DNA of 64,000 nt from Sinomonas mesophila. GTDB lineage: Bacteria > Actinomycetota > Actinomycetes > Actinomycetales > Micrococcaceae. The stretch covers positions 190,585-254,584 of the forward strand of contig NZ_KV908323.1 in NCBI RefSeq assembly GCF_001999765.1. The letters run 5' to 3'. A program made the translations under genes and the position numbers. Position 1 is the first letter of the stretch; each line of letters opens with the position of its first letter. The notes under the pieces were generated by a model. The model was given only the letters and a program-made list of their open reading frames with translations, did not search any database and was not told the DNA's origin. This document shows positions 1 to 64,000 of this stretch, piece by piece.

Positions 1-103
1 CGACGGCGGTCTCGACCGATTCGGGTGTGGACAGCCCGCAGATCTTGACCCACAGGTGCGCGCCGAGCGGCGCGTGGGTGGGCTGGGCGGAGGGCTGAGT
101 CAT
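1..103 (-). CDS. trpF: phosphoribosylanthranilate isomerase, N-terminal part (cut by window edge)
   Basis: Only the first 34 codons are in the window, reading leftwards off the edge. The residues WVKICGLSTPESVETAV match the opening beta strand and VKICGL signature of TrpF, which isomerises phosphoribosylanthranilate in tryptophan biosynthesis in the cytoplasm. The ATG at 103 is the only start seen and gives about 17 residues before the motif, a little longer than usual. The gene is divergent from the GntR regulator and separated from it by a repeat array. The assignment rests on the N-terminal motif alone. Confidence 0.72.
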   Translation of the reverse strand, partial: MTQPSAQPTHAPLGAHLWVKICGLSTPESVETAV

Positions 104-148
104 CCCTCCAGTCTAAAGTTCCTCCCAGTCCGAGCTCGTCACTCCCAA

Positions 149-320
149 GATGCGAGGTCACCTCTCAACGTCCCGGGGTCACCTCGCAAGGTTGCGGGGT
201 CACCTCTCAACGATGCAGGGCCAATGTCAGTTCAATGACTCCGCAACGCAGGGAGGTGACCCCGGAACGTAGGGACGTGACCCCGCATCGCTGGGAAGTG
301 ACCCCGCAAAATTGGGACGT
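149..320. repeat. mirrored array of 21-bp GGGGTCACC repeats
   Basis: Three head-to-tail units of about 21 bp (core GGGGTCACCTCTCAACG) are followed by a centre containing GGCCAATGTCA and then three to four units in the opposite orientation (core GGGAGGTGACCCCGC). The two sides are inverted copies, so the array could fold into a long cruciform. The same units recur at 18797-18980, 21168-21206 and 38998-39052. Translations of the array give spurious RGHLPTL- or CGVTSLR-type heptad repeats. Confidence 0.85.
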
Positions 321-453
321 GGCGTGGTTGTGGATCACTGGCCCTTTGATTGGACGAGCCAATAGGACACTGGGCCTCCTTGTGAGTGCTTGGGTACGAT
401 AAGACCGGGCCCGAGGGGCGAGGCCCACGGTCATCGGAAGGCGATGGGGAAGC
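321..453. promoter_or_regulatory. GntR-gene upstream region with ATTGG-N5-CCAAT palindrome
   Basis: The stretch between the repeat array and the GntR start holds a perfect ATTGG-N5-CCAAT palindrome at 349-363, a plausible autoregulatory operator for the FCD regulator, and a possible -10 element TACGAT at 395-400. A GGGGAAG ribosome binding site precedes the ATG at 454. No further gene is seen in the 350 bases between trpF and this start. Confidence 0.35.
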
Positions 454-1149
454 ATGGCTGCTGGAGGAAAGATCGACCGGGTCGAACGCCCGCGGCTCTA
501 TGAGCAGGTCGTGGAGCGGCTGATCAACCACGTCATCGCGCAGCGCCTCGAGCCGGGGGACCGGCTCCCGCCCGAGCGCGACCTCGCGGAGAACCTCGGC
601 GTCTCGCGGGCCACCGTCGCGCAGGCGCTCGTCGCGCTCGAGGTGCTCGGGGTCATCAACGTCCAGCACGGCAACGGCGCCGTCCTGCTCTACCGCCCCT
701 CGAACGCCGCCGTCCTGCGCGGTCTGCGCGAGCACACGGACCGTCTTCCGGACATCGTCGACGCGCGCAGCGCCGTCGAGACCAAGATCGCTGCCCTCGC
801 CGCGTCCCGCCGCACCGACGAGGACCTCGAGCAGATCGAGGACGCCCTGCACGTCATGGGCGAGGACATCGCCGTCGGCGGCCGCGGCCTCGAGGGGGAC
901 GAGCTCTTCCACGCCGCCATCACCGCCGCCGCCCACTCCTCGGTCCTGGCCCGCATGATGGGCCAGATCGCGGACCTCGTGCGCGAGACCCGCATCGAGT
1001 CCCTCGGCCAGGAGGGCCGGCCGGAGAAGTCCCTCGAGTCCCACCGCGCGATCGTCGAGGCGATCCGCGCCCAGGATCCCGACGCCGCGGCGCGGGCCAT
1101 GGCCGAGCACATCGAGCTCGTCTCGGACGTCGCGCTGCTGAGGCCGTAG
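454..1149 (+). CDS. GntR-family transcriptional regulator, FadR/FCD subfamily
   Basis: The protein has 231 residues. A winged helix-turn-helix occupies roughly residues 12-75 (LPPERDLAENLGVSRATV) and a helical FCD ligand-binding domain follows from about 90. The FCD metal-binding pattern is visible as Asp and His in GDELFHAAI, then His in ESHRAIVEAI and in AEHIELV. FCD regulators usually repress catabolic or transport genes and release DNA on binding a carboxylate, but the ligand here is unknown. The gene stands alone, divergent from trpF, and ends 64 bases before a dehydrogenase gene. A palindrome at 349-363 upstream could be its own operator. Confidence 0.9.
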   Translation: MAAGGKIDRVERPRLYEQVVERLINHVIAQRLEPGDRLPPERDLAENLGVSRATVAQALVALEVLGVINVQHGNGAVLLYRPSNAAVLRGLREHTDRLPDIVDARSAVETKIAALAASRRTDEDLEQIEDALHVMGEDIAVGGRGLEGDELFHAAITAAAHSSVLARMMGQIADLVRETRIESLGQEGRPEKSLESHRAIVEAIRAQDPDAAARAMAEHIELVSDVALLRP

Positions 1150-1213
1150 CCCAAGGTCCCGCCGCCCGCCCCTCTGGCTTCACCCCCGACACCATGGGTA
1201 GGGTCGGGGGACC

Positions 1214-2245
1214 ATGGCGACTGCGCGCGACGGCACGGACCTCTCCGCCACGGCCTACTGGACCACGGGTCCGTGCCGGGGCGAGCTCCGCCGTGAGCGG
1301 CTCCCCGCGCCGGGCACCGGCGAGGCCCTCGTCCGGACCCTCTACTCGGGCCACTCGCGCGGCACGGAGACCCTCGTGCACACGGGCCACGTGCCCGAGC
1401 GCGTCGCGGGGATCATGCACGCCCCGCACCAGGAGGGCGAGTTCCCGGCCCCCGTGAAGTACGGCTACCTCTCCGTCGGCGTCGTCGAACAGGGCCCCCC
1501 CGGGCTCGAGGGCCGCACGGTCTTCTGCCTCTTCCCGCACCAGGACCGGTACGTCGTCCCAGCCTCGGACCTCGTCCCGCTGCCCGACGGCGTCCCTCCC
1601 CGCCGCGCCGTCCTGGCCGGCGCCGTCGAGACCGCCGTCAACGCTCTGTGGGAGGCCGGGCCGTGCATCGGCGACCGCATCGCCGTCGTGGGCTGCGGGC
1701 TCATCGGCGCCTCGCTCGCCGGGCTCCTGCGCCGCTTCCCGCTCGCCCGGCTCGAGGCCGTGGACAGGGACCCCGCGAAGGGCCGGCTAGCGGCCGCCCT
1801 CGGCGTGCCGTTCGCGTCCCCCGAGGACGCCGCCGCCGACTGCGACATCGTCTTCCACGCCTCCGCAAGCCCAGAGGGCCTCGCCCGCTGCCTCGAGATC
1901 GTGGGGGACGACGGCGACGTCATCGAGCTGTCCTGGTACGGCGACGGCGGCGTGAGCGTTCCGCTGGGCGCGGACTTCCACGCCCGGCGCCTGACGCTGC
2001 GCGCGAGCCAGGTCGGCAAGGTCGCGCGCCCGCGCCGGCACCGGCGCACGACGGCGGATCGGCTCGCCCTCGCCGTCGGCCTCCTCGAGGACGAGGCCTT
2101 CGACGCGCTGCTCGGCGGGGAGACCGCCTTCGCCGAGCTCCCCGAGACCATGGACCGCCTCGCCTCCGGCGAGCTCCCCGGCCTGTGCCACGTGATCCGC
2201 TACCCGCAACCCGAGGAGGGGCATGTTCAGCCTGACCGTCCGTGA
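1214..2245 (+). CDS. zinc-type medium-chain dehydrogenase-like protein
   Basis: The protein has 343 residues with the medium-chain dehydrogenase fold: an N-terminal GroES-like part and a Rossmann domain at about 155 (VVGCGLIGASLAGLL, GxGxxG). The usual catalytic CGxCGxD segment is replaced by SGHSRGTETLVHTGH and the structural four-cysteine zinc lobe is absent, so the catalysed reaction is uncertain. It overlaps the next gene by 23 bases and forms a three-gene unit with a QueD/6-pyruvoyltetrahydropterin synthase-like protein and a glycosyltransferase, an arrangement seen in other actinobacteria whose product I cannot name. A TAGGGT hexamer at 1199-1204 suggests a short or absent leader. Confidence 0.75.
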   Translation: MATARDGTDLSATAYWTTGPCRGELRRERLPAPGTGEALVRTLYSGHSRGTETLVHTGHVPERVAGIMHAPHQEGEFPAPVKYGYLSVGVVEQGPPGLEGRTVFCLFPHQDRYVVPASDLVPLPDGVPPRRAVLAGAVETAVNALWEAGPCIGDRIAVVGCGLIGASLAGLLRRFPLARLEAVDRDPAKGRLAAALGVPFASPEDAAADCDIVFHASASPEGLARCLEIVGDDGDVIELSWYGDGGVSVPLGADFHARRLTLRASQVGKVARPRRHRRTTADRLALAVGLLEDEAFDALLGGETAFAELPETMDRLASGELPGLCHVIRYPQPEEGHVQPDRP

Positions 2246-2636
2246 CCATGCGATGATCGCCCACAGCCTGCCGCGGGAGGCCTTCGGGCCCGCCCAGAAG
2301 CTGCACGGGGCGACCTTCGTCGTCGAGCTCACCGTCCGCGCCGAGACCCTCGACGAGAACTCGACCGTCATGGACATCGGCGAGGCGTCCAAGATCCTCG
2401 CGGACGTCCTCGACCCCCTCCGGTACCGCAACCTCGATGACCACCCCGACTTCGACGGCCAGCTCACGACGACGGAGGTCATCGCCCAGCATGTGGCCGG
2501 CGCCGCGGCGGAGCGGCTCCGTGACCGCGACCACCTCGCCGCGGTCGAGGCCACCCTGCGCGAGCACCCGGACGCGTGGGCCTCGTGCACGGTGGAGCTC
2601 GGCGGCCGCCCGAAGGGGCGGCGTCGGCGGTCCTAG
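2223..2636 (+). CDS. 6-pyruvoyltetrahydropterin synthase / QueD-family protein
   Basis: The protein has 137 residues and the T-fold signature of the family: IAHSL near residue 14, KLHGA near 28, and NLDDHPDF followed by TTTEVIAQHV, which corresponds to the LDH...PTxE segment. In canonical enzymes three histidines bind zinc. Here the motif LHGH is LHGA, so one ligand is missing, and the usual catalytic Cys before it is also not present. It may therefore catalyse a different pterin-type reaction or bind metal differently. It starts inside the end of the dehydrogenase gene, indicating translational coupling, and is followed by a glycosyltransferase. Confidence 0.75.
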   Translation: MFSLTVRDHAMIAHSLPREAFGPAQKLHGATFVVELTVRAETLDENSTVMDIGEASKILADVLDPLRYRNLDDHPDFDGQLTTTEVIAQHVAGAAAERLRDRDHLAAVEATLREHPDAWASCTVELGGRPKGRRRRS

Positions 2637-2649
2637 GCCGGCGGTCCTA

Positions 2650-3741
2650 ATGGGTGCGCGGGTGCGCCTCGTGGCCGCGGAGGGCCTGGGCTACGCCTCG
2701 GGTGGCACGGTGTTCAACGAGTGCCTCGCAGACGCCCTGCGCGGGCTCGGCGCGGCCGTCGAGCTCCGGGGCGTCCCCGGCGCGTGGCCCGTGGGCAGCC
2801 CGGCGGACCGGGCCCGGCTTGCGGCCGCGCTCGCGCTCGGGGATGGCGCGGACGACGGCGGGACGTGCCTCCTCGTCGACGGCCTCCTCGCGTGCGGGGC
2901 GCCCGAGGAGACGGCGCGCGCCGCCGCGGACGCCGAGGCGGGGGGCCGGCTGGGCATCCTCGTGCACATGTCGCTGCCCGACGCCCCTGGGCTCGAGCCG
3001 CCCGAGGCCGAGCGGCTCGCCCGGCTCGAGAAGGCCGCCCTCGCCGCCGCCCACGCCGTGTTCAGCCCGAGCGAGTTCGCCGCCCAGCGGCTCGCCCGGC
3101 GGCACGGGACGGCCGCGCGCGTGGCGAGGCCCGGCGTCGTCCGCGCCCCCGAGGCGCCGGGGAGCCTCGCCGCGTCCGGGGTGCCGCGCATCGTGTGCTT
3201 CGCGGCGCTCCTGCCGGGCAAGGGGCAGCTCGGGCTCGTGCGCGCGCTCGGGGCGCTGCGGGACCTCGCATGGACGGCTGAACTCGCGGGGCACGACGGC
3301 GCCGACCCCGCCTACGCCGACGCCGTCCGCTCGGAGGCCGGCCGGCTCGGGATCGCCGGGCGCGTGGACGTGCCGGGCGAGCTGCGCGGGAGCGCGCTCG
3401 AGGGGGCGTGGGACCGGGCGGACCTGACCGTGCTGCCGTCCGCCTCGGAGACGTTCGGGCTCTCGGTCGCGGAGTCGCTCGCGCGGGGGATCCCCGCCGT
3501 CGTCGGCGCCGGGACGGGGGCCGAGGAGGCCCTCGGCCTCTCCCTCGCGGGTGGGCTCGGCCTCGCGGGCACGGCGTGCGGAACCGGCGAGGGGGAGCTC
3601 GCGCGCGTGCTTGGCGCGTGGCTCACGGACGCATCCCTGCGGGCGCGGTGGCGGGAGGCCGCGCGTGCCGCGAGGCCGCTCCTGCCGGGCTGGGACGCGA
3701 CGGCGCGGGCGGTCGCCGAGGGCCTAGGCTTCGCGGTGTGA
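2650..3741 (+). CDS. glycosyltransferase family 4-like protein
   Basis: The protein has 363 residues from the ATG at 2650. It shows the GT-B architecture: an N-terminal acceptor half with the glycine-rich YASGGTVFNE loop and a C-terminal nucleotide-sugar half containing LLPGKGQLGLV and the retaining-type EX7E motif in ETFGLSVAE at about residues 260-285. Such enzymes transfer a sugar from a nucleotide donor in the cytoplasm; donor and acceptor cannot be told from sequence. A longer frame opens upstream but would overlap the QueD-like gene, so the ATG just after that gene's stop is preferred. It is the last gene of the three-gene cluster and converges on crgA. Confidence 0.82.
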   Translation: MGARVRLVAAEGLGYASGGTVFNECLADALRGLGAAVELRGVPGAWPVGSPADRARLAAALALGDGADDGGTCLLVDGLLACGAPEETARAAADAEAGGRLGILVHMSLPDAPGLEPPEAERLARLEKAALAAAHAVFSPSEFAAQRLARRHGTAARVARPGVVRAPEAPGSLAASGVPRIVCFAALLPGKGQLGLVRALGALRDLAWTAELAGHDGADPAYADAVRSEAGRLGIAGRVDVPGELRGSALEGAWDRADLTVLPSASETFGLSVAESLARGIPAVVGAGTGAEEALGLSLAGGLGLAGTACGTGEGELARVLGAWLTDASLRARWREAARAARPLLPGWDATARAVAEGLGFAV

Positions 3742-3786
3742 GCGCGCGGGCCGGCCGCGGGGGCACGCGCGCGGGGGAGGATCCCG

Positions 3787-4035
3787 TCAGCCGCGCCAGC
3801 GCAGGGTCATGAGGAACCCCGTTATCGCGATGCCGAAGCCGATCAGGATGTTCCAGTTGCCCAGCTGCGGCAATGGGAACGTGCCCTGGCTGATGTAGAA
3901 CGCGATGATCCACAGCAGGCCGAGGACCATGAGCCCGAACATCACGTACTTGTACCACTGCGGCGTGGGCCCCGCGGGCTTCGGGCTGCGCGCAGCACGG
4001 GTCCGGGCGGTGCGGCGCTCCTTGGATTCGGGCAC
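3787..4035 (-). CDS. crgA: cell division protein CrgA
   Basis: The protein has 82 residues: a basic N-terminus (KERRTARTRAARSPKP), then two transmembrane helices (about 29-48 and 61-78) joined by a loop with GTFPLPQLGNWN, ending in LRWRG. This is the full CrgA family layout. CrgA is an actinobacterial septum protein that contacts FtsZ-associated and penicillin-binding proteins. Its place next to sortase E, the trpG-like gene and the pkn/pbp/rodA operon is the classical context. A good GGAGGACC ribosome binding site precedes the start. Confidence 0.95.
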   Translation of the reverse strand: MPESKERRTARTRAARSPKPAGPTPQWYKYVMFGLMVLGLLWIIAFYISQGTFPLPQLGNWNILIGFGIAITGFLMTLRWRG

Positions 4036-4225
4036 TGGTCCTCCTTGGGCCGCTTCGGCTGCGCCGGGACCCCTTGATATCCTGCTGACAGTGTGGCTCG
4101 CGCGCGCGTCAAGCGCAGGCGTGCCGACGCTTTGGGTGTTTCTCGGCTGTCATTCTAGACGCTGCCCCCGTGCCCGGGGTGCAGCCCGGGGGCGATGGCC
4201 TCGCGTTCACGAAGGAGGGGGGCCC

Positions 4226-5029
4226 GTGGCCGCAACACGCACCGCCGCGCGCAGGGCTGCAGAGAGGGGCAGCGACCGTCCGCACGGCCGACGGCGCCCG
4301 GCACGCGGGGCCTTCGCGCTCCAGGTGCTCGGGGAGCTGCTCCTGACCGTCGGGGCGATCGTGGTCCTGTTCGTCGTGTGGCAGCTGTGGTGGACCAACG
4401 TCGAGGCCGACGCCCGGCAGGGCGCCGTCGTCCGCGAGTTCGCCCAGGAGATCCAGGCCCCGGCTCAGCCGCCCGCCACTCCGGCCCCCACCCCGCCGGA
4501 CTACGGCCCCGCCCCCGTGCCCGAGGGCTTCGCGAACGGTGACGTCATCGGCGTCATGTACATCCCGCGGTTCGGCGAGAACTACACCCGCCCCGTGCTC
4601 GAGGGCGTGGGCCGCGACGTCCTCGACACCCTCGGCCTGGGCCACTACCCGATGACGACGCTGCCCGGCGCGCCCGGCAACTTCGCCCTCGCGGGCCACC
4701 GCCAGACCCACGGGGCCGTGCTCGATAACATCGACCAGCTCCAGCCGGGGGACAGGATCTACCTGCAGACCCGGGACGCCTACTACACGTACGTGTTCCG
4801 CAACAGCGAGATCGTGCTGCCGACCGCGACCGACATCCTGCTCCCCGTGCCGCACGCTGCCAATGCCACCCCCACGGAGAGCCTCCTGACGCTCACCACG
4901 TGCCACCCCCGGTACGGCAACCAGCAGCGGTTCATCGCCTACTCCGTCCTCGATTCCTGGCAGCCGGCGTCGGCCGGCCCGCCCGCGGAGATCGCCGCCC
5001 GCGTCGCTGCGGCCATGGGAGGTTCCTGA
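4226..5029 (+). CDS. class E sortase
   Basis: The protein has 267 residues from a GTG at 4226 that follows GAAGGAGGGG at 4211-4220; upstream codons in the frame have no comparable site. After a basic cytoplasmic tail there is one transmembrane helix (about 33-55), a Pro-rich linker, and the sortase barrel. Catalytic His lies in LAGHRQTHG, Cys in LTLTTCHPRYG and Arg in QQRFIAYSV. Class E sortases anchor surface proteins or assemble pilus-like structures by transpeptidation outside the membrane. The stop overlaps the start of the 55-residue membrane protein. Confidence 0.92.
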   Translation: MAATRTAARRAAERGSDRPHGRRRPARGAFALQVLGELLLTVGAIVVLFVVWQLWWTNVEADARQGAVVREFAQEIQAPAQPPATPAPTPPDYGPAPVPEGFANGDVIGVMYIPRFGENYTRPVLEGVGRDVLDTLGLGHYPMTTLPGAPGNFALAGHRQTHGAVLDNIDQLQPGDRIYLQTRDAYYTYVFRNSEIVLPTATDILLPVPHAANATPTESLLTLTTCHPRYGNQQRFIAYSVLDSWQPASAGPPAEIAARVAAAMGGS

Positions 5030-5196
5030 TGTACGCCTGGATCTTCCGGCACCTGCCGGGCCCGCTGTGGGTGCGCATCCTCACGTCCGCGCTCCTCATA
5101 GGCGGCGCCCTCGTGCTCCTGTTCCAGTACCTGTTCCCCTGGATCAACGAGCTCACCAATGTCTCCAGCAACACGATTGGCCTCATCCTGCTATGA
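5029..5196 (+). CDS. small conserved membrane protein between sortase and trpG-like genes
   Basis: The protein has 55 residues and one transmembrane helix at about 19-40 (LTSALLIGGALVLLFQYLF), preceded by WVRI and followed by a short external tail. The ATG overlaps the sortase stop (TGATG) and its own stop overlaps the ATG of the trpG-like gene, so it is translationally coupled on both sides and very likely real. I do not recognise a functional family. A role linked to the sortase or the division machinery is inference from position. Confidence 0.8.
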   Translation: MYAWIFRHLPGPLWVRILTSALLIGGALVLLFQYLFPWINELTNVSSNTIGLILL

Positions 5197-5837
5197 CCAC
5201 GCGCATCCTCGTCATCGACAACTACGACTCCTTCGTCTACACCCTCGTCGGCTATCTGCAGCAGCTGGGCGCCGAGACCACGGTGGTGAGGAACGACGAC
5301 GTCTCGCTCGCCGAGGCGATCGAGCTCGCGGCCGCCCGCGACGCCGTGCTGATCTCCCCCGGGCCGGGCAACCCGGCCGAGGCGGGCGTGTGCATCGAGC
5401 TCATCCGCTGGTGCGGGGAGAACGCCAAGCCCATGCTCGGCGTGTGCCTCGGGCACCAGGCCCTCGCCGAGGCCTACGGCGGCACGGTCACGCATGCCCC
5501 GGAGCTCATGCACGGCAAGACCTCCCTCGTCGAGCACGAGGGCCGGAGCGTCTTCGCGGGCCTCAAGAGCCCCTTCACGGCCACCCGCTACCACTCGCTC
5601 GCGGCCGTCGCCGAGACCATCCCGGACGTCCTCGAGGTCACCGCCCACACGCACTCCGGCGTCGTCATGGGCCTTCAGCACAAGACCGCGCCGTTGTGCG
5701 GCGTGCAGTTCCACCCCGAGAGCGTCCTGACCGAGGGCGGCTACCAGATGCTCGGAACGTGGCTCGAGTCCATCGGCCTCAAGGGCGCCGCCGCCACGGC
5801 CGCGACGCTGAGCCCGCTCATCACGAGCGGAAGCTGA
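5193..5837 (+). CDS. TrpG/PabA-type glutamine amidotransferase
   Basis: The protein has 214 residues and is a complete class I glutamine amidotransferase. It starts ILVIDNYDSFVYTLVGYL, has the nucleophile elbow GVCLGHQALAEAYGG with Cys at about 82, and ends with the catalytic HPESVLTE. The domain releases ammonia from glutamine for anthranilate or aminodeoxychorismate synthesis. No TrpE or PabB partner lies nearby, which is usual for the copy in the actinobacterial division cluster, so it may serve PabB elsewhere. It starts within the stop of the upstream small membrane gene and converges on pknB. Confidence 0.9.
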   Translation: MTTRILVIDNYDSFVYTLVGYLQQLGAETTVVRNDDVSLAEAIELAAARDAVLISPGPGNPAEAGVCIELIRWCGENAKPMLGVCLGHQALAEAYGGTVTHAPELMHGKTSLVEHEGRSVFAGLKSPFTATRYHSLAAVAETIPDVLEVTAHTHSGVVMGLQHKTAPLCGVQFHPESVLTEGGYQMLGTWLESIGLKGAAATAATLSPLITSGS

Positions 5838-5853
5838 CTCGCACGGCGGGCGT

Positions 5854-5946
5854 ACCCTCCCCTGCCATCGGCTGCTGACGTGGCCGCCGTTCTGAGCTGC
5901 CAGAACGCGGGTTTCGGTTCAGCCGATGCCCTTCTCAGGGGAGGGT
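5854..5946. terminator. nested inverted repeat between convergent trpG-like and pknB genes
   Basis: Outer arms ACCCTCCCCTG and CAGGGGAGGGT, middle arms CATCGGCTG and CAGCCGATG, and an inner hairpin CGTTCTG/CAGAACG at 5888-5906 all pair on one axis. The structure fills the gap between two convergent genes and could stop transcription from both sides. There is no clear U-tract, so termination is inferred. Confidence 0.5.
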
Positions 5947-7928
5947 CAGTCGTTTCCCGAACCGGACCGGGTGCTCGAGGGCTTGGGCGACGGTGACGCC
6001 TCTGACGGTGTAGGGCTCGGCGCCGGGGCCACCGCGACGGTCAGCACCACCGTCCCGCCCTGGTCCACGCTGCCCTCCGCCCCGGGGCTCTGCGCCGTGA
6101 CGGTTCCCGGCGCGACGACCGAGTTCTCCTGCTGGCGCACGTCCGCCTTGAGCCCGAGGTCGGCGAGGGCCTTCTGCGCCTCCTCGAGGGTCTTGCCCCT
6201 CAGCTCGGGGACGGTGACCTTGCCGGTCGAGACCGTGAGGACGACCTCGGTGCCGACCGCGACCGTCTGCCCCACGCCCGGGTTGGTGCTGATCACGGTG
6301 CCGAACTGCGCAGTGGGGTGGTTCGCGAGGACCGATCGTGCGGCGACCTTGAGCCCGAGGCTCTGCAGGGTGGAGCGGGCGCCCGCCTCGGTCGCGCCGA
6401 CGATCGACTCGGGGATCGTCTGGCTCGAGGGGCCCTTCGAGATCTCGAGGGTGATCCTCGAGCCCTGGTCGAGCTGCGTGCCCACCGCGGGGATGGTCCG
6501 CACGGCGTACCCAATCGGCACGGTCGCGTGGTTCACATGCTCGAGAACGGGCTGGAGGCCCACGCCCTGGAGGGTCAGGGCGGCCTGGGTCTCGCTCATG
6601 CCCTCGACGCCTGGGACCTCCACCGTGGCGACGGCCGCCGGCTGGTTCATGTAGTTGTAGAGCCAGAGTCCGCCGGCCCCCACGAGCAGGAGGGACATGA
6701 CGAGCAGGACGGCGATCCACGCGCCGCGGCGGCCGCGGCCCCGGCGGGCCCGGTCCTCGTCGCGCGCGTCGTCGAAGTCGATGAGCCCCGCCGCCTGCGG
6801 CGGCGCGACCGGGATCTCCCCCGTGTCGCCGAGGTGCGTGAGGGCCGCGTGGCGACCCGTCGCGGTCGCGTCGCCGTTGGGGCCCGGGACACCCGCGGGT
6901 CCGGCCTCGGGCACCGCCTGCGTGGCGGCGGTGGGGACGCCGGCGGCGTCCCCGGCCACGACGGCCGCGCCCACGCCGGCCCCCGCCGCGGCGGCGCCGA
7001 GCGCCGCCGCGGGGACCCCGGCGTCGTCCGCGTCTGCGCCTGCGTCTGCGATGGCGGCCTGGGCGGGGACGGGCACGCCTGCGCGGGCGGCGCGCAGGGC
7101 GCGGCGGAACGCCCCCGCGTCCTGGAACCGCTCGGCGGGATCCTTGCGGAGGGCCTTGTCGAGCACGCTCTGCAGCGCGTCGGAAACCTCGGGATTGAAG
7201 TCCGAGACGGGCTGCGGCGTCGCCTGGACGTGCTGGTAGGCCACCGCGACCGGCGAGTCGCCCACGAAGGGCGGCCTGCCGGCGAGGAGCTCGTAGAGCA
7301 GGCACCCGGCCGAGTAGAGGTCGCTCCGGGAGTCCACGACCTCGCCCTGCGCCTGCTCGGGCGAGAGGTACTGCGCGGTGCCCACGACGGCCTGCGTCTG
7401 CGTCATGGTCGCCGAGGAGTCGGCCGTGGCGCGGGCGATGCCGAAGTCCATGACCTTGACCTCGCGCGTGTCCCGGCAGACCATCACGTTGGCCGGCTTG
7501 ATGTCCCGGTGGACGATGCCCTGCCGGTGGCTGTACTCGAGCGCCGAGAGCACGCCGAGCACGTACTCGACCGACTCGTCGACGGTGAGGGCCCCGCCGC
7601 GCACGAGTTCCCGGAGCGTCTGCCCGGTCACGAGCTCCATGACGATGTAGGGCACCTCGACGGACTGCGGGCCGCTGTCGTCCGGCGAGTGCTCGCCCGT
7701 GTCGTAGACGGCCACGATCGAGGGGTGGCTGAGCCCGGCGACCGCCCGGGCCTCGCGCTCGAACCGGACGCGGAACTGGCGGTCCCGGGCCATGTCCGGG
7801 CGCAGCATCTTGACCGCGACGGTCCGGCCCAGCCGGAGGTCCCGGGCCTCGTAGACGTCGGCCATCCCGCCTCGGCCCAGGAGCTTGCCGAGCTCGTAGC
7901 GGCCCGACAGGGTGAGGGGACGCGGCAT
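5946..7928 (-). CDS. pknB: PASTA-domain serine/threonine protein kinase
   Basis: The protein has 660 residues from the ATG at 7928, chosen for its GAGAGGACG ribosome binding site; an in-frame ATG at 7973 would add 15 residues but lacks one. The kinase domain shows LGRGGMADVYEA, Lys40 in VAVK, HRDIKPANV, DFGIAR and GTAQYLSPEQ. An Ala-rich linker leads to one transmembrane helix and three extracellular PASTA repeats starting at VEVPGVEGMS, QTIPESIVGA and VTVPELRGKT, then a Ser/Pro tail. PknB senses cell-wall fragments and phosphorylates division and wall-synthesis proteins. It is the last gene of the fhaA-to-pknB operon. Confidence 0.96.
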   Translation of the reverse strand: MPRPLTLSGRYELGKLLGRGGMADVYEARDLRLGRTVAVKMLRPDMARDRQFRVRFEREARAVAGLSHPSIVAVYDTGEHSPDDSGPQSVEVPYIVMELVTGQTLRELVRGGALTVDESVEYVLGVLSALEYSHRQGIVHRDIKPANVMVCRDTREVKVMDFGIARATADSSATMTQTQAVVGTAQYLSPEQAQGEVVDSRSDLYSAGCLLYELLAGRPPFVGDSPVAVAYQHVQATPQPVSDFNPEVSDALQSVLDKALRKDPAERFQDAGAFRRALRAARAGVPVPAQAAIADAGADADDAGVPAAALGAAAAGAGVGAAVVAGDAAGVPTAATQAVPEAGPAGVPGPNGDATATGRHAALTHLGDTGEIPVAPPQAAGLIDFDDARDEDRARRGRGRRGAWIAVLLVMSLLLVGAGGLWLYNYMNQPAAVATVEVPGVEGMSETQAALTLQGVGLQPVLEHVNHATVPIGYAVRTIPAVGTQLDQGSRITLEISKGPSSQTIPESIVGATEAGARSTLQSLGLKVAARSVLANHPTAQFGTVISTNPGVGQTVAVGTEVVLTVSTGKVTVPELRGKTLEEAQKALADLGLKADVRQQENSVVAPGTVTAQSPGAEGSVDQGGTVVLTVAVAPAPSPTPSEASPSPKPSSTRSGSGND

Positions 7929-7977
7929 GGGGTCGTCCTCTCTTTCCAGGCGCGGGTGGGTGGAGTTGGTCATGGCG

Positions 7978-9627
7978 TCAGTTGCCGCCGAGCGTGTTGG
8001 GGAGCGTGAGGGACGGCGACGGGCTCGGCGAGGTGGGTGGGTTCGTGGTCGGGCTCGTCGTCGGGGTGGCCGGTGGCTGGACCACAAGGTAGGTGACCGT
8101 GATCGTCGTCCCCGGATCGAGCGGGCCGCTCGGCGTGACCCCGGTGACGGCCCCCATCGTGCCCGTCTGGGCGGCGACGGGGTTGAGGAAGACGTTCATG
8201 CCCAGCGTCTCGAGCTCGGTCTTCACCGTAGTGTAGTGCTGCCCGAGGTACGCGGCCTCGATGACGTTCACCTTCGCGGGTGTCGTCGGGGCCTGGGTGG
8301 TCCTCGTCGGCGACGCGCTCGTCGGTGTCGGGGTCGTCGGCGTGGGGCTGGGGCTGGTGGGCTGCGTCGGCGACGTCGTGGGCAGCGGCGAGGGGCTGAA
8401 GAGGCCTGAATTGGAGAGCCAGACGCCGACCAGGACGAACAGCAGCAGGAGCAGGAGCGCCACGAGCGGCCACGTGAGCGGGCTGCGCTTGCGCTCGGCG
8501 CGGCGGGGCTGCTCGGAGATCTCCTCCTCGTCGTCGTCCGCGCCCAGCGGGCCCGCGGCCAAGGGGCCGTAGCCGGGTCGGCCGCCGTCGTCCTCCCCGC
8601 TCTGGGCGGTGACGACGGGCAGCGCGGAGGTCGCCGCGGTGCCGCCGCGCGCGGCGTGGGCGGCCGCGGCGCCCGCCGCGAGCCCGGCCCCGCCGACGAC
8701 GGCGGTCGGCGCCGTCGGTTGCCCCATTCTGCCTGTGGCTTGAGTCATCGGCTCCGTCGCGTCCTCGTGGAGGAGCATGCCCGGGACGGCAGCGCGCGCG
8801 GCCGCGACGTCGCCGCGGCGGATCGCCTCGGCGGCCTCGGCGAGCTTGATCGCGTTGGCCGGGCGGTTCCGCGGGTCCTTCGCGAGCATCGACATCAGCA
8901 GGGCGCGCACCGGGGCGGGCAGCTGCTCGGGCAGGGGCGGGGGAGCGTCGTTGACCTGGGCCAGCGCGATCGCGATCTGGCTCTCGCCGGAGAACGGCCG
9001 GTGGCCCGTGAGGCATTCGTAGCCGATCACGCCGAGCGAGTAGATGTCGCTCGAGCCGGTGGCCTGCTGGCCCGTGGCCTGCTCGGGCGCGAGGTACTGC
9101 GCCGTGCCCATGACCTGGCCGGTCTGGGTCAGGGGCACCTGGTCGGCGAGGCGGGCGATGCCGAAGTCGGTGACCTTGACCTTGTGCTCGGGCGTGATGA
9201 GCAGGTTGCCCGGCTTGACGTCGCGGTGCACGAGCCCCTGGCCGTGGGCCACGGCGAGGGCGCGCGCGGTCTGGGCGATGATGTTGAGCGTCCGGTCGGG
9301 GGAGAGCACGCGCTCGCGCTCGAGGATCGCGCTCAGCGGCTCGCCCGGGACGAGCTCCATCACGAGGTACGCCGAGGCATCGGCCTCGCCGTAGTCGAAG
9401 ACGTTCGCGATGCCGTTGTGGTTCAGCAGGGCCGTGTGCCGGGCCTCATTGCGGAAGCGCTCGAGGAAGCCCGGGTCGCCGGCGTACTCCTCTTTGAGGA
9501 TCTTGATCGCGACGATCCGGCCCAGTACCGCGTCGCGGGCCTTCCACACCTCGCCCATCCCACCGATGGCGATCCGGCTCTGCAGCTGGTACCTGCCGCC
9601 CAAGGTGATGCCCGACGTCGGTCTCAC
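7978..9627 (-). CDS. pknA: serine/threonine protein kinase with one PASTA-like domain
   Basis: The protein has 549 residues. The kinase domain carries [12 protein letters not shown], Lys42 in [20 protein letters not shown] and [11 protein letters not shown] Glu/Arg-rich juxtamembrane stretch precedes one transmembrane helix (about 394-414), then a Pro/Thr-rich linker, a single C-terminal PASTA-like domain ([20 protein letters not shown]) and a Ser/Pro/Thr tail. PknA works with PknB on division and peptidoglycan substrates. Its ATG overlaps the pbpA stop (ATGA). The extracellular PASTA-like unit is unlike the short PknA of mycobacteria. Confidence 0.95.
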
Positions 9628-11087
9628 TTCTTCAACACCGCCTCAAAGATCTTGCTAGCACTCGGACTGGTCAACTTTGCTCCCGTCTGGACGTTGACGC
9701 CCTCCATGACGACGGTCACCTGCACCTGGGGGTCGTCCGCCGGCGCGAACCCCGTGAACCAGGAGTTGTTCAGGCCAGAGGCGCCGAGCTCGGCCGTGCC
9801 GGTCTTGCCGGCGACCTTGACGCCCCGCACCGCCGCGCCGGTGCCGATCCCGGAGGAGACCACGTTGGACATCCACTCCGTGATCTGCCGCGCGATCTCG
9901 GGGCTCGTGGACGTGCGGAGGACCTCGGGCTTCGGCTCCGAGACGACCCGCAGGTCCGGCGCCCGCACGGTCCTGACGAGCGTGGGCTTCATCTGGACGC
10001 CGCCGTTGGCGATCGCGCTCGTCATGAGGGCGATCTGCAGTGGGGAGGCCTTGACGTCGAACTGGCCGATCGCCGACTGCGCGAGCTGGGCCTCGTCGAG
10101 GTTCTCGGGGAACACCCCGGGCGAGTAGTCGAGGTGCAGCTGGTCCCCCGCGTCCTCGCCGAAGCCGAACGCGGCGGCCTGCTTGGCGATCGCGTCCTGC
10201 CCGAGGTCCAGGGCGATCGAGGCGAACGGCGTGTTGCAGGACTGCTCGAGGGCGAACGAGAAGCTCGCCTCGGAGCGCGTGTAGCAGTTGCCGCCCGCGT
10301 AGTTCGGCAGCTTCGCGGTGCTGCCCGGCAGGGTCATCTCTGCTGGGTTGGGCAGCGTCGAGTCCGCGGTGTACTTGCCGGAGGCGAGGGCCGCGGCCGT
10401 GTCGACGATCTTGAACACCGAGCCGGGCGCGAGGAGCCCGCCCGTGGGGCCGCTTACCCCCTGGTTGAGGTTGATGCCCGGGAGCTTCTGCAGCTCGCCC
10501 ATGGCCTCCTGCGCTGCGGCCCGGTCGTGGGTGGCGACGGTGTTCGGGTCGTAGCTGGGCTTGGAGACCATCGCGAGGATGGCGCCGGTCTTGGGGTTCG
10601 TGACGACGATCGAGCCCCGCTGCCCGTCGGGGATGAGGCTGTGCGCGAGGGCCTGGATCTCGGGGTCGATCGTGAGCTCGACGGAGGCGCCCTTGGGCTG
10701 CTGGCCGAGGAAGAGCTGCCGGAGCCGGTCCATGAGCAGCTGATCGGCCTGGCCCGTGAGGGTCTGGTTCATGGTGTTCTCGAGGCCGGTGGAGCCGAAC
10801 ACATTGGAGTAATACCCCGTGATGCCCGCGTACAGCGCCGGATCGGTCGGGTATGTGCGCTGGAATTCGCACGAGTCCGAGCCGCTCTCGACCGACTGCG
10901 CGATCGGCTTGCCGGCGACGAGGATCGCCCCCCGGTCCTGGCAGAAGGTCTGCAGGATCGCCCGGTTGTTCCACGGGTTGTTGGCCAGCTCGTCCGCCCC
11001 GATCACCTGGACGTAGCTGATCGAGCCGAGGATGAGGGCGAACATGGACGCGACGGCGATCCATGCGTTCCTGATGGCCTGGTTCAC
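9624..11087 (-). CDS. pbpA: penicillin-binding protein 2-type transpeptidase
   Basis: The protein has 487 residues from a GTG at 11087 that overlaps the rodA stop (GTGA). An N-terminal signal anchor (about 7-27) is followed by a dimerisation region and the transpeptidase domain with SVFK (active serine), SCN and KTGTAE, the three standard motifs. It cross-links peptidoglycan outside the membrane and is the partner of the RodA glycosyltransferase encoded just upstream. The frame is open far upstream, but that part overlaps rodA antiphase and is not coding. Confidence 0.95.
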
Positions 11088-12529
11088 TTGATCCTCACCG
11101 CCTCGGTCCTCGTCTCCTCGATCGCCTTCCGCTGGCCGCGCCCCTTCGCTGTGGGGGTGGACGACGTCGGCGCGTGCCCGGGTGCCTCGTCCGGCCTCCA
11201 CGGGGTGGTGTCCACAGGGCGCCGGGCGGCGTTCGAGATGACGAGCAGGAGCGCGACGATGATCCAGTTCGCGAGGAGCGACGAGCCGCCCGCGGCGAGG
11301 AACGGCGTCGTGAGGCCCGTGAGCGGGATAAGCCGGGTCACGCCGCCGATCACGACGAAGCACTGCAGGCCCATCGCGGCGGAGAGCCCGCACGCGAGGA
11401 GCTTGCCGAAGGAGTCCCGGGCGCCGAGCGCCGCGCGGAAGCCGCGGGTGATGAGCAGCCCGTAGCAGAGCACGATCGCGAACAGCCCCACGAGGCCGAG
11501 CTCCTCGCCGAACGCGGCGATGATCATGTCCGAGTGCGGGAAGGGCACGAGGTCGGGCCGGCCCTCGCCGAGGCCCGTGCCGAGGAGGCCGCCGTTGGCC
11601 ATGCCGAACAGGCCCTGCACGATCTGGTAGCTGCCGCCCGGGTCGCGCCCGAAGACCTCGTCCGAGAACGCGTTGAGCCACGAGTCGAGGCGGGATGCCA
11701 CGTGCGGGAAGATGCGGCCCGCGACGAACCCGCCGACGGCGACGAGGGTCAGGCCGATGAGCACCCAGCTCACGCGGCTCGTGGCCACGTAGATCATGAC
11801 CATGAACAGGCCGAAGAACAGGATCGAGGAGCCGAGGTCCCGCTGGAAGACGAGCACGCCGATGCTCACGAGCCACGCCGCGAGCATCGGGCCGAGGTCG
11901 CGGAAGCGGGGCAGCTGGAGGGGACCGAGGCGCCGGCCCGCGAGCAGGATGAGGTCCCGGTTCGTGGAGAGGTAGCCGGCGAAGAACACCGCAAGGGTGA
12001 TCTTCGCGACCTCGCCCGGCTGGAAGGTCGCGGGGCCGAGCCGGATCCAGACCTGGGCGCCGTTGATCTCGCCGGCCGTCAGGCCGGGCACGAGCGGCAT
12101 GACGAGCAGCACCGCGCTGACGATGAGCGAGATGTACGTGTACCGGCGGAGGAACCGGTGGTCGCGCAGGAACCAGATGACCGCCGCCGCGAGGGCCATC
12201 CCGAGCAGGGTCCAGCGCACCTGGGCGTTGCCGTACTCGGTCTGGGCCGTGTCGAGCCGGTGGATCATGGCGAGCCCGAGGCCGTTGAGCGTCACGACCA
12301 GCGGAAGGATGAGCGGATCGGCATACTTCGAGCGGAAGCGCAGCACAATGTGCACCGCCAGGGAGGCGACCGTCAGGAGGATCGTCTGGAGCCAGAAGTC
12401 GCCCTCGAAGGACGTGCCGTTGTGCAGGCCGGTCATGGCGTTCGCGCCCACGGCGACGGCCAGCGCGAGCAGAAGGAGCGCGAGCTCCGCGTTGCGCCGG
12501 GACCTCTGCACGGTGTCGACGCCGCTCAT
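11084..12529 (-). CDS. rodA: SEDS-family peptidoglycan glycosyltransferase RodA/FtsW
   Basis: The protein has 481 residues and about 12 hydrophobic helices. The SEDS signatures GPATFQPGEVAKI, FQRDLGSSILFFGLF and the C-terminal GGSSLLANWI region are present. SEDS proteins polymerise glycan strands from lipid II and pair with class B penicillin-binding proteins, here PbpA. A cytoplasmic tail rich in Thr/Pro/Lys follows the last helix. The ATG overlaps the stop of the phosphatase gene, and the gene's stop overlaps the pbpA GTG, so the whole block is translationally coupled. Confidence 0.94.
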   Translation of the reverse strand: MSGVDTVQRSRRNAELALLLLALAVAVGANAMTGLHNGTSFEGDFWLQTILLTVASLAVHIVLRFRSKYADPLILPLVVTLNGLGLAMIHRLDTAQTEYGNAQVRWTLLGMALAAAVIWFLRDHRFLRRYTYISLIVSAVLLVMPLVPGLTAGEINGAQVWIRLGPATFQPGEVAKITLAVFFAGYLSTNRDLILLAGRRLGPLQLPRFRDLGPMLAAWLVSIGVLVFQRDLGSSILFFGLFMVMIYVATSRVSWVLIGLTLVAVGGFVAGRIFPHVASRLDSWLNAFSDEVFGRDPGGSYQIVQGLFGMANGGLLGTGLGEGRPDLVPFPHSDMIIAAFGEELGLVGLFAIVLCYGLLITRGFRAALGARDSFGKLLACGLSAAMGLQCFVVIGGVTRLIPLTGLTTPFLAAGGSSLLANWIIVALLLVISNAARRPVDTTPWRPDEAPGHAPTSSTPTAKGRGQRKAIEETRTEAVRIK

Positions 12530-14466
12530 CGGGTGCCTCCCAGGCAGGGGTCGGGGGTGGTGGTCGGGCTCGGGGTGGCTGCCGTCCCCTCGGGTGCCGG
12601 CGCGCCGCCCTCGGGCGCCGGGGTGGCGGGCGGGGCGGACGACGGCGCGGCGGGGCTGCCGGTCGCGGCCGGGCCGGGCGTCGCGCCGGAGCCGGGCAGG
12701 CAGCCCTGCGGGTCCTCCTGGATCGCGCGGACGGTCTCCTCGGCGCCCTCGAGGCCGTCGACCGGAACGCCCGAGCGCAGGCGCTGCTGCGTGAACGGGC
12801 TCAGGGAGTCGACCGAGATGCCCGTGACGGTGTGCACGTGCGAGAGCGGGATGGGGCCGAGCTGCTGGGAGACGCCGTTGTAGATCGCGACGCGGCCGTC
12901 GTAGGCGCCCACGTAGTAGCGGGTCTGGGTCCACGCGTAGCCGAACCACAGGCCCAGGATCACGGCGAGGGCCGCGAAGGCGACGAGCCCGATCCGCAGC
13001 CAGCGGCGGCCCGGGCGCTCGGCCTCGGCCATCTCCTCGAGCTCCGCCTCGGCCTCGGGGCTGCGGTGGGTGAGCAGGGCGGCGGCCCGCCGGGCGGCCG
13101 TGCGGCTCGCGACGGAGGGCAGGGAGCCGGTTTCCGCGGCGGCGGCCGCGGCGCCCACGAGCTCGTGCGGGCGGCTGTCGAGCTCGCGGCGCAGGACCTC
13201 CGCGGACAGGTGCGCGCCGAGGTTCGGGTCCGTGACCGGCTCTTCCCGCGCGGGAACAAGGGTGTCCCCGCCCGTTTCGCCGGTCTTCTCTCCCGCCTCG
13301 GCGGGGCCGCCGGGAGACGCTGAAGGGCGGGCGGCGGGTTGGCCGTCGGCCTCGCCCCCACTGGCGGCCGCGGCGGCACTGGCGGCCGCGGCGGCGCCAG
13401 CCCGGGTTGCGGGTACCGTGGCCTTCGCTGCCGGGGCCTTTGCGCCGGGTGACCCGGCCGCGCCGGTCTGGGCTGCGGGGACCGCGCCGGTCGTGGGTGC
13501 CGGGGCGGCGCCGTTCTGGGCCGAGGGGACCGCGCCGGCGGTGGCTGCCGGGGCGGCGCCCGCCGGGGCTGGGGCGGCGGGGGCCTTCCCGGCGGGAACG
13601 GCCGAACCCTCGGTAGGCCGCGGCTTCTCGGCCGCGGCTGCGGAGGTCACGGGCGTGCGCGCGGCCGCCGCTGCGGTGAGCGGGGCGGCGGCGGGCGGCT
13701 GCGCCGGAGCCTGGCGCGCGCCGTCGTCCGGCTCCGCTCCGACCACGTCGGCGACGATGACCGTCACGTTGTCGGGCGCGCCGGCGGCGAGCGTGAGCTC
13801 GATGAGGCGGTCGGCGCACTCGGCGAGGTCGTCGGTCTCCCGGAGGGTGCGCTCGACGATCGGCAGCGGGACGTAGTTGAGCCCGTCGGAGCACAGGAGC
13901 CAGCGCTCGCCCTCGACGGCGTCGAACGTGTCGAGGTCGAGCTCGGGGCTCGCGTCCACGTCGCCGAGGACGCGCATGAGCACGTTCTTGTGCGGGTGGG
14001 TCTCGGCCTCCTCGGGCCGCAGGCGGCCCTCGTTGATGAGCCGCTGGACGAAGGTGTGGTCGGTGCTGACCTGATCGAGGTGGGTCCCGCGCAGCCGGTA
14101 GGCGCGCGAGTCGCCGATGTGCGCGAACGCGAACGTCCCGCCCGAGAGCAGGATCGCCGTCACGGTCGTGCCCATCCCCGCGAGCAGGGGGTTCGCCGCC
14201 ACGAGCTCGGAGAGGAGCGCGTTGGCCGTCTGGATCTCGTCCGCGAGCTGGGTCTCCGCCTCGTCCCCGGTGTAGTCGCCGCGGTCGAGGTGGATCAGGT
14301 CCAGGACCGTCGAGGCGCTCGCGACGTCGCCGCCAGCGTGCCCGCCCATGCCGTCGGCGACGACCGCGAGATGACGGCCCGCATAGGCGGAGTCGTCATT
14401 CTTCGAGCGGAGCCGGCCCACATCGGAGCGGGCCGCGAAGCGGAGGACAAGCTGGGGTTCAGCCAA
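12526..14466 (-). CDS. pstP: PP2C-family serine/threonine phosphatase
   Basis: The protein has about 646 residues from a TTG at 14466, three bases after the fhaB stop; no ATG or GTG lies between that stop and the conserved domain. The PPM domain (about 1-240) shows RSDVGRLRSKNDDS, VADGMGGHAGGDVAS, HIGDSRAYRL, LLCSDGLN and DNVTVIVADV, the metal-binding aspartates of PstP. A long Ala/Pro/Thr linker, one transmembrane helix (about 501-520) and an extracellular domain ending in a Ser/Pro/Thr tail follow. PstP reverses PknA/PknB phosphorylation. The unusually long low-complexity linker is notable. Confidence 0.92.
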   Translation of the reverse strand: MAEPQLVLRFAARSDVGRLRSKNDDSAYAGRHLAVVADGMGGHAGGDVASASTVLDLIHLDRGDYTGDEAETQLADEIQTANALLSELVAANPLLAGMGTTVTAILLSGGTFAFAHIGDSRAYRLRGTHLDQVSTDHTFVQRLINEGRLRPEEAETHPHKNVLMRVLGDVDASPELDLDTFDAVEGERWLLCSDGLNYVPLPIVERTLRETDDLAECADRLIELTLAAGAPDNVTVIVADVVGAEPDDGARQAPAQPPAAAPLTAAAAARTPVTSAAAAEKPRPTEGSAVPAGKAPAAPAPAGAAPAATAGAVPSAQNGAAPAPTTGAVPAAQTGAAGSPGAKAPAAKATVPATRAGAAAAASAAAAASGGEADGQPAARPSASPGGPAEAGEKTGETGGDTLVPAREEPVTDPNLGAHLSAEVLRRELDSRPHELVGAAAAAAETGSLPSVASRTAARRAAALLTHRSPEAEAELEEMAEAERPGRRWLRIGLVAFAALAVILGLWFGYAWTQTRYYVGAYDGRVAIYNGVSQQLGPIPLSHVHTVTGISVDSLSPFTQQRLRSGVPVDGLEGAEETVRAIQEDPQGCLPGSGATPGPAATGSPAAPSSAPPATPAPEGGAPAPEGTAATPSPTTTPDPCLGGTR

Positions 14467-14468
14467 GA

Positions 14469-14942
14469 TCAGGGCCTCAACTCGATCACGGTCTTGCCGA
14501 TGCGGATCGGCACGCCCAGGTCGACGGGCTGGGCGCGGGTGAGCTGTCGGTCGGAGAGGTAGGTGCCGTTGGTGGAGCCGAGGTCCTCGATGAACCACCG
14601 GCTGCCCTGCGGGAAGAGGCGCGCGTGGCGGCCCGAGGCGTAGTCGTCCTCGAGGACGAGGGTGGCCTCCTGGGCGCGGCCGAGGAGGATCGGGCTGTCG
14701 GCCAGATGCATGGTCGTGCCGGCGAGGGGGCCCTCGACCACGATGAGCTGGCGGGCCTGCTGGCGCGCGGGCGGCTCGGCGAGCTCCGGGTTGCGGCGGA
14801 TCTCCCGCGCGCTCGGGGCGCCGGTCCTGTTGCGCCGCCCGATCGCGAGGTCGCGGCGCATGGCCCCCACCACGCTGAAGACCAGGAGCCACAGCAGCAG
14901 CAGGAAGCCCAGCCGCAGGGCGGTGAGCGTCAGCTCGTTCAC
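14469..14942 (-). CDS. fhaB: FHA-domain membrane protein FhaB
   Basis: The protein has 157 residues from a GTG at 14942 with GGGAGGAAA upstream and a GTGA overlap with the fhaA stop. An N-terminal transmembrane helix (about 8-27) precedes a basic linker and an FHA domain (about 70-157) with LLGRAQE, SGRHARLF and DLGSTNGTYL, the phosphothreonine-binding loops. FhaB recruits PknB-phosphorylated partners to the septum or wall synthesis sites. Confidence 0.93.
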   Translation of the reverse strand: MNELTLTALRLGFLLLLWLLVFSVVGAMRRDLAIGRRNRTGAPSAREIRRNPELAEPPARQQARQLIVVEGPLAGTTMHLADSPILLGRAQEATLVLEDDYASGRHARLFPQGSRWFIEDLGSTNGTYLSDRQLTRAQPVDLGVPIRIGKTVIELRP

Positions 14943-15664
14943 GCGTTTCCTCCCCGGGGTGCCGGAAGCATGCGGAAGACAATCTTGGTCCGGCCCATGC
15001 TGATGGTGGAGCCGTCCCTGAGTTCGGCGCTGCCCTGGACACGCTGCCCATTGACGTAGCTGCCGTTGGTCGAGCCGAGGTCGACAGCGCGGGCCTCGCC
15101 CGCCTCGACGCGGATTTCGAGGTGGCGGCGGGACACGCCCGTGTCGTCGACGACGATGTCCGCCTCGGACGAGCGGCCCAGAACCACCGACTCGGAGTTC
15201 AGGGAGTACCGCTGGCCCTCGATCTCGAGGACCGGCGTGAGCCGGACGGGCGCCCGCGACGGGGCGGGCGGCGCCGTCGGGCGGCGGGCCTCGCCCTTCT
15301 CGGTGCGCGAGACGACCTCGAACTCGCCGGCACGCAGGGCGGAGTCGTTGCGGAACGAGAACCGCACGGCGCCCTGGAGGGTGTAGCTCTGGGAGCGGGC
15401 GTGCTTGACCGCGACGTCGCACAGCTCCTCGGCCAGGGCCTCGCCCCATTCGCGGGCGCGCTCGAAGTCGGCGTCGGAGAGGTGCGCCTCGAAGACGTTC
15501 GGGGCGAGAGTGCGGCCCTGGCTGATGGCAAAGGCCTTGTGGTCCATTTCGCGGCGCAGCCGGCTCGCGATTTCGACCGGCTGGACCTGGCCCTTGGAGC
15601 CCGTGGAGAAGACACCGTGGACGGCCTTCTCGATGCCGCGCTCGAGCCTGTCGAGCAGTCCCAT
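14939..15664 (-). CDS. fhaA: DUF3662 and FHA domain protein FhaA
   Basis: The protein has 241 residues. The N-terminal DUF3662 domain (MGLLDRLERGIEKAVHGVF to about 120) is followed by a variable linker and an FHA domain with VLGRSSEADI, SRRHLEIRV and DLGSTNGSYVNG. FhaA is a cytoplasmic phosphothreonine reader that links PknB to the lipid II flippase MurJ. A strong GAGGAGGGGCC ribosome binding site precedes the ATG. It is the first gene of the operon, so the operon promoter should lie in 15665-15780. Confidence 0.94.
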   Translation of the reverse strand: MGLLDRLERGIEKAVHGVFSTGSKGQVQPVEIASRLRREMDHKAFAISQGRTLAPNVFEAHLSDADFERAREWGEALAEELCDVAVKHARSQSYTLQGAVRFSFRNDSALRAGEFEVVSRTEKGEARRPTAPPAPSRAPVRLTPVLEIEGQRYSLNSESVVLGRSSEADIVVDDTGVSRRHLEIRVEAGEARAVDLGSTNGSYVNGQRVQGSAELRDGSTISMGRTKIVFRMLPAPRGGNA

Positions 15665-15961
15665 GGCCCCTCCTCTCGGCGTTGTTCGCTCATGCCTGCA
15701 GACGTGATTCGGCGTCCGCACGGGCCGCCATGGCCGCGCGCAGTCCTGTGACGATAGTAGTCGGACCGTCTGGGTGAGAGCCCAATGCGCCGGTACCGTC
15801 CCGGTAACGATGGATGCGCTGCGCCCGTGACCACGCGGGATTCCGGCCGTCGCCGGGCCGGGCCGATTTCGCAATCGGCTGCGGGCTCGGCTATGCTGGT
15901 TCTCGCTGCTTTCGCACCCACGGGTTCCGCAAGGGATCTGCAGGGGTTTCGGGAGTGCCGC
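15665..15961. promoter_or_regulatory. gap holding the fhaA-operon promoter and tRNA-Leu upstream region
   Basis: This stretch of about 300 bases has no convincing gene. On the minus strand a TACTAT hexamer (15759-15754) could be the -10 element for the fhaA-to-pknB operon, with no strong -35. The plus strand leads into tRNA-Leu. The promoter call rests on the hexamer and position only. Confidence 0.35.
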
Positions 15962-16044
15962 GCGCGAGTGGCGGAACGGCAGACGCGCTGGCTTCAGGTG
16001 CCAGTGTCCGAAAGGGCGTGCGGGTTCAAATCCCGCCTCGCGCA
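15962..16044 (+). tRNA. tRNA-Leu(CAG)
   Basis: The acceptor stem GCGCGAG (15962-15968) pairs with CTCGCGC (16037-16043) and A follows as discriminator. The anticodon arm CTGGC-TTCAGGT-GCCAG gives anticodon CAG. A long variable arm (GTCC GAAA GGGC) marks a class II leucine tRNA, and the T arm is CGGGTTCAAATCCCG. CCA is not encoded. Its place beyond fhaA is the usual actinobacterial position. Confidence 0.96.
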
Positions 16045-16048
16045 CAGC

Positions 16049-16080
16049 AAAGGGCCCCGGTCTCACGACCGGGGCCCTTT
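16049..16080 (+). terminator. intrinsic terminator after tRNA-Leu
   Basis: A perfect 14-bp stem AAAGGGCCCCGGTC / GACCGGGGCCCTTT encloses a TCAC loop directly downstream of the tRNA. The A-run before and T-run after make it suitable in both directions. Confidence 0.9.
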
Positions 16081-16125
16081 CGCGTTGCCCATTCGACGAG
16101 GGGGATATGCCAATTCGGTCTTCCC

Positions 16126-17646
16126 CTACGACACCTCTCGGAGCGCGATCGGCCGGATCACCACCCGCAGCGGCGTGATGACCCAGCGCTTGCCGGTGGC
16201 CCGGAACTCCTCGCGGGTCGCGAACTCGTACAGCGCCGCGCGGGCCCGCACCCAGCGCGGCCGCTCGCCGTCGAACGGGTCCTCGCGCAGGAGCTTGAGC
16301 GTCGCCGGATCGGCCAGCAGGAGCTTCATGAGGAACTCGTAGAACCAGTCCTCGTGCACGGTGCGCAGCGGCAGGAACCACATGAGCCAGTCGAGCCGCA
16401 GGTGGTACGGCGCCCACTGCCGCGGGATCCGGCCGGGCTCGCCCGGCTTTCCGCGGAAGCGGTACTCGCGCCACTCGGCGTCCCCCGCGGGCACCTCGTC
16501 GAGCGTGCCCTCGACGACGATCTCGACTCGGTTCTTCGTCACTGACCCGAATGCCCCGTACGTGTTCACGAGCTGCCAGCGGTTGAAGGCCGCATTCATG
16601 AGCTGGTGCTTCGAGACGAGGTTCTTCGCCGGCCACCACGAGAGCGCCACAAGCAGCGCCGACGCGGCGAGCACGACGGCGACCCACACCCAGGCGACCC
16701 AGTCGCCGTCGGCGGGCCACGCCGTCGTCCGCCAGCCGCCCGCGGCAGGCGAGAGATCCTCCGGGACGAATGGCAGGACGGCGTGCACGGCAGGGTCGCT
16801 CACGGCGGCGAACGCGAGCACGATCGCGGACCAGTTGAGCCACGCGAAGTTCCCCGAGGCCACGAGCCACAGCTGCGTCGCGATCACGACCGCGGCAGCG
16901 GCCGAGCCCACGGGCTGCGGGAAGAAGAGGAGGAACGGCACGACGAGCTGGGCGAAGTGGTTCCCCACGACCTCGACGCGGTGCACCCACTTCGGCAGGA
17001 GGTGGAACTGGCGGCTCAGCGGGCCGGGCATGGGCTGGGTCTCGTGGTGGAAGTAGAGCGCGGTGAGGTTGCGCCACTCCTCGCCGCCGCGGATCTTGAT
17101 CATCCCCGCACCGAACTCGAGCCGGAACACGAGCCACACGAGCAGGATCAGGACCGGCGCGGGCGGCGGCACCTGGTCCGAGCCCAGGAACGCGACCGTG
17201 AACCCCGCCTCGAGCAGGAGCATCTCCCAGCCGAAGCCGTAGAACGTCTGCCCCACGTTCACGATCGACATGTACAGCCCCCACAGCGCCAGGAACGCCG
17301 CGAGCGGGAGCCACCACGGCCCGAGCTGCGGGATCCCGAGGACGAGCAGCGCCGAGACCGCGAGGCCCGTGGCGCACACCCCGCGGAAGAGCGCGTCCGA
17401 GTAGCGGAAGCGGAACAGGCTCGGCCGGCCCAGGCGGTGGAAGCCGCGCACGTACTCCGGGACCGGGAGCAGCCCGCGCTCGCCGAGCAGTGCCGGGAAC
17501 TGGTTGAGCGAGGACAGGAACGCGACCAGGAACAGCGCCGCGACGCCGCGCTGGAGCACGGTCCGCGCGATCTCGTAGTCCTCGGCGGCGAACCAGCCGG
17601 CGAACCCTGCGGCGAGCCACTCTGCGACCCCGGCCGCCTCGTCCAT
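16126..17646 (-). CDS. lipase maturation factor family membrane protein
   Basis: The protein has 506 residues with about eight to ten hydrophobic helices in the N-terminal 330 residues and a soluble C-terminal domain. Motifs typical of the LMF1-like family include FGAGMIKIRGGEEWRNLTALYFHHETQPMP, VEVVGNHFAQLVVPF, WREYRFRGKPG and RLDWLMWFLPL (each given as separate short stretches). In animals LMF1 helps lipase folding; the role of the bacterial members is unknown. The gene is alone on the minus strand between tRNA-Leu and the divergent fluC pair. Confidence 0.88.
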   Translation of the reverse strand: MDEAAGVAEWLAAGFAGWFAAEDYEIARTVLQRGVAALFLVAFLSSLNQFPALLGERGLLPVPEYVRGFHRLGRPSLFRFRYSDALFRGVCATGLAVSALLVLGIPQLGPWWLPLAAFLALWGLYMSIVNVGQTFYGFGWEMLLLEAGFTVAFLGSDQVPPPAPVLILLVWLVFRLEFGAGMIKIRGGEEWRNLTALYFHHETQPMPGPLSRQFHLLPKWVHRVEVVGNHFAQLVVPFLLFFPQPVGSAAAAVVIATQLWLVASGNFAWLNWSAIVLAFAAVSDPAVHAVLPFVPEDLSPAAGGWRTTAWPADGDWVAWVWVAVVLAASALLVALSWWPAKNLVSKHQLMNAAFNRWQLVNTYGAFGSVTKNRVEIVVEGTLDEVPAGDAEWREYRFRGKPGEPGRIPRQWAPYHLRLDWLMWFLPLRTVHEDWFYEFLMKLLLADPATLKLLREDPFDGERPRWVRARAALYEFATREEFRATGKRWVITPLRVVIRPIALREVS

Positions 17647-17704
17647 TCTTCAACGCTACGCCCGCAGTGCGCGGGCGGGGAGAGGCGGTAGGCTCTTCAC
17701 CGCC

Positions 17705-18412
17705 GTGACAGACCCCCAGCCCCGCCCCGCGCCTGACGCGGGCCCCGCGCACGACGGCGGGCCCCCGCCGTCGTCCTCTGTCGCGCCGTCGCGCCTGCCC
17801 CCGCCGCGGCGGCCCGCTCGCGCTGCCGGGACGGCCGCCCTCGCGCTCGTCTTTGTCGGAGGCGTGGCCGGGACGCTGTGCCGGTGGGTGCTGGGTGAGA
17901 CTCTCCCGGCCCCGGGCGGCTGGCCGCTGCCGACCCTGCTCATCAACCTGGCCGGGGCGGTCGCGCTCGGGGCGCTCCTCGAGTCGCTCGCGCGGCGTGG
18001 GCCGGACGCCGGGGCGCGGCGGCTCGTGCGGCTCGGGCTCGGGACCGGCTTCCTCGGCGCCTTCACGACGTACTCCGCGCTGGCCCTCGACGGTATGCGG
18101 CTCCTGCTCGCTGGCCGGGTCCTCGAGGGCGCCGGGTACCTCGCCGCGACCGTGCTCGGCGGGGCGGCCGCGACCCTCGCCGGCGTCGCGGGGGCGGCGT
18201 GGCTGCACCGGGGGGACCGGCGGGGCCTCGCAGCGGAGGCGCACGCAGCGGTGCACCCCCGGCACACGCACCCGCTGCTGGAAAGTGCCCCGGGTTTCGG
18301 AAATCGCCCCACGCCACGGGGCGGGGCAGATTCCGAAACGGGGGGCACTCCTTCCGGTCCGGCGCCGTCGTCCGTTCCGAAACCGCCCGACTCGGAGGGA
18401 GACCAGCGATGA
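17705..18412 (+). CDS. crcB: fluoride channel FluC/CrcB, first subunit, with repeat-bearing tail
   Basis: The protein has 235 residues from a GTG at 17705. The channel core (about 48-165) has four helices with GGVAGTLCRW, TLLINLAGAVALGALL and TGFLGAFTTYSALALD, which hold the fluoride-path Asn and Phe/Thr residues. FluC works as a dual-topology dimer that expels fluoride. Both ends are extended: a Pro-rich N-terminus, and a tail of about 70 residues whose coding DNA contains a copy of the AGTGCCCC palindromic repeat (18282-18350). The tail is thus probably repeat-derived and not functional. A TAGGCT hexamer lies 10 bases before the start. It overlaps the second fluC gene. Confidence 0.88.
   Translation: MTDPQPRPAPDAGPAHDGGPPPSSSVAPSRLPPPRRPARAAGTAALALVFVGGVAGTLCRWVLGETLPAPGGWPLPTLLINLAGAVALGALLESLARRGPDAGARRLVRLGLGTGFLGAFTTYSALALDGMRLLLAGRVLEGAGYLAATVLGGAAATLAGVAGAAWLHRGDRRGLAAEAHAAVHPRHTHPLLESAPGFGNRPTPRGGADSETGGTPSGPAPSSVPKPPDSEGDQR
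18282..18350. repeat. AGTGCCCC palindromic repeat inside the fluC coding tail
   Basis: The left arm GAAAGTGCCCCGGGTTTCGG and the right arm TTCCGAAACGGGGGGCACTC are imperfect inverted copies around a GC-rich centre with its own CGCCCC/GGGGCG pairing. The same element occurs at 39557-39626 in an intergenic gap. Here it lies within the last third of the first fluC gene. Confidence 0.8.
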
Positions 18413-18792
18413 GCCCGGCAGAGGTGCTGCTCCTCGCGGTGGCTGGCGGGCTGGGGGCGGTCGTGCGGTTCCTGCTCGATACGGCCGTGAGCACGCGGGT
18501 CCACACATCCTTGCCCGTCGCGACGGTCGGCATCAACGTCACGGGGTCGTTCGCGCTCGGGCTCGTCGCGGGGCTCGTGCTCGCCGGCGTTGCCGACCCG
18601 GGGGTCCAGGCCGTGCTCGGGACGGGGTTCCTCGGCGGCTACACGACGTTCAGCACGGCGAGCTACCAGAGCGTGAGCCTCGCGCTCAGCGGGAAGTGGG
18701 CCGCCGCCGTCGTCAACGGGCTCGGGACGCTCGCCGTGAGCCTCGCCGCCGCGCTCGCGGGACTCGCCCTCGCCGGTGCCCTCGCCCCCTAG
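18409..18792 (+). CDS. crcB: fluoride channel FluC/CrcB, second subunit
   Basis: The protein has 127 residues, the normal FluC length, with four helices and the motifs GGLGAVVRFLLD, TVGINVTGSFALGLVAG and TGFLGGYTTFSTAS. The ATG overlaps the stop of the first subunit (ATGA) and GGAGGGAG lies upstream. Paired fluC genes usually form a heterodimer in Gram-positive bacteria. It converges on the exporter gene across a repeat array. Confidence 0.92.
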   Translation: MSPAEVLLLAVAGGLGAVVRFLLDTAVSTRVHTSLPVATVGINVTGSFALGLVAGLVLAGVADPGVQAVLGTGFLGGYTTFSTASYQSVSLALSGKWAAAVVNGLGTLAVSLAAALAGLALAGALAP

Positions 18793-18796
18793 CCCA

Positions 18797-18980
18797 CCAT
18801 GCGGGGTCACCTCTCAACGTTGCGGGGTCACCTCTCAACGATGCGGGGTCACGTTCCTGAGATGGCTGGCCAATGTCCGGCCATTGACCCCGCATCTTAG
18901 GGAAGTGACCTCGCATCGTAGGGAGGTGACCCTGCATCGCTGGGAGGTGACCCCGCATCCCAGGGACGTGACCCCGGATC
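18797..18980. repeat. mirrored 21-bp repeat array between convergent genes
   Basis: Three plus-orientation units (TGCGGGGTCACCTCTCAACG) and four to five opposite units (GGGAGGTGACCCCGCATC) flank a centre GGCCAATGTCCGGCCATTG that is itself an inverted repeat (CAATG...CATTG). Unit period is 21 bp on both sides. The array fills the gap between fluC and the DHA2 exporter gene. Confidence 0.88.
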
Positions 18981-18982
18981 GG

Positions 18983-20551
18983 CTAGGGGCGGCGCAGGCC
19001 CCGAAGCACGACGACGGCGGCGCCCGCCATGAGCGTCGCGCCGATCGCAGCCGTGTAGACGACGCCGGAGTCGAAGGCCTGGTGCGCCGAGGCGAGGAGC
19101 TCCGCGGCGGCGTCGGCCGGCAGCAGGTGCGCGGCCTCGACGGCGCCGCCGAGCGTCTCCCGCGCGCGGTCCGCGGCCTCGGCGGGGAGCCCGGACGGGA
19201 CCTCGACCCGGAGCCTGTACGCCGCGCCGAGGATGCTGCCGAGCACGGCCGTTCCGAGGACGGCCCCGAGCTCGTAGGCCGTCTCCGAGATCGCCGAGGC
19301 CGCGCCCGCCTTGGCGGGCGGGACGGAGGCGAGGATGAGATCGTTCGAGAGGGTCTCGGCCAGGCCGACCCCCGCGCCGACGACGGCGAACGCCGCCAGG
19401 AGCGAGGGCATCGACCCGTCGTGCCCGAACGCGAGCACGACGCCGTAGCCGGCCGCGTTCACGAGCAGCCCCGCGACCATGACCGACCGCGCCGGGAAGC
19501 GCGCGGCGAGCCGCACGGCCGCGAGCCCCGTTGCGACGGTCAGGGCCAGGCCCGGGAGCATGAGCAGGCCGGCCTCGAACGGCTCCTTCCCGGCCACGAG
19601 CTGGAGGTGCTGCGAGAGGAAGTACAGGAACCCCACGAGCGAGAAGATGCTGAAGAGGTTCGCCAGCAGCCCCGCGCTGAACACAGGGATGCGGAAGAGC
19701 CGCACGTCCAGCATGGGCCGCTCGCGCCGCAGCTGGCGGCGCACGAACGCCCAGCCCAGCCCCGCGCCCGCGGCGAGGACCGCCGCGGCGGGGGCCCCGC
19801 CGTCGTGCGCGAGCTCCTTGATCCCGTAGACGATGCCGACGGCGGCGCCCACCACGAGTGCGATGCTCGCCGGGTCAACGGGCGACGGCGCGGGGTCCCG
19901 GGACTCGGGCACGAGGACGGGGGCGAGGAGCAGCGCGGGGACGAGCATCGGCACCGCGAGGAGGAACACCGAGCCCCACGCGAAGTGCGAGAGCAGGGCG
20001 CCGCCCACGAGGGGCCCGAACGCCGCACCGCCGGAGAACACGGCCGCCCAGATCGCGACGGCGAGGCGGCGCTCGCGGGCGTCCTCGAAGATGTTCCGGA
20101 TCAGCGACAGGGTCGCCGGCATGATCATCGACCCGAACACGCCGATGAGCGCGCGGGCGCCGATGAGCTGCGCGGGGCTCGTGGCGAACGCGGCGGCGGC
20201 TGAGACGGCGGCGAAACCGGTCGCGCCGATGAGAAGGATGCGGCGCCGGCCGATCCTGTCGCCGATCGTGCCCATCGGCACGAGCAGGCCCGCGAGCACG
20301 AGCGAGTAGATGTCGATGATCCACAGGATCTCCGTCGCGCTCGGGCCGAGCGCGAGCGTGATCGAGGGGACGGCGAAGCTCAGCACTGTGTTGTCGACGG
20401 CGATCAGCAGCACCGGGAACATGAGTGCCGCGAGGGCGAGCCAGCGGCGGGCGGCCCCTGTTCCGGTGGGGCGGACGACGGCGGGCGCTGCCGTGCGCTT
20501 GCGGCTCGCCGCTGCCTGGGGTGCGGTGCGGCGGGGTGCTGTCTGGGTCAT
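18983..20551 (-). CDS. DHA2-type (14-helix) MFS drug exporter
   Basis: The protein has 522 residues and about 14 hydrophobic helices. Motif C-like and A-like signatures include LIAVDNTVLSFAVPSI, GTIGDRIGRRRIL and the conserved Asp in TEILWIIDIYSL, typical of QacA/SmvA/LfrA-like proton antiporters for cationic drugs. The frame continues upstream of the ATG at 20551, but AAGGAGCAGCC marks this start. It is divergent from a TetR-type gene with an operator-like palindrome between them, so TetR-mediated induction by an exported compound is likely. Confidence 0.9.
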   Translation of the reverse strand: MTQTAPRRTAPQAAASRKRTAAPAVVRPTGTGAARRWLALAALMFPVLLIAVDNTVLSFAVPSITLALGPSATEILWIIDIYSLVLAGLLVPMGTIGDRIGRRRILLIGATGFAAVSAAAAFATSPAQLIGARALIGVFGSMIMPATLSLIRNIFEDARERRLAVAIWAAVFSGGAAFGPLVGGALLSHFAWGSVFLLAVPMLVPALLLAPVLVPESRDPAPSPVDPASIALVVGAAVGIVYGIKELAHDGGAPAAAVLAAGAGLGWAFVRRQLRRERPMLDVRLFRIPVFSAGLLANLFSIFSLVGFLYFLSQHLQLVAGKEPFEAGLLMLPGLALTVATGLAAVRLAARFPARSVMVAGLLVNAAGYGVVLAFGHDGSMPSLLAAFAVVGAGVGLAETLSNDLILASVPPAKAGAASAISETAYELGAVLGTAVLGSILGAAYRLRVEVPSGLPAEAADRARETLGGAVEAAHLLPADAAAELLASAHQAFDSGVVYTAAIGATLMAGAAVVVLRGLRRP

Positions 20552-20579
20552 GGCTGCTCCTTGGGATCCGTCATAACTG

Positions 20580-20595
20580 TACCGGCTGGACGGTA
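20580..20595. promoter_or_regulatory. TetR operator candidate TACCG-N6-CGGTA
   Basis: The sequence TGTACCG-GCTGGA-CGGTATA in the 72-base gap between the exporter and tetR genes is a near-perfect inverted repeat placed to block both divergent promoters. A TACAAT hexamer at 20600-20605 could be the tetR -10 element. Confidence 0.55.
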
Positions 20596-20623
20596 TAGAT
20601 ACAATGCGACGTAGAGTGGCCGT

Positions 20624-21163
20624 ATGCCCAGACCCCCCAAGGCCCGCGACGCCCTCCTGGCCGCCTACCGCGACCTCCTCGTGAGCGAGGGCGAGCGCGC
20701 CGCGACCATGGACGCCGTCGCCGCAAGGGCGGGCGTCTCCAAGGGCGGGCTGCTCTACCACTTCAAGAGCAAGGACGCGCTCGCCGAGGCGCTCCTCGAC
20801 GCCCTCCGCGCAGCAGCGGCCGAGGACCGGCGGCGGATGGCGGAGGCGCCCGAGGGGCCGTCGAAGTACTTCGTGCGCACGTCCGTGAACTCGGGCACCG
20901 ATATGGACGCGTTCTTCGTCGCCGCCGTCCGGCTCGCGCAGGCCGGGCATGAGGGCGCGCTCGCGGCCCTCGAGGAGCTCGACGCGGCGTGGCTGGCCCT
21001 CATCCGGGCCGAGATCGAGGACCCCGCGCTCGCGACCGCCGTGATGCTCATGGGCGAGGGGCTCTATCACTACTCGTCCCTCGCCGGCGCGTGGCCTGAG
21101 AAGTCCTTCGGGACGAGCCTCGGGGAGCTGCTCGGCGTCGTCGACCGGCTTCGGGGGGTTTGA
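20624..21163 (+). CDS. TetR-family transcriptional repressor
   Basis: The protein has 179 residues. The helix-turn-helix spans about residues 8-52 with MDAVAARAGVSKGGLLYHFKSK, here split as MDAVAARAGVSK and GGLLYHFKSKDAL, the standard TetR pattern. A helical ligand domain follows. The divergent exporter gene and shared palindrome suggest it represses both genes and responds to a substrate of the exporter. A 21-bp repeat pair follows the stop. Confidence 0.9.
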   Translation: MPRPPKARDALLAAYRDLLVSEGERAATMDAVAARAGVSKGGLLYHFKSKDALAEALLDALRAAAAEDRRRMAEAPEGPSKYFVRTSVNSGTDMDAFFVAAVRLAQAGHEGALAALEELDAAWLALIRAEIEDPALATAVMLMGEGLYHYSSLAGAWPEKSFGTSLGELLGVVDRLRGV

Positions 21164-21167
21164 GAGG

Positions 21168-21206
21168 CGCTGCAGGTGACCCCGCATCGCAGGGAGGTGA
21201 CCCCCA
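21168..21206. repeat. half array of 21-bp GGTGACCCC repeats
   Basis: Two units in one orientation (GCAGGTGACCCCGCATC and GCAGGGAGGTGACCCCCAC) lie between tetR and the kyn promoter without the mirrored half seen at 149-320 and 18797-18980. Confidence 0.7.
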
Positions 21207-21229
21207 CATCACCGCATGATTTCACGCTC

Positions 21230-21257
21230 TTGACGCTCGTCATGTGAATGATATCGT
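21230..21257 (+). promoter_or_regulatory. kyn operon promoter with TTGACGctCGTCAT operator
   Basis: A -35 box TTGACG (21230-21235), a 16-base spacer and a -10-like TATCGT (21252-21257) place the transcript start within a few bases of the kynA ATG at 21265, so the mRNA may be leaderless. The palindrome TTGACGctCGTCAT (21230-21243) covers the -35 box, a repressor-like position shared with three other operons in this window. Confidence 0.6.
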
Positions 21258-21264
21258 TGGGGGC

Positions 21265-22131
21265 ATGACCCAGACGGCATCCCCGCAGGCCGGCGTCCGA
21301 GCGATCGAAGAGGGCGTCCGCACCGACTTCCGCGGCGCCATGTCGTACGGCCGCTACCTCGACCTCGACGCGATCCTCCACGCCCAGCATCCGCAGAGCA
21401 GCCCGGAGCACCACGACGAGCTGCTCTTCATCGTCCAGCACCAGACGAGCGAGCTCTGGCTCAAGCTCGTCCTCCACGAGCTGCTCGAGGCCCGACGGCT
21501 CCTGGACGCCAACGACCTCGGCAAGGCCCTCAAGTGCCTCGCCCGCGTCAAGGCCATCCAGCGCACCCTCACGGAGCAGTGGTCCGTCCTCGGCACGCTC
21601 ACGCCCCGGGAGTACGCGCAGTTCCGCGGCGCGCTCGGCAGCTCCTCGGGCTTCCAGTCGTATCAGTACCGCGCGATCGAGTTCGTGCTCGGCAACAAGC
21701 ACTCCCGGATGCTCGAGGTGTTCTCGAGCGAGCCCGAGGCCCACGCCCTCCTCGCTGCGATCCTCGGCGAGCCCACCGTCTACGATGCGTTCCTGCGCCT
21801 TGTGGCCCGCGCCGGCTATGCCGTCCCCGAGGACATCCTGACCCGGGACGTGACCCAGCCGTGGACCTTCCGCGAGGACCTCGTCCCCGTCTTCCAGCGC
21901 ATCTACGAGGAGGACGAGACGCCGTGGGGCCTCTACGAGGCGTGCGAGGACCTCGTGGACCTCGAGGACAACTTCCAGGCCTGGCGCTTCCGCCACCTGC
22001 GCACGGTCCAGCGGACCATCGGCTTCAAGCGCGGCACGGGCGGCTCCTCAGGGGTCGACTTCCTCAAGCGCGCCCTCGATCTGACCTTCTTCCCCGAGCT
22101 CTACGCCGTCCGCACGGCGATCGGCTCCTGA
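21265..22131 (+). CDS. kynA: tryptophan 2,3-dioxygenase
   Basis: The protein has 288 residues with the heme-dioxygenase motifs DELLFIVQHQTSELWLKL (read as FIVQHQTSELW), SSGFQSYQYRAIEF and WRFRHLRTVQRTIGFKRGTGGS, in short stretches, including the distal His and the heme-ligand His. It opens the indole ring of L-tryptophan to N-formylkynurenine. The ATG at 21265 is preferred over a GTG at 21244 that lies within the promoter. It leads an operon with kynU, a PaaX-like regulator and a kynB-like hydrolase. Confidence 0.96.
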   Translation: MTQTASPQAGVRAIEEGVRTDFRGAMSYGRYLDLDAILHAQHPQSSPEHHDELLFIVQHQTSELWLKLVLHELLEARRLLDANDLGKALKCLARVKAIQRTLTEQWSVLGTLTPREYAQFRGALGSSSGFQSYQYRAIEFVLGNKHSRMLEVFSSEPEAHALLAAILGEPTVYDAFLRLVARAGYAVPEDILTRDVTQPWTFREDLVPVFQRIYEEDETPWGLYEACEDLVDLEDNFQAWRFRHLRTVQRTIGFKRGTGGSSGVDFLKRALDLTFFPELYAVRTAIGS

Positions 22132-22146
22132 GCCCGAGGATCCCCC

Positions 22147-23412
22147 ATGACGCAGCAAGTGGCTCTTGACACCGCGGCCCTCGACGCCGCGGCCCTCGAT
22201 GCCGCCGATCCGCTCGCGAGCTTCCGCGACCGCTTCCTGATGCCGGACGCCGCCCACGGCGGCCCCGTCGTCGCGTACCTCGACGGCAACTCTCTGGGCC
22301 GGCCGCTTGCCGTGACGGCCGAGCGGCTCGCCGAGTTCACCGCTGGCCCGTGGGGCAACCGCCTCATCCGCGCGTGGGACGAGCAGTGGATGGCCGAGCC
22401 GGTGCGCCTCGGGGACCGCCTCGGCGAGATCGTGCTCGGCGCGGGATTGGGGCAGACCGTCGTCGCGGACTCGACGTCGGTCATGATCTACAAGCTCGTC
22501 CGCGGGGCCCTCGACGCCCAGATGGCGCAGGATCCCGCCCGGAACGAGATCGTGATCGACCGCGAGAACTTCCCCACGGACCGCTTCCTTGTCGAGGGCA
22601 TCGCCGCCGAGCGCGGCGCATCCATCCGCTGGATCGAGCCCGACCCGGACGCGGGGGTGCGCCCCGCCGACGTCGAAGCCGCGCTCTCGCCGCGCACCTC
22701 CGTCGTCCTCCTAAGCCACGTTGCCTACCGCTCCGGGTTCATGGCCGACGCCGCCGCGATCACGGACGCCGTGCATCGCGCCGGCGCGCTCGTCGTCTGG
22801 GACCTCTGCCACTCGGCCGGGTCGGTGCCGGTCGAGCTCGATGCGTGGGGCGCGGACCTCGCCGTCGGCTGCACCTACAAGTACCTCAACGGCGGCCCCG
22901 GCTCGCCCGCGTTCGGCTACGTGCGGCGCGAGCTGCAGGACCGGCTGGCCCAGCCGATCTGGGGCTGGATGGGCGCCGCCGACCCGTTCGGCATGACCGA
23001 GTCCTACACGCCGGCGGCCGGGATCCGCCGGTTCATCACGGGCACCCCGCCGATCCTCGCGATGCAGCCGCTCAAGGCCATGGTCGAGCTCATCGCCGAG
23101 GCGGGGATGGACGCCGTCCGGGCCAAGTCGATCCGGCTCACCGAGTTCGCCGCGGCGCTGAGCGACGAGCTCCTGGCCCCGCTCGGCGTCGAGCTCGCGA
23201 GCCCGCGCGACCCGGCCGAGCGCGGGTCGCACTTCACGCTCAACCACCCGCGCTTCCGCGAGGCCACGGCGGTGCTGTGGGAGCGGGGGGTCATCCCGGA
23301 CTTCCGGCCGCCCCACGGGCTGCGCGTCGGGCTTTCGCCGCTGAGCACCTCGTTCGCCGAGGTGCGGGCAGGGATCGAGGCGGTCCGGGACGCGCTCATC
23401 GAACTGGCATGA
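22147..23412 (+). CDS. kynU: kynureninase
   Basis: The protein has 421 residues and the PLP aminotransferase-like fold. Visible motifs are YLDGNSLGRP, RENFPTDRF, DLCHSAGSVPVEL (PLP Asp) and GCTYKYLNGGPGSP with the Schiff-base Lys. It cleaves kynurenine to anthranilate and alanine. The N-terminus holds a short Ala/Leu/Asp repeat. A 15-base gap with GAGGA follows kynA. The stop overlaps the ATG of the PaaX-like gene. Confidence 0.96.
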   Translation: MTQQVALDTAALDAAALDAADPLASFRDRFLMPDAAHGGPVVAYLDGNSLGRPLAVTAERLAEFTAGPWGNRLIRAWDEQWMAEPVRLGDRLGEIVLGAGLGQTVVADSTSVMIYKLVRGALDAQMAQDPARNEIVIDRENFPTDRFLVEGIAAERGASIRWIEPDPDAGVRPADVEAALSPRTSVVLLSHVAYRSGFMADAAAITDAVHRAGALVVWDLCHSAGSVPVELDAWGADLAVGCTYKYLNGGPGSPAFGYVRRELQDRLAQPIWGWMGAADPFGMTESYTPAAGIRRFITGTPPILAMQPLKAMVELIAEAGMDAVRAKSIRLTEFAAALSDELLAPLGVELASPRDPAERGSHFTLNHPRFREATAVLWERGVIPDFRPPHGLRVGLSPLSTSFAEVRAGIEAVRDALIELA

Positions 23413-24422
23413 TCGGCCGAACTCTCGTGACAGGCCACGCGCGCGAGGCCGGGGGAGTCGCCGGCCAGACGACCCGGTCGCCCGGCGGCGTCGGACCGGT
23501 GGACGTCGCGCATGCGCCGACGGATATCGTCCAGGCCCTGCCCCGCGTCGCCGACGACATGGTCTCGCGGCCCGGCAGCGCGGTCTCGCTCCTGCGCACC
23601 GTCGTGGGCGTGTACCTGCGCGAGGCCGGCGGCTGGATGCCCACCGGCGCGTTCCTGGCCCTTCTCGGCGCGCTCGGCGTCCCCGTCCCGCAGGCGCGCA
23701 CGGCGCTGAGCCGGGTCAAGCAGCGCGGCCTCCTCCAGGCGGAGGCGCACGACGGCGTCGCCGGGCTCGCCCTTGCCCCAGGCGCCGGGGCGATGCTCGC
23801 CTGCGGGGACCGCCGCATCCACGAGCCGCGCAGCATGGCGGCCGACGGCGAGTGGTGCCTCATCGTGTTCTCCATCCCGGAGGCGATGCGCGACGCCCGG
23901 CACCAACTGCGGAAGCAGCTCACGTGGATCGGCTGCGGGACGGTCGAGGCCGGCGTATGGATCTGCCCCGACTTCCTGCGCGGAGAGGTCGAGGACGTCG
24001 TCGCCGGGCTCGGGCTGTCCGGGCACGTCGTGCTGTTCACGGCCCGCGGCCTGCCCGCGGGGCCCGTCGCCGCGGGGCAGGTGGGCCAATGGTGGGACCT
24101 CGAGGGGATCGCGCACCTGCACAGGGCGTTCCTCGAGGGACAGTCCGGGGTGCCGGAGGGCAGCGCGGGCGCGGCCGAGAGCTTCGCGGCCTACGTCGGC
24201 TGCATCGATGCGTGGCGCGTCATCCCGTACCTCGACCCTGGGCTCCCCGCCGAGCTCCTCCCCGACGACTGGCCCGGTCCCGAGTGCATCGCCCTGTTCC
24301 GCCGCATCCGCGAGGCCCACGCCGGGCCAGCGCGGGACTTCGTGCTCGGCACTCTGGCTTCGGGCGGGGTGCCCGCGGGTCTCGACCCGGCCCGTCTCGG
24401 CCACTCCGAGGAGGTCCGGTGA
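23409..24422 (+). CDS. PaaX-family transcriptional regulator within the kyn operon
   Basis: The protein has 337 residues. After an extension of about 50 residues it has the PaaX winged helix (SLLRTVVGVYLREAGG, ARTALSRVKQRGLL), the central PaaX domain (WCLIVFSIPEAMRDARHQLR) and the C-terminal domain ending WRVIPYLDPGLPAELLP, given as short stretches. PaaX represses phenylacetate genes and is released by phenylacetyl-CoA. Here it is coupled by ATGA to kynU and by GTGA to the hydrolase, so it is a candidate regulator of the kyn operon, possibly sensing an aryl-CoA such as 2-aminobenzoyl-CoA. Confidence 0.88.
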   Translation: MIGRTLVTGHAREAGGVAGQTTRSPGGVGPVDVAHAPTDIVQALPRVADDMVSRPGSAVSLLRTVVGVYLREAGGWMPTGAFLALLGALGVPVPQARTALSRVKQRGLLQAEAHDGVAGLALAPGAGAMLACGDRRIHEPRSMAADGEWCLIVFSIPEAMRDARHQLRKQLTWIGCGTVEAGVWICPDFLRGEVEDVVAGLGLSGHVVLFTARGLPAGPVAAGQVGQWWDLEGIAHLHRAFLEGQSGVPEGSAGAAESFAAYVGCIDAWRVIPYLDPGLPAELLPDDWPGPECIALFRRIREAHAGPARDFVLGTLASGGVPAGLDPARLGHSEEVR

Positions 24423-25195
24423 CCAGCCAGCCACCCGCCGTCGTGCGTCCCCGCGCGCAGGATCCGGCCGTCCTGCGCTACGGTGACCACCCCGACCAGT
24501 GGGTCGAGCTCTGGGACCAGGGCGGGAACGCCGGGAAGGGTCCCGCGCGGGGGCTCGTCCTCCTGGTCCATGGCGGGTACTGGCAGGCGCCCTACACGCT
24601 CGACCTCATGCGCCCGATGGCGGCCGACCTCGCGGCGCGCGGCTGGGCCGTGGCCAACATCGAGTACCGGCGCGACGCCGAGGGCCGCTGGCCGGTGCCC
24701 GAGGAGGACGTCCGGGCGGCCATCGCCGCCGTGCTCGGGAGCGCGTGGGCAGGCCGCCACGCCGGCCCGCGCGTGTCCCTCGGGCACTCCGTGGGCGGGC
24801 AGCTCGCGCTCCTGACCGCGGAGGCGGTCGACGCCGTCGTCGCCCTGGCGCCCGTGACCGACGTGCCGCGGGTATGGCGCGAGGGCCTCGGCCAGGACGC
24901 GGCGCGGCGGTACTTCGGCGCGTCGCCGGAGGAGGCGCCGGGCGCGTATGCTGCGGCGTCCCCGCTTGCGCGGCTGCCGTTGGGGCGGCCCGCGCTCGTC
25001 GTCCAGGGCGACGCCGACGATCGGGTCCCGCTCGGCCACTCCCTCGCGTACGCGGCGGCCGCCGAGGTCGCGGGCGACGCCGTGCTGCTCGAGGTGCACG
25101 CGGGCGCGGACCACTTCGTCGTCATCGATCCTGCGTGGGAGGGGTGGGGCGATGTCGTCGAGTGGATGGCCCGGGTCGAGGCCGAGCGGGGCTGA
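24419..25195 (+). CDS. alpha/beta-hydrolase, probable kynurenine formamidase
   Basis: The protein has 258 residues from a GTG overlapping the PaaX-like stop. It has the esterase-type fold with the oxyanion motif LLVHGGYWQ, nucleophile Ser in SLGHSVGGQLAL, Asp in VQGDADDRVP and His in AGADHFVVI. HGGYWQ is typical of arylformamidases that deformylate N-formylkynurenine. The operon otherwise lacks a formamidase, so this is the natural candidate. It differs from the metal-dependent KynB fold; a PF04199 protein of that fold is encoded at 43680-44459. Confidence 0.8.
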   Translation: MTSQPPAVVRPRAQDPAVLRYGDHPDQWVELWDQGGNAGKGPARGLVLLVHGGYWQAPYTLDLMRPMAADLAARGWAVANIEYRRDAEGRWPVPEEDVRAAIAAVLGSAWAGRHAGPRVSLGHSVGGQLALLTAEAVDAVVALAPVTDVPRVWREGLGQDAARRYFGASPEEAPGAYAAASPLARLPLGRPALVVQGDADDRVPLGHSLAYAAAAEVAGDAVLLEVHAGADHFVVIDPAWEGWGDVVEWMARVEAERG

Positions 25196-25337
25196 GAGGA
25201 CTGGTTTCTAGATGGGATCGGGCCAGTTGCCGATGCTGCTCATGTCATTGATCCTGTCCTGGTCTGGTCGCTGACGGCCCGTTCGGCGCGCGGAAGCGCC
25301 GACGGAGTGGACCGCCTTGGTGGGCAGACTCGTCCCC

Positions 25338-26246
25338 TCAGTCGGGGGTGGACCCTGGATCGAACGCGGGGGACGCCGGCACGGTGCCGTGGAACGGCAG
25401 CCTGCGGGCGTGGACCAGAAGGAGCGGGGGGAGCAGGAGGGCGGCCGAGAGCAGAGCGAGACTCAGGAGCCCGCCTCCGGAGGGGCCCGCAGTGCCCGAA
25501 CCCAGCCAGAGCGGCTGGCCGAGCAGCGGGAAGGCCCAAGTGTCGCCGGGGGTCTCGCCGGGCGACCCCCCCGCGGTCGACGGGAGCGCGACCGCGGCCG
25601 TCACGGATGAACCCGGCACGGGCCAGCCCCAGACCAGCATCGCGCGCGCCGTGCTCGCCAGGTCGACGGTGCTCGTGGGGTCGACGGACGTCGGGGCGTC
25701 GGCGGCCCGAGGCACCGTGGACGCCTCCGCAGGGGGCGCGTCGTCGCCGGGCATGACGCCCGGGAGGGGGGCCACCACGGGCGTCAGTTCGGGAACCGGC
25801 ACAGGAAGCAGATCGGGCAGAGGAGGCAGGGTCGAGACGGTATTTCCGAGCGTATCGCCCACCGTCGTGATCGCGTCCCCGACGCCCGATGCCGCTCCGC
25901 TGACCACGGGTGCTAGCGGCTCCAGCGGGCCGGTCAGCACGTGCTCGGTGACCGACGGCAGCGTCTCCACGGCGCCGGCGAGGGCCGTCGTCGTGCCCTG
26001 AACCACTGCCGAGCCCTGATCCGCGGCCGAGCTCGTGGCGGGCGCCACGGCATCCGTGACGGGTTCGAGAACAGAGGATGTCGAGACCGTCGGCGATCCG
26101 AGGAGGGCGTCCGCTCCGAGCAGATCGCCCGAGGCCGAGGCCGCGGCGCTGGAGATGAGGAGCCATCCGAGTCCGAGGCCCGTGGCGGCCAGGGCATGCC
26201 GCAGGGCGACGAAGGCGCGGGATCGCGCCATTGGTGTCGACGCCAT
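25338..26246 (-). CDS. secreted or wall-associated Ala/Pro/Val-rich protein, unknown function
   Basis: The protein has 302 residues. It starts with a basic segment and a signal peptide or anchor (LAATGLGLGWLLISSAAASA), continues as a long low-complexity region rich in Ala, Val, Pro, Thr and Ser, and ends with a second hydrophobic helix (LLSLALLSAALLLPPLLLV) followed by ARRLPFHG and an acidic tail. A strong GGGGGGAGGG ribosome binding site precedes the ATG. This layout fits a cell-surface protein held by a C-terminal helix. I recognise no enzymatic domain, and no sortase motif is seen. Confidence 0.7.
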   Translation of the reverse strand: MASTPMARSRAFVALRHALAATGLGLGWLLISSAAASASGDLLGADALLGSPTVSTSSVLEPVTDAVAPATSSAADQGSAVVQGTTTALAGAVETLPSVTEHVLTGPLEPLAPVVSGAASGVGDAITTVGDTLGNTVSTLPPLPDLLPVPVPELTPVVAPLPGVMPGDDAPPAEASTVPRAADAPTSVDPTSTVDLASTARAMLVWGWPVPGSSVTAAVALPSTAGGSPGETPGDTWAFPLLGQPLWLGSGTAGPSGGGLLSLALLSAALLLPPLLLVHARRLPFHGTVPASPAFDPGSTPD

Positions 26247-26387
26247 TGCACCCTCCCCCCGGCTCAGGGTCGCGCACGCGATAAAGCCATCGTAGGACCG
26301 CTGATGTGAGAGAGCCAGAGCCGGATCAGACAGGAGTGCCCTGCCTGCGACGCCAACTCCAGACTGCCCGGCGGTAGGCTCGTGGGC

Positions 26388-27257
26388 ATGTCCACCGTCG
26401 CCGCAGCGGATTCCAAGGCAGCGGCCGCCTCGCCGCGGCACCAGCAGCTCATCGTCACGGTCTTCGGGCTCTATGCCCGCGAGCACGGCGGGGCCCTCCC
26501 CGTGGCCGGGCTCGTGCGGCTGCTCGGCGAGCTCGGGGTCGAGGGCGCGGGCGTCCGCTCGGCCGTGTCGCGCCTCAAGAAGCGCGGCGTGCTCGAGAGC
26601 GTGAAGCTGGGCAGCGCCGCGGCATACCGGCTGGGTCCGGGCCTCGAGGAGGTCTTCTCCGAGGGCGACGAGCGCATCTTCTCGCCCCGCCGCGCCCGCC
26701 CCGAGGACCCGTGGCTGCTCGCCGCCTTCTCCGTCCCGGAGTCCCAGCGCGCCCTGCGCCACCAGATCCGCGCCTCGCTGACGCGGCTCGGCTTCGGCGC
26801 CGTATCGCCTGGGCTCTGGATCGCCCCCGTGGTGCTCGAGAAGGAGGCCCGGCGCCGCCTCGCGCGGGCCGGCGCCGGGCAGTACGTGGAGTTCTTCCGC
26901 GCCGAGTACGCGGACGACGGCGAGGGGCCAGGGATGCGTGAGCGCGTCGCCGAGTGGTGGGACCTGGACGCGCTCGAGGCGACGTACGTCGACTTCGTGG
27001 AGGGCCAGCGCGAGGTGCGCGAGCGCTGGGAGGGCGCGGCCGCGCCGTCGTCCGCGTCCGAGGACGCCGCGGCGTTCGCCGACTACGTCTCCCTCCTCAC
27101 CCAATGGCGGCGCCTGCCGTACCTCGACCCGGGGCTGCCGGCCGAGTACCTGCCGCCGACCTGGCACGGGATCGTGGCGCAGGAGCTCTTCGCCGCCCTG
27201 CGGGCCAAGCTCGAGGGGCCGGCGCGGCGACACGCGGAGGCCGCGCTGGCGGGGTAG
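26388..27257 (+). CDS. PaaX-family transcriptional regulator
   Basis: The protein has 289 residues with the same three-part PaaX architecture as the gene at 23409: winged helix (LIVTVFGLYAREHGG, VRSAVSRLKKRGVLES), central domain (WLLAAFSVPESQRALRHQIR) and C-terminal WRRLPYLDPGLPAEYLPP. No catabolic operon is directly adjacent. TAGGCT at 26375-26380 lies 7 bases before the ATG, which suggests a leaderless transcript. It is probably a paralogue with a different effector. Confidence 0.88.
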   Translation: MSTVAAADSKAAAASPRHQQLIVTVFGLYAREHGGALPVAGLVRLLGELGVEGAGVRSAVSRLKKRGVLESVKLGSAAAYRLGPGLEEVFSEGDERIFSPRRARPEDPWLLAAFSVPESQRALRHQIRASLTRLGFGAVSPGLWIAPVVLEKEARRRLARAGAGQYVEFFRAEYADDGEGPGMRERVAEWWDLDALEATYVDFVEGQREVRERWEGAAAPSSASEDAAAFADYVSLLTQWRRLPYLDPGLPAEYLPPTWHGIVAQELFAALRAKLEGPARRHAEAALAG

Positions 27258-27452
27258 ACCAGCTCAGGTCGGAAGCCCCCCGAGCCCCTCGCGCGCGAGG
27301 TCGCCGCGACGTCTGGTCAGCCGAGCCTGCCGGTCGCCGCCCTCTCTGCGGGTTGGTAGGTGGCTGCCGTCTGGTCGAATGCGACTAGCGATTCCCGGGG
27401 CGTCTCCCAGAGCGGGTGGGGTAGCCTGCTTACCGTCGACGGAGGACGGCGG

Positions 27453-29063
27453 GTGGACGAGCACGCGGACAGTCTGGCCCAGGCGCGCACGGCCCATGCG
27501 GCACGCGAGTGGGCCTCCGCCGCGGCGCGCTTCGACGCCGTCCCGACCGAGCGGCTCGGCGCCGACGACCTGGCCGCCTATGCCGATGCCTTGTGGTGGC
27601 TCGGCCGCATCGAGGACAACCTTCGGCTCAGCGCCGCTGCGTGTGACGCTTTCCTGGCCGAATCCAGACCGGCCGAGGCGGCGGGCGCAGCCCTCGTGCT
27701 GGGCATCTTCCACCTGGGGCGGGGGGACGAGCCGCAGGGCACGGGGTGGATCGGCCGCGCCAGACACCTGCTGGAAGGGGTTCCGGAGAGCCCGGTGCAC
27801 GGGCTGCTGCTTCTGCTGACCCGGATGGAGCCGAGCCTGCAAGCGGGGGAGCCCGCGGCCGCAGTGGAGGCAGCGCGCAGGGTGCAGGAGATCGGCCGCA
27901 GGCTCGGCCAGCCCGATCTGGTGTCGCTGGGCCTCAACGGCGAGGGCCGTGCCCTGATCAGGTCGGGCCAGGTGATCGACGGGCTGGCGCTGCTCGACGA
28001 GGCAATGGTGACCGTCCTCGGCGGCAAGCTGGCGCCGTTCCAGTCGGGCACCCTCTACTGCCACACCATCGCGGCCTGCCACGAGGTCGCTGACGTCCGC
28101 CGGATGACCCGGTGGAGCGAGCTTGCCGAGCAGTGGCTGGCAACCCTTCCCGCCGCGGTGCTGTTCGGGGGCCTTTGCGCGGTGCACCGGGCCCAGCTCC
28201 AGCTCATCCGCGGCAGGTGGGACGAGGCAGAACGCACTGCGCTGGAGGTCGTGGCGGATCTGGACGCCAACCGGATCGACTACGCCGCCGAGGCCTGGTA
28301 CGTCGTGGCCGAGGCGCGGCGGCTGCGTGGCGACCCGGGCGCCGCCCGCGCCTACGACGAGGCGCACGCCCGCGGGCGCGACCCGCAGCCGGGACGGGCG
28401 CTGCTTCAGCTCCAGGGTGGCGACGCCGCGGGCGCAGCGACGTCCGTTCGCACGGCCCTGGCGGCGGTGGGCGGCGACCCGTTGCGCAGGGCGCCGCTGT
28501 GCGCCGCGGCGATCGAGATCGCCATTGCCGCGGGACGGCCGGATCAGGCGTCGTCCGCCGCCTCCGAGCTTGCCGCGACGGCAGCGGCCTATGCGACCTC
28601 CGGGCTGGAGGCGATGGCGGCCGCTGCTCGGGGCACGCTGCTCTTGGCGGGGGGCCATGCGGAGGAGGCCCTTCCGGTGCTGCGCGACGCATGCCGGCGA
28701 TGGCACGAGCTCGGCGCTCCGCACGAGGTCGCCGGCCTCTGCGAGCGTCTGGCCGACGCCTATCGGGCCCTCGGCGACGAGGCGTCCGCGGCGGCGGAGG
28801 ACGCGCGGGCCGCGGAGGCGTACGAACGGCTGGGCGTCCGCCGGCCGGGTTCGGAGGCGCCGGGCGGACTGAGCCGGCGCGAGTGCGAGGTGCTGGCGCT
28901 CGTCGCCGAAGGACGCTCCAACCGGGAGATCGGCGATCGGCTGTTCATCAGCGACCGGACGGTGGGCCGGCACCTGACGAACATCTACGCCAAGATCGGT
29001 GTCACCTCCCGCACCCAGGCGGCGCGCTACGCCGTCGAGCACGGGATGACCGCACCCCAGTGA
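27453..29063 (+). CDS. LuxR-type regulator with TPR-like repeats
   Basis: The protein has 536 residues from the GTG at 27453, chosen for GGAGGAC upstream; the frame is open from 27360. The first 440 residues are Ala-rich helical repeats of TPR type. The C-terminus (about 470-530) is a LuxR helix-turn-helix: LSRRECEVLALVAEGRSN, REIGDRLFISDRTVGRHLTN and IYAKIGVTSRTQAARYA. There is no N-terminal P-loop ATPase as in full-length LAL regulators. It is followed by an alpha/beta hydrolase gene, its likely target. Confidence 0.85.
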   Translation: MDEHADSLAQARTAHAAREWASAAARFDAVPTERLGADDLAAYADALWWLGRIEDNLRLSAAACDAFLAESRPAEAAGAALVLGIFHLGRGDEPQGTGWIGRARHLLEGVPESPVHGLLLLLTRMEPSLQAGEPAAAVEAARRVQEIGRRLGQPDLVSLGLNGEGRALIRSGQVIDGLALLDEAMVTVLGGKLAPFQSGTLYCHTIAACHEVADVRRMTRWSELAEQWLATLPAAVLFGGLCAVHRAQLQLIRGRWDEAERTALEVVADLDANRIDYAAEAWYVVAEARRLRGDPGAARAYDEAHARGRDPQPGRALLQLQGGDAAGAATSVRTALAAVGGDPLRRAPLCAAAIEIAIAAGRPDQASSAASELAATAAAYATSGLEAMAAAARGTLLLAGGHAEEALPVLRDACRRWHELGAPHEVAGLCERLADAYRALGDEASAAAEDARAAEAYERLGVRRPGSEAPGGLSRRECEVLALVAEGRSNREIGDRLFISDRTVGRHLTNIYAKIGVTSRTQAARYAVEHGMTAPQ

Positions 29064-29163
29064 GCCGGATGCGCCAGTGAGCTGGATGCAACTGCGCAGA
29101 ACCGCGTAGTCCGGCCCGCGCAGGTAGGCCGAAGATGCCGATGCCGGACACCCGGTGGCGCTC

Positions 29164-29179
29164 CTACCGTCCTTGGTAG
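29164..29179. promoter_or_regulatory. CTACC-N6-GGTAG palindrome upstream of hydrolase gene
   Basis: A perfect 5+5 inverted repeat is centred about 50 bases before the hydrolase start in an otherwise featureless gap of 159 bases after the LuxR-type gene. The operator role is inferred from symmetry and position. Confidence 0.3.
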
Positions 29180-29222
29180 AGGCACCGACCCCCGGCGCAG
29201 CTACCGATCAGGAGCCGTCATC

Positions 29223-30056
29223 ATGAACGAGAAGCGCATCCAGCGAGCCGTCTCCGCCGACGGCACCGAGATCGTCGGACGGGTCGTAGGACAGGGGCCG
29301 GCGCTGGTGATGGTCCACGGGGGGATCGGCCACGGCGACCTCGCCTGGGAGGAGCTCCTGCCGCACCTCACGGAGCGGCTCACCTGTTACCTCCCGAGCA
29401 TCCGTGGCCGCGGTCTGTCGGGCGACCACCCCGACCACACCCCGCCACGTCTGGTCGAGGACATCACAGCCTTCGCGGACAGCATCGGTGAGCCGGTCTC
29501 CCTCCTGGCCTGGTCGGGCAGCGGCCCCTGGTGCCTCGGGGCCGCGCGGAGCAGTGCCGTGGTCGCCGTCGCCGCCTACGAGCCAGTCGTACCCGGCGCG
29601 GAAGGACCTGACATGCCACGGATCGGCGCCGCGTTCGAGAGGGTGGGCATGGCTGCTGCCGAAGGCCGCCTCGTCGATGCGATGCGTGCCTTCGCCGCCG
29701 GCTTCTGCACCGACGACGAGGTCAGCGCCCTGAAGCAGACGACCTTCTTCGAGCGCTGGGCCGGCGCCGTTCCGGCGATGCTCAACGACCTCGGGCAGGA
29801 CAACGCCTACGAGGGCCCGCGGTCCATCGACCCGGAGTCCTTGGCCCAGATCACGGTGCCGGTCCTGATCCTGCGAGGCCAGCAGACCCGGCTCGCATCC
29901 CTGTGGGGCGAGTCGGCGCAGCACATCGCCCGCCATGTCCCCGGCGCGCACGTCCGCGAGCTGTCCGACGTCGGCCACTTCGCGCCGGTGATCGCACCCG
30001 AGGTCGTCGCCGAGGAGCTGATCTCCTTCTACGAGTCAGTCCGCCAGCCGGCCTGA
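29223..30056 (+). CDS. alpha/beta-hydrolase
   Basis: The protein has 277 residues with the fold signatures LVMVHGGIGHGDLAWEELLP, the nucleophile elbow LLAWSGSGPWC, RGRGLSGDHP and the catalytic His in LSDVGHFAPV. The substrate is unknown. The 160 bases upstream contain a CTACC-N6-GGTAG palindrome (29164-29179) that could be bound by the LuxR-type regulator encoded before it. It ends 8 bases from the convergent RibD-like gene. Confidence 0.85.
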   Translation: MNEKRIQRAVSADGTEIVGRVVGQGPALVMVHGGIGHGDLAWEELLPHLTERLTCYLPSIRGRGLSGDHPDHTPPRLVEDITAFADSIGEPVSLLAWSGSGPWCLGAARSSAVVAVAAYEPVVPGAEGPDMPRIGAAFERVGMAAAEGRLVDAMRAFAAGFCTDDEVSALKQTTFFERWAGAVPAMLNDLGQDNAYEGPRSIDPESLAQITVPVLILRGQQTRLASLWGESAQHIARHVPGAHVRELSDVGHFAPVIAPEVVAEELISFYESVRQPA

Positions 30057-30064
30057 CTGGGCGC

Positions 30065-30679
30065 CTACCCCCCGCTGATGTCGATGCCCGTGATCGGCGC
30101 GCCAGCGCGCTCGTAGGCGAGCAGGACCGCGCCCTTGGGGAACGCCTGGGGCGGCTGCACGAAGCGGAACGCCGCCGGCACGCCGGTTCCGTCCGGGAAC
30201 AGGCGCTTGCCCGAGCCGAAGGTGAGCGGGTACAGGAAGAGGTTCAGCCGGTCGACGAGGTCGGCCTCGAGCAGCGAGCGAGCAAGGTTGCCGCTGCCGA
30301 TGACGTGGATGTCGTCGAAACGGTCTTTCACCGCGCCTACTTTCGCCACATCCGGCAATGCCGTCGTGCCCTCCCATTCAGGGTCCGTCAGGGAGCGCGA
30401 GACGACGAACTTCGGCAGGGCGTTGAACGTCACCGCGATGGGGTCGTCCGGGCCCCGGGTGGGCCAGTACCCGGCGAAGATGTCGTAGGTCTTGCGCCCG
30501 AGCAGCAGGGCATCCATGCGGTTGATCCCCGCGCCGATCGCCTCGCCGGACTCCGCATCGAAATACGCCGCCTGCCAGCCGCCGAACTCGAAGCCGCCCT
30601 CAAGGTCCTCGTTGGGCCCGCCGGGCGCCTGGTACACGCCGTCGAGGGTGATGAACAGGTCGATGGAGAGGATGCCCAT
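30065..30679 (-). CDS. dihydrofolate reductase / RibD C-terminal-like protein
   Basis: The protein has 204 residues. It starts MGILSIDLFITLDGVYQAPGG and contains LLLGRKTYDIFAGYWP and IHVIGSGNLARSLLEADLVD, the NADPH-binding features of the RibD_C/YyaP family of reductases. Substrates of these stand-alone proteins are not known. AAGGAGCACACC gives a good ribosome binding site. The frame continues upstream over the SRPBCC gene, but that part is a shadow. Confidence 0.88.
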   Translation of the reverse strand: MGILSIDLFITLDGVYQAPGGPNEDLEGGFEFGGWQAAYFDAESGEAIGAGINRMDALLLGRKTYDIFAGYWPTRGPDDPIAVTFNALPKFVVSRSLTDPEWEGTTALPDVAKVGAVKDRFDDIHVIGSGNLARSLLEADLVDRLNLFLYPLTFGSGKRLFPDGTGVPAAFRFVQPPQAFPKGAVLLAYERAGAPITGIDISGG

Positions 30680-30809
30680 GGTGTGCTCCTTCGCGTGCAC
30701 CGTCAGAGTGTCAGTCACGATAGCGACGGGCGCAGGGGAGGTCGAGAGTTGGGGCGCCCGGCGTACAGTGGGGTTGTCCAGCCGACGTCGCACACCTGGC
30801 AGGCGCGCC

Positions 30810-31232
30810 ATGAAGCTAGAGCTCTCCACCATCATCAACAGGTCACCCGCGGTCGTGTTCGACTTCTTCGCGGTGAACCACCTGACGAACCACCCGCGGT
30901 GGGACCCGCACATGGAGCTGACGAAGCTGACAGACGGGCCCATGGGGGTCGGCACACGCTTCCACCGCCGGCAGACGCGCGGGGACATGGTCATCGAGGG
31001 CACTATGGACATCGTGGAGTTCCTGCCCGGACGGGTCCTCGGTGGCGAAATCCTCGACCAGACGCCACACGGGCCACAGGAGATCCATTCGAGGGCCACC
31101 GTGGACCCGGTGGACGGGGGCCGCGCCAAGCTCACCTTCCACCTGGACCTGCCGGGGGTGGAGTCGCTGGATCCAAGCATGATCGAGGGCAGCCTCCGCC
31201 GGATCAAGGAACTCATCGAGACCGAGACGTAG
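30810..31232 (+). CDS. SRPBCC-family protein
   Basis: The protein has 140 residues with the START/polyketide-cyclase-like helix-grip fold: it opens MKLELSTIINRSPAVVFDFF, followed by NHPRWDPHM and the GVGTRFHRRQ strand, and ends with the long C-terminal helix SMIEGSLRRIKELIET. Such proteins bind hydrophobic ligands. It is divergent from the RibD-like gene. No ligand can be assigned. Confidence 0.85.
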   Translation: MKLELSTIINRSPAVVFDFFAVNHLTNHPRWDPHMELTKLTDGPMGVGTRFHRRQTRGDMVIEGTMDIVEFLPGRVLGGEILDQTPHGPQEIHSRATVDPVDGGRAKLTFHLDLPGVESLDPSMIEGSLRRIKELIETET

Positions 31233-31267
31233 ACGCCGGGCCAGACTGATGCTCGAGTGTCTATGCC

Positions 31268-31447
31268 TCAGTCGTTGCCGTCCCCGTGCCTTGGCTCCAG
31301 GTGCAGCCCCTCCCAGGGAGTGGCGACGAGCCGGAGCGAGGCACTGTAGGGATGCGACTCGATGGGAGCCGGCGACTGCGGGCTGCTGTGGGACGGCGGC
31401 GCCAGGATCCTGAGTGCGCCAGCCACCGCCGCGAGGATTCGGTCCAT
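31268..31447 (-). CDS. small protein of unknown function, second gene of tiny-gene operon
   Basis: The protein has 59 residues starting MDRILAAVAGALRILAP. The case for coding rests on the near-perfect AAGGAGGAGACCC site just before the ATG and on its place 59 bases downstream of the small gene at 31507-31638, in the same direction. The N-terminus could form an amphipathic helix and the rest is Pro/His-rich. I do not recognise a family. Confidence 0.45.
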   Translation of the reverse strand: MDRILAAVAGALRILAPPSHSSPQSPAPIESHPYSASLRLVATPWEGLHLEPRHGDGND

Positions 31448-31506
31448 GGGTCTCCTCCTTCGGAGCCTCGTCACGGCATGTGAGCCTCTGACGGGATGAG
31501 CTTGAA

Positions 31507-31638
31507 CTAGTCGCTCGTGGAGCGGTTCAGCGGGCCGGTCGGCTTCTGGGATTCATTGTCGGCGGCGGCGGCGGCAGCGGCGGCTTCGCGCTCGCGGTAC
31601 TCCACCCAACGCTGGTGTGCGAGTCGACGGGACATCAT
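31507..31638 (-). CDS. 43-residue protein with SRRLAxQxWVxYRER motif
   Basis: The protein opens MMSRRLAHQRWVEYRERE, has an Ala run and ends in a polar tail. The ribosome binding site AAGGAGGTGAGCAGCG is excellent. The motif recurs in the protein at 48570-48773 (RSRRLARQHWVDYRERN), and both genes lie behind the same type of promoter with AraC-like direct repeats, so this is very probably a real gene of the indole-type regulon. The charged helix could bind nucleic acid or a partner protein, but no function is known. Confidence 0.7.
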   Translation of the reverse strand: MMSRRLAHQRWVEYREREAAAAAAAADNESQKPTGPLNRSTSD

Positions 31639-31688
31639 CGCTGCTCACCTCCTTCACCTGTGATCTGTGCCTGTTTTCTCTACTCACA

Positions 31689-31751
31689 ACGCTACGTTTG
31701 CGTGCCCGGGCCCTCTATCCGGACCGCGCAGCCATCATCCGTTTCGCGCAA
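31689..31751 (-). promoter_or_regulatory. AraC-type operator and promoter of the tiny-gene operon
   Basis: Read on the minus strand, two direct repeats TTGCGCGAAACGGA (distal, 31751-31738) and CTGCGCGGTCCGGATAG (proximal, 31731-31715) are spaced 20 bp. A -10 TAGCGT follows at 31694-31689, 36 bases from the proximal repeat. Motif sequence, spacing and -10 are the same as at 47639-47701 before the SDR gene. Confidence 0.7.
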
Positions 31752-31791
31752 GCAGCATCAGGCCTGGAGGCCGCCCGTCCTCCGGCACGTT

Positions 31792-31823
31792 GAAGCCCCC
31801 GCCTTGACGAGGCGAGGGCCTTC
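31792..31823 (-). terminator. terminator of the RidA gene
   Basis: On the minus strand GAAGGCCCTCGCCT pairs with AAGGCGGGGGCTTC across a short loop, 33 bases after the RidA stop. Confidence 0.7.
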
Positions 31824-31855
31824 GACGTCCCGCCAGGACAGCGGGGCGGAGAGAG

Positions 31856-32278
31856 CTACTCCGCCGTCCCCGACCCGATCACGGCGACGCCCTTGATCTC
31901 GATCAGGGCCTCATCCTGCCACAGCCGCGTGATCCCGATGCCGGCCATCGCGGGGTACTCGCGCCCGGCCATCTCGCGCCAGATCCGGCCGATCTCGCGG
32001 CCGTTGGCCATGTAGTCCTCCACGTCGGTGAGGTAGATGGTGACGTCGACGAGGTCCTCGGGCTTCCCGCCGGCCTCCTCGAGCGTGGCCAGGACGTTGG
32101 AGAACGCCTGCCGGAACTGCTCGACGATCCCGCCCGGGACGATCTTCATGTCCTTGTCCAGGGCGGTCTGCCCGCCCAGGTACACCGTGCTGCCCACCTT
32201 GATCCCGTGCGCGTAGCCGGACGGCTTCGGCAGCGACTCCGGGTTGATGGTCTCCTTGCGCGTCATGGTCGCCTCCAT
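31856..32278 (-). CDS. RidA/YjgF-family protein
   Basis: The protein has 140 residues with the family pattern: SGYAHGIKVGSTVYLGGQTA, ASNVLATLEEAGG-like helix, VDVTIYLTDVEDYMA and the Arg motif AGIGITRLWQDEALIEI, in short stretches. RidA proteins hydrolyse reactive enamines and imines; members near catabolic genes often act on 2-aminomuconate-type or other imine intermediates. It is divergent from the FAH-to-ACMR-like operon with which it shares an intergenic operator, so a role in imine hydrolysis during anthranilate breakdown is plausible. GGAGGACACC precedes the ATG. Confidence 0.88.
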   Translation of the reverse strand: MEATMTRKETINPESLPKPSGYAHGIKVGSTVYLGGQTALDKDMKIVPGGIVEQFRQAFSNVLATLEEAGGKPEDLVDVTIYLTDVEDYMANGREIGRIWREMAGREYPAMAGIGITRLWQDEALIEIKGVAVIGSGTAE

Positions 32279-32359
32279 GGTGTCCTCCTGCTCCCTTGCG
32301 GGGTCGTCTCCAGTGTGGGGCTAGTCACGGTCTCCTGAGCCGTGCTAACTTGAGTTTAG

Positions 32360-32387
32360 TTGACGGTCGTTAGAAAAGCGACATACT
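32360..32387 (+). promoter_or_regulatory. promoter of the 2-aminobenzoyl-CoA-type operon with TTGACGgtCGTTAG operator
   Basis: A -35 TTGACG (32360-32365), a 16-base spacer and a -10 CATACT (32382-32387) precede the ATG at 32422, which has AGGAGA upstream. The palindrome TTGACGgtCGTTAG covers the -35 box in the same geometry as at the kyn promoter. The divergent RidA gene may share it. Confidence 0.65.
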
Positions 32388-32421
32388 GAAACAAGGAACA
32401 CCAGAGACGCTCAGGAGAGAC

Positions 32422-33267
32422 ATGGAACTCGGCACGATCAGGACCGCGGAGGGCACCTCCGCCGCCGTTCGGCGCGACGACCGGTGGATGCCCCTCGGCG
32501 CCCCGGACCTCAGCGCGCTCCTCGCCCGGGCGGACTGGCGGACGACGGCGGAGGCCGCCCTCGCGTCCGCCGCACCGGGCGCCGGGGTCGCCGGGCACGA
32601 CGCCGAGCTGGCCCTCCCGCTGCCGGCGCCCCGCAAGGTCGTCTGCTGCGGGCTCAACTACGCCGACCACATCCTCGAGATGGGCCGGGACCTCCCCGAG
32701 CACCCCACGCTCTTCGCGAAGTTCGCGGACACGCTCACGGGCCCCACGGACGAGGTCGCGGTGCCGCCCGCAGCGCAGGCCGCGCTGGACTGGGAGGCCG
32801 AGCTCGCCGTCGTCGTCGGCGCGGAGCTGCGCGGCGCGACCGAGGAGGAAGCGCGAGCCGGCATCGCCGGGTACACGCTCGCGAACGACCTCTCGGTCCG
32901 CGACTGGCAGAAGCGCACCCTCCAGTGGTTCCAGGGCAAGGCGTGGGACGCGACCACGCCCGTGGGCCCGGTCCTCGTCACGGCCGACGCGATCGACCCC
33001 GAGGACGGCATCGAGATCGTGTGCGAGGTCAACGGCGTCCGCCGCCAGACGGGCTCGACCAAGACGATCGTCTTCAGCGCCGCCGCCCTCGTCGCCTACA
33101 TCTCCCAGTTCACCGTGCTGCGCCCCGGCGACGTGATCCTCACGGGCACGCCGGGCGGCGTCGGCATGGGGATGCAGCCCCCGCTCTACCTCGCCGACGG
33201 CGACACCGTCGTCGTCCAGGCCGCGGGCCTGGGCCGCCTCGAGAACACCATCCGCTTCACCCACTGA
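32422..33267 (+). CDS. fumarylacetoacetate hydrolase (FAH)-family protein
   Basis: The protein has 281 residues. The C-terminal FAH domain shows GLNYADHILEMG, the metal Glu residues in LDWEAELAVVVG, the Asp in LANDLSVRDWQ and PGDVILTGTPGGVGMG. FAH proteins hydrolyse or decarboxylate 2,4-dioxo acids such as fumarylpyruvate. As first gene of the operon with a CoA ligase and an ACMR-like enzyme it probably acts late in the aromatic breakdown route, but the exact substrate is unknown. Confidence 0.9.
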   Translation: MELGTIRTAEGTSAAVRRDDRWMPLGAPDLSALLARADWRTTAEAALASAAPGAGVAGHDAELALPLPAPRKVVCCGLNYADHILEMGRDLPEHPTLFAKFADTLTGPTDEVAVPPAAQAALDWEAELAVVVGAELRGATEEEARAGIAGYTLANDLSVRDWQKRTLQWFQGKAWDATTPVGPVLVTADAIDPEDGIEIVCEVNGVRRQTGSTKTIVFSAAALVAYISQFTVLRPGDVILTGTPGGVGMGMQPPLYLADGDTVVVQAAGLGRLENTIRFTH

Positions 33268-33302
33268 TCAGCAGACACTAGAGACAAGGCAAAGGAGCCA
33301 CC

Positions 33303-33806
33303 ATGCCCGAGCAGACAGCAGAGCAGACTGCAGAGCAGATCGTGTACCGGACCGAGGGTGACAACTCCCTCTACGCGCAGCCCGACGGCCGCGTCATCCC
33401 CGTCGTGACCCGCGCCGGCCAGGAGGACACCTCGACGACGCAGTCGGGACAGTGCGTCCGCGTCTCGGGCGTCTCGATCCAGCACACCCCGGCGACCAAG
33501 ATCTGGTTCGGCCAGGTCTCCAACGAGCCCGGCTACCGCTCCTTCCCGCACCACCACGGCGAGGCCGAGACCGGCGGCTACGTGCTCCGCGGCCACGGCC
33601 GGATCTACTTCGGCGAGGGCTACAAGGAGTACGTCGACATGAGCGCCGGCGACTGGGTCTTCGTCCCGCCGTTCATGCCGCACGTCGAGGCGAACATGTC
33701 CGTCACCGAGGAGCTCGTGTGGCTCACTACCCGCACCCCGGAGAACATCGTGGTGAACCTCGAGGACGTCGACGACTCCGAGCTCGAAGGGTTCCGCCGG
33801 GCATGA
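33303..33806 (+). CDS. cupin-domain protein
   Basis: The protein has 167 residues and one beta-barrel cupin with metal ligands visible in SFPHHHGEAETGGYVLRGHG (HxH and Glu) and in PPFMPHVEAN (His). The N-terminus has a short Glu-Gln-Thr repeat. Small cupins in aromatic operons include dioxygenases and binding proteins; this one is shorter than gentisate dioxygenase and differs from 3-hydroxyanthranilate dioxygenase, so the reaction is unassigned. It is coupled by ATGA to the thioesterase gene. Confidence 0.82.
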   Translation: MPEQTAEQTAEQIVYRTEGDNSLYAQPDGRVIPVVTRAGQEDTSTTQSGQCVRVSGVSIQHTPATKIWFGQVSNEPGYRSFPHHHGEAETGGYVLRGHGRIYFGEGYKEYVDMSAGDWVFVPPFMPHVEANMSVTEELVWLTTRTPENIVVNLEDVDDSELEGFRRA

Positions 33807-34795
33807 GCACCGCCAGCACCTCCACGAGTCTCTCCACCGCGCTCCTCGCGGCGCTCGAGCTCGCCCCCGCCGAGCCCGAGCACTTCGACCTCGCCTTCAC
33901 CGCGACCACCCAGCCCTGCCCGTGGCCCAAGGCCTACGGCGGGGACATGGTGGCCCAGGCCGCGGCGGCCGCGATGCTCTCGGTCGGGGCGGACCGGGGC
34001 CTGCACTCGATGCACTCGTACTTCATGCGCCCGGTCGACATCGGCGCGCAGGTCCGCTACGAGGTCGAGCTCCTGCGCGACGGCCGCGGCTACTCGACCC
34101 GGCAGGTCCGCGGCTACCAGAACGGCAAGCCGGTCTACGCCGCGCTCGCGTCCTTCCAGGTCCCGGAGGACGGCGCCGAGCTCGCCCCCGCGGCTCCGGC
34201 CGGCCTCCCGGACCCGGAGTCGCTGCCGAGCTCGGCCGAGTACCTCGCCGACATCGAGCCGGGCACCCCGGAGGCGGGCTCGCTCACCGAGGCATCCAAG
34301 GAGTACTGGTCCTCGGGCCGGTCCTTCGACATGCGCCACGTCCCCGGCCCCGTCTACGTCCGGGTCGAGGGGGAGCGGGTGCCGCACCAGGCGGTGTGGC
34401 TGCGCTCCTTCGAGGCGCTCGACGGCGTGGCGTCCGACGGCGGGGACGCGGCCGACGGCGCCGGCTCGCCCCGCGCGGGCACCTCGGGAGGCGCTGCCCT
34501 CACCGAGGCGCAGCTGCACACCGCGGCCCTCGCCTACGCGTGCGACTACACGATCATCGAGCCCACCCTCCGCGCCCTCGGGCACGCGTGGGCGGATCCC
34601 GGCCTCGTGACGGCGAGCCTCGACCATGCGATGTGGTTCCACCGCCCCGCCCGCGTGGACGGCTGGCTCCTCTACGTCCAGGAGGCCGCCGGCACCCAGT
34701 CCGGGCGCGGGCTCGGCCTCGGCCGCTTCTTCGACACGGACGGCCGCCTCGTGGCGACCGTCGCCCAGGAGGCCCTGGTCCGGCCCGGACGCTGA
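33803..34795 (+). CDS. TesB-type (double hotdog) acyl-CoA thioesterase
   Basis: The protein has 330 residues with two hotdog domains: WPKAYGGDMVAQAAAAAML and HSMHSYFMRPVDIGAQVRYEV in the first, and the catalytic Asp in SLDHAMWFHRP with GRGLGLGRFFDTDGRLV in the second, quoted in short stretches. TesB-like enzymes hydrolyse acyl-CoAs and could release CoA from dead-end or pathway intermediates. An insert of about 25 residues rich in Gly/Ala/Asp lies between the domains. Confidence 0.88.
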   Translation: MSTASTSTSLSTALLAALELAPAEPEHFDLAFTATTQPCPWPKAYGGDMVAQAAAAAMLSVGADRGLHSMHSYFMRPVDIGAQVRYEVELLRDGRGYSTRQVRGYQNGKPVYAALASFQVPEDGAELAPAAPAGLPDPESLPSSAEYLADIEPGTPEAGSLTEASKEYWSSGRSFDMRHVPGPVYVRVEGERVPHQAVWLRSFEALDGVASDGGDAADGAGSPRAGTSGGAALTEAQLHTAALAYACDYTIIEPTLRALGHAWADPGLVTASLDHAMWFHRPARVDGWLLYVQEAAGTQSGRGLGLGRFFDTDGRLVATVAQEALVRPGR

Positions 34796-34856
34796 CGTCC
34801 CGGCTGCCAGGCCCCCCGTCCCCAGAGCCCTCCGCACTGCCCGAAAGGTGACCCCC

Positions 34857-36515
34857 ATGGCTCTCTCACCCTCCGCCCACGCGGACACGTTCGCGCGGGA
34901 CCACCTTCCCCCGGCCGACCAGTGGCCGGCCTTCGAGTTCACGCTCCCCGAGCTGCAGTACCCGGACCGGCTCAACGCGGCGTCGGCCCTCATCGACCGC
35001 GGCGTCGAGCGCTTCGGCGCCGACCGCACCGCGCTCCTGACCCCGGACGGCACCCGCTGGACCTACGGCGAGCTCCAGAAGCGCGCCAACCAGGTCGCGC
35101 AGGTCCTCACCGAGGACCTCGGGCTCGTCCCGGGCAACCGCGTCCTCCTTCGCTCGCCGAACAACCCGTGGACCGTCGCGGCGTGGCTCGGCGTCCTCAA
35201 GGCCGGCGGGGTCGTCGTGACGACGATGCACGCCCTCCGCGCGGCCGAGATCGCCCAGATCCTCGAGCGCACGTCCCCGTCGGTCGCGCTCGTCGACCAC
35301 CGCTTCGCCGAGGACCTCGAGGCGGCGGTCGCCGCCCGCGGCGACCGGACCGCCGTCGTTCGCCCTGCTGTTGTTCGGTACGGCGGCGAGGACCCCCACG
35401 ACCTCACCGCCCGCGCGGCGACCAAGAGCGGGACGTTCGACGCCGTCGAAACCGCGGCGGACGACGTCGCCCTCCTCGGGCCCACCTCGGGCAGCACCGG
35501 CGTGCCCAAGGTGACCATGCACTTCCACCGCGACATCCTCGCCAACGCCGACACGTTCGCCCGGCACATCCTGCAGCCCAGCGCGGACGACGTGTTCGCG
35601 TGCTCCGCCCCGTTCGCCTTCACGTTCGGGCTCGGCTCGCTCCTCGTGTTCCCGCTGCGCTTCGGCGCCTCCGCCCTCCTGACCGAGCGCACGACGCCGG
35701 TCCAGCTCGCCGAGCTCGTCGCCGAGCACGGCGTCACGGTCCTCGCGACTGCGCCCACCGCGTACCGGGCCATCATCAAGGAGGGCAAGGCGGGCCTGCT
35801 CAAGGGCGTGGCGAAGGCGATCTCCGCCGGCGAGCACCTCCCGAAGGAGACCTGGCAGCACGTCTACGAAGAGACCGGGCTCAGGCTCATCAACGGCATC
35901 GGGGCAACGGAGCTCCTGCACGTGTTCATCTCCGCCGCGGGTGACGACATCCGCCCCGGCTCCACCGGCCGCGCCGTCCCCGGCTACCGGGCCACGGTCC
36001 TGGACGCCGACGGCAACGAGGTGGCCCCCGGCGAGCTCGGGCGGCTCGCCGTCATCGGCCCGACCGGCTGCCGGTACCTCGCCGACGAGCGCCAGCTTTC
36101 CTACGTGGTCAACGGCTGGAACGTCACGGGGGACACCTTCTACCGCGACGCCGAGGGCTACTTCTACTACCAGGCGCGGGCGGACGACATGATCGTCTCC
36201 TCCGGCTACAACATCGGCGCCCCCGAGGTCGAGGCCGCGATCGACGAGCACCCGGACGTCATGGAGTCCGGCGTCGTCGGCCGGCCGGACCCCGAGCGCG
36301 GCACGGTGGTGTGCGCGTTCGTCGTCCTCCGCGACGGCGTGGAGGGCGACGACGCGAAGCGCCGCGAGATCCAGGACTTCGTCAAGTCCCGCATCGCCCC
36401 CTACAAGTACCCGCGCGACGTCCGCTTCGTCGACGCCCTGCCGCGCAACCCGAGCGGCAAGCTCCAGCACTACCGCCTGCGCGAGCAGGCCGCCGCCAAC
36501 GGCACCCAGGTTTGA
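34857..36515 (+). CDS. AMP-forming aryl-CoA ligase, probable 2-aminobenzoate-CoA ligase
   Basis: The protein has 552 residues of the ANL superfamily: phosphate loop GPTSGSTGVPK, NGIGATELLHVFISA, the adenine motif and GDTFYRDAEGYFYYQARADD, YNIGAPEVEAAI and the catalytic Lys in PRNPSGKLQHY. The fold and the NGIGATELLHVF segment resemble benzoate and 2-aminobenzoate-CoA ligases. With the downstream fused monooxygenase/OYE enzyme, activation of anthranilate to 2-aminobenzoyl-CoA is the best prediction; benzoate or salicylate cannot be ruled out. Confidence 0.85.
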   Translation: MALSPSAHADTFARDHLPPADQWPAFEFTLPELQYPDRLNAASALIDRGVERFGADRTALLTPDGTRWTYGELQKRANQVAQVLTEDLGLVPGNRVLLRSPNNPWTVAAWLGVLKAGGVVVTTMHALRAAEIAQILERTSPSVALVDHRFAEDLEAAVAARGDRTAVVRPAVVRYGGEDPHDLTARAATKSGTFDAVETAADDVALLGPTSGSTGVPKVTMHFHRDILANADTFARHILQPSADDVFACSAPFAFTFGLGSLLVFPLRFGASALLTERTTPVQLAELVAEHGVTVLATAPTAYRAIIKEGKAGLLKGVAKAISAGEHLPKETWQHVYEETGLRLINGIGATELLHVFISAAGDDIRPGSTGRAVPGYRATVLDADGNEVAPGELGRLAVIGPTGCRYLADERQLSYVVNGWNVTGDTFYRDAEGYFYYQARADDMIVSSGYNIGAPEVEAAIDEHPDVMESGVVGRPDPERGTVVCAFVVLRDGVEGDDAKRREIQDFVKSRIAPYKYPRDVRFVDALPRNPSGKLQHYRLREQAAANGTQV

Positions 36516-36526
36516 GAGGACATCCA

Positions 36527-38941
36527 GTGAAGATTGCAGTCATCGGCGGCGGCCCCGGCGGCCTCTACTTCTCCGCCCTCATGAAGCAGCTCGACCCCGC
36601 CCACGAGGTCACCGTGTGGGAGCGCAACCGCGCCGAGGACACGTTCGGCTTCGGCGTCGTGTTCTCCGACGAGACGCTCGGCGGGATCGGCAACGCGGAC
36701 ACCGTCGTCGCCGAGTACATGTCCGAGCGGTTCGCCCGCTGGACGGACATCGACATCACGCTCAACGGCGAGCGCCACACGGTCGGCGGCCAGGGCTTCG
36801 CGGCGATGAGCCGCAAGGAGCTCCTGCAGCTCCTGCAGCGCCGCTGCGGCGAGCTCGGCGTCGACCTCCGGTTCTCCACCATGGCGCCCGACGTCGAGGA
36901 GCTCGCCCGGGACTACGACCTCGTCCTCGCGGCCGACGGCGTGAACTCGGCCGTGCGGGCCCGGTTCCCGGAGTCGTTCGGCCCGTCCCTGGACGTGCGC
37001 CCGAACAAGTACATGTGGCTCGGGACGGACCTCGTGTTCGAGGCCTTTCAATTCTTCGTCAAGGACACCCAGTGGGGCACCATGCAGATCCACGGATACC
37101 CGTTCTCCGACGAGGGCTCGACCTTCATCGTCGAGATGCACGAGGACGTGTGGCGCGCCGCCGGGTTCGACGAGACCGAGGGCACCGTCTTCCCGCCCGG
37201 CGTCTCGGACGAGAAGGCGATCGCGAAGGTCCGGGAGATCTTCGCTGACGAGCTCGCGGGCCACGAGGTGCTCGCGAACAACTCGAAGTGGATCAACTTC
37301 ACCACGGTGCGCAACGCCTCGTGGCGGCACGGCAACGTCGTCCTGCTCGGCGACGCCGCCCACACCGCGCACTTCTCGATCGGCTCCGGCACCAAGCTCG
37401 CGATGGAGGACGCGCTCGCGCTCGCGGCCTGCCTCCACGAGCACCCCTCGCTCGAGGCGTCGCTCGAGGCGTACGAGACCGAGCGGCGGCCCGTCGTCCA
37501 GTCCACCCAGCGCGCGGCCCAGGCCTCGCTCGAGTGGTTCGAGAACATCGGCATGTACACGTCCCAGGAGGCCACGCAGTTCTGCTTCAACCTCCTGACC
37601 CGCTCGCGCCGCATCACGCAGGAGAACCTGCGGCTGCGCGACCCGGAGTTCGCCGCGGGCGTGGACGCGTGGTTCGCCCGGTCCCAGGCCGCGGCGGGGA
37701 ACGGCGACGGCTCGGTCCGCCCGGCCATGTTCCAGCCGTTCCGGATCGGTTCCCTCGAGCTGGCCAACCGCGTCATCGTCTCGCCGATGGACATGTACTC
37801 CTCGGTCGAGGGCATCCCGGGGGACTTCCACCTCGCGCACCTCGGTTCGAAGGCGCTCGGCGGGGCGGGGCTGGTCATGACCGAGATGATCTGCGTCTCC
37901 GAGGCCGGCCGCATCACCCCCGGCTGCGCGGGCCTCTACACGGACGGGCAGCGCGACGCGTGGGGCCGGATCGTGGACTTCGTCCACACCGCCTCGGCCG
38001 CGAAGATCGGCGCGCAGATCGGCCACTCGGGCCGCAAGGGCTCCACCAGGCTCATGTGGGAGGGCATCGACCAGCCGCTCGAGTCGGGCAACTGGCAGAC
38101 CGTCGCGCCGTCGGCCCTCGCCTACGGGCCCGAGAACCAGGTCCCGGCCGAGCTGAGCCGCGCCGGCATGGACGAGATCCGCGACGAGTTCGTCGCCGCC
38201 GCCCGCCGCGCCGCCGAGGCCGGCTTCGACCTCCTCGAGGTCCACGCCGCCCACGGCTACCTGCTCTCCTCGTTCCTCTCGCCGGTCTCGAACCGCCGCA
38301 CCGACGAGTACGGCGGCTCGCTCGAGAACCGCCTGCGCTTCCCGCTCGAGGTGTTCGACGCCGTCCGCGAGGCCTTCCCGGCCGAGCGCCCCGTCACGGT
38401 GCGCATCTCCGCCGTCGACTGGCTCCCGGACGGGAACACGGCCGAGGACGGCGTGGAGATCGCCAAGGCGTTCGTCGCGCACGGCGCGGCCGCCGTAGAC
38501 GTCTCCTCGGGCCAGATCGCCAAGGAGGAGAAGCCCGCGTTCGGCCGCTCGTACCAGACCCCGTTCGCGGACCGCATCCGCCAGGCCCTCGAGGGCACCG
38601 GCGCGGCCGTCATCGCGGTCGGGGCCATCTCGAGCTACGACGACGTCAACTCGATCCTCCTCGCCGGCCGCGCGGACCTGTGCGCCCTGGGCCGCACGCA
38701 CCTGTACGACCCGCAGTGGACCCTCCACGCCGCGGCCGAGCAGGACTACCGCGGCGCGGGCGCCGAGTGGGTGCCGCAGTTCCGCGCCGGGCGCCGCAAG
38801 CCGCCGTCGTCCCGCACGGACGCCGTCCGCCCGCGCCTGTCGCTCCTGCGCGAGCCCGACGCCGACGAGCTCCCCACCCACCTCCGCTGGACCCCGGTGG
38901 CGGACAAGCAGGCAAGAGTCCTGGAGCCCGCCACCGCCTGA
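36527..38941 (+). CDS. fused flavin monooxygenase / old yellow enzyme, 2-aminobenzoyl-CoA monooxygenase/reductase-like
   Basis: The protein has 804 residues from a GTG with GAGAGGA upstream. Residues 1-395 are a class A flavoprotein monooxygenase (IGGGPGGLYFSALM, GDAAHTAHFSIGSGTKLA). Residues 400-780 are an old yellow enzyme-type flavin reductase (FQPFRIGSLELANRVIVSPM, AAHGYLLSSFLSP, NRRTDEYGGSLENR). This exact fusion is known for ACMR of Azoarcus evansii, which hydroxylates and reduces 2-aminobenzoyl-CoA, dearomatising the ring. The adjacent CoA ligase strongly supports this role. Confidence 0.9.
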   Translation: MKIAVIGGGPGGLYFSALMKQLDPAHEVTVWERNRAEDTFGFGVVFSDETLGGIGNADTVVAEYMSERFARWTDIDITLNGERHTVGGQGFAAMSRKELLQLLQRRCGELGVDLRFSTMAPDVEELARDYDLVLAADGVNSAVRARFPESFGPSLDVRPNKYMWLGTDLVFEAFQFFVKDTQWGTMQIHGYPFSDEGSTFIVEMHEDVWRAAGFDETEGTVFPPGVSDEKAIAKVREIFADELAGHEVLANNSKWINFTTVRNASWRHGNVVLLGDAAHTAHFSIGSGTKLAMEDALALAACLHEHPSLEASLEAYETERRPVVQSTQRAAQASLEWFENIGMYTSQEATQFCFNLLTRSRRITQENLRLRDPEFAAGVDAWFARSQAAAGNGDGSVRPAMFQPFRIGSLELANRVIVSPMDMYSSVEGIPGDFHLAHLGSKALGGAGLVMTEMICVSEAGRITPGCAGLYTDGQRDAWGRIVDFVHTASAAKIGAQIGHSGRKGSTRLMWEGIDQPLESGNWQTVAPSALAYGPENQVPAELSRAGMDEIRDEFVAAARRAAEAGFDLLEVHAAHGYLLSSFLSPVSNRRTDEYGGSLENRLRFPLEVFDAVREAFPAERPVTVRISAVDWLPDGNTAEDGVEIAKAFVAHGAAAVDVSSGQIAKEEKPAFGRSYQTPFADRIRQALEGTGAAVIAVGAISSYDDVNSILLAGRADLCALGRTHLYDPQWTLHAAAEQDYRGAGAEWVPQFRAGRRKPPSSRTDAVRPRLSLLREPDADELPTHLRWTPVADKQARVLEPATA

Positions 38942-38997
38942 ACCCGCACAGAGAGTGGCCCCGACCGGCCGAGCCGGTCCGGGGCCGCCCCCTCCCA

Positions 38998-39052
38998 CGT
39001 TGCGGGGTCACCTTCCAACGTTGCGGGGTCACCTTCCAACGTTGCGGGGTCA
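38998..39052. repeat. three tandem 21-bp repeats inside the operon
   Basis: Three head-to-tail copies of TGCGGGGTCACCTTCCAACGT (two full, one partial) lie between the ACMR-like gene and the hotdog gene. They match the repeat family at 149-320 but without a mirrored half. Confidence 0.85.
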
Positions 39053-39087
39053 CTCATCCACACCAGCCGCCCACCCCAGGAGGATCC

Positions 39088-39537
39088 GTGACCGAGGCGA
39101 GCGCCGCCGTCGTGCGCGAGGAGCTGACCCGCACGGTCGAGTGGGTCGACACCGACGCCGCGGGCCACCACCACAACTCGTTCGTGCTGCGCAGCGTCGA
39201 GGCCGCGGAGGCGCGCCTGTTCCGGCGGCTCGGCGTGCTGACCGACTACTTCGGCGCCGCGCCGCGCGTGCGCCAGGAGGTCGACTACCGCTCGAAGCTG
39301 TACTTCGGGCAGGACGCGACGACGGTGCTCGAGCTCGAGTCGCTGGGCACCTCCTCGATGGCGTTCCGCTTCGAGGTGTGGGGCGAGGCGCACGACGGCG
39401 GGCCCTCCGGCGGCGTCGAGCGTCGCCTCGCGGCGTCGGGCCGGTTCGTGACGGTGCATGTGCCGCGGGGGAGCGAGGCCTCGGCGCCCTGGCCCGACCC
39501 GATCCGGGGGGCCGTGGCGGCGGCCGCGCTGCCCTGA
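39088..39537 (+). CDS. single-hotdog acyl-CoA thioesterase (4HBT-like)
   Basis: The protein has 149 residues from a GTG at 39088 with CAGGAGGATCC upstream. The sequence TVEWVDTDAAGHHHNSFVLR corresponds to the catalytic Asp and loop of 4-hydroxybenzoyl-CoA thioesterases, followed by the central helix and RQEVDYRSKLYFGQD. It is separated from the ACMR-like gene by a repeat array but reads in the same direction, so it may belong to the same transcript and act on an aryl- or acyl-CoA. Confidence 0.85.
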   Translation: MTEASAAVVREELTRTVEWVDTDAAGHHHNSFVLRSVEAAEARLFRRLGVLTDYFGAAPRVRQEVDYRSKLYFGQDATTVLELESLGTSSMAFRFEVWGEAHDGGPSGGVERRLAASGRFVTVHVPRGSEASAPWPDPIRGAVAAAALP

Positions 39538-39556
39538 CCGCGCCCGGACGTCCGCA

Positions 39557-39626
39557 AAAGTGCCCCCTGTTTCGGATTTTCCCCCCCGCTCAAGCACGGG
39601 GAAGAGTCCGAACCAGGGGGCACTCT
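39557..39626. repeat. AGTGCCCC palindromic repeat, intergenic copy
   Basis: AAAGTGCCCCCTGTTTCGGA and TCCGAACCAGGGGGCACTCT are near-perfect inverted arms of 20 bp separated by about 30 bp. It is the same element as in the fluC tail (18282-18350). Here it follows the thioesterase gene and may act as a terminator. Confidence 0.85.
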
Positions 39627-39793
39627 TGGGTCGATGGGGAGAGGCCTCCTCCGCGCCGAGTCCTCCTCGACCTCGACACCCGTCTGGGCTCGAGGTGCGT
39701 ACCCGGAAGGGCGAAACCCCGTCGAGATCCGTACCCGATACGGATTGCGCGGGCGGGGTTCCGGATCCCCTGGGGGAGGGCTAGCCTCGTAGG

Positions 39794-41203
39794 ATGACCG
39801 ACGGGCCGGGCGTCCCCGCGCCGGGGGCGGCGTCAGCCAGGCAGGAGCAGCAGGCGGCGGGTACGCAGCCGCCACTGAACGGCATGCGCATCTTCGTCGC
39901 GGTGCTCGCGAACACGATGATCGCGAACGTCACCACGAGCTTCCTGTGGTTCGCGCTCACGTTCTGGGTGTACCTCGAAACCCTCTCCGTGCTCGCCACG
40001 GGCATCATCGGCGGCGCGTACATGCTGCTCGTCGCGGTGTTCTCGATCTACTTCGGCACGATCGTCGACAGGCACAAGAAGCACCACGTCATGGTGCTCT
40101 CGAGTGCCCTCCCGCTCGGGGCGTTCCTCGTGGCCGGTGCCCTCTACCTCCTGCAGCCCGAGTCGGCCCTCGTGGACCTCGGCGGGCCGTGGTTCTGGGT
40201 CTTCTCCGGCATCATCCTGTTCGGCTCGGTGGTCGAGCAGCTGCGCAACATCGCCCTCTCCACGACCGTCACGCTGCTCGTGCCCGTGGAGCGGCACGCG
40301 AACGCCAACGGCATGGTCGGCACGGTGCAGGGGCTCGCCTTCATGACCACGAGCGTGTTCAGCGGCCTCTCGGTCGGACTGCTCGGCATGGGGTGGACCC
40401 TCGCGATCGCGATCGCCTTCATTTTCGTCGCGCTGGTCCACCTGACGTTCGTGCGCATCCCGGAGGAGAAGCCCGTGGCGGAGGACGGGAAGGCTCCCCC
40501 GATCGACGTGCGCGGCAGCCTCGCCGCGATCCGCGTGGTGCCCGGCCTCTTCGCCCTGATCCTGTTCACGACGCTCAACAATCTCATCGGCGGCGTCTAC
40601 ATGGCGCTCATGGATCCCTACGGCCTCACCCTGTTCCCCGTCGAGCTCTGGGGCCTGGTCCTGGGCGTCACGTCCACGGGCTTCCTCATCGGCGGCGCCG
40701 CGATCGCGAAGTTCGGGCTGGGCGCCAACCCCGTCCGCACGATGCTCCTCATCGCCGTCGTGATGGGCATCCTCGGGGCGTTCTTCACCGTCCGCGAGTG
40801 GTGGTGGCTCTACGCCGTCGGCATCCTGGTCTACATGGCGCTCATCCCGGCCGTGGAGGCGTCGGAGCAGACCGTCATCCAGAAGGTCGTGCCGTTCCAT
40901 CGGCAGGGCCGCGTGTTCGGGTTCGCCGCGGCCTTCGAGTCCGCGGCGGCGCCCGTCACCTCGTTCCTCATCGCACCCATCGCGCAGTTCTGGATCATCC
41001 CGTACATGACGTCCGACGGCGGGCGGCTGGCCTGGGGGTGGCTGCTCGGCGAGGGCGATGCCCGCGGCATCGCCCTCGTGTTCCTCGTCAGCGGGCTCCT
41101 GCTCGTTGCGCTCGCCCTGCTGGCCTTCACCACCCGGTCGTACCGTCTCCTGTCGCAGCACTACCAGGGCACCACGGAGTCTGTGCCCGCGCCGGAGGCC
41201 TGA
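39794..41203 (+). CDS. MFS transporter
   Basis: The protein has 469 residues and 12 hydrophobic helices after a polar N-terminus of about 28 residues. The cytoplasmic loop GTIVDRHKKHHVMV corresponds to motif A. It resembles the enterobactin/macrolide-exporter type of MFS protein more than the aromatic acid importers. TAGCCT at 39782-39787 lies 6 bases before the ATG, so the transcript may be leaderless. The substrate is unknown. Confidence 0.85.
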   Translation: MTDGPGVPAPGAASARQEQQAAGTQPPLNGMRIFVAVLANTMIANVTTSFLWFALTFWVYLETLSVLATGIIGGAYMLLVAVFSIYFGTIVDRHKKHHVMVLSSALPLGAFLVAGALYLLQPESALVDLGGPWFWVFSGIILFGSVVEQLRNIALSTTVTLLVPVERHANANGMVGTVQGLAFMTTSVFSGLSVGLLGMGWTLAIAIAFIFVALVHLTFVRIPEEKPVAEDGKAPPIDVRGSLAAIRVVPGLFALILFTTLNNLIGGVYMALMDPYGLTLFPVELWGLVLGVTSTGFLIGGAAIAKFGLGANPVRTMLLIAVVMGILGAFFTVREWWWLYAVGILVYMALIPAVEASEQTVIQKVVPFHRQGRVFGFAAAFESAAAPVTSFLIAPIAQFWIIPYMTSDGGRLAWGWLLGEGDARGIALVFLVSGLLLVALALLAFTTRSYRLLSQHYQGTTESVPAPEA

Positions 41204-41243
41204 GGCTCGGTATCCGAGCCCGGAGTCTCAGTGTCCGGGAGTC

Positions 41244-41846
41244 TCAGTATCCGAAGGAGGCGCGGTCGATCCTGCGGTGATAGCGCATCCCCGCCATCCC
41301 GCCCAGGATCGCGCCGCCGAGGGTGATGATCGCCGCGACAATCAGGACGATGATGCCGCCAGTGGTCAAGGTGCCCTCATCCACGGGGATCCGGGGGAAG
41401 CTGTTCAGCGCGGACAGGATGTTGAACTGGCCTCCGGCCACCACGACCAGGAGCGCGGCAACGATCGCGATGGCGACGGCCCACAGCCACACGGCGACGC
41501 CCTGCCTGGCGCCGTCGAAGCGGGCCATCCGCCCGGCGACATAGCCTCCGCAGTAGTAGGAGACGAAGAGGATCAGCGCCACGGCCACGGCCCCGACGAT
41601 GCCCACGCCCTGCGCCGCCCGCCCGGCCACTTCCCCGGGATCGGTCTGGGTGGCGATCCCGAGGCCGGCCCCGGCCGCGGTGAGCAGGGCGGTGAGGAGC
41701 ACGGACATCCCCGTGGCGCTCAGCCACCCGAAGAAGGCCGCGCCGGGCTTCACGCCTCCGAGGCGCCTCGCCTGCTGGGCGGGCGTCGGCTCCCTGTCCC
41801 AGCCCGGTTCCTGCTCGCTGTAGGGTTCGCGGTATTCGGGGCTCAT
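41244..41846 (-). CDS. multi-pass membrane protein of unknown function
   Basis: The protein has 200 residues: a polar N-terminus rich in Glu/Pro/Arg, then about four to five helices (SATGMSVLLTALLTAAGAGL, VGAVAVALILFVSYYCGGYV, VWLWAVAIAIVAALLVVVAG, IIVLIVAAIITLGGAILGG) and a short basic end. The third helix region has the CGGYVAGRMARFDGARQG loop. Similar proteins are common and uncharacterised in actinobacteria. A short 16-bp tandem repeat (GGAGTCTCAGT) lies just after the stop. Confidence 0.8.
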   Translation of the reverse strand: MSPEYREPYSEQEPGWDREPTPAQQARRLGGVKPGAAFFGWLSATGMSVLLTALLTAAGAGLGIATQTDPGEVAGRAAQGVGIVGAVAVALILFVSYYCGGYVAGRMARFDGARQGVAVWLWAVAIAIVAALLVVVAGGQFNILSALNSFPRIPVDEGTLTTGGIIVLIVAAIITLGGAILGGMAGMRYHRRIDRASFGY

Positions 41847-41955
41847 CGGTCCGGCCTTCCCGTGATGGCTGACTCATCGTCCGGCAGCGGTCGCTGTGCC
41901 GTTCCCCTGACGGACTACGATGTCTTTTCCCACGGGCAGGATTCTCAACCGCTGC

Positions 41956-43683
41956 TCAGTGCCCCTTGAACGCCTCGTGCAGCCACCAGGCTCCGCCGTC
42001 GGAGGCGACCTTCGCGTCGAGCACCAAGGGCCGCTCGGGCCGGCCATTTGTGCCCGAGGCAAGCCACGCCTCCACGACGTCGAGGTCCGCGAGGGTGCGC
42101 ACCGTCGCGGCCTCGCAGCCCACGCCGCGGCCGATCGACGCGATGTCCGTCTCCGGGAACGTCACCGTGGACACGTCCGTGCCTGGATGGTCGGCGGCGA
42201 AGTGGTGCACCTCGGCCCCATACGCGGCGTCGTTGTACACGACGCACACGAGCGGCAGCTTCAGCCGCACGGCGGTCTCGAGCTCCGCGAGGCCCATGAG
42301 GAACCCGCCGTCCCCCGCGCCGAGGACCGGGAGGCGGCCCGGCTGGGCCACGGCCGCCCCGATCGCCGTCGCGAGCCCGAGCCCGATGGACTGGAAGGCC
42401 TGCGTGAAGCAGAAGCCGAACTCGTCTGGGACGTCGAGGTACTGGCTCGGGTAGCCCATGAAGTTGCCCGAGTCGACCGAGATGATCCGCTCCGCGGGCA
42501 GCAGCACGTCGAGCCGCCGCGTGAGCTCCCGCGGGTCGATCCGGTCGAGGCCGTCCGCCCCGGGGCCGGAGAGGTCCTCGGTCTCGACGTCCTGCCAGCG
42601 CGACGACGCCGCGATGCGCTCGCGGACCTCCTCGGTCCGGTAGCCGGTCCGCGGCGCGGCGCCGGAGAGCGCCTCGAGCACGGAGGCCGCCGTCGCCCCG
42701 GAGTCCCCGACGACGCCGAGCGTCACCGGACGGTGCGCGCCGAGCGCTCCATGGTCGAGGTCCACCTGCACGACGGCGGTGCCCTCGCCGATGAGGTTCC
42801 CGTGCCGCATGGTCCACATGTTCAGCGCGCAGCCGAACGCGACGATGAGGTCCGCGCCGGAGATGAGCTCCGCCGTCGTGGGCGAGGAGAACCCGCCCGA
42901 GATGCCGAGGCCGAACGGCTCGCCCGCGAAGAGGCCCTTCGCGACGGCGGACGTCGCGACGAGCGCGCCCGCGTGCTCCGCGAGGGCGAGGATCTCCTTG
43001 CGCGAGCCCCGCCCGCCGCGGCCCGCGACGAAGACCGGGCGCTTCGCCTGCGCGAGCAGCTCGGCGAACGCCCGGACGCTCTCCTCGGCCGGGCGCACCG
43101 GCGCGGGCGGCGGCACGCGCAGGGGCGAGCCGGCGGACGACGGCGCGTGGCCGGCGTCGTGCGCGGGCTGGGCCTGCACGTCGAGCGGGAGGTTCAGGAC
43201 GACGGTGCGGCGGCCCTCGAGCGCAGTGCGGAAGGCGCGGACCGTGTCCGCGACGGCCGACGCGGCGGAGTGCACGCGCTCGGGCACGGCGCCGACGGAG
43301 CGCGCGAGCGCGGCCTGGTCCATCGCGAAGTTCGAGTGCACCGACGCCCCGGCCGTCTCCGCGGCGAGGACGATGAGCGGGGTCCGGGACTTCGCCGCCT
43401 CGCCGATGCCGGTGGCCGCGTTCGTGAGGCCGCAGCCCTGGTGGACCGACAGGAGGCCGACCTTCCCCGACATGCGTGCGTAGGCGTCGGCCATGGTCGC
43501 GGCGCCGCCCTCGTGGCGGGCGGCCGTATACGGGACGCCGCGCGCGACGAGCGCGTTCGTCACGGCGAAGTTGCCGGACCCGACCACGCCGAAGCAGTGC
43601 CCGGCGCCGAGCTCGGCGAGGGTCTGGGCGACGACGTCCGCGACGTTCAGGGCCGCCGTCGGCTGCGTGGACGCCGCGCTCAT
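41956..43683 (-). CDS. thiamine diphosphate-dependent enzyme, candidate isatinate/aryl-glyoxylate decarboxylase
   Basis: The protein has 575 residues with the three-domain ThDP fold: N-terminal GSGNFAVTNAL and the catalytic-type Glu in RHEGGAATMADAYARM, a central domain with AGRGGRGSRKE, and the C-terminal ThDP site GAGDGGFLMGLAE...VVYNDAAYG. It is coupled by ATGA to a PF04199 hydrolase gene. Isatinate is an aminobenzoylformate, so a benzoylformate-decarboxylase-type reaction next to an isatin hydrolase-like enzyme is chemically reasonable. Other 2-oxo acid decarboxylases or acetolactate synthase-like roles remain possible. Confidence 0.85.
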   Translation of the reverse strand: MSAASTQPTAALNVADVVAQTLAELGAGHCFGVVGSGNFAVTNALVARGVPYTAARHEGGAATMADAYARMSGKVGLLSVHQGCGLTNAATGIGEAAKSRTPLIVLAAETAGASVHSNFAMDQAALARSVGAVPERVHSAASAVADTVRAFRTALEGRRTVVLNLPLDVQAQPAHDAGHAPSSAGSPLRVPPPAPVRPAEESVRAFAELLAQAKRPVFVAGRGGRGSRKEILALAEHAGALVATSAVAKGLFAGEPFGLGISGGFSSPTTAELISGADLIVAFGCALNMWTMRHGNLIGEGTAVVQVDLDHGALGAHRPVTLGVVGDSGATAASVLEALSGAAPRTGYRTEEVRERIAASSRWQDVETEDLSGPGADGLDRIDPRELTRRLDVLLPAERIISVDSGNFMGYPSQYLDVPDEFGFCFTQAFQSIGLGLATAIGAAVAQPGRLPVLGAGDGGFLMGLAELETAVRLKLPLVCVVYNDAAYGAEVHHFAADHPGTDVSTVTFPETDIASIGRGVGCEAATVRTLADLDVVEAWLASGTNGRPERPLVLDAKVASDGGAWWLHEAFKGH

Positions 43684-44459
43684 GCGGCACCGCCCTCGGT
43701 GATGGCGAGGACGCGGGCCGGCGAGCCCGTGCCGCCCACGATGGGCAGGGGCGCGACGACGACGAGGGCGCCGGTCGGCGGGAGCTCGCCGAGGTTCTGG
43801 AGCGAGGTGATGCCGTACTTGTCGTGCCCGAGGAGGAAGTGGTGCATCGGGAACGGCGGCTCCATGCCGCCGGCCGCGCCGGCGTCGATCCCGACCGTCT
43901 CGACGCCCACGCCCGAGAGCGGGCTGGACTCCGCGATCCACTGCGCGCAGCGGGCGGTGAAGCCGGGGGAGTGCGGGCCGTTCTCGTCGGCGTTGAGGAA
44001 GCGCTCGCGGTCCTGGGCGTAGGCGTCCCAGCCCGTGCGGACGAGGAGCCAGCCATTCGCGGGCAGCGGGCCGTGCTCCGCCTGCCACTTTTCGAGGTGC
44101 TCGACGTCCACGAGGAAGTCCGGGTCCTCGGCGACCTGCGCCGAGACGTCCAGGACGCAGGCGGGGCCGACGAGGCGGGGCGGCTCGATCTGGGAGACGT
44201 CCTTGCCGTCCTTGCCGGTGGCCCAATGGACCGGGGCGTCGAGGTGGGTGCCGATGTGCTCGCCGGTGGAGATGTTGTGGTGCTTCCAGAACGGCCCGGG
44301 CTTGTTGTAGGCCGAGACCTCCTCGAGGCTGAAGTCCACGAGGTTGGCGAACGGCTCGGGGAGCCGGAGGGTGGGCGTCTCGGAGGAGAGCCGGTTCGTC
44401 AGGTCGACGACGCGAGTGGTCCCTGCGGCGAGGGACTCGATGAGGGATGCCAGTGGCAT
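43680..44459 (-). CDS. PF04199 cyclase/amidohydrolase, candidate isatin hydrolase
   Basis: The protein has 259 residues from the ATG at 44459 with GAAGGAG upstream; an earlier start at 44492 lacks a site. The metal-binding signature HIGTHLDAPVH (residues 68-78) is that of the family that includes metal-dependent kynurenine formamidase and isatin hydrolase. Since the kyn operon already has an alpha/beta-fold formamidase candidate, and the gene is coupled to a ThDP enzyme gene, opening of isatin to isatinate is proposed. A TGACGttCGTCA palindrome overlaps its promoter. Confidence 0.85.
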   Translation of the reverse strand: MPLASLIESLAAGTTRVVDLTNRLSSETPTLRLPEPFANLVDFSLEEVSAYNKPGPFWKHHNISTGEHIGTHLDAPVHWATGKDGKDVSQIEPPRLVGPACVLDVSAQVAEDPDFLVDVEHLEKWQAEHGPLPANGWLLVRTGWDAYAQDRERFLNADENGPHSPGFTARCAQWIAESSPLSGVGVETVGIDAGAAGGMEPPFPMHHFLLGHDKYGITSLQNLGELPPTGALVVVAPLPIVGGTGSPARVLAITEGGAA

Positions 44460-44489
44460 GGGGACTCCTTCGTCCAGGCGAATCTGGCG

Positions 44490-44517
44490 CATAGGCCGAT
44501 CTTGTGACGTTCGTCAG
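44490..44517 (-). promoter_or_regulatory. promoter of the hydrolase/ThDP operon with CTGACGaaCGTCAC operator
   Basis: On the minus strand a -35-like CTGACG (44517-44512) is followed after 16-17 bases by CTATGC-like sequence as -10. The palindrome TGACGttCGTCA (44505-44516) covers the -35 region in the same arrangement as at the kyn, FAH and AAHS promoters. Confidence 0.55.
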
Positions 44518-44603
44518 GAGATGTCGATAGATGGGTAGCGTATCAACACGTTCCGCGGGCTGCCTAGAGTCTCTCCGGAATTGGAAACGCTCGGGAGGGG
44601 GCC

Positions 44604-44620
44604 CTGCGCGAATCGGATAG
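44604..44620 (+). promoter_or_regulatory. single AraC-type half site CTGCGCGAATCGGATAG
   Basis: This 17-mer matches the repeats at 31715-31751 and 47639-47676 but stands alone, without a second copy 20 bp away or a TAGCGT element at the expected distance. It lies between the broken metal transporter gene and the hydrolase operon and may be a remnant. Confidence 0.4.
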
Positions 44621-44665
44621 CAGACCGCCGTCAGTGGATAGCCGGGGCGGTTGCGCCAGCCTCGA

Positions 44666-45375
44666 TTAGAAGGGACCGGCGGCAACTGTGATGTCCTCAA
44701 CGTTCGGAAGGGCGTGGCTGAGGCGGTGCTGGGCGGCGCGGCGTACTCGGTCAGCTTCCTCCACCGTCGAGTCGAGAGAGACTCGGACCTCGGAACCCAA
44801 GACGACTGCGAGGGGCGTGCCCCCGTCAGTGCGGGCATGGACACCATCCGCGACAAGCGCGGCCGATCCGATCCTGCGCCCGACATTGATCCGATAGACC
44901 GCCACGGCCTCGTTGCCTGCGAAGCCGATCAGACCCGCTGCGACGACCCACCAGAGGTTCTCTGGCTGATGCGGACTGAGGAGCCGCTCGACTGACTGCC
45001 ACCCGGCAACGATCGCGGAGAGCGCGACGACCCCGACGATGAAGATTCCGGCGAGGTCCTCAGCCCGCCCGTAGCCGTAGGTGTAGCGCTTCGTCACGGG
45101 CCTGCGGGCGAGGATGAACGCGACCCAGAGGGGCACCGCGGTCAGGGCATCGGAGAAGTTATGGACTGTGTCCGCGAGCAGGGCCACCGAGCCGCTGACC
45201 AGGACAACGGCGAACTGCAGGACCGTCGTGGCGAGGAGGGCGAAGAGGCTGATCTTCAGCGCCCGCACGCCCTCGTGGCTGGCCTGGAGTGCGTCGTCGA
45301 TCGAGTCGGCGGCGTCGTGGGTGTGCGGGACGAAGAGGAATGGGTGCGCGGCCCGTGCGTGTGCTCGACACTCAT
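44666..45375 (-). pseudogene. cation diffusion facilitator, frameshifted and internally deleted
   Basis: The natural ATG at 45375 overlaps the regulator stop and encodes MSVEHTHGPRTHSSSS, then falls out of frame; the continuation HTHDAADSIDDALQASHEG is in another frame, so one base was lost or two gained near 45325. The frame then covers helices I-IV and part of V (LLADTVHNFSDALTAVP, VADGVHARTDG). It jumps from HARTDGGTPLAVVLGS directly to the end of the cytoplasmic domain (SLDSTVEEADRVRRAAQHRL), lacking about 90 residues including helix VI. Metal export is therefore unlikely. Confidence 0.75.
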
Positions 45376-45747
45376 GCGCTGGCTCGCTTCGCGGAATCGG
45401 CCCGATGGTGCCGTGGGACTCCGCCCAGCGAGTGCTCCGCCTGGAAGATCGCATCAGAGACCATCTGGGAGGCGTGCTCGTTCGCCAACCGGTAGAACGC
45501 TCGATTCCCCTCCTGCCGTGCCGTCACGACGCGCGCAAGCCGCAGCTTGGCCAGATGCTGTGAGACCGCCGCCGGGGCCTTGTGTACGACCTTAGCCAAA
45601 CGGTTCACCGGCAGCTTGCCGCTTTCGCGAAGTGCAAGGATGATCCGCACTCGGGTCGCATCGGCAAGCATGGAGAACACCTCGACAGCAAAGCTCCACG
45701 TACTCCGACTCGGGATCAAGCCCGCATGTCTTCTGATCTGCGTTCAT
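45372..45747 (-). pseudogene. ArsR/SmtB-family metal sensor, frameshifted
   Basis: The ATG at 45747 encodes MNADQKTCGLDPESEYVEL, the normal N-terminus of CmtR-like sensors, but an extra base in the run at 45690-45692 shifts the frame. The remaining ORF, open from a TTG at 45719, carries AVEVFSMLADATRVRIILAL, the helix-turn-helix PAAVSQHLAKLRLARVV and a His-rich end. A truncated product from the TTG cannot be excluded. It was the partner and regulator of the broken transporter gene. Confidence 0.7.
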
Positions 45748-45822
45748 GCGCAGATACGTTACGCGGGGGAGGCGACCTCCTCAAGCGGGGTCGACTTCTG
45801 CCGGTCGCAGGCCTTCACAATG

Positions 45823-45836
45823 GTTGACTATTCAAC
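45823..45836. promoter_or_regulatory. GTTGA-CTAT-TCAAC palindrome upstream of the F420-reductase-like gene
   Basis: A perfect 5+5 inverted repeat overlaps a possible -35 TTGACT. A further GTTGAAGCCTCAAG element follows at 45856-45869. Together they resemble a HxlR- or MarR-type operator region. No cognate regulator gene is intact nearby. Confidence 0.4.
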
Positions 45837-45900
45837 TAATCTAGGGCTTAGCTTAGTTGAAGCCTCAAGTAAAACGAGGTCGAATACGAAGGAGAGCATC

Positions 45901-46476
45901 ATGACCACTGTCAGCATCCTGGGCACCGGGAACATGGGCCCGGCTATCGCCGGCGTCGTCGAGAAGGGCGGCAACGCCGTCCAGCTCCTCGGCAGGGAGG
46001 ACGCCGACAAGGCCATCACGGGCGAGATCGTTGTCCTGGCGGTCCCCTATCCGGCCGTGCCTGAGATTGTGGCCCAGCGCGGTGAGCAACTCGCCGGCAA
46101 GGTCATCGTGGACATCACCAACCCGCTGGACTTCGAGACCTTCGACTCCCTGACCGTGCCCGCCGACTCCTCTGCCGCCGCCGAGATCCAGGCAGCACTT
46201 CCCACGTCCCGCGTGGTCAAGGCCTTCAACACGAACTTCGCCGCCACCCTCGCCTCGGGTCAGGTCGGCGGTCAGCCCACCACGGTGCTCATCGCCGGAG
46301 ATGACGAAGGCGCGAAGTCGCGGCTCGCCGAGGTGGTCGCCGCCGGGGGCCTGCGCGCCATCGACGCCGGCCCGCTGCGCCGCGCCCGCGAGCTGGAGGC
46401 TAAGGCCTTCCTGCAGATCACCCTCGCCGCCGCCGACAAGATTTCCTGGACCGGCGGCTTCGGGGTGCACGCCTGA
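45901..46476 (+). CDS. NADPH-dependent F420 reductase-like NAD(P)-binding protein
   Basis: The protein has 191 residues. A Rossmann motif ILGTGNMGPAIA at the N-terminus is followed by VVLAVPYPAVPEIV, VDITNPLDFETFDSL and VVKAFNTNFAATL, the pattern of the NpdG/F420H2:NADP oxidoreductase-like family (F420_oxidored). The cofactor and substrate are not certain. GAAGGAGAG precedes the ATG. A strong terminator follows the gene. Confidence 0.85.
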   Translation: MTTVSILGTGNMGPAIAGVVEKGGNAVQLLGREDADKAITGEIVVLAVPYPAVPEIVAQRGEQLAGKVIVDITNPLDFETFDSLTVPADSSAAAEIQAALPTSRVVKAFNTNFAATLASGQVGGQPTTVLIAGDDEGAKSRLAEVVAAGGLRAIDAGPLRRARELEAKAFLQITLAAADKISWTGGFGVHA

Positions 46477-46514
46477 CCCCCTCCATATCGGACACACCCT
46501 GTGAAGTCGCCCTC

Positions 46515-46558
46515 AGGAGCCGGGCGGCGCAGCCTTCGTGCTGCGCCGCCCGGCTCCT
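46515..46558. terminator. bidirectional terminator
   Basis: A perfect 19-bp stem AGGAGCCGGGCGGCGCAGC / GCTGCGCCGCCCGGCTCCT encloses a 6-base loop between the F420-reductase-like gene and the convergent AraC-type gene. Confidence 0.9.
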
Positions 46559-46576
46559 GCTTCATCCCCCTTCAGC

Positions 46577-47614
46577 TCACCGCCGCAGCGTCGCCGACGG
46601 GGCCTCCCCGAACATCGCTTGGTAGGCCTGGGAGAAGCGCCCCAGATGCCCGAACCCGCAGGCACCCGCCACCGCCGTGACGCTCTGTTCGCCCGGCTCG
46701 CAGTCCTGGAGCATCTGCCGGGCGCGCAGCAGCCGTGACGTCCGGAGCATGGCCGTCGGCGTCGACCCAGTCTCGGCCGAGACGGCCGCCTGGAGGGTGC
46801 GCAGCGGCACGCCCATGGCCTCGGCCAGCTCCGAAACCATGACGTCCTCTGACGCATGCCGTTCCAGCAGCTCATTGAAGCGCCGGACCAGCCGCGCCGT
46901 CGCCGCGTTGGCGGTTCCGGCCTGAGCGGATGCAGCGTCCTTTCCTGGCTCCCACTGGCCGAGCGAGAGGGAGACGTTGCTCGGCACGGCGAGCAGCCAG
47001 CGCTGCAGCACAGCTTCCTCGAGGAGCTTCAGCGCGTAGGGGGCGACCGCCGGATCTGTGCCGTTGACGGCGTCGTGGAATTCGAAGGCGGCCCGCAGGA
47101 GCGCCTGCCCGGCCGGACTCTTGAGGTCCAGCGAATGGCCGAGGCGCAGTCCGCCGGTCAGCTCGGCGCCGAACAGGCCCCTCGCGGCGTCTTCCATGGC
47201 CGAGAGCGGGGCGTACAGGATCAGCTGGGGAGTCCCGGCCTGCCACTCCATCGAGAAGTCCCGGTCGATCGGGGGGAGGGTCGCGAGCCGCGCGTCGGAC
47301 GCGATTCTCTCGTTCCCGCACTCCATCGTCGCCCGGCCCTGGAGCGGCATCTGGACGAGGAAGAACGATTCGAGGGCCTGCGGGCTGATGCGGACATCGG
47401 CGCCGTAGTCGAGCAGGTGCACCCCGAGGTTGGCGGTCGTGGCCGATCGGAGCTTGAGGTCCACGTGGCCGCCAGCGTCCAGCGGCACCAGGCGGTGGGC
47501 GCAGAACAGCTCCTCGATGGTCTGCTGCGCCTCATCGGCGTCGACGATGGCGAGCGTGGCCCGCCGGTCGAGCACTTGGTCCGGGCGGGGCAACCGGAGC
47601 GTGGGGGAAAGCAT
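46577..47614 (-). CDS. AraC-family transcriptional regulator of the SDR/StyA cluster
   Basis: The protein has 345 residues from the ATG at 47614 with TTGGAGG upstream. The N-terminal two-thirds is an AraC-binding-like ligand domain, and the C-terminus (about 240-345) holds the double helix-turn-helix with VSELAEAMGVPLRTLQAAV and VTAVAGACGFGHLGRFSQAY. It is divergent from the SDR gene, with a direct-repeat operator in between. In Acinetobacter iif indole clusters an AraC-type regulator activates in response to indole; the same role is inferred here. Confidence 0.88.
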   Translation of the reverse strand: MLSPTLRLPRPDQVLDRRATLAIVDADEAQQTIEELFCAHRLVPLDAGGHVDLKLRSATTANLGVHLLDYGADVRISPQALESFFLVQMPLQGRATMECGNERIASDARLATLPPIDRDFSMEWQAGTPQLILYAPLSAMEDAARGLFGAELTGGLRLGHSLDLKSPAGQALLRAAFEFHDAVNGTDPAVAPYALKLLEEAVLQRWLLAVPSNVSLSLGQWEPGKDAASAQAGTANAATARLVRRFNELLERHASEDVMVSELAEAMGVPLRTLQAAVSAETGSTPTAMLRTSRLLRARQMLQDCEPGEQSVTAVAGACGFGHLGRFSQAYQAMFGEAPSATLRR

Positions 47615-47638
47615 GTCGGCCTCCAAGCCAGACGCCAC

Positions 47639-47701
47639 TTGCGCGAATCGGACGAGCCCTGCGCGGTTCGGATAGAAGGCCAAACGCCGCGCACGTAGCG
47701 T
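47639..47701 (+). promoter_or_regulatory. AraC-type operator and promoter of the SDR/StyA operon
   Basis: Direct repeats TTGCGCGAATCGGA (47639) and CTGCGCGGTTCGGATAG (47659) are spaced 20 bp, followed by -10 TAGCGT at 47696-47701, 36 bases from the proximal repeat. The proximal repeat reaches the -35 region, as expected for AraC-type activation. The arrangement matches 31689-31751. Confidence 0.75.
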
Positions 47702-47748
47702 CGTGACTGGCCCCAGTATGGCACAGGTCACAGGCAAGGAAGGCTGAG

Positions 47749-48564
47749 ATGGGAACTCTGGACGGGCGCGTAGCCCTCGTGACAGGCGGCTCGACTCTCG
47801 TGGGCCGGGGCGTCGTCGACGCCCTGGCCGCAGAGGGTTCGCGGGTCGTGATTGCGGACATCGATGCGGTGGGCGGCGCCGAGGCCGCGCTCCATCCGTC
47901 GGTGGACTTCCGCCTCACGGACATCACGGACGACGGCGCTCTTGCGGCTCTCGTTGATGCCCTGCGGCGGGACTACGGTCGCCTCGACATCCTCGTGAAC
48001 CTCGCCTGCTCGTATCTGGACAACGGTGTGGACTCGGATCGGCCGGACTGGCTGAGCTCGCTCAATGTCAACGTGGTCAGCGCGGTCATGATGGCTCGGG
48101 CGGTCCGGGACCTCCTGGCCGAGTCGGGCCACGGCTCGATCATTAACTTCACCTCGATCTCGAGCTCCGTGGCGCAGACCGGCCGCTGGCTCTACCCCGC
48201 GAGCAAGGCGGCGCTCGTCCAGATCACGCGCAGCATGGCGGCCGACTTCGCCGCCGAGGGCATCCGGGTCAACTCCGTGAGCCCCGGTTGGACGTGGTCC
48301 AAGGTCATGGAGACCCTCAGCGGCGGCGACGCCGCCCACGTCGACGCCGTCGCGGCCCCGTTCCACCTCCTCGGCCGGGTCGGCCGCCCGAGCGAGGTCG
48401 GCGCCGTCGTCGCCTTCCTGGCCTCCGACGCCGCGTCCTTCGTGACCGGGGCCGACTGGGCCGCCGACGGTGGATACTCCGCCCTCGGCCCCGAACGCAA
48501 CGAACCCGCCATCCCCCTGCTCGCAAAGGATCCGGCGCTCAGCGCGCCGGCCGAAGGGAGGTGA
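47749..48564 (+). CDS. short-chain dehydrogenase, IifA-like
   Basis: The protein has 271 residues with the classical SDR motifs TGGSTLVGRG, NLACSY in place of NNAG, catalytic Ser in TSISSS and YPASK, and the C-terminal NSVSPGWTWSKV. Leading an operon with StyA-type monooxygenases and divergent from an AraC gene, it occupies the place of IifA, which oxidises the indole dihydrodiol-type intermediate. The NAD-loop Asn-Leu-Ala-Cys is unusual. The end of the protein is duplicated in the next small gene. Confidence 0.85.
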   Translation: MGTLDGRVALVTGGSTLVGRGVVDALAAEGSRVVIADIDAVGGAEAALHPSVDFRLTDITDDGALAALVDALRRDYGRLDILVNLACSYLDNGVDSDRPDWLSSLNVNVVSAVMMARAVRDLLAESGHGSIINFTSISSSVAQTGRWLYPASKAALVQITRSMAADFAAEGIRVNSVSPGWTWSKVMETLSGGDAAHVDAVAAPFHLLGRVGRPSEVGAVVAFLASDAASFVTGADWAADGGYSALGPERNEPAIPLLAKDPALSAPAEGR

Positions 48565-48569
48565 ACCCC

Positions 48570-48773
48570 ATGAGGTCCCGTCGTCTCGCACGCCAGCACT
48601 GGGTGGACTACCGCGAGCGCAACGCCGCCACCGCCGTCCGGGGGCTGCACTCGCCCGGCACGCGGGAGGCCGTCGTCGTCATCACCTCGGCCTCAGAGGC
48701 CGGTTACGTTGGCACAGCCCCCGGTTGGGCCGTCGAAGACGGCCACTCTGCCTTCGGCCCCGAATGCCACTAG
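48570..48773 (+). CDS. 67-residue chimera of RRLAxQ motif and degenerate SDR tail
   Basis: The N-terminus RSRRLARQHWVDYRERNAA matches the 43-residue protein at 31507-31638. The C-terminus, with AVVVITSASEAGYVG and GWAVEDGHSAFGPE, aligns with the end of the preceding SDR, with AVVAFLASDAASFVTG and DWAADGGYSALGPE. The gene thus seems to be the small motif protein fused to a duplicated, decayed SDR end. GGGAGGTGAACCCC is a strong ribosome binding site, and the gene lies 5 bases after the SDR stop. Confidence 0.7.
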   Translation: MRSRRLARQHWVDYRERNAATAVRGLHSPGTREAVVVITSASEAGYVGTAPGWAVEDGHSAFGPECH

Positions 48774-48814
48774 ACACCGACCAGACTCCAACCCACAGAC
48801 CACGAGGAATCCCC

Positions 48815-50062
48815 ATGGCACAACGCTCCATCACCATCGTCGGCGCCGGCCAGTCCGGCCTCCAGCTCGGAGTCGGCCTTCTTGAGGCCGGCTACCAGGT
48901 GCGCATCGTCTCCAACCGCACGGGGGAGGAGATCGCCGCCGGCCGGGTCTCGTCCAGCCAGTGCATGTTCGGGCAGGCCCTCGCCCATGAGTCGGACCTC
49001 GGCCTCGACCTGTGGCAGGACGCCCCCGCCGTCGACGGCATCGGCTTCACCGTGGCACCCTCGGAGGCCCCCGGGGTCAAGGCCATCGACTGGGCCCACC
49101 GCCTCGACCGCCCGGCCCAGTCCATCGACCAGCGGGTCAAGTTCCCCGCCTTCATGGAGGCCTTCGTCCAACGCGGCGGAGAGCTCGTGTTCGAGGACGC
49201 CGGCGTCGACGAGCTCGAGCGCTACGCCGCCGAGAGCGATCTCGTGCTCGTCGCCGCGGGCAAGGGCGAGATCGCTCGGCTGTTCGAGCGCGACGCCGAG
49301 CGGAGCCACTACGACGCCCCGCAGCGCGCCCTCGCCCTCACCTACGTCCACGGCATGCGCCCCCGGGACGAATACTCCGCCGTCGCCTTCAACCTCATCC
49401 CCGGCGTCGGCGAGTACTTCACCTTCCCCGCGCTCACCCTCTCGGGCCCCTGCGACATCATGGTCTTCGAGGGCCTCCCGGGCGGGCCGATGGACGCGTG
49501 GGCGGGCCTGTCCCCCGAGCAGCACCTTGGGCGCTCTCTCGAAATTCTTCGGACGTACCTGCCCTGGGAGGCAGAGCGCTGCTCCGACGTGAGCCTCACC
49601 GACGAGCTCGGCGTCCTCCAGGGCCGCTTTGCCCCCACCGTGCGCCGCCCCGTCGTCACGCTCCCCTCGGGCCGGACGGTCCTGGGGATGGCGGACGTCG
49701 TCGTCCTCAACGACCCGATCACGGGACAGGGCTCGAACAACGCCGCCAAGTGCGCGGCCTCGTACCTCGAGTCGATCGTCGCCCACGGGGACCTCCCCTT
49801 CACCCGCGACTTTCAGCAGGCCACGTTCGAGCGGTACTGGGGCTACGCCCAGTTCGTCGCGGGCTGGACGAACGCGCTGCTCGCGCCTCCGCCAGAGCAC
49901 GTCCTCAACCTCCTCGGCGCGGCCGGCTCGTCCCCGGCGATCGCCAAGCGCTTCGTGAACGGCTTCGACTTCCCGCCGGACTTCTTCGAGTGGTTCATGG
50001 ATCCCGACTCCGCGGCGCGGTATCTGGACAGCCTTGCCAGCGCCGCTCAGCCCTCGGCCTGA
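48815..50062 (+). CDS. styrene/indole monooxygenase, StyA1-type flavoprotein
   Basis: The protein has 415 residues. It has a two-component (group E) flavin monooxygenase fold: FAD motif IVGAGQSGLQLGVGLL, SSSQCMFGQALAHE, RLDRPAQSIDQRVKFPAFM, GVGEYFTFPALTLSGPCDIM and DPITGQGSNNAAKC, in short stretches. StyA enzymes epoxidise styrene or the C2-C3 bond of indole using reduced FAD. It needs a reductase, which is fused to the next gene product. The cluster context favours indole. Confidence 0.9.
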   Translation: MAQRSITIVGAGQSGLQLGVGLLEAGYQVRIVSNRTGEEIAAGRVSSSQCMFGQALAHESDLGLDLWQDAPAVDGIGFTVAPSEAPGVKAIDWAHRLDRPAQSIDQRVKFPAFMEAFVQRGGELVFEDAGVDELERYAAESDLVLVAAGKGEIARLFERDAERSHYDAPQRALALTYVHGMRPRDEYSAVAFNLIPGVGEYFTFPALTLSGPCDIMVFEGLPGGPMDAWAGLSPEQHLGRSLEILRTYLPWEAERCSDVSLTDELGVLQGRFAPTVRRPVVTLPSGRTVLGMADVVVLNDPITGQGSNNAAKCAASYLESIVAHGDLPFTRDFQQATFERYWGYAQFVAGWTNALLAPPPEHVLNLLGAAGSSPAIAKRFVNGFDFPPDFFEWFMDPDSAARYLDSLASAAQPSA

Positions 50063-50079
50063 ACGAGAAGGACAGATCA

Positions 50080-51840
50080 ATGCGCACCATTACCATTGTC
50101 GGAGCGGGCGAGGCGGGCACCCAGACCGCCCTGGCGCTCCAGGAACTCGGCTACGGCGTCACCCTCGTCTCGGACCGCTCGGCCGGGCAGATCCGCAGCG
50201 GCTCCATCACCTCGAGCCAGTGCGTCTTCTCCGGCGCCCTCGACGTCCAGCGGGAGGTTCACGTCGACCCCGCCCAGCGCGCCGCCGTCGGCATCGGGTC
50301 CCTCCAGCTGAACGTCTCCGGCACTCCCAGCCCCATCGCCTGGACCGCGCCCCTGGACCGTCCGGCCCTCTCGATCGACCAGCGCGTCAAGTGCGCGCAG
50401 TGGATCGAGGAGTTCGTGGCCCGCGGCGGAGACTTCCGCATCGAGAAGGTCACCGTGCGGATGCTCGAGGACTTCGCCGCGCACAGCGATCTCGTGCTCG
50501 TCTGCACGGGCAAGGGCGAGCTCGGCCAGATCTTCGCCCGCGACCGCAGGCGCTCGAGCTTCGACCGTCCGCAGCGCGTCACGGCGGTCACGTACGTGCG
50601 GCGCCCCGAGATCGGCGGCACGGCGGACGACGGCGACGCGAACCTCGCGGGCGAGGGCCCGCAGGGCACCCTGCGCTTCTCCCTGGTCCCCGGTGTCGGC
50701 GAGTTCTTCACCTTCCCCGGCCTGACGGTCTCGGGGCCGTGCCAGATGATGGTCTTCGAGGGCGTGCCGGGCGGGCCGATGGACGTCTGGGACACGGTGC
50801 AGTCTTCCGAGGAGCACCTCGAGGCCTCGAAGCGGCTCCTCAAGGAGCACTTCCCGCACGAGGCCGAGGCCTTCGCCGACGCCGAGCTGACCGACGAGGG
50901 GGCCGTGCTCCGCGGGCGCCTGACGCCCACGGTCCGCGAGGCGGTGGGCATCCTGCCCAATGGTGCGGCGGTGCTGGGACTTGCGGACGCCGTCGTCCTC
51001 AACGACCCCCTGACCGGCCAGGGCTCGAACAACGCCACGCTGGCCGCGCACTACGCCGCCGAGTCGATCCGGCGCCGCGGCGACCAGCCCTTCGACGAGG
51101 CCTGGATGCGGGAGACGTTCGACGAGTTCTGGCGGGGCTGGGCGCAGTGGTCCACGGGCTGGACCACCTCGCTGCTGCGTCCGCTCCGCGGCTTCCAGCT
51201 CGACCTGCTCGCCGCCGCGCAGGAGCACCCGGTGCTCGCCTCGTCCATCGCGAACGGCTTCGACGACCCGCGCACGGTGTTCCCGTGGTGGCAGGACGAG
51301 GACGAGGCGCGCGGGATGCTCGAGTGGGCCGCGCACCAGGAGCGCAACGGATTCGACGTCCGGGACTTCCGCTCGGCCCTCGGGCAGTTCGCCACGGGTG
51401 TCACGGTGGTCACGACCCGCTCGGCCGACGGCTCGCGGGTGGGGATGACGGCGAACTCGTTCACCTCGGTCTCGATGGACCCGCCGCTCGTGCTGTGGTG
51501 CCCGAGCAAGCGGGCGCCCAGCCTCGGCGATTTCGAGGCCTCGACCCACTTCGCCATCAACATTCTCGCCTCGGACCAGCACGTGCTCTCGCGCCAGTTC
51601 GCGACCCCGGCGGAGGACAAGTTCGCCGGCGTCCGCTGCGCGGAGGGAGTCTCGGGCGTGCCCCTCATCGAGGGCGCGGTGGCGACGTTCCAGTGCCGCA
51701 CCGTGGCCCGCCACGACGCCGGCGACCACGTGGTCTACATCGGCCAGGTGGAGGAGTACACGAACCGCGGCGGGGAGCCGCTCGTCTTCCACGGCGGCAG
51801 CTACCACGCGACCGTGCGGCATCCGGAGTTCGCGCGGTGA
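50080..51840 (+). CDS. StyA2B-type fused monooxygenase / flavin reductase
   Basis: The protein has 586 residues. Residues 1-415 are a StyA-like oxygenase (IVGAGEAGTQTALALQELGY, SSQCVFSGALDVQRE, VPGVGEFFTFPGLTVSG, DPLTGQGSNNATLA). Residues 430-586 are an HpaC/StyB-type flavin reductase (FRSALGQFATGVTVVTT, GMTANSFTSVSMDPPLVLW). The StyA1 plus StyA2B arrangement is known from Rhodococcus opacus 1CP, where the fused partner supplies reduced FAD to both oxygenases. Oxidation of indole is the favoured role. Confidence 0.92.
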   Translation: MRTITIVGAGEAGTQTALALQELGYGVTLVSDRSAGQIRSGSITSSQCVFSGALDVQREVHVDPAQRAAVGIGSLQLNVSGTPSPIAWTAPLDRPALSIDQRVKCAQWIEEFVARGGDFRIEKVTVRMLEDFAAHSDLVLVCTGKGELGQIFARDRRRSSFDRPQRVTAVTYVRRPEIGGTADDGDANLAGEGPQGTLRFSLVPGVGEFFTFPGLTVSGPCQMMVFEGVPGGPMDVWDTVQSSEEHLEASKRLLKEHFPHEAEAFADAELTDEGAVLRGRLTPTVREAVGILPNGAAVLGLADAVVLNDPLTGQGSNNATLAAHYAAESIRRRGDQPFDEAWMRETFDEFWRGWAQWSTGWTTSLLRPLRGFQLDLLAAAQEHPVLASSIANGFDDPRTVFPWWQDEDEARGMLEWAAHQERNGFDVRDFRSALGQFATGVTVVTTRSADGSRVGMTANSFTSVSMDPPLVLWCPSKRAPSLGDFEASTHFAINILASDQHVLSRQFATPAEDKFAGVRCAEGVSGVPLIEGAVATFQCRTVARHDAGDHVVYIGQVEEYTNRGGEPLVFHGGSYHATVRHPEFAR

Positions 51841-53546
51841 CGGGCGCGAAAGATTCCGCGGCGAGTGATTACGTCGTCGTCGGCGGCGGGATCAACGCGA
51901 TGGTCGCCGCCGCCCGGCTCGCCGGGGCCGGCTTCTCCGTGACCCTCGTCGAGGAGAGGGACCGCCTCGGCGGGTTCATCGACTCCGGCGAGCTCACCGT
52001 GCCCGGCTTCGTCCACGACACCTTCTCCTCGTGGCACCCGCTGTTCGTGGCCAGTCCGGCGTTCGCGGAGCTCGGCCCCGAGCTCGCCGAGTGCGGCCTC
52101 ACCTACCGCAACACCGAGGATGCCGGGCTCGACGCCGTGACGGCCAGCGTGGATGCGGCCCCCGGCGGCGGGGAGCGGGCGGCCATCGCCTACCGGGACC
52201 CGGAGCGCACGGCGGCCGCGTTCGAGCACGCCGAGGACGCTGCGGCGTACGCGCGCATGCTCGAGGAGCTCGGCGAGCGCTCCGGCCTTGTGTTCGGCGC
52301 GCTCGGGACCGAGCTCCGCTCGTGGAAGGCGCTCAGGCTCGGCCTCTCGGCGCTCCGCCCCGGCCTGCGGGCCGCGGAGCGGCTCGCGCGGGACAGCCTC
52401 ATGAGCGGGCGCAACCTCACGCGGCTGCGGTTCAGGGGCTGGGAGGCGGACCAGCTCTGGGCGCCCTGGCTCCTGCACGCCGGGCTCGGGCCCGACCACG
52501 CGACCGGCGGCGTCATGCTGCCGCTCATGGCGCTCACGATGCACGGCGTCGGCCTGCCCGTCGTGGAGGGTGGGGCCGGGCGCTTCGTGGAGGCCTTCGC
52601 CCGGCTCCTCGCCCGGCGCGGCGTCCGGGTGGAGCTCGGGCTCCCGGTGGAGCGCATCGCCGTCCGGGGCGGACGCGCCGTCGCCGCGGAGACCGCCGTC
52701 GAGCGCTTCGAGGCGCGGCGCGGCGTCCTGGCCTCCACCTCCCCGCAGGCGCTCTACACCGCCCTCCTCCCGGAGGCCGCCGTCCCGGGACAGATGCGCG
52801 GCCAGGCCGCGGCCTACCGGCCCGGGCGGGCGGCGATGCAGATCCACGTCGCCCTCGACTCCCCGCCGGCCTGGACCGATTCCCGGCTGGCTTCCGTGCC
52901 GCTCGTGCACCTCTCGGACGGCTCGGGGAGCACCGGCGTCGCGTGCGCGCAGGCGGAGGCGGGCCTGCTGCCCGCCCGGCCGACCGTCGTCGTCGGCCAA
53001 CAGTGTCTCCTGGACCCCTCCCGGGCCCCGGAGGGCAAGGCAACGCTGTGGCTCCAGCTGCAGGAGCTCCCGTTCCGACCCGCGGGCGACGCGGCCGGGG
53101 AGCTGGACGTGAGCGACGGGTGGACGCCCGAGCTCGCGCGCGGGTTCGCGGAGCGGGTCCTGGCCCGGATCGAGGCCTTCGCGCCCGGGCTGCGCTCGTC
53201 CGTCCTCGGGATTAAGGTCATCTCGCCTGTGGACCTCCAGGCCGCGAATCGCAACGCCGTCGACGGCGACCCGTACGGCGGCTCAGCCGAGCTGTTCCAG
53301 AACCTCCTCTGGCGGCCGCTCCCCGCCGCGGCGCACCACCGGACGGCGGTCGAGGGGCTGTGGCACATCGGCGCGTCGACGCACCCCGGCCCGGGGCTCG
53401 GCGGGGGCTCGGGCTACCTCGTGGCCGGGCAGATTCTCGCGGGCGCGAGGCGACGGACCCGGCGTCGTCCGTCTTCCCCCGACGACGCCGGGCGCGCGGC
53501 GTCGTCGGGAACGGAAACCGCCGACCCATATGTGCTGAAACATTGA
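51837..53546 (+). CDS. phytoene desaturase-like FAD oxidoreductase
   Basis: The protein has 569 residues from a GTG overlapping the StyA2B stop. The FAD-binding motif VVVGGGINAMVAAARLAGAG and the C-terminal HIGASTHPGPGLGGGSGYLV define the COG1233/crtI-like group. No carotenoid genes are nearby. Being translationally coupled to the StyA2B gene, it probably oxidises an indole-derived intermediate, which is inference from position. A basic, Ser/Pro-rich tail follows the FAD domain. Confidence 0.85.
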   Translation: MTGAKDSAASDYVVVGGGINAMVAAARLAGAGFSVTLVEERDRLGGFIDSGELTVPGFVHDTFSSWHPLFVASPAFAELGPELAECGLTYRNTEDAGLDAVTASVDAAPGGGERAAIAYRDPERTAAAFEHAEDAAAYARMLEELGERSGLVFGALGTELRSWKALRLGLSALRPGLRAAERLARDSLMSGRNLTRLRFRGWEADQLWAPWLLHAGLGPDHATGGVMLPLMALTMHGVGLPVVEGGAGRFVEAFARLLARRGVRVELGLPVERIAVRGGRAVAAETAVERFEARRGVLASTSPQALYTALLPEAAVPGQMRGQAAAYRPGRAAMQIHVALDSPPAWTDSRLASVPLVHLSDGSGSTGVACAQAEAGLLPARPTVVVGQQCLLDPSRAPEGKATLWLQLQELPFRPAGDAAGELDVSDGWTPELARGFAERVLARIEAFAPGLRSSVLGIKVISPVDLQAANRNAVDGDPYGGSAELFQNLLWRPLPAAAHHRTAVEGLWHIGASTHPGPGLGGGSGYLVAGQILAGARRRTRRRPSSPDDAGRAASSGTETADPYVLKH

Positions 53547-53571
53547 CGACCGTCAAATAAACAAATATCGT
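53543..53571 (+). promoter_or_regulatory. AAHS transporter promoter with perfect TTGACGacCGTCAA operator
   Basis: TTGACG (53543-53548) as -35 and TATCGT (53566-53571) as -10, spacer 17, precede the transporter. The palindrome TTGACGacCGTCAA is exact and covers the -35 box. This is the best match among four sites and defines the consensus. It overlaps the last codons of the FAD oxidoreductase gene. Confidence 0.7.
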
Positions 53572-53618
53572 GCTGTGGTGACGGAAGTCACAAGTTCGCG
53601 CTCGATGAGGAGACTCCT

Positions 53619-54947
53619 ATGGCCGCTGCGCCGTCATCCGCCGCCCTCGGGACCCGGGCATCCGCCTGGCCGGTCCCGAAGGCCACCACCAACCGCGTCC
53701 TGTTCTGCTGCTGGCTCGCCATCCTCGCGGAGGGCTACGACGTCGGCGTCCTCGGCGCCGTCCTGCCCTCCCTCGCCGAGTACGGCGACTGGAGCCTCAC
53801 CCCGCTCCAGCTCGGCGGGCTCGGCTCCTACGCGCTCGTGGGCATGCTCATCGGCGCCATGTGCATCGGCACGCTGTCCGACCTCTTCGGCCGCCGCCGC
53901 ATGCTCGCCGTCTCGATGATCATCTTCACGCTTACCCAGCTCGGCGCCGCGCTCGCGCCGACGCCCGAGGTGTTCGGCCTGTTCCGCCTCCTCGGCGGCC
54001 TCGGCATGGGCGGCATCATCCCCGTCGCCGCCGCGCTCACGATCGAGTACTCCGCGCCGGCGAAGCGCTCCTTCAACTACGGCCTCATGTACTCGGGCTA
54101 CTCGCTGGGCATCGTCGTCTCTGCCCTGTGCGCGCTCTCGTTCCTGCCCACGCTTGGGTGGCGCTGGGTGATCGGCTTCGGCGCGGTGCCGATCGTCATC
54201 CTGCCGCTCATCATGGCCCTCGTGCCCGAGTCGCTCGAGTACCTCGTCTCCAAGGGGCGCAAGGAGAAGGCGCAGGCGCTCGCCGGCAGGCTCGGGATCG
54301 CTCCGTTTGTGGCCGAGGACTGGGCGCCGGCCCCGGACGCCGGCAAGGCCGCCGGCGCGACCTGGAAGAGCGTCCTGACCACGATGTTCTCCCGCCGCTA
54401 CGGCGTCGCGACGGTGTGCTTCTGGGTCTCGCTCTTCTGCGGCCTGCTCCTCGTGTACGGCCTCAACACGTGGCTCCCGGCCATCATGAAGAAGGCCGGC
54501 TACGACCTCGGCTCGTCGCTGACGTTCCTGCTCGTCTTCTCGCTCGCCTCGGCGGTCGGCGGCCTCGTGATCGGCCGGATCGCCGACCGGTACGGCAAGA
54601 AGCTCGTGCTCGTCCTCTTCTACGCGCTCGGCGCGGTGGGCATCCTGCTGCTCATGTTCCCGGGCAGCCTGCTCGTGAACTACCTCTTCGTCGCGGTTGC
54701 CGGTGTCGGGTCGATCTCGACCTCCCTCGTGCTGACCGGCTGGGTCGCCGACTACTACCCGGCGCACAGCCGCGGCACGGCCACCGGGTGGGCGCTCTCC
54801 TTCGCCCGCGTCGGCGCGATCGCCGGGCCGATGATCGGCGGCGTCATCGCGGCGGCGCAGCTGCCGTTCCAGTGGAACTTCATCATCTTCGCGGCCATCG
54901 GCCTGGTCGCGGCGGCGGCGGTGTCGCTCATCCCGAAGAAGGCCTGA
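53619..54947 (+). CDS. AAHS-family aromatic acid/H+ symporter
   Basis: The protein has 442 residues, 12 helices, and the AAHS signatures: Asp in AILAEGYDVGVLGAVLPSL, GTLSDLFGRRRML, GMGGIIPVAAALTIEYSAP and NTWLPAIMKKAGYDLGSSL, in short stretches. BenK, PcaK and relatives import benzoate, 4-hydroxybenzoate or similar acids with protons. Anthranilate or a related acid is the likely substrate in view of the shared operator. GAGGAGACTCCT precedes the ATG. A strong terminator follows. Confidence 0.9.
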   Translation: MAAAPSSAALGTRASAWPVPKATTNRVLFCCWLAILAEGYDVGVLGAVLPSLAEYGDWSLTPLQLGGLGSYALVGMLIGAMCIGTLSDLFGRRRMLAVSMIIFTLTQLGAALAPTPEVFGLFRLLGGLGMGGIIPVAAALTIEYSAPAKRSFNYGLMYSGYSLGIVVSALCALSFLPTLGWRWVIGFGAVPIVILPLIMALVPESLEYLVSKGRKEKAQALAGRLGIAPFVAEDWAPAPDAGKAAGATWKSVLTTMFSRRYGVATVCFWVSLFCGLLLVYGLNTWLPAIMKKAGYDLGSSLTFLLVFSLASAVGGLVIGRIADRYGKKLVLVLFYALGAVGILLLMFPGSLLVNYLFVAVAGVGSISTSLVLTGWVADYYPAHSRGTATGWALSFARVGAIAGPMIGGVIAAAQLPFQWNFIIFAAIGLVAAAAVSLIPKKA

Positions 54948-54952
54948 GCGGC

Positions 54953-54994
54953 GCGGCGCACGACGGCGGGTGCCCACCCGCCGTCGTGCGCCGC
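54953..54994. terminator. intrinsic terminator after the AAHS transporter
   Basis: A perfect 18-bp stem GCGGCGCACGACGGCGGG / CCCGCCGTCGTGCGCCGC with a 6-base loop begins 6 bases after the stop. Confidence 0.88.
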
Positions 54995-55036
54995 ACCCCT
55001 CCAGGGCGGGGTCAGTGTCCAGGGGTAAGAAGCCTC

Positions 55037-55525
55037 ATGTATATGCGGACCTTCGCCTCCGCCTGGGCTGATAGCCGTCTAATCGCGCAACAGCCCTGTT
55101 GCGCTATTGGGGTGGGGGCACATCACGGTCCTGTTGGACAAGTTCCGCGACAGCGAGCTGCGGTACTGGTACGCGGCTAAGGCGGCCGAGAACGGCTGGT
55201 CCAGGGCAGTGCTCGAGCACCACATCCTCACCAGGCTCCACACCCGGCCGGGACCGCGCCGAACAACCTCGAGGCGCGCCTGCCGGGGGAGGGGACGGAC
55301 ATGGCACGGGAGGTCGCCAAGGACCCGCTGGTGCTGGACTTCCTTGGCCTGACAGAGGAGGCCGACGAGCGGGCCATGGAAGGGGCCATGACGCTTCGTA
55401 TGTCCCAGACCCTTGCCGAATTCGTCCCGGGTTTCGCCTTCGTCGGACGCCAGCACCGGCTGAGCATCGAAGGCGACGAGGACTACTTCATCGATCTCCT
55501 GCTGTTCCACTTCCCGACCCATAGG
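55037..55525 (+). pseudogene. YhcG/DUF1016 PD-(D/E)XK nuclease, 5' part, frameshifted
   Basis: Three frames together read through a DUF1016 protein: MYMRTFASAWADSRLIAQQ, then WGHITVLLDKFRDSELRYWY, then AREVAKDPLVLDFLGLTEEA and DLLLFHFPTHR. At least two frameshifts (near 55104 and 55250) break it, and the coding sequence stops at 55524-55525 where a recombinase element begins. YhcG-like proteins often accompany restriction or mobile systems. Confidence 0.75.
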
Positions 55526-55623
55526 TTTAACTGCACTAAAAGGCCCTTTGGGGGCCGAGGCGGAACGGCTCGTGACCTATGGGTCGCTAGCGCAAGCGGC
55601 GTAGGGCAAAAGCTTCAGCCTAT

Positions 55624-57921
55624 TCATTGGTCGGTCAGGTCTGCGCCTGCTTGGAGACGTTCTCCGATCTGCGTCGCTTGGGCCTTCTTCTCCCTGATGT
55701 GCCGCAGGGATTCTTCGAGGGCGGCTACTTCGCCCAGCCAGGTCTTCTGCCGGGCCTCGTCGATGCGTTCGAGGGTCTTGGCCTCGATCTCCTGCAGCCT
55801 AGGCATCTGGTTGGGGTCGACCTGGAGCATCGGGCAGCGGACGCAGGCGTGCTCGTGGATGCAAGGGGTTCCGTAGGGGCGGTGGCAGGTTCCGAGGGCG
55901 ACGCGCCGGAGGGTGAAGTGGTTCTCGAATTCGGCCCATTCCTCGGCGGTGGGGTCCCGGTACTCGTGCGCTGGTCTGGACATGCGCCGCTTGTCGATGA
56001 AGGTCCGGTAGTTCCTGATCACCTGCTCGGGGTAGACGGCGACGTAGCCCTGGGTGGTGTCGAGGCTGAGATGTCCCAGCAGGTGCTGGGCGATGTGGAT
56101 CGGCAGCCCGCTGTTGACGGTCTCGGTCGCGAAGATGCGGCGCAGGTCGTGCGGGGTGAATTCCAGGGGCGTGCCGTCGACGTCTGTCAGATTGGCTCTG
56201 CTTGCTGTGTATTGGAGCAGCAGGCGGGCCGTTGATGTGGGGAGGACTCGGGGTGCTCCGCCGAATCGGACCTGGAACAGATGCGGGAGCTTGGACCCCC
56301 AGTGGCGTTCCAGCTGGTCGAAGCGGCTGATGAGGGGCAAGGTGCCGTCAGGCCCCCTGACTCGGCGGATGACGGCGGCCAGGACGGAGGCGAGTTCCGG
56401 TGAGGCCGGGATGAGCCGTTCCCTATCGCTCTTGGACGGCGCCTCTTGCAGGAGGACGGTCATTTCGCCTCCTGGGGGGAGGTAGCGGCGGATGGACGTG
56501 TGGGTCAGCTCGACGAGCTCCTCGACGCGCAGTCCTGTCAGCCGGAGGACCTCGATGACTGCCCAGGACCAGAATGCCCTTTCTTCGCTCCGGTGCAGGC
56601 GGATGACGGAGTCGGTCTCGATATCCTCCACGGACGGCCGTGAGTTCTCTCCGTAGAAGCCGCGCACGACCCCGGCGGTACGTCTTCTCCCCGACGGAGA
56701 AGAGACCTCCCTCCTCGGCCTGCGAGGCTGCCTCGAGCAGGGCCGCGGTGTGGCGGTGTTCCTTTTCGGCGGCGGCCGTGAGGGCGCTCAGCCACGGTGC
56801 CAGAGTGCGGGTGCGCTGGTGCATCCGGGCCCGTGTCCCGTGCTTCTGCTTGGTCAGCCCGGTGGTTTCCGCGGCGCTGACGGGAGACGGACAGGCCCAG
56901 GCCGCCCATCGCTCGGGGTCGATGACCGCCCACTCCGCCAGGTCAAGGTAGAAACCTCGCACCGTGGTCAGGTGGATGAAGTAGTCACGTCGTTCCCTCC
57001 CTCCGGGCAGGAAGCGCAGCCGCTCTTCCAGGCCGCCGCGACGTGGGCCGGCAGACTGATCGCGGCCAGCCCCGGGTTGTGGCGTTCGATGTCCGACCAG
57101 AAGTTCCTGACCAGCACGCGGACCAGATTGGCCAGGGTCTGGTAGTCAACCGCGGCCGAACGTTCCGTGAGGTAGTCGATGAAGAGTGAGCGGATGGCCG
57201 GGTTGGAGATGCCGCGCGCGTCGACGAGCTCGGTGACGCTGAGCTGGCCCTTCAGCAGCAGCGCACTGGACTCGGCGGGCTCCCCGGCAAGCGCACCGCA
57301 GCCCTGAAGAGCCTTCCAGGCGACGCCTGTCGCTCTGCTTCTGCCCCGGAGTGCTTTCCATTCGGCCTCGACTTGGAGGAACTGTGACGCGGTGACCTGC
57401 AGGAGGGGTCTGTCGATGCGGATCCGCAGGAGGGTCAGCGCGTTCAGGGCCAGCATGTGCGAGGTCTTCGAGAGCTCGAGGGTCCTCAGCCATGCATCCA
57501 GGCGAGTGAAGGTATCGGAGTCGACGACAGATCTGTAGGTGATGAACAGGTGTGGGGGAGTGGCGGTGCGCAGCCATGCCATGGACGGGCGCACGACCTC
57601 GAGCGCGACCAGGGCGATGGAGGCGCTTCCCTGCAGGGACCTGCGATAGGGGTTGCTGAGCCCCTGCTGCCCCCATCCCATTCCGGCCTCGTCGCATCCT
57701 GCGGCTTCCCAACGCTGTTGCCAGTCATCGCCAGGGAAGGAACTGAGCCACTCCAAGAGGCAGGCCAGTCCGCGGGCACGCTCACCGCGGCGCTTGGGTG
57801 GGTCATCCAGCCGTTCCGCTGCCAGTGCGATGATCTCCTCGGCTGTCAGAAGGGCCCCGGGCGGAGCTACCGCCGGCGCGGAGCCCGCGCTGACACCCTC
57901 CTTTGTCGCCGTCGCCATCAT
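55624..57921 (-). pseudogene. large tyrosine recombinase, broken by two frameshifts
   Basis: Three overlapping frames join into one protein of about 760 residues starting MMATATKEGVSAG. The shifts lie near 56980 (between CASCPEGGND and DYFIHLTTVRGFYLDLAE) and in the CCCC run at 56670-56673 (between GLFSVGEKTYRR and VVRGFYGENSRP). The C-terminal part holds the catalytic set: Arg in LTGLRVEELVEL, HDLRRIFATE, HLLGHLSLDTTQGY. A Cys-rich stretch (CIHEHACVRCPM) follows. It resembles the large recombinases of Tn554-like or actinobacterial integrase elements. Confidence 0.8.
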
Positions 57922-57949
57922 CGTCCCCCCCGAAAATGTCCAGCAGATC

Positions 57950-58108
57950 GGAGGGGCTGTACCCCCATGCAGTGCTCGTCTCGGCCGGCCCGGGGAGCAC
58001 AGCGCCGACCTCGCCGTAGAGCTCGGGTACAGCCAGGAGGACCGCGAGAGGCTGTTCGACGACGGCATCATCAGCTTGTCCGCATCGTCGGCTCATGCCG
58101 GGGCCTAA
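57950..58108 (+). pseudogene. possible C-terminal fragment of a CaiB/BaiF CoA-transferase
   Basis: The plus strand reads LGRPGEHSADLAVELGYSQ and DRERLFDDGII before a stop, which resembles the class III CoA-transferase end (LGEHTDEVLxELGY...DGVI). Nothing upstream in frame supports the rest of such a gene. It lies within the recombinase element near its right end and could be captured passenger DNA. Confidence 0.35.
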
Positions 58109-58149
58109 CACCTCGGTGCCGGCGACATCGCTCAGTTAGTGCGGTCAAC

Positions 58150-58330
58150 GGGCTTCGTCGTGGTCGAGCTCAAGTCCGGCAAGTCCCGTCCCGAGCACCT
58201 CGGTTATGCGCAGCGGGACGTTATGTGGCGGTGGTGGGGAGTCTCAGGAGGGTTGCCACCGACTCTGGGGAGTGCCGGCGCGGCGATTCTAGGATCGAAT
58301 GCCGTCGAGGTCCAACGTCACAAGGAGTCC
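58150..58330 (+). pseudogene. YhcG/DUF1016 nuclease, 3' part
   Basis: After the element the reading resumes GFVVVELKSGKSRPEHLGYAQ, the PD-(D/E)XK core of DUF1016, then needs a frameshift near 58225 to continue YVAVVGSLRRVATDS. The tail decays after that. It completes the gene begun at 55037. Confidence 0.7.
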
Positions 58331-58374
58331 CTGTCCGATTCGGTGGGTTGCCAGTCTGGCTTCGCCCCGCCAAT

Positions 58375-58926
58375 CTAGGACTCCTTCTCTGAGAGGCCTA
58401 GTTTTGCGCAGACGCTTGAGTCGCCAGGAATGACGGCAGCTTGTCCGTCCCAGACGCAGACCGTCAATGGATGCGGGACGGGATGTGAGAAAGTGGGGTC
58501 CTCTTGGCCTGGGCCGTCGGGCACACCGCTGGGCAGGTTCGCGTCAAGTGCATGCTGGGCCCAGAGATCACTGCAGACAGAGATTGCGTCTTCGATCGCG
58601 ATCAATGGGTCCGGCCTAGGCTCGGGTCCGAGGTTTCCCGCCGTCATGGTCACCAATGCGCCCGGGAAGGAACTTCCGTTCCGCTCCGCTCTGGCGAAGC
58701 ATTTGATCTGGTATTTGTCGGTGACGGGAGCGTTGAGGAGGACGACGGTTCCACCGGTCAGGGCCAAGCTCAGCGCAAGGAATGGAATTGCCACCTTGGC
58801 TACGTGGATCTTCTTGAAGTATCGATTCGTGGGAGTGCCCGCGCGTGGTGCTTCCACCAGCATCTGTCGAATCGCGGCGCTCCGCCGTTCGGTGAAAACT
58901 CGTGTATCGCCTTCATGGGAACTCAT
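58375..58926 (-). CDS. putative membrane protein coupled to ECF sigma, possible anti-sigma factor
   Basis: The protein has 183 residues: a cytoplasmic N-terminus of about 45 residues, one transmembrane helix (VAIPFLALSLALTGGTVVLL) and an extracellular part with several Cys residues (IKCFARAE, AISVCSDLWAQ, LTVCVWDGQAAV, SVCAKLG). The ATG overlaps the sigma factor stop (ATGA). Position and topology suggest an anti-sigma factor, but no zinc HxxxCxxC anti-sigma motif is visible. Confidence 0.65.
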   Translation of the reverse strand: MSSHEGDTRVFTERRSAAIRQMLVEAPRAGTPTNRYFKKIHVAKVAIPFLALSLALTGGTVVLLNAPVTDKYQIKCFARAERNGSSFPGALVTMTAGNLGPEPRPDPLIAIEDAISVCSDLWAQHALDANLPSGVPDGPGQEDPTFSHPVPHPLTVCVWDGQAAVIPGDSSVCAKLGLSEKES

Positions 58927-59531
58927 CGCAGTCTTCCGTCCACGTCTTGTTCTTGTAAGGGGCTGATGGAGGCACTTTCAAGCAATCGGGCCAGCCGATG
59001 TTTGGCTCGCGAGAGTCGGGATTTCACGGTTCCTAGAGGTATGTTCAGCACTCCAGCGATGTCAGCCAGAGAGAGTCCTCCCAAGATGCCGAGGGCAAGG
59101 ATTTCCCTGTCAGGACGGCGGAGAGACTGGAAGGCCATCCGAATCTGACGGGACTGTCTCTGCCGATCGATGTCTTCCGCGACGGAGTCAGCTGGGTCCG
59201 CAATCGGTATGTCACCCGGAATCTTGGCAAGGAGTCGGCTGTAACGCCAGGTGGAGCGGAGATGATTTCTTGCCACGTTGTTCGTCGTGGCGAGCAGCCA
59301 TGGTAGGAGGGACCCGTTGACTACTCGGACCTTGTTTCGGCACCTCCAGCATTCCAAGAAGACCATTGCTGTTGCGTCCTCCGCATCCTGAGAGGAACGA
59401 ATGAGCCGCTGGCTGTAATTGAAGACACGGTCGCGGTAGCGATCAAAGACCTGCCCGAAAGCCTCCCCCTCCCCGTTGAGGACGAGAGACCAAAGTGCTG
59501 TGTCCGACGCCTTGGTGTCCACCTGTCTCAT
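58923..59531 (-). CDS. ECF-type RNA polymerase sigma factor
   Basis: The protein has 202 residues from the ATG at 59531. Region 2 is visible as FGQVFDRYRDRVFNYSQRLI and SQDAEDATAMVFLECWR, and region 4 as LRRPDREILALGILGGLSLA and IAGVLNIPLGTVKSRLSRAK. The frame is open 126 codons further upstream without a start codon other than a GTG at 59675; that part encodes an I36-like domain. Codon use is less GC-rich than in the flanking core genes, suggesting acquisition. Confidence 0.88.
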   Translation of the reverse strand: MRQVDTKASDTALWSLVLNGEGEAFGQVFDRYRDRVFNYSQRLIRSSQDAEDATAMVFLECWRCRNKVRVVNGSLLPWLLATTNNVARNHLRSTWRYSRLLAKIPGDIPIADPADSVAEDIDRQRQSRQIRMAFQSLRRPDREILALGILGGLSLADIAGVLNIPLGTVKSRLSRAKHRLARLLESASISPLQEQDVDGRLR

Positions 59532-59639
59532 ACCTGTTAATGTCCGGCACACGAAGACTGGTTCCACGTCTGCATGAACTTCCTCCTGACTGCGCTGCTG
59601 GCAGGCTGCTGAGGCAGCCTGCCAGCACGAATAGGTCAG

Positions 59640-59961
59640 CAGCAGCTGTAGGGTCGTAGTCAGGTAGAAGATCACCGATGACGCGCGGTCGTTAAACCCA
59701 ACATTGGCCAGATTTGATCGGCAGTCGTAGTACCCGTAGTAGGCCCCATACCAATTGATGTCTTCGTATAGGCGAATCTGACATCCGTTGGCCCCACTGA
59801 AAGACGAATATTGATCGTTGTGGGGAACGCTTCCATAGGAGTACGAATAGAACTGTCCGTAACAAACGTAGGAGTTGTATGTTGTTGGAATCCAGACGCT
59901 TTCAGGAGTCTACCCATAGGGCAGCGCGTGAACAATAGGTGGACAATAGACGGGAAGCCAT
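59640..59961 (-). pseudogene. peptidase inhibitor I36-like domain, start frameshifted
   Basis: Reading the minus strand from after a TAG at 59912-59910, the frame encodes VCYGQFYSYSYGSVPHNDQY, GANGCQIRLYEDINWYGAYY and GFNDRASSVIFY, the pattern of I36/SMPI and crystallin-like secreted domains (GCxxLYEDxNxxG...NDRASSV). An ATG with GGAGGTGAA exists at 59961 but opens a different frame (MASRLLSTYCSRAALWVDS). The domain runs on in frame into the ECF sigma gene without a stop. Confidence 0.45.
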
Positions 59962-59970
59962 TTCACCTCC

Positions 59971-60180
59971 GCCAACACAGTCCGAGGGTGAGAAAGTCTG
60001 GGGCAGCAGGCTCCTGATGCCCCAGACCGTGCCTCTGGCAACATTCGATCTTCCCCGGCACTGGATCCTGTCAGTCTGTGATGAGCACGTCTGGAACTCA
60101 CCAACACGGCCAGTCCGCCTGCCGCGGCATGATCGATAGTCCTGCGGCAGAGGCTCTGGTGGTGAAGCCCTTCCATAACG
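59971..60180. other. gap without supported gene
   Basis: Only short frames of atypical composition are seen between the I36-like fragment and the palindrome before the truncated recombinase. No tRNA, promoter or repeat is recognised. Confidence 0.4.
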
Positions 60181-60228
60181 CTCCAGCCTTGGGTTGTGGC
60201 GCACAAGCGCCACAACCCAAGGCTGGAG
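60181..60228. repeat. perfect 22-bp inverted repeat upstream of the truncated recombinase
   Basis: Two 22-base arms (beginning CTCCAGCCTTGGG and ending CCCAAGGCTGGAG) are exact inverted copies around an ACAA loop, ending 7 bases before the recombinase ATG. It could be an element end, a recombination site or a terminator-like hairpin that limits read-in to the gene. Confidence 0.85.
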
Positions 60229-60235
60229 GGCTGTC

Positions 60236-61162
60236 ATGGAGAACCGGATTGACACGGTCGCCGATCTCGTGGGGGCGATCATCGTTGAGATGGAGCGGCT
60301 GAGCTACAAGCCGTCCGTCATCAAGCAGTACCGCATCGTGTGGGACAAGCTGTGCCGGCACTCGGGCCCGATGCCCGTGGGTGCCTTCAGCGTCGAGCAC
60401 GGCATGGAATTCTTGGAGGAGGTCCTCCACATCCGCTCGCACCCGCTGAGCGAGAGGACCTCGCATCGGTGGGTGAAGGCGATCCACCTGCTGAGCGACT
60501 TCAAACGGACCGGCGTCCTGACGATACGCAGGCCCCGACGGGAGTTCGTGTTCACCGGCGCAGCCGCCGCCCCGTTCCAGGCGTACGTGGCCAGCATGGC
60601 AGCGAAGGGCATGTCGACGGCGCACATCCGCAACTCGAGCATCTTGGACCACGCCGGCCTGGAGGACATCTCCGGGCTGGAGCCAGTTCATGTCCACGGC
60701 TTCATCGAGAGCCTGGCGGTCTACGAACTGCCCACGATCTACCACACGATGTGCGCCCTGCGTAGCGTGCTGGGCTATCTCCACGGGCAGGGTATGGTCC
60801 CGCTGGACCTGAGCCCGATGGTGCCCAGGATCCGCTACACGAAGAAGGCCAGGATCCCCTCGGCATACTCCCGCGAGGAGGTGGAGCAGATGGTTGCCGC
60901 CATCGACAAGGGCAACCCCCGAGGAAGGCGCGACCTGGCACTCATCCTGCTCGCGGCAAGGCTCGGGCTGCGAGCCTCGGACATCGCCGGGCTGCGGTTC
61001 TCGAACCTCAGGTGGGACCAAGACGCCATCGAGATCGTCCAGCAGAAGACCGGCCGGGTCTTGGCACTGCCGCTGCTCAACGACGTCGGCGAAGCCCTCA
61101 TCGACTACCTGCGCAACGCCCGCGATCAAGCGATCCCATCGGGCCTGCAGAGGACGCCCTAG
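60236..61162 (+). pseudogene. tyrosine recombinase, C-terminally truncated
   Basis: The frame has 308 residues from the ATG with GGAGGG upstream. The N-terminal SAM-like core-binding domain is complete and the catalytic domain begins with the first Arg in LGLRASDIAGLRF and the Lys segment IVQQKTGRVLALPL. It stops after GEALIDYLRNARDQ, before the HxxR, second His and Tyr of the active site, so it cannot recombine DNA. It resembles the smaller TnpA-type recombinases that pair with large ones like that at 55624-57921. Confidence 0.8.
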
Positions 61163-61195
61163 CCACTCGATCATGCCCTAGCGCCAAGACGGGAT

Positions 61196-61220
61196 GTGTC
61201 CCAGGAGGCTCCTGGGACAC
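61196..61220. terminator. terminator between truncated recombinase and tctC
   Basis: GTGTCCCAGGAG and CTCCTGGGACAC are perfect 12-bp arms with a minimal loop, placed 22 bases beyond the convergent tctC stop. Confidence 0.75.
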
Positions 61221-61241
61221 ACCCCGTACAGGCAGCGGCGC

Positions 61242-62264
61242 TCAGCCCGAGTAGGCCTTCGTGATCAGGTCGACGTACTCTTGGGGCGAGCCCATCACGT
61301 CGTTGACGAGCTTCTGCACGTCGTCGCCGCTTGCGTAGTGGACCGGGCGCCCGGAGTCGGCCGCTGCCTTGACAAAGGCCTCGTCGGTCATGACCTTCTC
61401 GAAGGCTTCGCGGATCACCTGCAGCGTGCCCGGGTCGATCCCTGGGGGGGCTGCGATGAGGCGACCGCTGGAGATGAGCTTCGTGTGCAGTGTCGCGAGT
61501 TCCTTCTGGTCGTCGTTCACGACGTCCAAGAGGTTGTCGACGCCTTCGATCTCCTTCGCGCCGGTGTTCTCGCCGATGACGAGGATCGGCTTGAGGTCGC
61601 CGGCGTTGATGCCCGGCTGCTGGCTGCCGAGGGAGCGCGAGTGCAGGTCGACGTTGCCCTGGATCACGTTGAGGCTGGCCTCGTTGCTCGACTTGAAGCC
61701 GGTCACAACCTGGTTCTGCATGCCGAGCTGCTGGTTCAGGACGATGGCGTCGATGTATTCGTTCGATCCGGGCCCGGTGGCCGCGAAGCGCTTGCCGGAG
61801 ATGTCGTCCGCTGATGCGATGCTTGAGGACTTGCTGGTCACGAGCACGTCGGGCTCGGAGCTGATCTGGCCGATGTAGCTCATCGTCTTCGCGTCGTACC
61901 GGACGCCGTTGGTCTTCGCGATGGCTGCACCGAGGTGGCCGGGGCCGTTCAGCAGCACGAGGGTCTTCCCGTCCGGCTTGCCGTGCACGACTTCGTTTGT
62001 GGCGAGGATGCCGCCGGCGCCGGGCTTGTTCTCGACGATCACGGTGGCTCCGAGCTCGTCGCCGAGCTTCGGGGCGAGCATGCGAGCGTAGGCGTCGTAG
62101 CCCCCGCCCGGGTCGAAGGGGACGACCAGTGTGATCGTCTGGTTCTTGAGCTTCTCCGCTGCTTGCTCCGGGGAGCTCGACGCGCTGGTGGCTGCCGACG
62201 AGCAGCCGGTGAGAGTGCCACCGACGATAGCGAGGGCGGCGAGCCCGAGTGCGAACTTGCGCAT
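61242..62264 (-). CDS. tctC: tripartite tricarboxylate transporter substrate-binding lipoprotein
   Basis: The protein has 340 residues. A lipoprotein signal peptide with LTGCSS lipobox ends near residue 21. The mature part shows LVVPFDPGGGYDAYARMLA, VIVENKPGAGGILATNEV and the C-terminal YVDLITKAY typical of the Bug/TctC family. It captures a carboxylate outside the cell for the TctAB permease encoded next. GGACCC-type sequence precedes the ATG. Confidence 0.92.
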   Translation of the reverse strand: MRKFALGLAALAIVGGTLTGCSSAATSASSSPEQAAEKLKNQTITLVVPFDPGGGYDAYARMLAPKLGDELGATVIVENKPGAGGILATNEVVHGKPDGKTLVLLNGPGHLGAAIAKTNGVRYDAKTMSYIGQISSEPDVLVTSKSSSIASADDISGKRFAATGPGSNEYIDAIVLNQQLGMQNQVVTGFKSSNEASLNVIQGNVDLHSRSLGSQQPGINAGDLKPILVIGENTGAKEIEGVDNLLDVVNDDQKELATLHTKLISSGRLIAAPPGIDPGTLQVIREAFEKVMTDEAFVKAAADSGRPVHYASGDDVQKLVNDVMGSPQEYVDLITKAYSG

Positions 62265-62360
62265 GGGACGGGGGTCCTTTCGATTTCTGCGCCCCGATCG
62301 GTAGACGATTGGGCCGGGGAGACGGGGGGAGATCAGGATTGGGGGGATGGGAGCGGGCGC

Positions 62361-62909
62361 TCAGGCGAGTCCGAGCAGCCCGCCCGGCAGCGGCAGCTTG
62401 AGGATGATCTCGAAGGCCCCGTAGATGACGCCGCCGAGCACGACCGCGTAGATCGCGGCGAACAGCCAGGACTTGTCGGCCTGGAAGCGCAGGTAGGCCA
62501 CGGTGAAGGCGGCCATGGCGACGTAGATGCCGAAGATTGCCAGTGCGATGAAGAACCCGCCCAGCCAGCAGATCGAGGAGATCCAGTCCCTCGAGGTGAG
62601 GTTCTTGAAGAATTCGTACTCCTGCTCGGCCATCGACTTGGCGGACTCGGGCACGTCGGTCTTCGGGGCGTCTGGCTTGGGCGGGAAGAACAGCACCCGG
62701 ACGAGGAAGGACGCGCTGGCGATCGCGCCCGCGCCGCTGACGCCGAGCGGGAAGTAGGCGGCGAGTTCCTTCCAGCCCGTGGCCATCAGGTACGCCGCGA
62801 CGAACACCACGAGCAGCACGGATGTGATGATCAGGTCGGGCTTGTTCACCCGGCGCCGCCGCGAGCCGCCCTCCTCGCCGTGGACGGGGCGGATGGTGTC
62901 GATGCTCAT
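62361..62909 (-). CDS. tctB: tripartite tricarboxylate transporter small membrane subunit
   Basis: The protein has 182 residues, with a polar basic N-terminus of about 25 residues and four helices (LIITSVLLVVFVAAYLMATG, AAYFPLGVSGAGAIASASFL, WLGGFFIALAIFGIYVAMAA, LFAAIYAVVLGGVIYGAFEI). This is the TctB layout. The ATG overlaps the tctA stop (ATGA). Confidence 0.88.
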   Translation of the reverse strand: MSIDTIRPVHGEEGGSRRRRVNKPDLIITSVLLVVFVAAYLMATGWKELAAYFPLGVSGAGAIASASFLVRVLFFPPKPDAPKTDVPESAKSMAEQEYEFFKNLTSRDWISSICWLGGFFIALAIFGIYVAMAAFTVAYLRFQADKSWLFAAIYAVVLGGVIYGAFEIILKLPLPGGLLGLA

Positions 62910-64000
62910 GGACGGCCTCCGAGGGTCAGGAGCTCGCCCTTCGCGGCGCGCTTCTTGAGGGCGATGCGGATCGCGGTGAACAGGATCATGCCGGCGATGA
63001 TGACCTCGATGACGATCACGCCCGGCCGGCCGATCCAGCTGAACTGAAACAGCGTGTAGCTGACGGTGAAGTACCGCTCGAGGATCTCGCCGAGCACCAG
63101 GCCGAGCAGCAGAGGGATGCGGGGCCACTTGAAGCGGGTGGACAGCACGCCGATCGCGAGGAAGACGAGCATGATCCACACGTCGTCGAGCGAGCTGGTG
63201 TTCGAGAACGCGCCGATGGTGAGCATCGCGATGAGGAACGGGACCAACGACCTTCCGGTCACCGAGGTGAGCTTGGCAAGGGGGCGGATCAGCAGGTAGC
63301 CAAGGATGACTGCCGCGATCGTGCTCAGCACGATGATCCAGACGAGCGAGAGGGTGACCTCGAGGTGCTCGCCCAGCATCTCAGGGCCCGGGTTCAGGCC
63401 GAGGATGAGGAACGCGCCCAGCAGCACCGCCATGCTCGCGCCCGACGGGACGCCGAAGGCGATCGTCGGCACGAGGTGGCCGCCGTCCTTGGCTGTGGTG
63501 GTCGCGCCGGAGGCGATCACGCCCTCGATGGCGCCGTTGCCGAACTCCTCGGGGTTCTTCGAGGTCTGCTTGGCGTGGCCGTAGGCGATGAACTGGGAGA
63601 CCGATCCTCCGAGGCCGGGCAGGATGCCGAGGACGGCACCGATGGCACTGGCGCGCAGCATCAGCCACCAATGGCGGAAGGAGTCCTTCACGCCGACGAG
63701 GATGCCGCCCAGGTGCGGTGCCACGGCCGTCTTGGTGTGGCCCTCCTTGTCGAGCATGGACTGCAGCACCTCGGCGCCGCCGAGGAGGCCAACGACGACA
63801 GGGACGATGCCGATGCCCTCCCACAGGTGCAGGCTTCCGAAGGCGTACCGCTCGGTGCCGAGGTTCGGGTCGATCCCGACCAGCGAGAGGAGCACGCCCA
63901 TGGTGGCCATGACGAGGCCCTTGTGGATGCTGCCGCTGGAGAGCGATGCGATGAACGTCAGGCCGAGCACGGCCGCGGCGAACAGCTCTGGCGCGCTGAT
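62906..64000 (-). CDS. tctA: tripartite tricarboxylate transporter large permease subunit (5' end outside window)
   Basis: At least 365 codons lie in the window, open through the right edge. The TctA signatures are LPGLGGSVSQFIAYGHAKQTSKNPEEFGNGAIEGVIASGATTTA, seen as the pieces LPGLGGSVSQFIAYGHAKQT and GAIEGVIASGATTTAKDGG, and the LGLVLGEILERYFTVSYT segment. About nine helices are present. It forms the sodium- or proton-driven carboxylate permease with TctB and TctC. Confidence 0.92.
   Translation of the reverse strand: MSAPELFAAAVLGLTFIASLSSGSIHKGLVMATMGVLLSLVGIDPNLGTERYAFGSLHLWEGIGIVPVVVGLLGGAEVLQSMLDKEGHTKTAVAPHLGGILVGVKDSFRHWWLMLRASAIGAVLGILPGLGGSVSQFIAYGHAKQTSKNPEEFGNGAIEGVIASGATTTAKDGGHLVPTIAFGVPSGASMAVLLGAFLILGLNPGPEMLGEHLEVTLSLVWIIVLSTIAAVILGYLLIRPLAKLTSVTGRSLVPFLIAMLTIGAFSNTSSLDDVWIMLVFLAIGVLSTRFKWPRIPLLLGLVLGEILERYFTVSYTLFQFSWIGRPGVIVIEVIIAGMILFTAIRIALKKRAAKGELLTLGGRP

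Follow-up and report, generated by a model that had tools for sequence, protein, structure and literature searches.

A conserved palindrome at tryptophan and anthranilate catabolic promoters of Sinomonas mesophila is a probable operator of two PaaX-family paralogues

Four promoters of Sinomonas mesophila carry the same type of 14-bp palindrome, which raises the question of whether it is an operator and, if so, of which regulator. A preliminary description of this 64-kb stretch of DNA (the window) had assigned the sites to one repressor. All four palindromes were verified with respect to sequence, coordinates, and strand, and no other position in the 64 kb matches TTGACGNNCGTCAA with two mismatches or fewer. 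The AAHS site (53543) has no mismatch, the kyn site (21230) has one, and the FAH (32360) and cyclase (44504–44517) sites have two each.

21230..21243, + strand: kynA-promoter candidate operator, TTGACGCTCGTCAT with core TGACGCTCGTCA, its left half coinciding with the −35 box; conserved in relatives
32360..32373, + strand: candidate operator TTGACGGTCGTTAG between ridA and FAH (sequence; relatives)
44504..44517, − strand: candidate operator CTGACGAACGTCAC ahead of the cyclase/ThDP operon (sequence; relatives)
53543..53556, + strand: candidate operator TTGACGACCGTCAA ahead of the AAHS-like transporter (sequence; relatives)

Measured upstream from the start codon, the outer edge of the site lies at 35 bp for kynA (21265), 62 bp for FAH (32422), 58 bp for cyclase (44459), and 76 bp for AAHS (53619). 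Each palindrome's left half can be read as a −35 hexamer, with a −10-like hexamer 16–18 bp further on, which is TATCGT at kynA and AAHS and weaker at FAH and cyclase. The promoters had been called unlinked, which is loose wording for four positions within 33 kb.

The coincidence had been considered unlikely by chance, and this holds for the placement of the sites but not for their count. Dinucleotide shuffles of the window gave 1.55 matches with at most two mismatches on average and at least four in 4 of 60 shuffles, and of 80 palindromes permuted at the same composition, 10 likewise gave at least four matches in the window. The number of sites is above chance only marginally and not significantly; an argument for significance based on this number was abandoned. 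When three mismatches were allowed, 31 matches were found against 20.3 expected, the majority away from promoters. By their placement at promoters, the sites exceed chance. The exact core TGACGNNCGTCA occurs 17 times in the genome and the reversed pattern twice. Fourteen of the 17 were flagged within predicted ORFs, although for three of these (L008, L009, L017) the ORF scores weakly or only begins at the core; the remaining three of the 17 lie at the promoters of kynA, cyclase, and AAHS in the window. The FAH site is missing because its core has one mismatch. Exact cores are thus uncommon at other promoters of the genome. Because most matches in this genome are coding, core counts across the whole genomes of 148 relatives were uninformative. 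A long ORF that overlaps the AAHS site stops 2 bp into the core and was taken as spurious.

The kyn operon encodes a PaaX-family protein, PaaX1.

21220..21253, + strand: nested candidate kyn operator, TTTCA-N6-TGACG-NN-CGTCA-N6-TGATA
21265..22131, + strand: kynA, tryptophan 2,3-dioxygenase (TIGR03036, 396.9 bits against a cut-off of 390.7 in a scan starting at 21244)
22147..23412, + strand: kynU, kynureninase (TIGR01814, 248.2 bits, cut-off 246.4)
23409..24422, + strand: PaaX1, PaaX-family protein, putative kyn repressor (three PaaX Pfam domains; model fits E. coli PaaX best)
24419..25195, + strand: alpha/beta hydrolase, BD-FAE (Pfam); from its operon position a possible formylkynurenine formamidase

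Of 55 loci whose operon includes PaaX1, 39 had a core with at most one mismatch upstream of kynA, compared with none of 18 kynA loci without PaaX1 nearby (Fisher p 4e-8, not corrected for relatedness). The 55 loci derive from 57 genomes with PaaX1 among the matches listed, minus the S. mesophila genome itself and one genome without kynA (G346); 12 loci with a PaaX1 query match and no kynA match, as well as the window, were left out. The 18 unlinked loci were hand-picked among the matches listed (175 genomes with kynA), ten of a closer and eight of a more distant type; ten are ~75–86% identical to the window kynA, three of these from the same genus. One genome (G320) carries both kinds, kynA with PaaX1 and the site (L025) and kynA with neither (L113). 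At least two core mismatches were present in 16 of the 55 linked loci, 11 of which belong to a clade with Q at PaaX1 position 97 (Q97 clade). Outside the family, the kyn loci of Salinibacterium and Nocardia have two-mismatch cores at best, and a Streptomyces kynA-kynU-PaaX1 locus (L185) has no core upstream, the best match having four mismatches. The locus sets L018–L057/L117–L132 and the named L137–L216 overlap in organisms, so that their counts are not to be added. The linkage supports the earlier choice of the PaaX-like protein encoded with kynA as the candidate regulator, as far as the kyn site is concerned.

These data also bear on two explanations that dispense with PaaX proteins. The palindrome could be just two −35 boxes placed back to back, or a chance likeness to a promoter. 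TTGACG is a −35 consensus, ridA and FAH are divergent, the FAH block resembles two back-to-back −35 boxes, and the count alone is not significant. However, both halves are kept at kynA promoters with PaaX1 and not at those without, conservation extends to the outer arms and to core letters outside the hexamer, and exact cores precede catabolic genes of the plasmid pAL1, which makes this explanation very improbable. It is hardly credible that a regulator of another family binds the palindrome, such as the AraC (46577) or LuxR (27360) protein: both genes are in the region, but neither had a match in any of 40 kyn loci, and the site is absent wherever PaaX1 is absent among the kynA loci compared, although an unlinked regulator encoded elsewhere in these genomes would also be compatible with this. 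The GntR protein of the preliminary description was not recovered, no GntR model matching in a Pfam scan of 40 of the ORFs at ~18.8–58 kb.

At kyn, the palindrome is nested between outer arms that are near-mirror images, the right one extending into the −10. This pattern is fitted by 52 of 56 kyn rows including the window, and four rows with R97 (L023, L024, L031, L050) deviate from it. The kynA ATG is approximately at the expected transcription start, and thus the mRNA is probably leaderless. The recognition helix of PaaX1 comprises residues 93–105. Among R97 rows with the nested site, 33 of 33 retain GTC or GTT in their right half, and CGTCA was lost in 18 of 18 Q97 rows; since the R97-to-Q change is confined to one clade, this covariation represents one evolutionary event only. 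The kyn matrix omits L030 (no kynA), L050, L056, and L057, and the FAH matrix omits L089, L092, and L094, so that both favour good sites. The right kyn arm was also considered as a TGATTC half-site like that of E. coli, a reading that was dropped because it coincides with the −10 region.

PaaX1 and a second paralogue in the window, PaaX2, scored above the cut-offs of the PaaX N-terminal, central Cas2-like, and C-terminal Pfam models. The best structural match of the predicted PaaX1 model was E. coli PaaX (8a39; E 1.7e-14, TM 0.67/0.74), and 3l09 also matched (E 1.6e-8). The equivalog model of PaaX proper, TIGR02277 (cut-off 264.55 bits), was passed neither by the two window proteins (109.8 and 145.8 bits) nor by the two PaaX proteins of pAL1 (151.9 and 148.7 bits). 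E. coli PaaX, the phenylacetate repressor, shares the domains and fold of the window proteins. It represses its own gene, has phenylacetyl-CoA as the inducer, and uses the operator TGATTC-N27-GAATCA (PMC9493321), which is unlike TGACGNNCGTCA of the window. A tree, from which three short translations and two duplicates were left out, placed PaaX1 (kyn) and PaaX2 (ACMR) in separate clades.

PaaX2 and the genes behind the other three sites are as follows.

26388..27257, + strand: PaaX2, candidate repressor of the ACMR operon (closer of the two window PaaX proteins to those of pAL1; ACMR linkage)
31856..32278, − strand: RidA-family protein, encoded divergently to the FAH genes (Pfam; gene order conserved)
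32422..41203, + strand: anthranilate lower-pathway genes, starting at 32422 (FAH), 33303 (cupin), 33803 (acyl-CoA thioesterase), 34857 (CoA ligase), 36527 (ACMR), 38938 (4HBT), and 39794 (MFS) (Pfam; NCBIfam; FAH to ACMR ordered as on pAL1)
41956..43683, − strand: ThDP-dependent enzyme (domain scan)
43680..44459, − strand: PF04199 cyclase-family hydrolase (Pfam)
53619..54947, + strand: MFS transporter, AAHS-like (Pfam; best NCBIfam match is the aromatic acid/H+ symport family, TIGR00895, 286 bits, under its cut-off of 418.55)

The FAH site was present with at most two mismatches in 14 in 26 of 39 FAH-ligase-ACMR loci, with three mismatches in ten further loci, and only with four to five in the remaining three; the window contributes one locus to this set (L097), and one genome contributes two (L069, L071). 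Sites were also often present at cyclase genes and separately placed AAHS genes of relatives (matches of at least 55% identity, minus one cyclase gene at the edge of its locus). Four of nine cyclase sites are 175–209 bp upstream, toward a divergent 4HBT gene, which they may serve instead. The proposed regulon of tryptophan and anthranilate catabolic operons is supported by this conservation before orthologous kyn, FAH, cyclase, and AAHS genes. The label "isatin-type" is unproven, as the cyclase scored 32 bits with the arylformamidase model (cut-off 223) and the ThDP enzyme passed no cut-off among the 25 models shown.

It was considered whether PaaX1 alone controls all four promoters, PaaX2 being unrelated to the sites. 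The four promoters share the core, and PaaX1 lies within the kyn operon. However, five genomes with a PaaX2-type gene and no PaaX1 match (G150, G155, G212, G224, G065) keep FAH, AAHS, or cyclase sites, a PaaX2-type gene is inside the fetched stretch of 38 of 40 ACMR loci (the exceptions being L058, with PaaX2 elsewhere in the genome, and L092, an 8.3-kb contig), and the flanking arms at FAH (TTGAG/CGACA) differ consistently from those at kyn (TTTCA/TGATA). Control by PaaX1 alone is distinctly unlikely, and since sites persist in genomes without PaaX1, a single regulator for all sites was rejected. Autoregulation of PaaX2 through the same motif was set aside as weak: of 48 PaaX2 genes, 6 had an upstream match, where about 2 would be expected.

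The site type has a precedent. MeqR2 of plasmid pAL1 from Arthrobacter sp. Rue61a is reportedly a PaaX-type repressor (J Bacteriol 2013) that binds 5'-TGACGNNCGTcA-3' and responds to anthraniloyl-CoA. The two PaaX proteins of pAL1, one of which we infer to be MeqR2, are 55% and 56% identical to PaaX2 of the window. pAL1 shares with the window the FAH-cupin-thioesterase-ligase-ACMR operon with divergent ridA, and its promoters carry the same TGACGNNCGTCA core: each of three exact cores has, within 200 bp, a start codon belonging either to a PaaX gene or to the two gene groups of the upper pathway, and the core at ridA/FAH has one mismatch, although cores with at most two mismatches are not significantly enriched on the plasmid (28 against 24.2 expected). 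Because of the shared ACMR operon, PaaX2-like proteins, and cores, together with the reported MeqR2 motif, the site type is already known. PaaX2 has the MeqR2-type linkage to a 2-aminobenzoyl-CoA operon (38 of 40 ACMR loci), and TGACGNNCGTCA is found by sequence at the putative target promoters. The upper pathway of pAL1 is quinaldine degradation, whereas that of the window is tryptophan degradation (kyn). PaaX1 is only 36–38% identical to the pAL1 proteins, and its candidate operator has nested outer arms, unlike the pAL1 system.

PaaX1 also differs from the MeqR2 system in that it often occurs without a CoA ligase orthologue and so does not generally accompany a 2-aminobenzoyl-CoA pathway: the orthologue (E 1e-100) was missing in 29 of 43 PaaX1 genomes. 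In 26 of these 29, PaaX1 was the sole PaaX-family match, which was the case in 26 of all 43 genomes tested. A kynA locus was found in 25 of these 26 genomes, with 19 cores at no more than one mismatch and six, these all from the Q97 clade, with two mismatches. Some loci retain just kynA and PaaX1 of the operon (e.g. L051–L057). The lack of the ligase in 29 of 43 genomes suggests that the inducer of PaaX1 may differ. Since PaaX1 is kept without the ligase, or with kynA alone, we tentatively suggest, with somewhat more doubt than confidence, that PaaX1 represents a tryptophan-catabolism branch of PaaX proteins that has moved past aryl-CoA sensing, with N-formylkynurenine, kynurenine, or free anthranilate as the ligand and a 34-bp operator in which two inverted repeats are nested at a spacing of one helical turn.

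It is also conceivable, though somewhat unlikely, that the paralogues are interchangeable, both binding all four sites so that kyn and ACMR genes answer both signals where both proteins are present. The common core and the similar recognition helices (RTALSRVK and RSAVSRLK) agree with this, as do the window AAHS and cyclase sites, which lack the kyn outer arms and cannot clearly be assigned to one type or the other; the consistent difference between the kyn and FAH flanks argues against it. Partial overlap in binding is compatible with a division between the paralogues as well.

We consider it likely, from the comparisons above, that the conserved palindrome is a PaaX-family operator on which PaaX1 acts at kyn and PaaX2 at ridA/FAH-ACMR, and probably also at cyclase and AAHS. 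Two paralogous repressors would thus use TGACGNNCGTCA here. PaaX1 would repress kyn and its own gene by occupying the −35 box and, via the outer arms, would reach the −10 of the probably leaderless promoter, and PaaX2 would repress the ridA/FAH-ACMR promoters and probably those of cyclase and AAHS likewise. Repression would be lifted by a pathway intermediate, and the genes would stay off until needed. By analogy with what is reported for MeqR2, the inducer of PaaX2 would most likely be anthraniloyl-CoA; that of PaaX1 may be another kynurenine-pathway compound.

A literature search of limited coverage, which does not prove absence, matched PaaX with anthranilate and kynurenine only in an apparently unrelated genome comparison and returned nothing on a PaaX-family regulator with a binding site or on MeqR2. 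The kyn repressor with its nested operator, that is, the use of the motif on a tryptophan operon with a dedicated repressor, seems to be new. Two pathways, from tryptophan to anthranilate and from anthranilate to central metabolism, would be tied to one operator type and two sister repressors. With repressor and site jointly present or absent, and one recognition-helix change paired with one half-site change, these loci would offer a natural test system for the evolution of specificity and ligand recognition in the PaaX family.

The four palindromes of the preliminary description were confirmed in the window with their coordinates and strands. They lie at the promoters of the following genes, listed here together with the second PaaX-family gene.

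21230: palindrome at the kynA promoter; kyn operon (kynA, kynU, the PaaX-family gene PaaX1 at 23409-24422, alpha/beta hydrolase)
26388-27257: PaaX2, a second PaaX-family gene, standing by itself
32360: palindrome at the FAH promoter; FAH, cupin, acyl-CoA thioesterase, CoA ligase, ACMR, 4HBT and an MFS gene, with ridA divergent
44504-44517, minus strand: palindrome at the cyclase promoter; cyclase and ThDP enzyme
53543: palindrome at the promoter of an AAHS-like transporter gene

ACMR is a fusion of FAD-binding and Oxidored_FMN domains, and NCBIfam names it salicylyl-CoA 5-hydroxylase/oxidoreductase above the model cut-off. Adjoining the cyclase/ThDP operon, the gene of an AraC regulator is transcribed divergently from those of an SDR and of a styrene-monooxygenase-like protein (Smoa_sbd; 46577-50062), possibly an indole-oxidation unit; homologues of all three lie close to the ACMR operon in one relative (L086). 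A phage-type integrase (PF00589, 55624-56667) lies a short way past the AAHS-like gene.

The four sites were the sole matches to TTGACGNNCGTCAA at up to two mismatches in the whole 64-kb window. Shuffled windows gave a mean of 1.55 matches and at least four in 4 of 60 shuffles, and 10 of 80 permuted palindromes also reached four, so that the number of sites by itself is poor evidence for an operator. Their placement is better evidence. The whole genome (4.0 Mb) contains 17 exact TGACGNNCGTCA cores (the central part of the palindrome) versus 2 for the reversed pattern; 14 of these were flagged within predicted ORFs, and the remaining three are the kynA, cyclase and AAHS promoters of the window. 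The FAH site is missing from this set because its core has one mismatch. By position the sites exceed chance, by count only marginally.

PaaX1 was searched for in 295 family genomes, 100 of which gave a PaaX-family match at E 1e-20, with the PaaX1 proteins forming the upper portion of the list. Forty kyn loci and then sixteen further ones were examined. Of the 55 loci whose operon includes PaaX1, 39 have a core with no more than one mismatch ahead of kynA (no mismatch in 18, one in 21; the other 16 loci have two or more). Of 18 loci that lack PaaX1 in the vicinity of kynA, none has such a core (Fisher p 4e-8, uncorrected for kinship). Ten of these 18 kynA genes are ~75-86% identical to that of the window, three of them from its own genus, and one genome (G320) has a locus of each sort, L025 carrying the site and L113 lacking it. 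In a set of 80 loci from named genomes, such a core preceded 47/64 operon-linked kynA genes and 6/7 with PaaX1 near but outside the operon. The cores extend as far as Leucobacter and Herbiconiux of the Microbacteriaceae. Those of Salinibacterium and Nocardia carry two mismatches, and the core was absent from the Streptomyces kyn locus L185. At L172, where kynA is divergent from PaaX1, two exact cores lie upstream of kynA.

The kyn sites (n=36) carry two extra conserved arms one helical turn away, TTTCA-N6-TGACG-NN-CGTCA-N6-TGATA, and 52 of 56 rows fitted TCA-N6-YGACG-N2-(any 5)-N6-TGATA. In two Nocardia loci (L211, L215) the outer arms are ATGACA/TGTCAT at the same spacing. Since the -10-like TATCGT of the window's kynA ends only 7 bases before the start codon, with a similar arrangement in relatives, the kynA mRNA is probably leaderless. 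The PaaX1 recognition helix spans residues 93-105 in the predicted structure (mean pLDDT there 87-93). In all 18 rows with Q97, which form a single clade, the right half was never CGTCA (CGCAA, CGTAA, GGTAA, CGCCA and others) while the left-half GACG was retained. Among the R97 rows, the 33 in which a nested site is present had CGTC in 30, CGTT in 2 and AGTC in 1; four other R97 rows had no nested match, and one row had a gap at position 97. This covariation is no more than supportive, because the change at residue 97 represents a single evolutionary event.

ACMR is present in 40 of 197 family genomes, and a PaaX2-type gene lies inside the fetched stretch at 38 of the 40 loci; the exceptions are L058, where it is more distant, and L092, whose contig is short. 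The gene order of ridA (divergent), FAH, cupin, thioesterase, ligase and ACMR is widely conserved. So is the ridA/FAH intergenic block, where the best 14-bp match had at most two mismatches in 26 of 39 loci, three in ten and 4-5 in three. Its flanks, TTGAG and CGACA, are unlike the kyn arms. The left half is TTGACG in the three loci of the window's genus and mostly GTGACG elsewhere; the two halves could serve doubly as -35 boxes of ridA and FAH.

The best plasmid match of PaaX2 was on pAL1 of Arthrobacter sp. Rue61a, whose lower-pathway operon matches the window's and which likewise has two PaaX genes; its ACMR orthologue has the identical automatic name. The 40.8 kb of pAL1 that were scanned contain three exact cores: one is 188 bp ahead of a PaaX gene, another ~140 bp ahead of the FAD-monooxygenase/meqE group and the third ~135 bp ahead of xanthine-dehydrogenase-type genes. 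One-mismatch cores lie at ridA/FAH and three other places. At up to two mismatches there was no excess in this stretch (28 versus 24.2 by chance). A second FAH-like block, TGACGATCGTAA, with a TTGAG arm lies at 21795 of the pAL1 stretch L217, not before the FAH gene. The MeqR2 paper (J Bacteriol 2013) reportedly gives the motif 5'-TGACGNNCGTcA-3' and anthraniloyl-CoA as effector. On sequence grounds, the palindrome is a real regulatory site, a predicted operator of an already known type.

After filtering, 12 cyclase and 19 AAHS genes remained, of which nine and eight, respectively, are preceded by a core with one mismatch at most; these counts are independent of the score matrix. The site was found at 8/9 separately located AAHS genes and at 0/10 downstream of ACMR on the same strand; most AAHS genes lacking it are thus explained by their position. 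The best match at the cyclase of relative G002 had four mismatches, which counts against a universal cyclase site. With the matrix trained on kyn and FAH sites (score 8), genes internal to operons showed no enrichment (kynU 3/38, ACMR 1/43, thioesterase 0/41, cupin 1/41) and therefore serve as a control for the promoter sites.

The preliminary description had placed the four promoters in one regulon under one repressor, with the kyn-operon PaaX-like protein as the best candidate. The regulon is supported, as cores are kept upstream of kynA with PaaX1 and in the ridA/FAH block of relatives. The single repressor is not: a tree of 85 PaaX proteins separated PaaX1 (39 rows) from the PaaX2 type (46 rows) with 100/100 support, and five genomes (G150, G155, G212, G224, G065) have FAH, AAHS or cyclase sites and a PaaX2-type match without a PaaX1 match. 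G060 resembles them, though its second PaaX match is unclassified. Kyn sites also occur in genomes with PaaX1 as the sole PaaX-family match. The window's genome has two PaaX matches only (E 1e-20). In G002 (L059, L134) the cyclase/ThDP operon has a third PaaX gene as its neighbour; this paralogue adjoins an alpha/beta hydrolase at L134 1282-2082, L064 1210-2016 (reverse complement) and L095 3870-4667 (reverse complement). PaaX1 and PaaX2 may cross-bind in genomes with both, the window's included. Because FAH, AAHS or cyclase sites occur with the PaaX2 type and no PaaX1, and kyn sites with PaaX1 alone, the comparison indicates that two paralogues, not one repressor, probably stand behind them.

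The anthranilate-CoA ligase orthologue (E 1e-100) was absent from 29 of 43 PaaX1-bearing genomes; in 26 of those 29, PaaX1 is the sole PaaX-family match (E 1e-20). A more distant ligase could supply the CoA ester there, and for this reason a different ligand of PaaX1 stays a prediction.
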